Assembly (NCBI RefSeq): GCF_000003605.2
Contig: NW_003153382.1
Location: 1 to 32,681 of the forward strand
Origin: Saccoglossus kowalevskii
Taxonomy: Eukaryota > Hemichordata > Enteropneusta > Harrimaniidae
Length of the DNA: 32,681 nucleotides
Reading direction: 5' to 3'
Each line of letters begins with the position of its first letter. The stretch's first letter is position 1. Below are positions 1-32,681 of the stretch, one piece after another. Made by a program: the position numbers and the translations under genes. The notes beneath the pieces were generated by a model. It ran no database searches and had not been told where the DNA came from. It saw only the letters and a program-made list of their open reading frames with translations.

Positions 1-234
1 TTGCCATCATCAATACAGTTGACTTCTATGATTACACTACCAACAGCAATACAGTAGACTTCTATGATTACACTACCATCAGCAATACAGTAGACTTCTA
101 TGATTACACTGCCATCAGCAATACAGTAGACTTCTATGATTACACTACCATCAGCAATACAGTAGACTTCTATGATTACACTACCAACAGCAATACAGTA
201 GACTTCTATGATTACACCACCCACAGCAATACAG

Positions 235-660
235 TAGACTTCTATGATTACACTAGCCACAGCAATACAGTAGACTTGCATGAATACACTACCAACAGCA
301 ATACAGTAGACTTCTATGAATACCCTGCCCTCAGGCATACAGTAAACTTCTATGAATACACTGCCATCCGGCATACAGTTGACTTCTAAGAATACCCTAG
401 CCTCCACAATACGGATGACTTCTATGAATACACTTCCATCAGCAATACCGTAGACTTCTTTGATTACACTAGCCACAGCAATACAGTAGACTTTTATGAT
501 TACTGGCGATCTTCATGACAGCTGACTTCTATGATTACAGGACGATGATTAATACAGTAGAGTTAGGTGAATACCCGACCAACCGCAATATAGTCGACTT
601 CTATGATTACACTGCCATCACCAATGCAGTAGACTTCTATGATTACGCTTCCGTCAGCAA
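235..660. repeat. Substituted segment of the 36-bp array
   Basis: Units here differ from consensus at many sites: ctagccacagc near 253, cttgcatgaatac near 276, taccctgccctcaggcatac near 321, ctgccatccggcatac near 361, and ctagcctccacaatacggatg near 397. Spacing stays exactly 36 bp up to 486. One unit near 487-521 is 35 bp and almost unrecognisable (tactggcgatcttcatgac). From about 600 the sequence returns to consensus. The pattern suggests an older patch that escaped homogenisation. Confidence 0.8.
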
Positions 661-1299
661 TACAGTTGACTTCTATGATTACACTACCATCATCAGTACA
701 GTTGACTTCTATGATTACACTACCATCAACAATACAGATGACTTCTATGATTACACTTCCATCAGCAATACAGTAGACTTCTATGATTACACTACCAACA
801 GCAATACAGTAGACTTCGATGATTACACTGCCATCAGCAATACAGTAGACTTCTATGATTACACTACCAGCAGCAATACAGTAGACTTCTATGATTACAC
901 TGCCATCAGCAATACAGTAGACTTCTATGATTACACTACCATCATCAATACAGTAGACTTCTATGATTACACTACCAACAGCAATACAGTAGACTTCTAT
1001 GATTACACTGCCATCAGCAATACAGTAGACTGCTATGATTACACTACCAACAGCAATACAGTAGACTTCTATGATTACACTACCAACGGCAATACAGTAG
1101 ACTTCTATGATTACACTACCAACGGCAATACAGTAGACTTCTATGATTACGCTACCAACAGCAATACGGTAGACTTCTATGATTACACTACCAACAGCAA
1201 TACAGTAGACTTCTGTGATTACACTACCAGCAACAATACAGTAGACTTCTATGATTACACTGCCATCGGCAATACAGTAGACTTCTATGATTACACTAC

Positions 1300-1535
1300 C
1301 AACAGCAATACGTAGACTTCTATGATTACACTACCAACAGCAATACAGTAGACTTCTATGATTACACTACCAACGGCGATACAGTAGACTTCTATGATTA
1401 CACTACCACAGCATACAGCAGACTTGTATGATTACTCTACCAGCAGCCATACAGTAGACTTCTATGATTACGCTACCAGCAGCATACAGGAGACTTTTAT
1501 GATTACACTACCATCTGCAGTACAGTTGACTTCTA
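1300..1535. repeat. Indel-bearing segment of the 36-bp array
   Basis: An A is missing from the aatacag motif near 1310, ending the forward open frame at 1315. Further units of 34 bp (acag G at 1384 to 1418) and 35 bp (1454 to 1489) follow, with substitutions such as cagcagac, attactctac and caggagac. Normal 36-bp spacing resumes by 1525. Confidence 0.75.
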
Positions 1536-2115
1536 TGATTACACTACCATCAGTAATACAGTAAACTTATATGAATACACTACCAACAGCAATACAGTAG
1601 ACTTATATGATTACACTACCAACAGCAATGCAGTAGACTTCTATGATTACACTGCCATCGGCAATACAGTAGACTTCTATGATTACACTGCCAACAGCAA
1701 TACAGTAGACTTCTATGATTACACTGCCATCAGCAATACAGTAGACTTCTATGATTACACTGCCAGCGGCAATACAGTTGACTTCTATGATTACACTACC
1801 AACGGCAATACAGTAGACTTCTATGATTACACTACCAACAGCAATACAGTAGACTTCTATGATTACAATACCAACAGCATGCAAGTAGACTTCTATGATT
1901 ACAGTGCCAACAGCAATACAGTAGACTTCGATGATTACACAACCATCAGCAATACAGTAGACTTCTATGATTACATTGCCATCAGCAATACAGTAGACTT
2001 CTATGATTACACTGCCAACAGCAATGCAGTAGACTTCTATGATTACATACCATCAGCAATACAGTATACTTCTTTGATTACACTACCATCAGCAATACAG
2101 TATAATTCTATGATT

Positions 2116-2580
2116 ACACTGCGGTAATCAATACAGTTGACTTCTATTACACTACCATCAACAATACAGATGACTTCTACGATTACACTGCCATCAGCAA
2201 TACAGTAGACTTCTATGATTACACTACCAACAGCAATACAGTAGACTTCTATGATTACATTGCCATCATCAATACAGTTGACTTCTATGATTACACTACC
2301 ATCAGTAATACAGTAGACTTATATGAATACACTACCAACAGCAATACAGTAGACTTCTATGATTACACTACCAACAGCAATACAGTAGACTTCTATGATT
2401 ACACTACCATCATCAATACAGTTGACTTCTATGATTACACTACCATCAACAATACAGATGACTTCTATGATTACACTGCCATCAGCAATACAGTAGACTT
2501 CTATGATTACACTACCAACAGCAATACAGTAGACTTCTATGATTACAATGCCATCATCAATACAGTTGACTTCTATGATT
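2116..2580. repeat. 288-bp higher-order repeat, two tandem copies
   Basis: The diagnostic aatacagatgac variant occurs at 2169 and 2457 (position of the G of acag), exactly 288 bp apart. Unit order is: atcaac/gatgac, gccatcagc, accaacagc, att- or aatgccatcatc with gttgac, accatcagt with ttatatgaatac, accaacagc, accaacagc, accatcatc with gttgac, then back to atcaac/gatgac. The first copy opens with a 33-bp unit at 2141-2150 (cttctattac, lacking GAT). After the second copy the order changes at about 2580. Confidence 0.85.
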
Positions 2581-2960
2581 ACACTACCAACAGCAATACA
2601 GTATACTTCTATGATTACACTACCAACAGCAATACAGTAGACTTCTATGATTACACTACCAACAGGAATACAGTAGACTTCTATGATTACACTGTCATCA
2701 GCAATACAGTAGACTTCTATGATTACACTACCAACAGCAATACAGTAGACTTCTATGATTACACTACCAACAGCAATACAGTAGACTTCTACGATTACAC
2801 TACCAACAGCAATACAGTAGACGTCTATGATTACACCACCAACAGCAATACAGTAGACTTCTATGATTACATTGCTATCATCAATACAGTTGACTTCTAT
2901 GATTACACTGCCATCAACAATACAGTAGACTTCTATGATTACACTACCAACAGCAATACA
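2580..2960. repeat. Block with private variants aacaggaat and gtcatcagc (copy 1)
   Basis: This block contains in order: a cagtatac unit, aacaggaat at 2661, actgtcatcagc about one unit later, two plain units, a ttctacgattac unit, a cagtagacgtctatg unit, an accaccaac unit, and attgctatcatc. The same rare variants in the same order are found from about 9395 to 9740, and the first part recurs in decayed form at 26,280-26,420. These are long-range copies of one ancestral block. Confidence 0.85.
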
Positions 2961-3119
2961 GTAGACTTCTATGATTACACTGCCATCAGCTATACAGTAG
3001 ACTTCTATGATTATACTACCAACAGCAATACAGTAGACTTCTATGATTACACTACCAACAGCAATACAGTAGACTTCTATGATTACACTACCAACAGCAA
3101 TACAGTAGACTTCTATGAT

Positions 3120-3180
3120 TACACTGCCATCAGCAATACAGTATTCTTCTAAGATTACACTACTATCAGCAATACAGTAG
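3120..3180. repeat. Stop-bearing unit variant (tattcttctaag)
   Basis: A unit reading cagtattcttctaag followed by attacactactatcagc places TAA at 3150-3152 in the otherwise open forward frame. The same tattcttctaag form occurs at 32,511-32,522. Related cagtatacttctaag units lie at about 3719, 13,109, 14,117 and 17,862. All six are followed by a unit with the otherwise rare actatcagc, so the variant has been copied with its neighbour. Confidence 0.85.
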
Positions 3181-3939
3181 ACTTCTATGATTACACTGCC
3201 ATCATCAATACAGTAGACTTCTATGATTACATTGCCATCATCAATACAGTTGACTTCTATGATTACACTGCCATCAGCAATACAGTAGACTTCTATGATT
3301 ACACTACCAACAGCAATACAGTAGACTTCTATGATTACATTGCCATCATCAATACAGTTGACTTCTATGATTACACTACCATCAGTAATACAGTAGACTT
3401 ATATGAATACACTACCAACAGCAATACAGTAGACTTCTATGATTACACTACCAACAGCAATACAGTAGACTTCTATGATTACACTGCCATCAGCAATACA
3501 ATAGACTTCTATGATTACACTACCAACAGCAATACAGTAGACTTCTATGATTACACTGCCATCAGCAATACAGTAGACTTCTATGATTACACTACCAACA
3601 GCAATACAGTAGACTTCTATGATTACACTACCAACAGCAATACAGTAGACTTCTATGATTACACTACCAACAGCAATACCGTAGACTTCAATCATTACAC
3701 TGCCATCAGCAATACAGTATACTTCTAAGATTACACTACTATCAGCAATACAGTAGACTTCTATGATTACACTGCCATCAGCAATACAGTAGACTTCTAT
3801 GATTGCACTACCATCAGCAATACAGTGGACTTCTGAGATTACACCACCATCAGCAATACAGTGGACTTCTATGATTACACTGCCATCAGCAATACAGTAG
3901 ACTTCTATGATTACACTACCAACAGCAATACAGTAGACT

Positions 3940-4200
3940 TCTATGATGTACACTGCCATCAGCGATACAGTGGACTTCTATTATGTACACTACCATCAGC
4001 AGTACAGTGGACGTTCTATGATTACACTGCATCAGCAATACAGTAGATTTGATATGATTACATTACCAACAGCAATACAGTAGACTTTTATGATACATGC
4101 CATCATCAATACAGTTGATTTATATGAATACAATGCCATCATCAATACAGTTGAATTTTATGATTACACTGCCATCAATAATACAGTAGATTCTATGATT
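3940..4200. repeat. Scrambled, indel-rich segment of the array
   Basis: The 36-bp register is lost several times: ctatgatgtacactgcc near 3942, ctattatgtacactacc near 3977, gtggacgttctatg near 4007, actgcatcagc near 4026, tagatttgatatgatt near 4045, and tatgatacatgccatc near 4089. Recognisable acag motifs remain throughout, so this is decayed satellite and not an insertion. No conserved reading frame or foreign sequence is visible. Confidence 0.8.
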
Positions 4201-4478
4201 ACACTGCCATCAGCAATACAGTAGACTTCTATGATTACACTACCAACAGCAATACAGTAGATTTCTATGATTACACTACCAACAACAATACAGTAGACTT
4301 CTATGATTACACTGCCATCAGCAATACAGTAGACTTCTATGATTACACTACCAACAGCAATACAGTAGACTTCTATGATTACACTACCAACAGCAATACA
4401 GTAGACTTCTATGATTACACTACCAACAGCAATACAGTAGACTTCTATGATTACACTACCAACAGCAATACAGTAGAC

Positions 4479-5747
4479 TTGTATGATTACACTACCAACA
4501 GCAATACAGTAGACTTGTATGATTACACTACCAACAGCAATACAGTAGACTTCTATGATTACATTGCTATCATCAATACAGTTGACTTCTATGATTACAC
4601 TGCCATCAACAATACAGTAGACTTCTATGATTACACTACCAACAGCAATACAGTAGACTTCTATGATTACATTGCCATCATCAATACAGTAGACTTCTAT
4701 GATTACACCACCAACAGCAATACAGTAGACTTCTATGATTACAATGCCATCATCAATACAGTAGACTTCTATGATTACACTACCATCAGTAATACAGTAG
4801 ACTTATATGAATACACTACCAACAGCAATACAGTAGACTTCTATGATTACACTACCAACAGCAATACAGTAGACTTCTATGATTACACTACCAACAGCAA
4901 TACAGTAGACTTCTATGATTACACTACCAACAGCAATACAGTAGACTTCTATGATTACACTACCAACAGCAATACAGTAGACTTCTATGATTACACTGCC
5001 ATCAGCAATACAGTATACTTCTATGATTACACTACCAACAGCAATACAGTAGACTTCTATGATTACACTACCAACAGCAATACAGTAAACTTCTACAATT
5101 ACACTACCAACAGCAATACAGTAGACGTCTATGATTACACCACCAACAGCAATACAGTAGACTTCTATGATTACATTGCTATCATCAATACAGTTGACTT
5201 CTATGATTACACTACCAACAGCAATACAGTAGACTTCTATGATTACACTACCAACAGCAATACAGTAGACTTCTGTGATTACACTACCAACAACAATACA
5301 GTAGACTTCTATGATTACACTGCCATCAGCAATACAGTAGACTTGTATGATTACACTACCAACAGCAATACAGTAGACTTCTATGATTACACTACCAACA
5401 GCAATACAGTAGACTTCTATGATTACACTACCATCATCAATACAGTTGACTTCTATGATTACACTACCATCAACAATACAGATGACTTCTATGATTACAC
5501 TGCCATCAGCAATACAGTAGACTTCTATGATTACACTACCAACAGCAATACAGTAAACTTCTATGATTACAATGCCATCATCAATACAGTTGACTTCTAT
5601 GATTACACTACCATCAGTAATACAGTAGACTTATATGAATACACTACCATCAGCAATACAGTAGACTTCTATGATTACACCACCATCAGCAATACAGTAG
5701 TCTTCTATGATTACACTACCAACAGCAAATACAGTAGACTTCTATGA
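4479..5747 (+). other. Open frame of 12-residue repeats, doubtful as a gene
   Basis: There are 422 codons of the repeat VDFYDYTTNSNT and variants. The only initiator is a TTG created by the ttgtatgat variant at 4479; there is no ATG in this frame and no leader or non-repeat domain. It ends because an extra A (gcaaatacag near 5726) shifts the frame. The frame is open because the 36-bp unit has no stop in this phase. No known family is recognised. If translated it would be Asp-, Tyr-, Thr- and Asn-rich, with no signal peptide or membrane segment visible. Confidence 0.15.
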
Positions 5748-5809
5748 TTACACTGCCATCAGCAATACAGTAGACTTCTATGATTACATACCAACAGCAA
5801 TACAGTAGA

Positions 5810-7375
5810 CTTCTATGATTACACTGCCATCAGCAATACAGTAGACTTCTATGATTACACTACCATCAGCAATACAGTAGACTTCTATGATTACACTACC
5901 AACAGCAATACAGTAGACTTCTATGATTACACTGCCATCAGCAATACAGTAGACTTCTATGATTACACTACCAACAGCAATACAGTAGACTTCTATGATT
6001 ACACTACCAACAGCAATACAGTAGACTTCTATGATTACACTACCAACAGCAATACAGTAGACTTCTGTGATTACACTACCAACAACAATACAGTAGACTT
6101 CTATGATTACACTGCCATCAGCAATACAGTAGACTTCTATGATTACACTACCAACAGCAATACAGTAGACTTCTATGATTACACTACCAACAGCAATACA
6201 GTAGACTTCTATGATTACACTACCAACAGCAATACAGTAGACTTCTATGATTACACTACCAACAGCAATACAGTAGACTTCTATGATTACACTACCAACA
6301 GCAATACAGTAGACTTCTATGATTACACTACCAACAGCAATACAGTAGACTTCTATGATTACATTGCTATCATCAATACAGTTGACTTCTATGATTACAC
6401 TGCCATCAACAATACAGTAGACTTCTATGATTACACTACCAACAGCAATACAGTAGACTTCTATGATTACATTGCCATCATCAATACAGTAGACTTCTAT
6501 GATTACACCACCAACAGCAATACAGTAGACTTCTATGATTACACTACCAACAGCAATACAGTAGACTTCTATGATTACACTACCAACAGCAATACAGTAG
6601 ACTTCTATGATTACACCACCATCAGCAATACAGTAGACTTCTATGATTACACTGCCATCAGCAATACAGTATACTTCTATGATTACACTGCCATCAGCAA
6701 TACAGTATACTTCTATGATTACACTACCATCAGCAATACAGTAGACTTCTATGATTACACTACCAACAGCAATACAGTAGACTTCTATGATTACACCACC
6801 ATCAGCAATACAGTAGAATTCTATGATTACATTGCCATCATCAATACAGTTGACTTCTATGATTACACTACCAACAGCAATACAGTAGACTTCTATGATT
6901 ACACTACCAACAGCAATACAGTAGACTTCTATGATTACACTGCCATCAGCAATACAGTAGACTTCTATGATTACACTACCAACAGCAATACAGTAGACTT
7001 CTATGATTACACTACCAACAGCAATACAGTAGACTTCTATGATTACACCACCAACAGCAATACAGTAGACTTCTATGATTACACTACCATCATCAATACA
7101 GTTGACTTCTATGATTACACTACCATCAGTAATACAGTAAACTTATATGAATACACTACCAACAGCAATACAGTAGACTTATATGATTACACTACCAACA
7201 GCAATGCAGTAGACTTCTATGATTACACTGCCATCAGCAATACAGTAGACTTCTATGATTACACTGCCAACAGCAATACAGTAGACTTCTATGATTACAC
7301 TGCCATCAGCAATACAGTAGACTTCTATGATTACACTGCCATCAGCAATACAGTTGACTTCTATGATTACACTAC
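5810..7375. repeat. About 1.5-kb duplicated block, copy A
   Basis: The unit order matches 14,525-16,045 almost unit for unit. In order: gccatcagc, accatcagc, the tgtgattac/accaacaac marker (6065), six plain units, attgctatcatc, gccatcaac, attgccatcatc, accaccatcagc, cagtatac units, the GAATTC-bearing unit (6816-6821), accatcatc, the cagtaaacttatatgaatac unit, the aatgcagtag unit (7204), and gccaacagc. Copy A has one extra cagtatac unit near 6670-6705, so the offset to copy B falls from 8709 to 8673, exactly 36 bp. A partial third copy is at about 31,010-31,500. Confidence 0.9.
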
Positions 7376-8049
7376 CATCAACAATACAGATGACTTCTAT
7401 GATTACACTTCCATCAGCAATACAGTAGACTTCTATGATTACACTACCAACAGCAATACAGTAGACTTCTATGATTACAATGCCATCATCAATACAGTTG
7501 ACTTCTATGATTACACTACCATCAGTAATACAGTAGACTTATATGAATACACTACCAACAGCAATACAGTAGACTTCTATGATTACATTGCCATCAGCAA
7601 TACAGTAGACTTCTATGATTACACTACCAACAGCAATACAGTAGACTTCTATGATTACACTGCCATCAGCAATACAGTAGACTTCTATGATTACACTACC
7701 ATCAGCAATACAGTAGACTTCTATGATTACACTACCAACAGCAATACAGTAGACTTCTATGATTACACTGCCATCAGCAATACAGTAGACTTCTATGATT
7801 ACACTGCCATCAGCAATACAGTTGACTTCTATGATTACACTACCAACAGCAATACAGTAGACTTCTATGATTACACTACCAACAGCAATACAGTAGACTT
7901 CTATGATTACAATACCAACAGCAATACAGTAGACTTCTATGATTACACTGCCATCAGCAATACAGTAGACTTCTATGATTACACTACCATCAGCAAAACA
8001 GTAGACTTCTATGATTACACCACCATCAGCAATACAGTAGACTTCTATG

Positions 8050-8270
8050 ATTACACTGCCATCAGCAATACAGTATACTTCTATGATTACACTACCATCA
8101 GCAATACAGTATACTTCTTTGATTACACTACCATCAGCAATACAGTATACTTCTATGACTACACTACGATAATCAATACAGTTGACTTCTATTACACTAC
8201 CATCAACAATACAGATGACTTCTACGATTACACTGCCATCAGCAATACAGTAGAATTCTATGATTACACT
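8050..8270. repeat. Block with a 33-bp unit (in-frame GAT loss), copy 2 of 4
   Basis: The sequence runs through cagtatacttctatg, cagtatacttctttg, cagtatacttctatg, actacgataatc with gttgac, then cttctattac (8186-8195), where GAT is missing, followed by atcaac/gatgac and ttctacgattac. The same succession is seen at about 2040-2200, 10,320-10,540 and 26,800-27,020. The deletion is 3 bp, and the 825-bp gap between the gatgac markers at 7389 and 8214 (23 units minus 3) confirms it. Confidence 0.88.
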
Positions 8271-8985
8271 ACCAACAATAATACAGTAGACTTCTATGAT
8301 TACATTGCCATCATCAATACAGTTGACTTCTATGATTACACTACCATCAGTAATACAGTAGACTTATATGAATACACTACCAACAGCAATACAGTAGACT
8401 TCTATGATTACACTACCAACAGCAATACAGTAGACTTCTATGATTACACTACCATCATCAATACAGTTGACTTCTATGATTACACTACCATCAACAATAC
8501 AGATGACTTCTATAATTACACTGCCATCAGCAATACAGTAGACTTCTATGATTACACTACCAACAGCAATACAGTAGACTTCTATGATTACAATGCCATC
8601 ATCAATACAGTTGACTTCTATGATTACACTACCATCAGTAATACAGTAGACTTATATGAATACACTACCAACAGCAATACAGTAGACTTCTATGATTACA
8701 CTACCAACAGCAATACAGTAGACTTCTATGATTACAATACCATCATCAATACAGTTGACTTCTATGATTACACTACCATCAACAATACAGATGACTTCTA
8801 TGATTACACTTCCATCAGCAATACAGTAGACTTCTATGATTACACTACCAACAGCAATACAGTAGACTTCTATGATTACAATGCCATCATCAATACAGTT
8901 GACTTCTATGATTACACTACCATCAGTAATACAGTAGACTTATATGAATACACTACCAACAGCAATACAGTAGACTTCTATGATT
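8160..8985. repeat. 288-bp higher-order repeat, three tandem copies
   Basis: gatgac markers lie at 8214, 8502 and 8790, two consecutive intervals of exactly 288 bp. Each copy carries the gttgac unit, the ttatatgaatac unit and the two plain units in the expected places. Copies differ in minor ways: att versus aat before gccatcatc, accaacaat in the first copy, and gcc versus tcc after the gatgac unit. Confidence 0.92.
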
Positions 8986-9394
8986 ACACTGCCATCAGCA
9001 ATACAGTAGACTTCTATGATTACACTACCAACAGCAATACAGTAGACTTCTATGATTACACTGCCATCAGCAATACAGTAGACTTCTATGATTACACTAC
9101 CATCATCAATACAGTAGACTTCTATGATTACACTACCAACAGCAATACAGTAGACTTCTATGATTACACTGCCATCAGCAATACAGTAGACTTCTATGAT
9201 TACACTACCAACAGCAATACAGATGACTTCTATGATTACACTTCCATCAGCAATACAGTAGACTTCTATGATTACACTGCCATCAGCAATACAGTAGACT
9301 TCTATGATTACACTACCAACAGCAATACAGTAGACTTCTATGATTACAATGCCATCATCAATACAGTTGACTTCTATGATTACACTACCAACAG

Positions 9395-9740
9395 CAATAC
9401 AGTATACTTCTATGATTACACTACCAACAGCAATACAGTAGACTTCTATGATTACACTACCAACAGGAATACAGTAGACTTCTATGATTACACTGTCATC
9501 AGCAATACAGTAGACTTCTATGATTACACTACCAACAGCAATACAGTAGACTTCTATGATTACACTACCAACAGCAATACAGTAGACTTCTACGATTACA
9601 CTACCAACAGCAATACAGTAGACGTCTATGATTACACCACCAACAGCAATACAGTAGACTTCTATGATTACATTGCTATCATCAATACAGTTGACTTCTA
9701 TGATTACACTGCCATCAACAATACAGTCGACTTCTATGAT
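9395..9740. repeat. Block with private variants aacaggaat and gtcatcagc (copy 2)
   Basis: aacaggaat at 9462 and actgtcatcagc in the next unit are followed by ttctacgattac, cagtagacgtctatg, accaccaac and attgctatcatc, in the same order as at 2580-2960. The two are about 6.8 kb apart. Confidence 0.88.
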
Positions 9741-9759
9741 TACACTACCAACAGCAATA

Positions 9760-9850
9760 CAGTAGACTTTCTATGATTACACTGCCATCAGCAATACAGT
9801 AGACTTTCTATGATTACACTACCAACAGCAATACAGTAGACTTTCTATGA
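9760..9850. repeat. Three consecutive 37-bp units
   Basis: gactttctatg, with one extra T, occurs at 9768-9770, 9805-9807 and 9842-9844, each 37 bp apart. Three +1 insertions add up to 3 bp, so the forward open frame is regained after the third. The most economical origin is one slipped unit that was then copied twice locally; a repeated sequencing or polishing error is an alternative. Confidence 0.88.
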
Positions 9851-9914
9851 TTACACTACCAACAGCAATACAGTAGACTTCTATGATTACACTACCAACA
9901 GCAATACAGTAGAC

Positions 9915-12900
9915 TTGTATGATTACACTACCAACAGCAATACAGTAGACTTGTATGATTACACTACCAACAGCAATACAGTAGACTTCTATGATTACAC
10001 TACCAACAGCAATACAGTAGACTTCTATGATTACATTGCTATCATCAATACAGTTGACTTCTATGATTACACTGCCATCAACAATACAGTAGACTTCTAT
10101 GATTACACTACCAACAGCAATACAGTAGACTTCTATGATTACATTGCCATCATCAATACAGTAGACTTCTATGATTACACCACCAACAGCAATACAGTAG
10201 ACTTCTATGATTACACTACCAACAGCAATACAGTAGACTTCTATGATTACACTACCAACAGCAATACAGTAGACTTCTATGATTATACCACCATCAGCAA
10301 TACAGTAGACTTCTATGATTACACTGCCATCAGCAATACAGTATACTTCTATGATTACACTACCATCAGCAATATAGTATACTTCTTTGATTACACTACC
10401 ATCAGCAATACAGTATACTTCTATGATTACACTACGGTAATCAATACAGTTGACTTCTATTACACTACCATCAACAATACAGATGACTTCTACGATTACA
10501 CTGCCATCAGCAATTCAGTAGAATTCTATGATTACACTACCAACAACAATACAGTAGACTTCTATGATTACATTGCCATCATCAATACAGTTGACTTCTA
10601 TGATTACACTACCATCAGTAATACAGTAGACTTATATGAATACACTACCAACAGCAATACAGTAGACTTCTATGATTACACTACCAACAGCAATACAGTA
10701 GACTTCTATGATTACACTACCAACAGCAATACAGTAGACTTCTGTGATTACACTACCAACAACAATACAGTAGACTTCTATGATTACACTGCCATCAGCA
10801 ATACAGTAGACTTCTATGATTACACTACCAACAGCAATACAGTAGACTTCTATGATTACACTACCAACAGCCATACAGTAGACTTCTATGATTACACTAC
10901 CAACAGCAATACAGTAGACTTCTATGATTACACTACCAACAGCAATACAGTAGACTTCTATGATTACACTACCAACAGCAATACAGTAGACTTCTATGAT
11001 TACACTACCAACAGCAATACAGTAGACTTCTATGATTACACTGCCATCAGCAATACAGTAGACTTCTATGATTACACTGCCATCAGCAATACAGTAGACT
11101 TCTATGATTACACTGCCATCAGCAATACAGTAGACTTCTATGATTACACTGCCATCATCAATACAGTAGACTTCTATGATTACACTACCAACAGCAATAC
11201 AGTAGACTTCTATGATTACACTACCAACAGCAATACAGTAGACTTCTATGATTACACTGCCATCAGCAATACAGTAGACTTCTATGATTACACTACCAAC
11301 AGCAATACAGTAGACTTCTATGATTACACTGCCATCAGCAATACAGTAGACTTCTATGATTACACTACCAACAGCAATACAGTAGACTTCTATGATTACA
11401 CCACCAACAGCAATACAGTAGACTTCTATGATTACATTGCTATCATCAATACAGTTGACTTCTATGATTACACTGCCATCAACAATACAGTAGACTTCTA
11501 TGATTACACTACCAACAGCAATACAGTAGACTTCTATGATTACACTACCAACAGCAATACAGTAGACTTATATGAATACACTACCAACAGCAATACAGTA
11601 GACTTCTATGATTACACTGCCATCAGTAATACAGTAGACTTCTATGATTACACTACCAACAGCTATACAGTAGACTTCTATGATTACACTGCCATCAGCA
11701 ATACAGTAGACTTCTATGATTACACTACCATCAGCAATACAGTAGACTTCTATGATTACACTACCAACAGCAATACAGTAGACTTCTATGATTACACTAC
11801 CAACAGCAATACAGTAGACTTCTATGATTACACTACCAACAGCAATACAGTAGACTTCTGTGATTACACTACCAACAACAATACAGTAGACTTCTATGAT
11901 TACACTGCCATCAGCAATACAGTAGACTTCTATGATTACACTACCATCAGTAATACAGTAGACTTATATGAATACACTACCAACAGCAATACAGTAGACT
12001 TCTATGATTACACTACCAACAGCAATACAGTAGACTTCTATGATTACACTACCATCATCAATACAGTTGACTTCTATGATTACACTACCATCAACAATAC
12101 AGATGACTTCTATGATTACACTGCCATCAGCAATACAGTAGACTTCTATGATTACACTACCAACAGCAATACAGTAGACTTCTATGATTACAATGCCATC
12201 ATCAATACAGTTGACTTCTATGATTACACTACCATCAGTAATACAGTAGACTTATATGAATACACTACCAACAGCAATACACTAGACTTCTATGATTACA
12301 CTACCAACAGCAATACAGTAGACTTCTATGATTACACTACCATCATCAATACAGTAGACTTCTATGATTACACTACCAACAGCTATACAGTAGACTTCTA
12401 TGATTACACTACCAACAGCAATACAGTAGACTTCTATGATTACACTACCAACAGCAATACAGTAGACTTCTATGATTACACCACCAACAGCAATACAGTA
12501 GACTTCTATGATTACATTGCTATCATCAATACAGTTGACTTCTATGATTACACTGCCATCAACAATACAGTAGACTTCTATGATTACACTACCAACAGCA
12601 ATACAGTAGACTTCTATGATTACACTACCATCATCAATACAGTAGACTTCTATGATTACACTACCATCAACAATACAGATGACTTCTATGATTACACTGC
12701 CATCAGCAATACAGTAGACTTCCATGATTACACTACCAACAGCAATACAGTAGACTTCTATGATTACAATGCCATCATCAATACAGTTGACTTCTATGAT
12801 TACACTACCATCAGTAATACAGTAGACTTATATGAATACACTACCAACAGCAATACAGTAGACTTCTATGATTACACTGCCATCAACAATACAGTAGACT

Positions 12901-13121
12901 TCTATGATTACACTACCAACAGCAATACAGTAGACTTCTATGATTACACTGCCATCAGCAATACAGTAGACTTCTATGATTATACTACCAACAGCAATAC
13001 AGTAGACTTCTATGATTACACTACCAACAGCAATACAGTAGACTTCTATGATTACACTACCAACAGCAATACAGTAGACTTCTATGATTACACTGCCATC
13101 AGCAATACAGTATACTTCTAA
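9915..13121 (+). other. Long open frame of 12-residue repeats, doubtful as a gene
   Basis: There are 1,068 codons of VDFYDYTTNSNT and variants, including one 33-bp unit with an in-frame loss near 10,454. The only start is a TTG from the ttgtatgat variant. The frame ends in a TAA that belongs to the recurrent cagtatacttctaag unit type, found at five other places. Most recurrent variants change amino acids (N to I, T to A, S to I or N, Y to C, D to E). No non-repeat domain, signal peptide or recognised family is present. Confidence 0.15.
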
Positions 13122-13290
13122 GATTACACTACTATCAGCAATACAGTAGACTTCTATGATTACACTGCCATCAGCAATACAGTAGACTTCTATGATTACA
13201 CTACCATCAGCAATACAGTAGACTTCTATGATTACACCACCATCAGCAATACAGTAGACTTCTATGATTACACTGCCATCAGCAATACAG
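12590..13290. repeat. Tandemly duplicated block, 1008-bp offset, first copy
   Basis: The gatgac markers (12,678 and 13,686) and the TAA of the cagtatacttctaag unit (ending 13,121 and 14,129) are both 1008 bp apart, exactly 28 units. Shared rare features are gtagac after accatcatc, a gccatcaac unit, tatgattat at about 12,980 and 13,988, and actactatcagc after the stop. The block covers about 600-700 bp in each copy. Confidence 0.9.
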
Positions 13291-13344
13291 TATACTTCTA
13301 TGATTACACTACCATCAGCAATACAGTATACTTCTTTGATTACA

Positions 13345-13878
13345 CTACCATCAGCAATACAGTTGACTTCTATGATTACACTACCATCAACAATACAGAT
13401 GACTGCTATGAGTACACTGCCATCAGCAATACAGTAGACTTCTATGATTACACTACCAACAGCAATACAGTAGACTTCTATGATTACAATGCCATCATCA
13501 ATACAGTTGACTTCTATGATTACACTACCATCAGTAATACAGTAGACTTATATGAATACACTACCAACAGCAATACAGTAGACTTCTATGATTACACTAC
13601 CAACAGCAATACAGTAGACTTCTATGATTACACTACCATCATCAATACAGTAGACTTCTATGATTACACTACCATCAACAATACAGATGACTTCTATGAT
13701 TACACTGCCATCAGCAATACAGTAGACTTCTATGATTACACTACCAACAGCAATACAGTAGACTTCTATGATTACAATGCCATCATCAATACAGTTGACT
13801 TCTATGATTACACTACCATCAGTAATACAGTAGACTTATATGAATACACTACCAACAGCAATACAGTAGACTTCTATG
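13345..13878. repeat. 288-bp higher-order repeat, two tandem copies
   Basis: gatgac markers lie at 13,398 and 13,686, 288 bp apart. The first carries gatgactgctatgag, a private form also seen at 18,871, 25,241 and 25,529. Intervening units follow the standard order. Confidence 0.88.
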
Positions 13879-14298
13879 ATTACACTGCCATCAACAATAC
13901 AGTAGACTTCTATGATTACACTACCAACAGCAATACAGTAGACTTCTATGATTACACTGCCATCAGCAATACAGTAGACTTCTATGATTATACTACCAAC
14001 AGCAATACAGTAGACTTCTATGATTACACTACCAACAGCAATACAGTAGACTTCTATGATTACACTACCAACAGCAATACAGTAGACTTCTATGATTACA
14101 CTGCCATCAGCAATACAGTATACTTCTAAGATTACACTACTATCAGCAATACAGTAGACTTCTATGATTACACTGCCATCAGCAATACAGTAGACTTCTA
14201 TGATTACACTACCATCAGCAATACAGTAGACTTCTATGATTACACCACCATCAGCAATACAGTAGACTTCTATGATTACACTGCCATCAATAATACAG
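13598..14298. repeat. Tandemly duplicated block, 1008-bp offset, second copy
   Basis: This is the second copy of the block at 12,590-13,290. It carries the gatgac marker at 13,686 and the TAA at 14,127-14,129. Similarity stops at about 14,285, where a gccatcaataatacag unit replaces the gccatcagc/cagtatac unit of the first copy. Confidence 0.88.
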
Positions 14299-14524
14299 TA
14301 GACTTCTATGATTACACTGCCATCAACAATACAGTAGACTTCTATGATTACACTACCAACAGCAATACAGTAGACTTCTATGATTACACTGCCATCAGCA
14401 ATACAGTAGACTTCTATGATTATACTACCAACAGCAATACAGTAGACTTCTATGATTACACTACCAACAGCAATACAGTAGACTTCTATGATTACACTAC
14501 CAACAGCAATACAGTAGACTTCTA

Positions 14525-16045
14525 TGATTATACTGCCATCAGCAATACAGTAGACTTCTATGATTACACTACCATCAGCAATACAGTAGACTTCTATGAT
14601 TACACTACCAACAGCAATACAGTAGACTTCTATGATTACACTGCCATCAGCAATACAGTAGACTTCTATGATTACACTACCAACAGCAATACAGTAGACT
14701 TCTATGATTACACTACCAACAGCAATACAGTAGACTTCTATGATTACACTACCAACAGCAATACAGTAGACTTCTGTGATTACACTACCAACAACAATAC
14801 AGTAGACTTCTATGATTACACTGCCATCAGCAATACAGTAGACTTCTATGATTACACTACCAACAGCAATACAGTAGACTTCTATGATTACACTACCAAC
14901 AGCAATACAGTAGACTTCTATGATTACACTACCAACAGCAATACAGTAGACTTCTATGATTACACTACCAACAGCAATACAGTAGACTTCTATGATTACA
15001 CTACCAACAGCAATACAGTAGACTTCTATGATTACACTACCAACAGCAATACAGTAGACTTCTATGATTACATTGCTATCATCAATACAGTTGACTTCTA
15101 TGATTACACTGCCATCAACAATACAGTAGACTTCTATGATTACACTACCAACAGCAATACAGTAGACTTCTATGATTACATTGCCATCATCAATACAGTA
15201 GACTTCTATGATTACACCACCAACAGCAATACAGTAGACTTCTATGATTACACTACCAACAGCAATACAGTAGACTTCTATGATTACACTACCAACAGCA
15301 ATACAGTAGACTTCTATGATTACACCACCATCAGCAATACAGTAGACTTCTATGATTACACTGCCATCAGCAATACAGTATACTTCTATGATTACACTAC
15401 CATCAGCAATACAGTAGACTTCTATGATTACACTACCAACAGCAATACAGTAGACTTCTATGATTACACCACCATCAGCAATACAGTAGAATTCTATGAT
15501 TACATTGCCATCATCAATACAGTTGACTTCTATGATTACACTACCAACAGCAATACAGTAGACTTCTATGATTACACTACGAACAGCAATACAGTAGACT
15601 TCTATGATTACACTGCCATCAGCAATACAGTAGACTTCTATGATTACACTACCAACAGCAATACAGTAGACTTCTATGATTACACTACCAACAGCAATAC
15701 AGTAGACTTCTATGATTACACCACCAACAGCAATACAGTAGACTTCTATGATTACACTACCATCATCAATACAGTTGACTTCTATGATTACACTACCATC
15801 AGTAATACAGTAAACTTATATGAATACACTACCAACAGCAATACAGTAGACTTATATGATTACACTACCAACAGCAATGCAGTAGACTTCTATGATTACA
15901 CTGCCATCAGCAATACAGTAGACTTCTATGATTACACTGCCAACAGCAATACAGTAGACTTCTATGATTACACTGCCATCAGCAATACAGTAGACTTCTA
16001 TGATTACACTGCCATCAGCAATACAGTTGACTTCTATGATTACAC
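14525..16045. repeat. About 1.5-kb duplicated block, copy B
   Basis: This is the partner of 5810-7375. It carries the tgtgattac marker (14,774), the six plain units, the GAATTC unit (15,489-15,494), the cagtaaacttatatg unit and the aatgcagtag unit (15,877) in the same order. It lacks one cagtatac unit present in copy A and has a private acgaac change near 15,580. Just past its end, near 16,072, an extra A gives cttctaatgattac and breaks the open frame. Confidence 0.9.
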
Positions 16046-17004
16046 TACCAACAGCAATACAGTAGACTTCTAATGATTACACTACCAACAGCAATACAGT
16101 AGACTTCTATGATTACACTGCCATCAGCAATACAGTAGACTTCTATGATTACACTACCAACAGCAATACAGTAGACTTCTATGATTACACTACCAACAGC
16201 AATACAGTAGACTTCTATGATTACACTACCAACAGCAATACAGTAGACTTCTGTGATTACACTACCAACAACAATACAGTAGACTTCTATGATTACAATG
16301 CCATCATCAATACAGTTGACTTCTATGATTACACTACCATCAGTAATACAGTAGACTTATATGAATACACTACCAACAGCAATACAGTAGACTTCTATGA
16401 TTACACTGCCATCAGCAATACAGTAGACTTCTATGATTACACTACCAACAGCAATACAGTAGACTTCTATGATTACACTGCCATCAGCAATACAGTAGAC
16501 TTCTATGATTACACTACCATCATCAATACAGTAGACTTCTATGATTACACTACCAACAGCAATACAGTAGACTTATATGATTACACTGCCATCAGCAATA
16601 CAGTAGACTTCTATGATTACACTACCAACAGCAATACAGTAGACTTCTATGATTACACTACCAACAGCAATACAGTAGACTTCTATGATTACACTACCAA
16701 CAGCAATACAGTAGACTTCTATGATTACACTACCAACAGCAATACAGTAGACTTCTATGATTACACTACCAACAGCAATACAGTAGACTTCTGTGATTAC
16801 ACTACCAACAACAATACAGTAGACTTCTATGATTACACTGCCATCAGCAATACAGTAGACTTCTATGATTACACTACCAACAGCAATACAGTAGACTTCT
16901 ATGATTACACTACCAACAGCAATACAGTAGACTTCTATGATTACACTACCAACAGCAATACAGTAGACTTCTATGATTACACTACCAACAGCAATACAGC
17001 AGAC

Positions 17005-17874
17005 TTGTATGATTACACTACCAACAGCAATACAGTAGACTTCTATGATTACACTACCAACAGCAATACAGTAGACTTCTATGATTACATTGCTATCATC
17101 AATACAGTTGACTTCTATGATTACACTGCCATCAACAATACAGTAGACTTCTATGATTACACTACCAACAGCAATACAGTAGACTTCTATGATTACATTG
17201 CCATCATCAATACAGTAGACTTCTATGATTACACCACCAGCAGCAATACAGTAGACTTCTATGATTACACTACCAACAGCAATACAGTAGACTTCTATGA
17301 TTACACTACCAACAGCAATACAGTAGACTTCTATGATTACACTGCCATCAGCAATACAGTAGACTTCTATGATTACACTGCCATCAGCAATACAGTAGAC
17401 ATCTATGATTACACTACCAACAGCAATACAGTAGACTTCTATGATTACACTACCAACAGCAATACAGTAGACTTCTATGATTACACTGCCATCAGCCATA
17501 CAGTAGACTTCTATGATTACACTACCAACAGCAATACAGTAGACTTCTATGATTACACTACCAACAGCAATACAGTAGACTTCTATGATTACACTACCAA
17601 CAGCAATACAGTAGACTTCTATGATTACACTACCATCAGCAATACAGTAGACTTCTATGATTACATTGCTATCATCAATACAGTTGACTTCTATGATTAC
17701 ACTGCCATCAGCAATACAGTAGACTTCTATGATTACACCACCATCAGCAATACAGTAGACTTCTATGATTACACTACCAACAGCAATACAGTAGACTTCT
17801 ATGATTACACTACCAACAGCAATACAGTAGACTTCTATGATTACACTGCCATCAGCAATACAGTATACTTCTAA
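17005..17874 (+). other. Open frame of 12-residue repeats, doubtful as a gene
   Basis: There are 289 codons of the same repeat. It begins at a TTG (cttgtatgat variant) and ends at the recurrent cagtatacttctaag stop unit. It lies in an overlapping antisense open frame of VIIEVYCIAVGS repeats at 16,573-17,499. Both frames are open only because of repeat composition. Confidence 0.1.
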
Positions 17875-18089
17875 GATTACACTACTATCAGCAATACAGT
17901 AGACTTCTATGATTACACTGCCATCAGCAATACAGTAGACTTCTATGATTACACTACCATCAGCAATACAGTAGACTTCTATGATTACACCACCATCAGC
18001 AATACAGTAGACTTCTATGATTACACTACCAACAGCAATACAGTAGACTTGTATGATTACACTACCAACAGCAATACAGTAGACTTCTA

Positions 18090-18636
18090 TGATTACACTA
18101 CCATCATCAATACAGTTGACTTCTATGATTACACTACCATCAACAATACAGATGACTTCTATGATTACACTGCCATCAGCAATACAGTAGACTTCTATGA
18201 TTACACTACCAACAGCAATACAGTAGACTTCTATGATTACAATGCCATCATCAATACAGTTGACTTATATGATTACACTACCATCAGTAATACAGTAGAC
18301 TTATATGAATACACTACCAACAGCAATACAGTAGACTTCTATGATTACACTACCAACATAAATACAGTAGACTTCTATGATTACACTACCATCATCAATA
18401 CAGTTGACTTCTATGATTACACTACCATCAACAATACAGATGACTTCTATGATTACACTTCCATCAGCAATACAGTTGACTTCTATGATTACACTACCAA
18501 CAGCAATACAGTAGACTTCTATGATTACAATGCCATCATCAATACAGTTGACTTCTATGATTACACTACCATCAGTAATACAGTAGACTTATATGAATAC
18601 ACTACCAACAGCAATACAGTAGACTTCTACGATTAC
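18090..18636. repeat. 288-bp higher-order repeat, two tandem copies
   Basis: gatgac markers lie at 18,151 and 18,439, 288 bp apart, with the standard unit order. The accaacataaat change near 18,353 is shared with a unit near 22,675. Confidence 0.88.
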
Positions 18637-18799
18637 ACTGCCATCAGCAATACAGTAGACTTCTATGATTACACTACCAACAACAATACAGTAGACTTCT
18701 ATGATTACATTGCCATCATCAATACATTTGACTTCTATGATTACACTACCATCAGTAATACAGTAGACTTATATGAATACACTACCAACAGCAATACAG

Positions 18800-19354
18800 T
18801 AGACTTCTATGATTACACTACCATCATCAATACAGTTGACTTCTATGATTACACTACCATCAACAATACAGATGACTGCTATGAGTACACTGCCATCAGC
18901 AATACAGTAGACTTCTATGATTACACTACCAACAGCAATACAGTAGACTTCTATGATTACAATGCCATCATCAATACAGTTGACTTCTATGATTACACTA
19001 CCATCAGTAATACAGTAGACTTATATGAATACACTACCAACAGCAATACAGTAGACTTCTATGATTACACTACCAACAGCAATACAGTAGATTTCTATGA
19101 TTACACTACCATCATCAATACAGTAGACTTCTATGATTACACTACCATCAACAATACAGATGACTTCTATGATTACACTGCCATCAGCAATACAGTAGAC
19201 TTCTATGATTACACTACCAACAGCAATACAGTAGACTTCTATGATTACAATGCCATCATCAATACAGTTGACGTCTATGATTACACTACCATCAGTAATA
19301 CAGTAGACTTATATGAATACACTACCAACAGCAATACAGTAGACTTCTATGATT
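18800..19354. repeat. 288-bp higher-order repeat, two tandem copies
   Basis: gatgac markers lie at 18,871 (gatgactgctatgag form) and 19,159, 288 bp apart. The pair sits 432 bp (12 units) after the marker at 18,439, a spacing also seen at 8790-9222 and 22,328-22,760. Confidence 0.88.
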
Positions 19355-21984
19355 ACACTGCCATCAGCAATACAGTAGACTTCTATGATTACACTACCAA
19401 CAGCAATACAGTAGACTTCTATGATTACACTGCCATCAGCAATACAGTAGACTTCTATGATTACACTACCAACAGCAATACAGTAGACTTCTATGATTAC
19501 ACTACCAACAGCAATACAGTAGACTTCTACGATTACACTACCAACAGCAATACAGTAGACGTCTATGATTACACCACCAACAGCAATACAGTAGACTTCT
19601 ATGATTACATTGCTATCATCAATACAGTTGACTTCTATGATTACACTGCCATCAACAATACAGTAGACTTCTATGATTACACTACCAACAGCAATACAGT
19701 AGACTTCTATGATTACATTGCCATCATCAATACAGTCGACTTCTATGATTACATTGCCATCATCAATACAGTTGACTTCTATGATTACACTGCCATCAAT
19801 AATACAGTAGACTTCTATGATTACACTGCCATCAACAATACAGTAGACTTCTATGATTACACTACCAACAGCAATACAGTAGACTTCTATGATTACACTG
19901 CCATCAGCAATACAGTAGACTTCTATGATTATACTACCAACAGCAATACAGTAGACTTCTATGATTACACTACCAACAGCAATACAGTAGACTTCTATGA
20001 TTACACTACCAACAGCAATACAGTAGACTTCTATGATTATACTGCCATCAGCAATACAGTAGACTTCTATGATTACACTACCATCAGCAATACAGTAGAC
20101 TTCTATGATTACACTACCAACAGCAATACAGTAGACTTCTATGATTACACTGCCATCAGTAATACAGTAGACTTCTATGATTACACTACCAACAGCAATA
20201 CAGTAGACTTCTATGATTACACTACCAACAGCAATACAGTAGACTTCTATGATTACACTACCAACAGCAATACAGTAGACTTCTGTGATTACACTACCAA
20301 CAACAATACAGTAGACTTCTATGATTACACTGCCATCAGCAATACAGTAGACTTCTATGATTACACTACCAACAGCAATACAGTAGACTTCTATGATTAC
20401 ACTACCAACAGCAATACAGTAGACTTCTATGATTACACTACCATCAGTAATACAGTAGACTTATATGAATACACTACCAACAGCAATACAGTAGACTTCT
20501 ATGATTACACTACCAACAGCAATACAGTAGACTTCTATGATTACACTACCATCATCAATACAGTTGACTTCTATGATTACACTACCATCAACAATACAGA
20601 TGACTTCTATGATTACACTGCCATCAGCAATACAGTAGACTTCTATGATTACACTACCAACAGCAATACAGTAGACTTCTATGATTACATTGCCATCATC
20701 AATACAGTCGACTTCTATGATTACATTGCCATCATCAATACAGTTGACTTCTATGATTACACTGCCATCAATAATACAGTATACTTCTATGATTACACTG
20801 CCATCAGCAATACAGTAGACTTCTATGATTACACTACCAACAGCAATACAGTAGACTTCTATGATTACACTGCCATCAGCAATACAGTAGACTTCTATGA
20901 TTATACTGCCATCAGCAATACAGTAGACTTCTATGATTACACTACCAACAGCAATACAGTAGACTTCTATGATTACACTACCAACAGCAATACAGTAGAC
21001 TTCTATGATTACACTGCCATCAGCAATACAGTATACTTCTATGATTACACTACCGATCAGCAATACAGTAGACTTCTATGATTACACTGCCATCAGCAAT
21101 ACAGTATACTTCTATGATTACACTACCATCAGCAATACAGTATACTTCTATGATTACACTACCATCAGCAATACAGTTGACTTCTATGATTACACTACCA
21201 TCAACAATACAGATGACTTCTATGATTACACTTCCATCAGCAATACAGTAGACTTCTATGATTACACTACCAACAGCAATACAGTAGACTTCTATGATTA
21301 CAATGCCATCATCAATACAGTTGACTTCTATGATTACACTACCATCAGTAATACAGTAGACTTATATGAATACACTACCAACAGCAATACAGTAGACTTC
21401 TATGATTACACTGCCATCATCAATACAGTAGACTTCTATGATTACACTACCAACAGCAATACAGTAGACTTCTATGATTACACTGCCATCAGCAATACAG
21501 TAGACTTCTATGATTACACTACCAACAGCAATACAGTAGACTTCTATGATTACACTACCAACAGCAATACAGTAGACTTCTATGATTACACTACCAACAG
21601 CAATACAGTAGACTTCTATGATTACACTACAAACAGCAATACAGTAGACTTCTATGATTACACTACCAACAGCAATACAGTAGACTTCTATGATTACACT
21701 ACCAACAGCAATACAGTAGACTTCTGTGATTACACTACCAACAACAATACAGTAGACTTCTATGATTACACTGCCATCAGCAATACAGTAGACTTCTATG
21801 ATTACACTACCAACAGCAATACAGTAGACTTCTATGATTACACTACCAACAGCAATACAGTAGACTTCGATGATTACACTACCAACAGCAATACAGTAGA
21901 CTTCTATGATTACACTACCAACAGCAATACAGTAGACTTCTATGATTACACCACCATCAGCAATACAGTAGAATTCTATGATTA

Positions 21985-22518
21985 CATTGCCATCATCAAT
22001 ACAGTTGACTTCTATGATTACACTACCATCAACAATACAGATGACTTCTATGATTACACTGCCATCAGCAATACAGTAGACTTCTATGATTACACTACCA
22101 ACAGCAATACAGTAGACTTCTATCATTACAATGCGATCATCAATACAGTTGACTTCTATGATTACACTACCATCAGTAATACAGTAGACTTATATGAATA
22201 CACTACCAACAGCAATACAGTAGACTTCTATGATTACACTACCAACAGCAATACAGTAGACTTCTATGATTACACTACCATCATCAATACAGTTGACTTC
22301 TATGATTACACTACCATCAACAATACAGATGATTTCTATGATTACACTTCCATCAGCAATACAGTAGACTTCTATGATTACACTACCAACAGCAATACAG
22401 TAGACTTCTATGATTACAATGCCATCATCAATACAGTTGACTTCTATGATTACACTACCATCAGTAATACAGTAGACTTATATGAATACACTACCAACAG
22501 CAATACAGTAGACTTCTA
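21985..22518. repeat. 288-bp higher-order repeat, two tandem copies
   Basis: gatgac markers lie at 22,040 and 22,328, 288 bp apart. The first follows a GAATTC-bearing unit (21,971-21,976). A third marker follows at 22,760, 432 bp on. Confidence 0.88.
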
Positions 22519-22744
22519 TGATTACACTGCCATCAGCAATACAGTAGACTTCTATGATTACACTACCAACAGCAATACAGTAGACTTCTATGATTACACT
22601 GCCATCAGCAATACAGTAGACTTCTATGATTACACTACCATCAGCAATACAGTAGACTTCTATGATTACACTACCAACATAAATACAGTAGACTTCTATG
22701 ATTACACTACCATAATCAATACAGTTGACTTCTATGATTACACT

Positions 22745-23165
22745 ACCATCAACAATACAGATGACTTCTATGATTACACTTCCATCAGCAATACAGTAGA
22801 CTTCTATGATTACACTACCAACAGCAATACAGTAGACTTCTATGATTACAATGCCATCATCAATACAGTTGACTTCTATGATTACACTACCATCAGTAAT
22901 ACAGTAGACTTATATGAATACACTACCAACAGCAATACAGTAGACTTCTATGATTACATTGCCATCAGCAATACAGTAGACTTCTATGATTACACTACCA
23001 ACAGCAATACAGTAGACTTCTATGATTACACTGCCATCAGCAATACAGTAGACTTCTATGATTACACTACCATCAGCAATACAGTAGACTTCTATGATTA
23101 CACTACCAACAGCAATACAGTAGACTTCTATGATTACACTGCCATCAGCAATACAGTAGACTTCT
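22745..23165. repeat. Block shared with 7375-7795
   Basis: After the gatgac marker (22,760, compare 7389) both stretches read tccatcagc, plain, aatgccatcatc, accatcagt/ttatatgaatac, plain, the rare attgccatcagc, plain, gccatcagc, accatcagc, plain, gccatcagc. They are 15,371 bp apart and diverge after about 11 units. Confidence 0.82.
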
Positions 23166-25179
23166 ATGATTACACTACCAACAGCAATACAGTAGACTTC
23201 TATGATTACACTACCAACAGCAATACAGTAGACTTCTATGATTACACTACCAACAGCAATACAGTAGACTTCTGTGATTACACTACCAACAACAATACAG
23301 TAGACTTCTATGATTACACTGCCATCAGCAATACAGTAGACTTCTATGATTACACTACCAACAGCAATACAGTAGACTTCTATGATTACACTACCAACAG
23401 CCATACAGTAGACTTCTATGATTACACTACCAACAGCAATACAGTAGACTTCTATGATTACACCACCAACAGCAATACAGTAGACTTCTATGATTACACT
23501 ACCATCATCAATACAGTTGACTTCCATGATTACACTACCATCAGTAATACAGTAAACTTATATGAATACACTACCAACAGCAATACAGTAGACTTATATG
23601 ATTACACTACCAACAGCAATGCAGTAAACTTCAATGATTACACTGCCATCAGCAATACAGTAGACTTCTATGATTACACTGCCAACAGCAATACAGTAGA
23701 CTTCTATGATTACAATGCCATCATCAATACAGTTGACTTTTATGATTACACTACCATCAGTAATACAGTAGACTTATATGAATACACTACCAACAGCAAT
23801 ACAGTAGACTTCTATGATTACACTACCAACAGCAATACAGTAGACTTCTATGATTACAATACCATCATCAATACAGTTGATTTCTATGATTACACTACCA
23901 TCAACAATACAGATGACTTCTATGATTACACTTCCATCAGCAATACAGTAGACTTCCATGATTACACTACCAACAGCAATACAGTAGACTTCTATGATTA
24001 CAATGCCATCATCAATACAGTTGACTTCTATGATTACACTACCATCAGTAATACAGTAGACTTATATGAATACACTACCAACAGCAATACAGTAGACTTC
24101 TATGATTACACTGCCATCAGCAATACAGTAGACGTCTATGATTACACCACCAACAGCAATACAGTAGACTTCTCTGATTACATTGCTATCATCAATACAG
24201 TTGACTTCTATGATTACACTGCCATCAACAATACAGTAGACTTCTATGATTACACTACCAACAGCAATACAGTAGACTTCTATGATTACATTGCCATCAT
24301 CAATACAGTCGACTTCTATGATTACATTGCCATCATCAATACAGTTGACTTCTATGATTACACTGCCATCAATAATACAGTAGACTTCTATGATTACACT
24401 GCCATCAGCAATACAGTAGACTTCTATGATTACACTACCAACAGCAATACAGTAGACTTCTGTGATTACACTACCAACAACAATACAGTAGACTTCTATG
24501 ATTACACTGCCATCAGCAATACAGTAGACTTCTATGATTACACTACCAACAGCAATACAGTAGACTTCTATGATTACACTACCAACAGCAATACAGTAGA
24601 CTTCTATGATTACACTACCAACAGCAATACAGTAGACTTCTATGATTACACTACCAACAGCAATACAGTAGACTTGTATGATTACACTACCAACAGCAAT
24701 ACAGTAGACTTGTATGATTACACTACCAACAGCAATACAGTAGACTTCTATGATTACACTACCAACAGCAATACAGTAGACTTCTATGATTACACTACCA
24801 ACAGCAATACAGTAGACTTCTATGATTACACTGCCATCAGCAATACAGTATACTTCTATGATTACACTAAAAACAGCAATACAGTAGACTTCTATGATTA
24901 CACTACCAACAGCAATACAGTAGACTTCTACGATTACACTACCAACAGCAATACAGTAGACTTCTATGATTACACTACCAACAGCAATACAATAGACTTC
25001 TATGATTACACTACCAACAGCAATACAGTAGACTTCTATGATTACACTGCCATCAGCAATACAGTATACTTCTATGATTACACTACCAACAGCAATACAG
25101 TAGACTTCTATGATTACACTACCAACAGCATACAGTAACTTCTACATTTACACTACCAACAGCATACAGTAGACTTCTA

Positions 25180-26010
25180 TGATTACACTACCATCATCAA
25201 TACAGTTGACTTCTATGATTACACTACCATCAACAATACAGATGACTGCTATGAGTACACTGCCATCAGCAATACAGTAGACTTCTATGATTACACTACC
25301 AACAGCAATACAGTAGACTTCTATGATTACAATGCCATCATCAATACAGTTGACTTCTATGATTACACTACCATCAGTAATACAGTAGACTTATATGAAT
25401 ACACTACCAACAGCAATACAGTAGACTTCTATGATTACACTACCAACAGCAATACAGTAGACTTCTATGATTACACTACCATCATCAATACAGTTGACTT
25501 CTATGATTACACTACCATCAACAATACAGATGACTGCTATGAGTACACTGCCATCAGCAATACAGTAGACTTCTATGATTACACTACCAACAGCAATTCA
25601 GTAGACTTCTATGATTACAATGCCATCATCAATACAGTTGACTTCTATGATTACACTACCATCAGTAATACAGTAGACTTATATGAATACACTACCAACA
25701 GCAATACAGTAGACTTCTATGATTACACTACCAACAGCAATACAGTAGACTTCTATGATTACACTACCATCATCAATACAGTAGACTTCTATGATTACAC
25801 TACCATCAACAATACAGATGACTTCTATGATTACACTGCCATCAGCAATACAGTAGACTTCTATGATTACACTACCAACAGCAATACAGTAGACTTCTAT
25901 GATTACAATGCCATCATCAATACAGTTGACTTCTATGATTACACTACCATCAGTAATACAGTAGACTTATATGAATACACTACCAACAGCAATACAGTAG
26001 ACTTCTATGA
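25180..26010. repeat. 288-bp higher-order repeat, three tandem copies
   Basis: gatgac markers lie at 25,241, 25,529 and 25,817, two intervals of 288 bp. The first two share gatgactgctatgag, so they are the most closely related pair. The next marker (26,141) is 324 bp on, because one extra unit (gccaacagc, near 26,015) is present. Confidence 0.92.
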
Positions 26011-26289
26011 TTACACTGCCAACAGCAATACAGTAGACTTCTATGATTACACTACCAACAGCAATACAGTAGACTTCTATGATTACACTACCATCATCAA
26101 TACAGTTGAATTCTATGATTACACTACCATCAACAATACAGATGACTTCTATGATTACACTGCCATCAGCAATACAGTAGACTTCTATGATTACACTACC
26201 AACAGCAATACAGTAGACTTCTATGATTACAATGCCATCATCAATACAGTTGACTTCTATGATTACACTACCAACAGCAATACAGTATA

Positions 26290-26530
26290 CTTCTATGATT
26301 ACACTACCCAACAGCAATACAGTAGACTTCTATGATTACACTACCAACAGGAATACGGGAGACTTCTATGATTACACTGTCATCAGCAAGACGGGAGACT
26401 TCTATGATTACACTGCCATCAGCATACAGTAGACTTCTATGATTACGCTAACAACAGCAATACAGTAGACTTCTACGAGTACACTGCCATCAGCAATTCA
26501 GTAGACTTTTTATGATTACACTGCCGTCAG
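26290..26530. repeat. Decayed segment carrying the aacaggaat/gtcatcagc block (copy 3)
   Basis: This segment holds the same pair of private variants as 2661 and 9462 (aacaggaat at 26,346, then actgtcatcagc), but with further changes: acgggagac twice, gcaagacgg, an extra C in ctacccaacagc near 26,309, a lost base in agcatacag near 26,421, and extra Ts in gactttttatg near 26,505. It is an older or faster-decaying copy of that block. Confidence 0.82.
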
Positions 26531-26799
26531 CAATACAGTTGACTTCTATGATTACACTACCAACAGCAATACAGTAGACTTCTATGATTACACTACCAAC
26601 AGCAATACAGTAGACTTCTATGATTACACTACCAACAGCAATACAGTAGACTTCTATGATTACACCACCAACAGCAATACAGTAGACTTCTATGATTACA
26701 CTACCAACAGCAATACAGTAGACTTCTATGATTACACTACCAACAGCAATACAGTGGACATCTATGATTACACCACCATCAGCAATACAGTAGACTTCT

Positions 26800-27020
26800 A
26801 TGATTACACTGCCATCAGCAATACAGTATACTTCTATGATTACACTACCATCAGCAATACAGTATACTTCTTTGATTACACTACCATCAGCAATACAGTA
26901 TACTTCTATGATTACACTACGATAATCAATACAGTTGACTTCTATTACACTACCATCAACAATACAGATGACTTCTACGATTACACTGCCATCAGCAATA
27001 CAGTAGACTTCTATGATTAC
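26800..27020. repeat. Block with a 33-bp unit, copy 4 of 4
   Basis: This block repeats the succession of cagtatac units, the ttctttgatt unit, actacgataatc and cttctattac (26,939-26,948), then gatgac (26,967) and ttctacgattac. It matches 8050-8270 best: both have cgataatc, whereas 2116 and 10,430 have cggtaatc. Confidence 0.87.
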
Positions 27021-27365
27021 ACTACCAACAACAATACAGTAGACTTCTATGATTACATTTCCATCATCAATAGAGTTGACTTCTATGATTACACTACCAT
27101 CAGTAATACAGTAGACTTATATGAATACACTACCAACAGCAATACAGTAGACTTCTATGATTACACTACCAACAGCAATACAGTAGACTTCTATGATTAC
27201 ACTACCATCATCAATACAGTTGACTTCTATGATTACACTACCATCAACAATACAGATGACTTCTATGATTACACTGCCATCAGCAATACAGTAGACTTCT
27301 ATGATTACACTACCAACAGCAATACAGTAGACTTCTATGATTACAATGCCATCAACAATACAGAT
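26930..27365. repeat. 288-bp higher-order repeat, two tandem copies plus a truncated third
   Basis: gatgac markers lie at 26,967 and 27,255 (288 bp apart). A third marker only 108 bp (3 units) later at 27,363 shows an internal deletion or unequal exchange. The decayed island begins immediately downstream. Confidence 0.83.
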
Positions 27366-27378
27366 GACTTCTATGATT

Positions 27379-27600
27379 ACACTGCCATCAATAATACTGT
27401 AGACTTATATGATTATCCTATTGACAGCAATACCCCTTACTTCTATGATTACACTACCGACAACGATACCGTAGATTTCCATGATTACCCTACGCTCATC
27501 CAGACTGGAGACTGCTATGAGTAGCCTACCTTCCTCCTTACGCATGAGTTCGATGATTACCCTGCCATCTGGAGTACTCTAAACTTCTACGATTACACTG
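27379..27600. repeat. Heavily substituted island with intact 36-bp spacing
   Basis: About six units are strongly diverged: tatgattatcctattgac, aataccccttac, accgacaacgatacc, ccctacgctcatccagac, gagtagcctaccttcctcc, cttacgcatgagttcg, and ccatctggagtactc. The positions matching the acag G still fall at 27,399, 27,435, 27,471, 27,507, 27,543, 27,579 and 27,615, so there is no net indel. A TAG at 27,522-27,524 interrupts the open frame. No foreign element is seen. Confidence 0.85.
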
Positions 27601-28210
27601 CCATCAGCAATACAGTAGACTTCTATGATTACACTACCAACAACAATACAGTAGACTTCTATGATTACATTGCCATCATCAATACAGTTGACTTCTATGA
27701 TTACACTACCATCAGTAATACAGTAGACTTATATGAATACACTACCAACAGCAATACAGTAGACTTCTATGATTACACTACCAACAGCAATACAGTAGAC
27801 TTCTATGATTACACTACCATCATCAATACAGTTGACTTCTATGATTACACTACCATCAACAATACAGATGACTTCTATGATTACACTGCCATCAGCAATA
27901 CAGTAGACTTCTATGATTACACTACCAACAGCAATACAGTAGACTTCTATGATTACAATGCCATCATCAATACAGTTGACTTCTATGATTACCCTACCAT
28001 CAGTAATACAGTAGACTTATATGTATACACTACCAACAGCAATACAGTAGACTTCTATGATTACACTGCCGTCAGCAATACAGTTGACTTCTATGATTAC
28101 ACTACCATCATCAATACAGTTGACTTCTATGATTACACTACCATCAACAATACAGATGACTTCTATGATTACACTTCCATCAGCAATACAGTAGACTTCT
28201 ATGATTACAC
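27590..28210. repeat. 288-bp higher-order repeat, two copies beginning in the decayed island
   Basis: gatgac markers lie at 27,867 and 28,155, 288 bp apart. The preceding copy would have its marker at 27,579, which falls on a decayed unit (gagtactctaaac), while the seven units after it follow the standard order. The island and the higher-order repeat are therefore in register. Confidence 0.82.
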
Positions 28211-28639
28211 TACCAACAGCAATACAGTAGACTTCTATGATTACACTGCCATCAGCAATACAGTAGACTTCTATGATTACACTACCAACAGCAATACAGT
28301 AGACTTCTATGATTACACTGCCATCAGCAATACAGTAGACTTCTATGATTACACTACCATCATCAATACAGTAGACTTCTATGATTACACTGCCATCAGC
28401 AATACAGTAGAATTCTATGATTACACTACCATCAGCAATACAGTAGACTTCTATGATTACATTGCCATCATCAATACAGTAGACTTCTATGATTACACTA
28501 CCATCAGTAATACAGTAGACTTATATGAATACACTACCAACAGCAATACAGTAGACTTCTATGATTACACTACCAACAGCAATACAGTAGACTTCTATGA
28601 TTACACTACCATCATCAATACAGTTGACTTCTATGATTA

Positions 28640-29090
28640 CACTACCATCAACAATACAGATGATTTCTATGATTACACTTCCATCAGCAATACAGTAGAC
28701 TTCTATGATTACACTACCAACAGCAATACAGTAGACTTCTATGATTACAATGCCATCATCAATACAGTTGACTTCTATGATTACACTACCATCAGTAATA
28801 CAGTAGACTTATATGAATACACTACCAACAGCAATACAGTAGACTTCTATGATTACACTGCCATCAGCAATACAGTAGACTTCTATGATTACACTACCAA
28901 CAGCAATACAGTAGACTTCTATGATTACACTGCCATCAGCAATACAGTAGACTTCTATGATTACACTACCATCATCAATACAGTAGACTTCTATGATTAC
29001 ACTACCAACAGCAATACAGTAGACTTCTATGATTACACTGCCATCAGCAATACAGTAGACTTCTATGATTACACTACCAACAGCAATACA
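28640..29090. repeat. Block shared with 8770-9220
   Basis: Starting from the gatgac markers at 28,659 and 8790, both read tccatcagc, plain, aatgccatcatc, accatcagt/ttatatgaatac, plain, gccatcagc, plain, gccatcagc, accatcatc with gtagac, plain, gccatcagc, plain. A similar order is found at 16,300-16,570. The copies are about 19.9 kb apart. Confidence 0.82.
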
Positions 29091-29456
29091 GTAGACTTCT
29101 ATGATTACACTACCAACAGCAATACAGTAGACTTCTATGATTACACTACCAACAGCAATACAGTAGACTTCTATGATTACACTACCAACAGCAATACAGT
29201 AGACTTCTATGATTACACTACCAACAGCAATACAGTAGACTTCTGTGATTACACTACCAACAACAATACAGTAGACTTCTATGATTACACTGCCATCAGC
29301 AATACAGTAGACTTCTATGATTACACTACCAACAGCAATACAGTAGACTTCTATGATTACACTGCCAACAGCAATACAGTAGACTTCTATGATTACACCA
29401 CCAACAGCAATACAGTAGACTTCTATGATTACACTTCCAACAGCAATACAGTAGAC

Positions 29457-32400
29457 TTGTATGATTACACTACTAACAGCAATACAGTAGACTTCTATGA
29501 TTACATTGCTATCATCAATACAGTTGACTTCTATGATTACACTGCCATCAACAATACAGTAGACTTCTATGATTACACTACCAACAGCAATACAGTAGAC
29601 ATCTATGATTACATTGCCATCATCAATACAGTAGACTTCTATGATTACACTACCAACAGCAATACAGTAGACTTCTATGATTACACTGCCATCAGCAATA
29701 CAGTAGACTTCTATGATTACACTACCATCATCAATACAGTAGACTTCTATGATTACACTACCAACAGCAATACAGTAGACTTCTATGATTACACTGCCAT
29801 CAGCAATACAGTAGACTTCTATGATTACACTACCAACAGCAATACAGTAGACTTCTATGATTACACTACCAACAGCAATACAGTAGACTTCTATGATTAC
29901 ATTGCCATCATCAATACAGTAGACTTCTATGATTACACCACCAACAGCAATACAGTAGACTTCTATGATTACAATGCCATCATCAATACAGTTGACTTCT
30001 ATGATTACACTACCATCAGTAATACAGTAGACTTATATGAATACACTACCAACAGCAATACAGTAGACTTCTATGATTACACTACCAACAGCAATACAGT
30101 AGACTTCTATGATTACAATACCATCATCAATACAGTTGACTTCTATGATTACACTACCATCAACAATACAGATGACTTCTATGATTACACTTCCATCAGC
30201 AATACAGTAGACTTCTATGATTACACTACCAACAGCAATACAGTAGACTTCTATGATTACACTACCATCATCAATACAGTTGACTTCTATGATTACACTA
30301 CCATCAGTAATACAGTAAACTTATATGAATACACTACCAACAGCAATACAGTAGACTTATATGATTACACTACCAACAGCAATGCAGTAGACTTCTATGA
30401 TTACACTGCCATCAGCAATACAGTAGACTTCTATGATTACACTGCCAACAGCAATACAGTAGACTTCTATGATTACACTGCCATCAGCAATACAGTAGAC
30501 TTCTATGATTACACTGCCATCAGCAATACAGTTGACTTCTATGATTACACTACCAACAGCAATACAGTAGACTTCTATGATTACACTACCAACAGCAATA
30601 CAGTAGACTTCTATGATTACACTACCAACAGCAATACAGTAGACTTCTATGATTACACTGCCATCAGCAATACAGTATACTTCTATGATTACACTACCAA
30701 CAGCAATACAGTAGACTTCTATGATTACACCACCAACTGCAATACAGTAGACTTCTATGATTACATTGCTATCATCAATACAGTTGACTTCTATGATTAC
30801 ACTACCAACAGCAATACAGTAGACTTCTATGATTACACTACCAACAGCAATACAGTAGACTTCTATGATTACACTACCAACAGCAATACAGTAGACTTCT
30901 ATGATTACACTACCATCAGCAATACAGTAGACTTCTATGATTACACTACCATCAGCAATACAGTAGACTTCTATGATTACACTACCAACAGCAATACAGT
31001 AGACTTCTATGATTACATTGCCATCATCAATACAGTAGACTTCTATGATTACACCACCAACAGCAATACAGTAGACTTCTATGATTACACTACCAACAGC
31101 AATACAGTAGACTTCTATGATTACACTCCCAACAGCAATACAGTAGACTTCTATGATTACACCACCATCAGCAATACAGTAGACTTCTATGATTACACTG
31201 CCATCAGCAATACAGTATACTTCTATGATTACACTACCATCAGCAATACAGTAGACTTCTATGATTACACTACCAACAGCAATACAGTAGACTTCTATGA
31301 TTACACCACCATCAGCAATACAGTAGAATTCTATGATTACATTGCCATCATCAATACAGTTGACTTCTATGATTACACTACCAACAGCAATACAGTAGAC
31401 TTCTATGATTACACTACCAACAGCAATACAGTAGACTTCTATGATTACACTGCCATCAGCAATACAGTAGACTTCTATGATTACACTACCAACAGCAATA
31501 CAGATGACTTCTATGATTACACTTCCATCAGCAATACAGTAGACTTCTATGATTACACTGCCATCAGCAATACAGTAGACTTCTATGATTACACTACCAA
31601 CAGCAATACAGTAGACTTCTATGATTACAATGCCATCATCAATACAGTTGACTTCTATGATTACACTACCAACAGCAATACAGTATACTTCTATGATTAC
31701 ACTACCATCAACAATACAGTAGACTTCTATGATTACACTGCCATCAGCAATACAGTAGACTTCTATGATTACACTACCAACAGCAATACAGTAGACTTCT
31801 ATGATTACACTACCAACAGCAATACAGTAGACTTCTATGATTACACTACCAACAGCAATACAGTAGACTTCTATGATTACACTACCAACAGCAATACAGC
31901 AGACTTGTATGATTACACTACCAACAGCAATACAGTAGACTTCTATGATTACACTACCAACAGCAATACAGTAGACTTCTATGATTACATTGCTATCATC
32001 AATACAGTTGACTTCTATGATTACACTGCCATCAACAATACAGTAGACTTCTATGATTACACTACCAACAGCAATACAGTAGACTTCTATGATTACATTG
32101 CCATCATCAATACAGTAGACTTCTATGATTACACCACCAACAGCAATACAGTAGACTTCTATGATTACACTACCAACAGCAATACAGTAGACTTCTATGA
32201 TTACACTACCAACAGCAATACAGTAGACTTCTATGATTACACCACCATCAGCAATACAGTAGACTTCTATGATTACACTGCCATCAGCAATACAGTATAC
32301 TTCTATGATTACACTGCCATCAGCAATACAGTATACTTCTATGATTACACTACCATCAGCAATACAGTAGACTTCTATGATTACACTACCAACAGCAATA

Positions 32401-32522
32401 CAGTAGACTTATATGATTACACTACCAACAACAATACAGTAGACTTCTATGATTACACTACCAACAGCAATACAGTAGACTTCTATGATTACACTGCCAT
32501 CAGCAATACAGTATTCTTCTAA
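29457..32522 (+). other. Long open frame of 12-residue repeats, doubtful as a gene
   Basis: There are 1,021 codons of VDFYDYTTNSNT-type repeats from a TTG at 29,457 to the TAA of a tattcttctaag unit (32,520-32,522). The preceding units are in the same frame and open, so the start is only where a permitted codon first occurs. No upstream promoter, leader or unique domain is visible, and no family is recognised. Confidence 0.15.
31010..31500. repeat. Partial third copy of the 1.5-kb duplicated block
   Basis: The order attgccatcatc, accaccaac, plain, plain (with a private actcccaac), accaccatcagc, gccatcagc/cagtatac, accatcagc, plain, accaccatcagc with GAATTC (31,326-31,331), attgccatcatc, plain, plain, gccatcagc matches the middle of 5810-7375 and 14,525-16,045. 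It has one cagtatac unit, as in copy B, and leaves the shared order at the gatgac unit (31,503). Confidence 0.85.
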
Positions 32523-32681
32523 GATTACACTACTATCAGCAATACAGTAGACTTCTATGATTACACTGCCATCAGCAATACAGTAGACTTCTATGATTAC
32601 ACTACCATCAGCAATACAGTAGACTTCTATGATTGCACCACCATCAGCAATACAGTAGACTTCTATGATTACACTGCCATT

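Follow-up and report, generated by a model that had tools for sequence, protein, structure and literature searches.

A large 36-bp tandem array of Saccoglossus kowalevskii in which an 8-unit word recurs in scattered patches

INTRODUCTION

Irregular higher-order patches in large variable-number tandem repeat (VNTR) arrays have already been published. The VNTR of human Xp22.33, as described in PMC2588610, is an 18-kb array of a 61-bp repeat with an irregular higher-order structure. Like the array analyzed here, it combines a short unit and an extent above 10 kb with complex irregular higher-order repeats that are revealed only by long contiguous sequence; unlike it, the present array belongs to another organism, has a 36-bp unit, and contains blocks mostly of 6 to 23 units (∼0.2 to 0.8 kb) rather than of 1.6 and 2.5 kb. 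Minisatellites with variant-repeat maps, of the kind treated in PMC2897807, also have several short unit types whose order can be represented as a symbol string. The minisatellite arrays covered in the review PMC8122249 extend over 0.5 to 30 kb with units of about 15 bp, whereas the present array lies just beyond 30 kb.

Human alpha-satellite, in the accounts of PMC2588610 and PMC8122249, has 171-bp units in centromeric arrays that can extend to several million bp. Its higher-order repeats resemble the word described below in being multimers of diverged units in a set order; they differ in that the copies found here are scattered and without harmonics, and the units are ∼91% alike. The Meloidogyne satellites, as presented in PMC3694981, likewise have monomers in both simple and higher-order arrangements. 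Their junction motifs are conserved and their monomers partly unrelated, whereas the array reported here is built from one monomer family.

RESULTS

The window, i.e., the whole stretch of 32,681 nucleotides that was analyzed, is a complete contig and consists end to end of a single 36-bp tandem array of 908 units (positions 1 to 32681, + strand), as deduced from TRF, wrap-around alignment, and the contig boundaries. TRF reported a 36-bp period over bases 4 to 32680 with 908.1 copies and 91% matches, which bore out the 36-bp array of the original prediction. By wrap-around alignment, 881 of the 908 parsed units were exactly 36 bp long, and 171 interspersed unit types were counted among the insertion-free units. 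The interspersed variants, together with the short unit and the length of tens of kilobases, correspond to a minisatellite (VNTR). Unit-to-unit similarity was ∼91% regardless of position. The left-end stretch of units 1 to 40 (positions 1 to 1456, + strand) was divergent, with 57% single-occurrence units compared to 2 to 12% per 40-unit bin in units 121 to 720, despite which units 1 to 5 were ordinary; a further divergent stretch comprised units 721 to 800. Very divergent patches of units were also seen at positions 309 to 595 and 27,402 to 27,581, as were clusters of one-base indels.

The higher-order organization had been proposed from the spacing of GATGAC markers. The window contains 35 of these rather than the claimed 36, and they mark the junction behind one unit subtype, being placed after unit type E in 25 cases, after type 0 in 4, and after rarer types in 6. 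Adjacent markers were exactly 288 bp apart in 10 intervals (11 had been claimed), while random placement of 35 markers gave a mean of 1.0 and a maximum of 5 in 5000 trials. The claimed interval 22,040-22,328 is absent, as the marker following 22,040 lies at 22,760, and the 432-bp spacing occurs between neighbors twice rather than three times; the 576- and 1152-bp spacings are present, one each among neighbors. Among the 34 intervals, 15 were divisible by 8 units and 21 by 4 units, compared to random means of 3.7 and 8.0, respectively. The ten marker-bounded 288-bp segments had much of their subtype order in common, with a mean identity of 97.8% and a minimum of 96.2%, compared to 91.4% for aligned random 8-unit blocks, a difference to be read in the light of the selection of the ten segments by their markers and of units that differ little anyway.

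The autocorrelation that had been suggested as a test gave the expected peak at 288 bp. Lag 8 was the strongest of lags 1 to 250, with 17.0% identical units compared to 10.9% after shuffling (z = 7.9), and the highest value at any lag over 100 shuffles was 15.2%. The peaks predicted at multiples were not found: lags 16 and 24 were at chance (z = 0.5 and 0.9), and the unit order is therefore not continued as a tandem higher-order array. Lag 40 reached z = 3.4, and lags 132, 145, and 152 were above z = 4.5. The nucleotide identity of units at lag 8 was 92.3%, roughly 1 percentage point over the 91.3% of the background. For units 58 to 908 the identical-unit rate was 0.112 at distances of 1 to 4 and 0.119 at distances of 200 to 399, and among the bins tested lag 8 alone stood out (0.178). 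When the word copies were excluded, lag 8 (0.160) no longer stood clear of lags 48 (0.158) and 20 (0.155).

The repeated element was written as the word CDAGEBAF, in which the letters rank unit types by frequency. It was matched in at least 5 of its 8 units at 20 places, compared to 0.09 in shuffles. Exact copies on the + strand are found in units 64 to 71 (positions 2280 to 2567), 332 to 339 (11925 to 12212), and 770 to 777 (27690 to 27977), and most copies bear unit variants of their own. The word stands in tandem, with about two to three copies at a time, in four stretches that together hold 81 of the 908 units and are on the same strand, namely units 231 to 251 (8289 to 9044, ∼2.6 copies), 370 to 387 (13293 to 13940, ∼2.3 copies), 502 to 518 (18046 to 18657, ∼2.1 copies), and 698 to 722 (25103 to 25999, ∼3.1 copies, the longest). 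Most of the lag-8 peak is very probably due to these four tandem placements. The other 12 of the 20 matches lie outside them, and cyclic matches to the word leave 595 of the 908 units uncovered. When the 288-bp copy at 8325-8612 was folded as single-stranded DNA, 191 of 200 shuffles folded at least as well, and on this ground a mechanism driven by hairpins was abandoned.

The word is part of a wider mosaic of duplicated blocks. At a score of at least 16, 104 such blocks were obtained, compared to 0 in 25 shuffles; they had a median length of 10 units, were offset by 8 to 712 units, and together took in 589 of the 908 units. The copies are in register and on the same strand, are of many lengths, and in many cases are not identical. 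One block of 23 units without a GATGAC marker (positions 5844 to 6671, + strand) is matched unit for unit by units 405 to 427 (14553 to 15380, + strand) at an offset of 242 units (∼8.7 kb).

Within units 58 to 690 the word was found to keep a 4-unit register, with z = 16.1 and 14.3 in two analyses. There, 11 of its 13 matches start at a unit number divisible by 4, and the unit types of the word hold the register strongly. Simulated exchange in windows of the same size reached z = 14.3 in 0, 0, 0, 3, and 3 of 25 runs at five settings, which runs counter to our main reading. A 4- or 8-unit register in units outside word copies was rejected (z = 0.6 modulo 4 and −0.5 modulo 8), and the common single-position variants showed neither register. 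Exchange stepped in 4 units (144 bp), with the word stemming from an older 4-unit multimer or with breaks at nucleosome spacing, is considered an unlikely explanation. A length of 144 bp is close to that of the nucleosome core.

In the 572-Mb assembly of 4830 contigs, a search for the unit pattern with up to 3 mismatches, which would overlook copies that are more divergent or unassembled, gave 879 matches, all on the same strand: 874 on this contig and 5 on a 10-kb contig (C900). Within the reach of this search the unit is thus found on two contigs only, and as assembled the array appears to sit at one locus. C900 opens inside the array for 226 bp and then carries a TPR-domain gene. The left flank was not found, as window positions 300 to 620 matched only C900:9-212, at 81% (two candidates, one scored). 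For a 28-base piece of the unit, exact matching gave 0 hits in bacterial or archaeal genome contigs and 0 in viral contigs, sets from which entries of the window's own genome may be excluded; a search of plasmids and phages with 2,001 of the 32,681 window bases gave no match, and no Rfam family reached its gathering score in the window or L009. In the literature searched, neither four 13- to 15-letter pieces of the unit nor a 36-bp satellite with a higher-order repeat was found.

The height of the lag peak was compared to simulations of random exchange without any higher-order rule, in which a peak reaching z = 7.4 was scored. At six settings this was reached in 25, 16, 25, 20, 24, and 25 of 25 runs, and at nine earlier settings in 49 of 54 runs, one of these settings (mean exchange length, 30; mutation, 0.1) giving 1 of 6. 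This toy model is unfitted, and its base identity or its count of unit types mostly departed from the observed values (0.108 and 182). Where exchanges were short, averaging 4 or 10 units, the simulated neighbors became more alike, unlike those of the observed array.

DISCUSSION

The data are very probably explained by a large minisatellite (VNTR-type) array that evolves by unit mutation and by in-register duplication and deletion of blocks, with no regular higher-order array. In this process the 36-bp units would mutate while multi-unit blocks would be duplicated or deleted in register, presumably by unequal sister-chromatid exchange or gene conversion, with unequal exchange suggested as the mechanism. 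The 8-unit word would be one such block copied to many places, in four of them in tandem. The exchange events may have been longer than ∼30 units, because near neighbors resemble each other no more than units far apart do, whereas short local slippage would make neighbors the more alike. The evolution of the array would most likely be neutral.

The proposed 8-unit higher-order repeat is thus real as a multimer that recurs in largely fixed order, but it was overstated in that the copies form scattered patches; likewise, the fixed order of subtypes between markers largely holds within the multimer but does not run on as a tandem higher-order array. The likening to alpha-satellite found no support, given the four short tandem stretches, the missing 16- and 24-unit harmonics, the identity excess of about 1 point, the many other duplicated blocks, the equally high peaks that random exchange gave in most simulated runs, and the presence of the unit on two contigs only in the search made, one of them with a TPR-domain gene; head-to-tail repetition of the multimer over long distances was not found. 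The contig could still be a small decayed piece of a larger, perhaps centromeric, satellite of truly alpha-satellite-like organization that was missed by the assembly, a reading judged quite improbable. It would account for the largely fixed order of the word, for its 20 matches, and for the 97.8% identity of the ten marker-bounded segments. The array is moreover broken in the assembly, since this contig is array throughout and C900 begins inside it, and short units are compatible with a centromere, three centromeric satellites with 44- to 50-bp monomers being described for Vicia faba in PMC5895790. Against this reading stand the lack of peaks at lags 16 and 24, the 595 units outside cyclic word matches, the duplication of many other blocks, the ∼91% similarity of units wherever they are placed, and the TPR-domain gene on the contig that starts with the array's end. 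An assembly artefact, in which the assembler scrambled the unit order or duplicated blocks such that mosaic and word are absent from the chromosome, is highly improbable. Our data are from one allele in one assembly in which errors are possible, the contig is all array in an assembly of 4830 contigs, and the divergent patches (309-595 and 27,402-27,581) and one-base indel clusters could reflect consensus trouble. Copying by the assembler, however, would leave fully identical copies at a single offset, whereas the blocks recur at many offsets, many of them non-identical, and most word copies have their own unit variants.

The array is probably non-coding. That it is or was a coding repeat of 12 codons per unit, reading DFYDYTTISNTV, within an exon for a repetitive protein of great length is very improbable, even though the 36-bp unit has one open frame per strand. 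Stops in the + frame arise from 5 of 530 differences among 163 unit types, compared to ∼20 expected by uniform change (4/108) and 21 on the − strand, and this deficit runs counter to our main reading. Among the ungapped units, 10 of 891 contain a stop in the + frame, compared to 58 on the − strand. Stop-free stretches of at least 300 amino acids in the + frame total 9725 amino acids, a value attained by none of 200 full shuffles, none of 200 shuffles in 40- or 80-unit blocks, and 10 of 200 in 20-unit blocks. The longest + stretch, at 1665 amino acids, is ordinary: 32 of 200 full shuffles and 48, 21, and 24 of 200 block shuffles gave one at least as long. The open frame is not kept through the array, as 10 units have in-frame stops, four of which (units 104, 365, 393, and 497) are identical copies spread through it, and 22 units have lengths not divisible by three. 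Silent (124/530) and amino acid-changing (401/530) differences are near the uniform expectation (21/108 and 83/108), and the differences are even over codon positions 1, 2, and 3 (168, 181, and 181). The 75-amino-acid stretch translated from the array end on C900 had no match in Pfam. Several close-set indels add up to a multiple of three, which would favor coding; this sign was rejected on inspection, as the other two + consensus frames have a stop in every unit, and locally compensated indels would therefore not rescue the frame.

The contig provides a map in which the order of unit variants can be read over a long distance. In a short-unit array, an autocorrelation peak that is significant may be mistaken for an alpha-satellite-like higher-order array, although random exchange readily equals its height. 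Should other alleles confirm the 144-bp register, nucleosome spacing as the setter of the exchange step would become testable on one locus.

Organization of the array

Throughout its length the window is a single 36-bp tandem array (908.1 copies, 91% matches), and it makes up an entire contig, C4327, of an assembly of 572 Mb in 4830 contigs. The array was parsed by wrap-around alignment into 908 units, of which 881 were exactly 36 bp long, and the 171 unit types counted among units without insertions were lettered by frequency. Two short patches, at 309-595 and 27402-27581, contained strongly diverged units (as many as 13 of 36 positions mismatched) with ordinary units on either side and may be old remnants or local consensus errors. 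The share of unique units was also elevated in units 721-800. Clustered one- and two-base insertions and deletions were observed at 3936-4223 in eight adjoining units (110-117) whose summed length was exactly 8 × 36 bp, and other close-set indels summing to 0 or 3 were found at units 36/39, 159/161, 272-274, 698/699, and 731/734.

The original prediction of an alpha-satellite-like, 288-bp (8-unit) higher-order repeat was based on the spacing of the hexamer GATGAC. This hexamer was found 35 times in the window, preceded by unit type E in 25 cases, type 0 in 4, and rarer types in 6. Ten of the eleven neighboring 288-bp intervals reported for it do exist, but the one at 22,040-22,328 is absent, and only two of the three 432-bp intervals were found. 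Random marker placement produced a mean of 1.0 and a maximum of 5 such 288-bp intervals in 5000 trials. In the proposed autocorrelation of unit order, identical units at lag 8 amounted to 17.0% versus 10.9% when shuffled (z 7.9), and the top value at any lag over 100 shuffles, 15.2%, was below this. Lags 16 (z 0.5) and 24 (z 0.9) were at chance level. Raised values were also seen at lag 40 (z 3.4) and at some long lags (132, 145, and 152; z 4.6-4.8). Since a regular higher-order array would show harmonics, the missing peaks at lags 16 and 24 indicate that this is not such an array, and the alpha-satellite comparison was overstated.

The 8-unit word CDAGEBAF was found at 20 places with 5 or more of its 8 units matching (shuffled mean, 0.09; maximum, 2 in 200), with three exact copies, and read cyclically it covered 313 of the 908 units. 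Tandem stretches of the word occupied units 231-251, 370-387, 502-518, and 698-722 (81 units in total), and 12 of the 20 matches lay outside them. Five further listed lag-8 rows merged by overlap into three stretches rich in the commonest unit types. With the word copies left out, lag 8 (0.160) was not set apart from lag 48 (0.158) or lag 20 (0.155). The mean identity of the ten marker-bounded 288-bp segments was 97.8%, compared to 91.4% for aligned random 8-unit blocks, where 97.8% was reached by 0.5% of pairs.

A wider mosaic was found by scoring identical units by rarity on every diagonal. At a threshold score of at least 16, 104 duplicated blocks were obtained versus none in 25 shuffles, and these covered 589 of 908 units, with a median length of 10 units and offsets ranging between 8 and 712 units. 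Of the exact blocks, the longest (23 units, offset 242 units or ~8.7 kb) was without GATGAC. Offsets were multiples of 4 in 48 of the 104 blocks and of 8 in 25, and among the 35 blocks overlapping the word little, 14 had an offset divisible by 4.

Simulated exchange without a higher-order rule

Arrays were simulated as evolving solely by random tandem block duplication or deletion plus mutation, with settings not fitted to the observed array. With 25 runs for each of six settings, the top peak at lags 1 to 60 reached z 7.4 in 25, 16, 25, 20, 24, and 25 of them. Nine earlier settings gave such a peak in 49 of 54 runs, every miss among these occurring at mean length 30 and mutation 0.1 (1 of 6 reached). 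Neighbors became much more alike than in the observed array when the mean length was 4 or 10 units; at 60 or 100 units the double-lag peak was weak, as was observed. The rate of identical units in the array was flat with distance (0.112 at 1-4 units and 0.119 at 200-399, units 58-908), which suggests long exchanges rather than short slippage.

A 4-unit (144-bp) register of the word copies is considered a lead only. The modulo-4 register of unit types gave z 16.1 and 14.3 (two computations) in units 58-690 (2067-24850), a modulus and a stretch picked after inspection, with word copies that are kin by descent. It gave z 10.0 and 8.3 for the whole array and was weak at the ends (units 1-300, z 2.1; units 601-908, z 1.7). 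Its source was the word's units (z 27.7), the remaining units giving z 0.6, and word matches started at a unit number divisible by 4 in 11 of 13 cases in units 58-690 and in 1 of 7 beyond. Simulated exchange matched the observed z in windows of that size in 0, 0, 0, 3, and 3 of 25 runs (five settings) and the whole-array z in 0, 0, 0, 3, and 8 of 25, with all successes at mean lengths 60 and 100 and none with short events.

Coding potential

The array is unlikely to be coding. The consensus unit has one open frame per strand; the + frame was stopped in 10 of 891 ungapped units, four of these being identical copies at widely separated positions, and lengths not divisible by three were found in 22 units. 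Differences were even by codon position (168, 181, and 181), with a silent share close to the uniform expectation. Counted against the noncoding reading were a deficit of + stop-making differences (5 of 530 versus about 20 expected and 21 for the − strand, among changes common to unit types by descent) and a surplus in the total of stop-free + stretches of at least 300 amino acids. This total was reached by 0 of 200 full shuffles and, for block shuffles, by 0 of 200 (40-unit), 0 of 200 (80-unit), and 10 of 200 (20-unit). The surplus was attributed to indel clustering because the remaining + frames of the consensus have a stop in each unit. The longest stop-free + stretch was ordinary relative to the shuffles.

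Genomic surroundings and known systems

An assembly-wide search allowing up to 3 mismatches, which more divergent copies would escape, gave 879 matches to the unit pattern, all on the + strand, of which 874 fell within the window and the other 5 at the beginning of a second contig, C900. This contig (10,129 bp) opens with 6.3 array units followed by nonarray sequence, and its orientation suggests that it continues the window's right end. The two showed no clear overlap (91-93% over 41-149 bases at best), and the left flank of the window was not found. Pieces of the window and unit gave no match in prokaryote, virus, plasmid, and phage collections.

The first 10,000 bp of C900 carry a TPR-domain gene on the minus strand (2858-9667) in at least four exon pieces, its 3′ end facing the array about 2.6 kb off. 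Four pieces joined by eye matched Pfam TPR_2 (E 8.3e-8; 32.2 bits, cutoff 27); the first and last singly gave no Pfam match and the first gave no PDB match. The gene is likely TTC33, an animal gene, and it is on this resemblance that the genome was taken to be probably animal. A second, unrelated tandem array (8429-8948; 41-bp unit, 12.6 copies, 97% matches) lies inside the span of these exon pieces. An open stretch of 99 amino acids (6629-6928, minus strand), which looks like a LINE-type reverse transcriptase fragment, had no match in Pfam at E values of 1 or less.

No paper containing pieces of the 36-bp unit was found in the literature searched. According to a review (PMC8122249), the Smith model holds that DNA free of constraint turns periodic under unequal crossover. 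Large VNTR arrays are already known from the literature to have irregular higher-order structure in some cases: PMC2588610 describes an 18-kb array at Xp22.33 with a 61-bp unit and irregular 1.6- and 2.5-kb higher-order repeats. The window array most likely belongs with this known kind, the large VNTR arrays of irregular higher-order structure.
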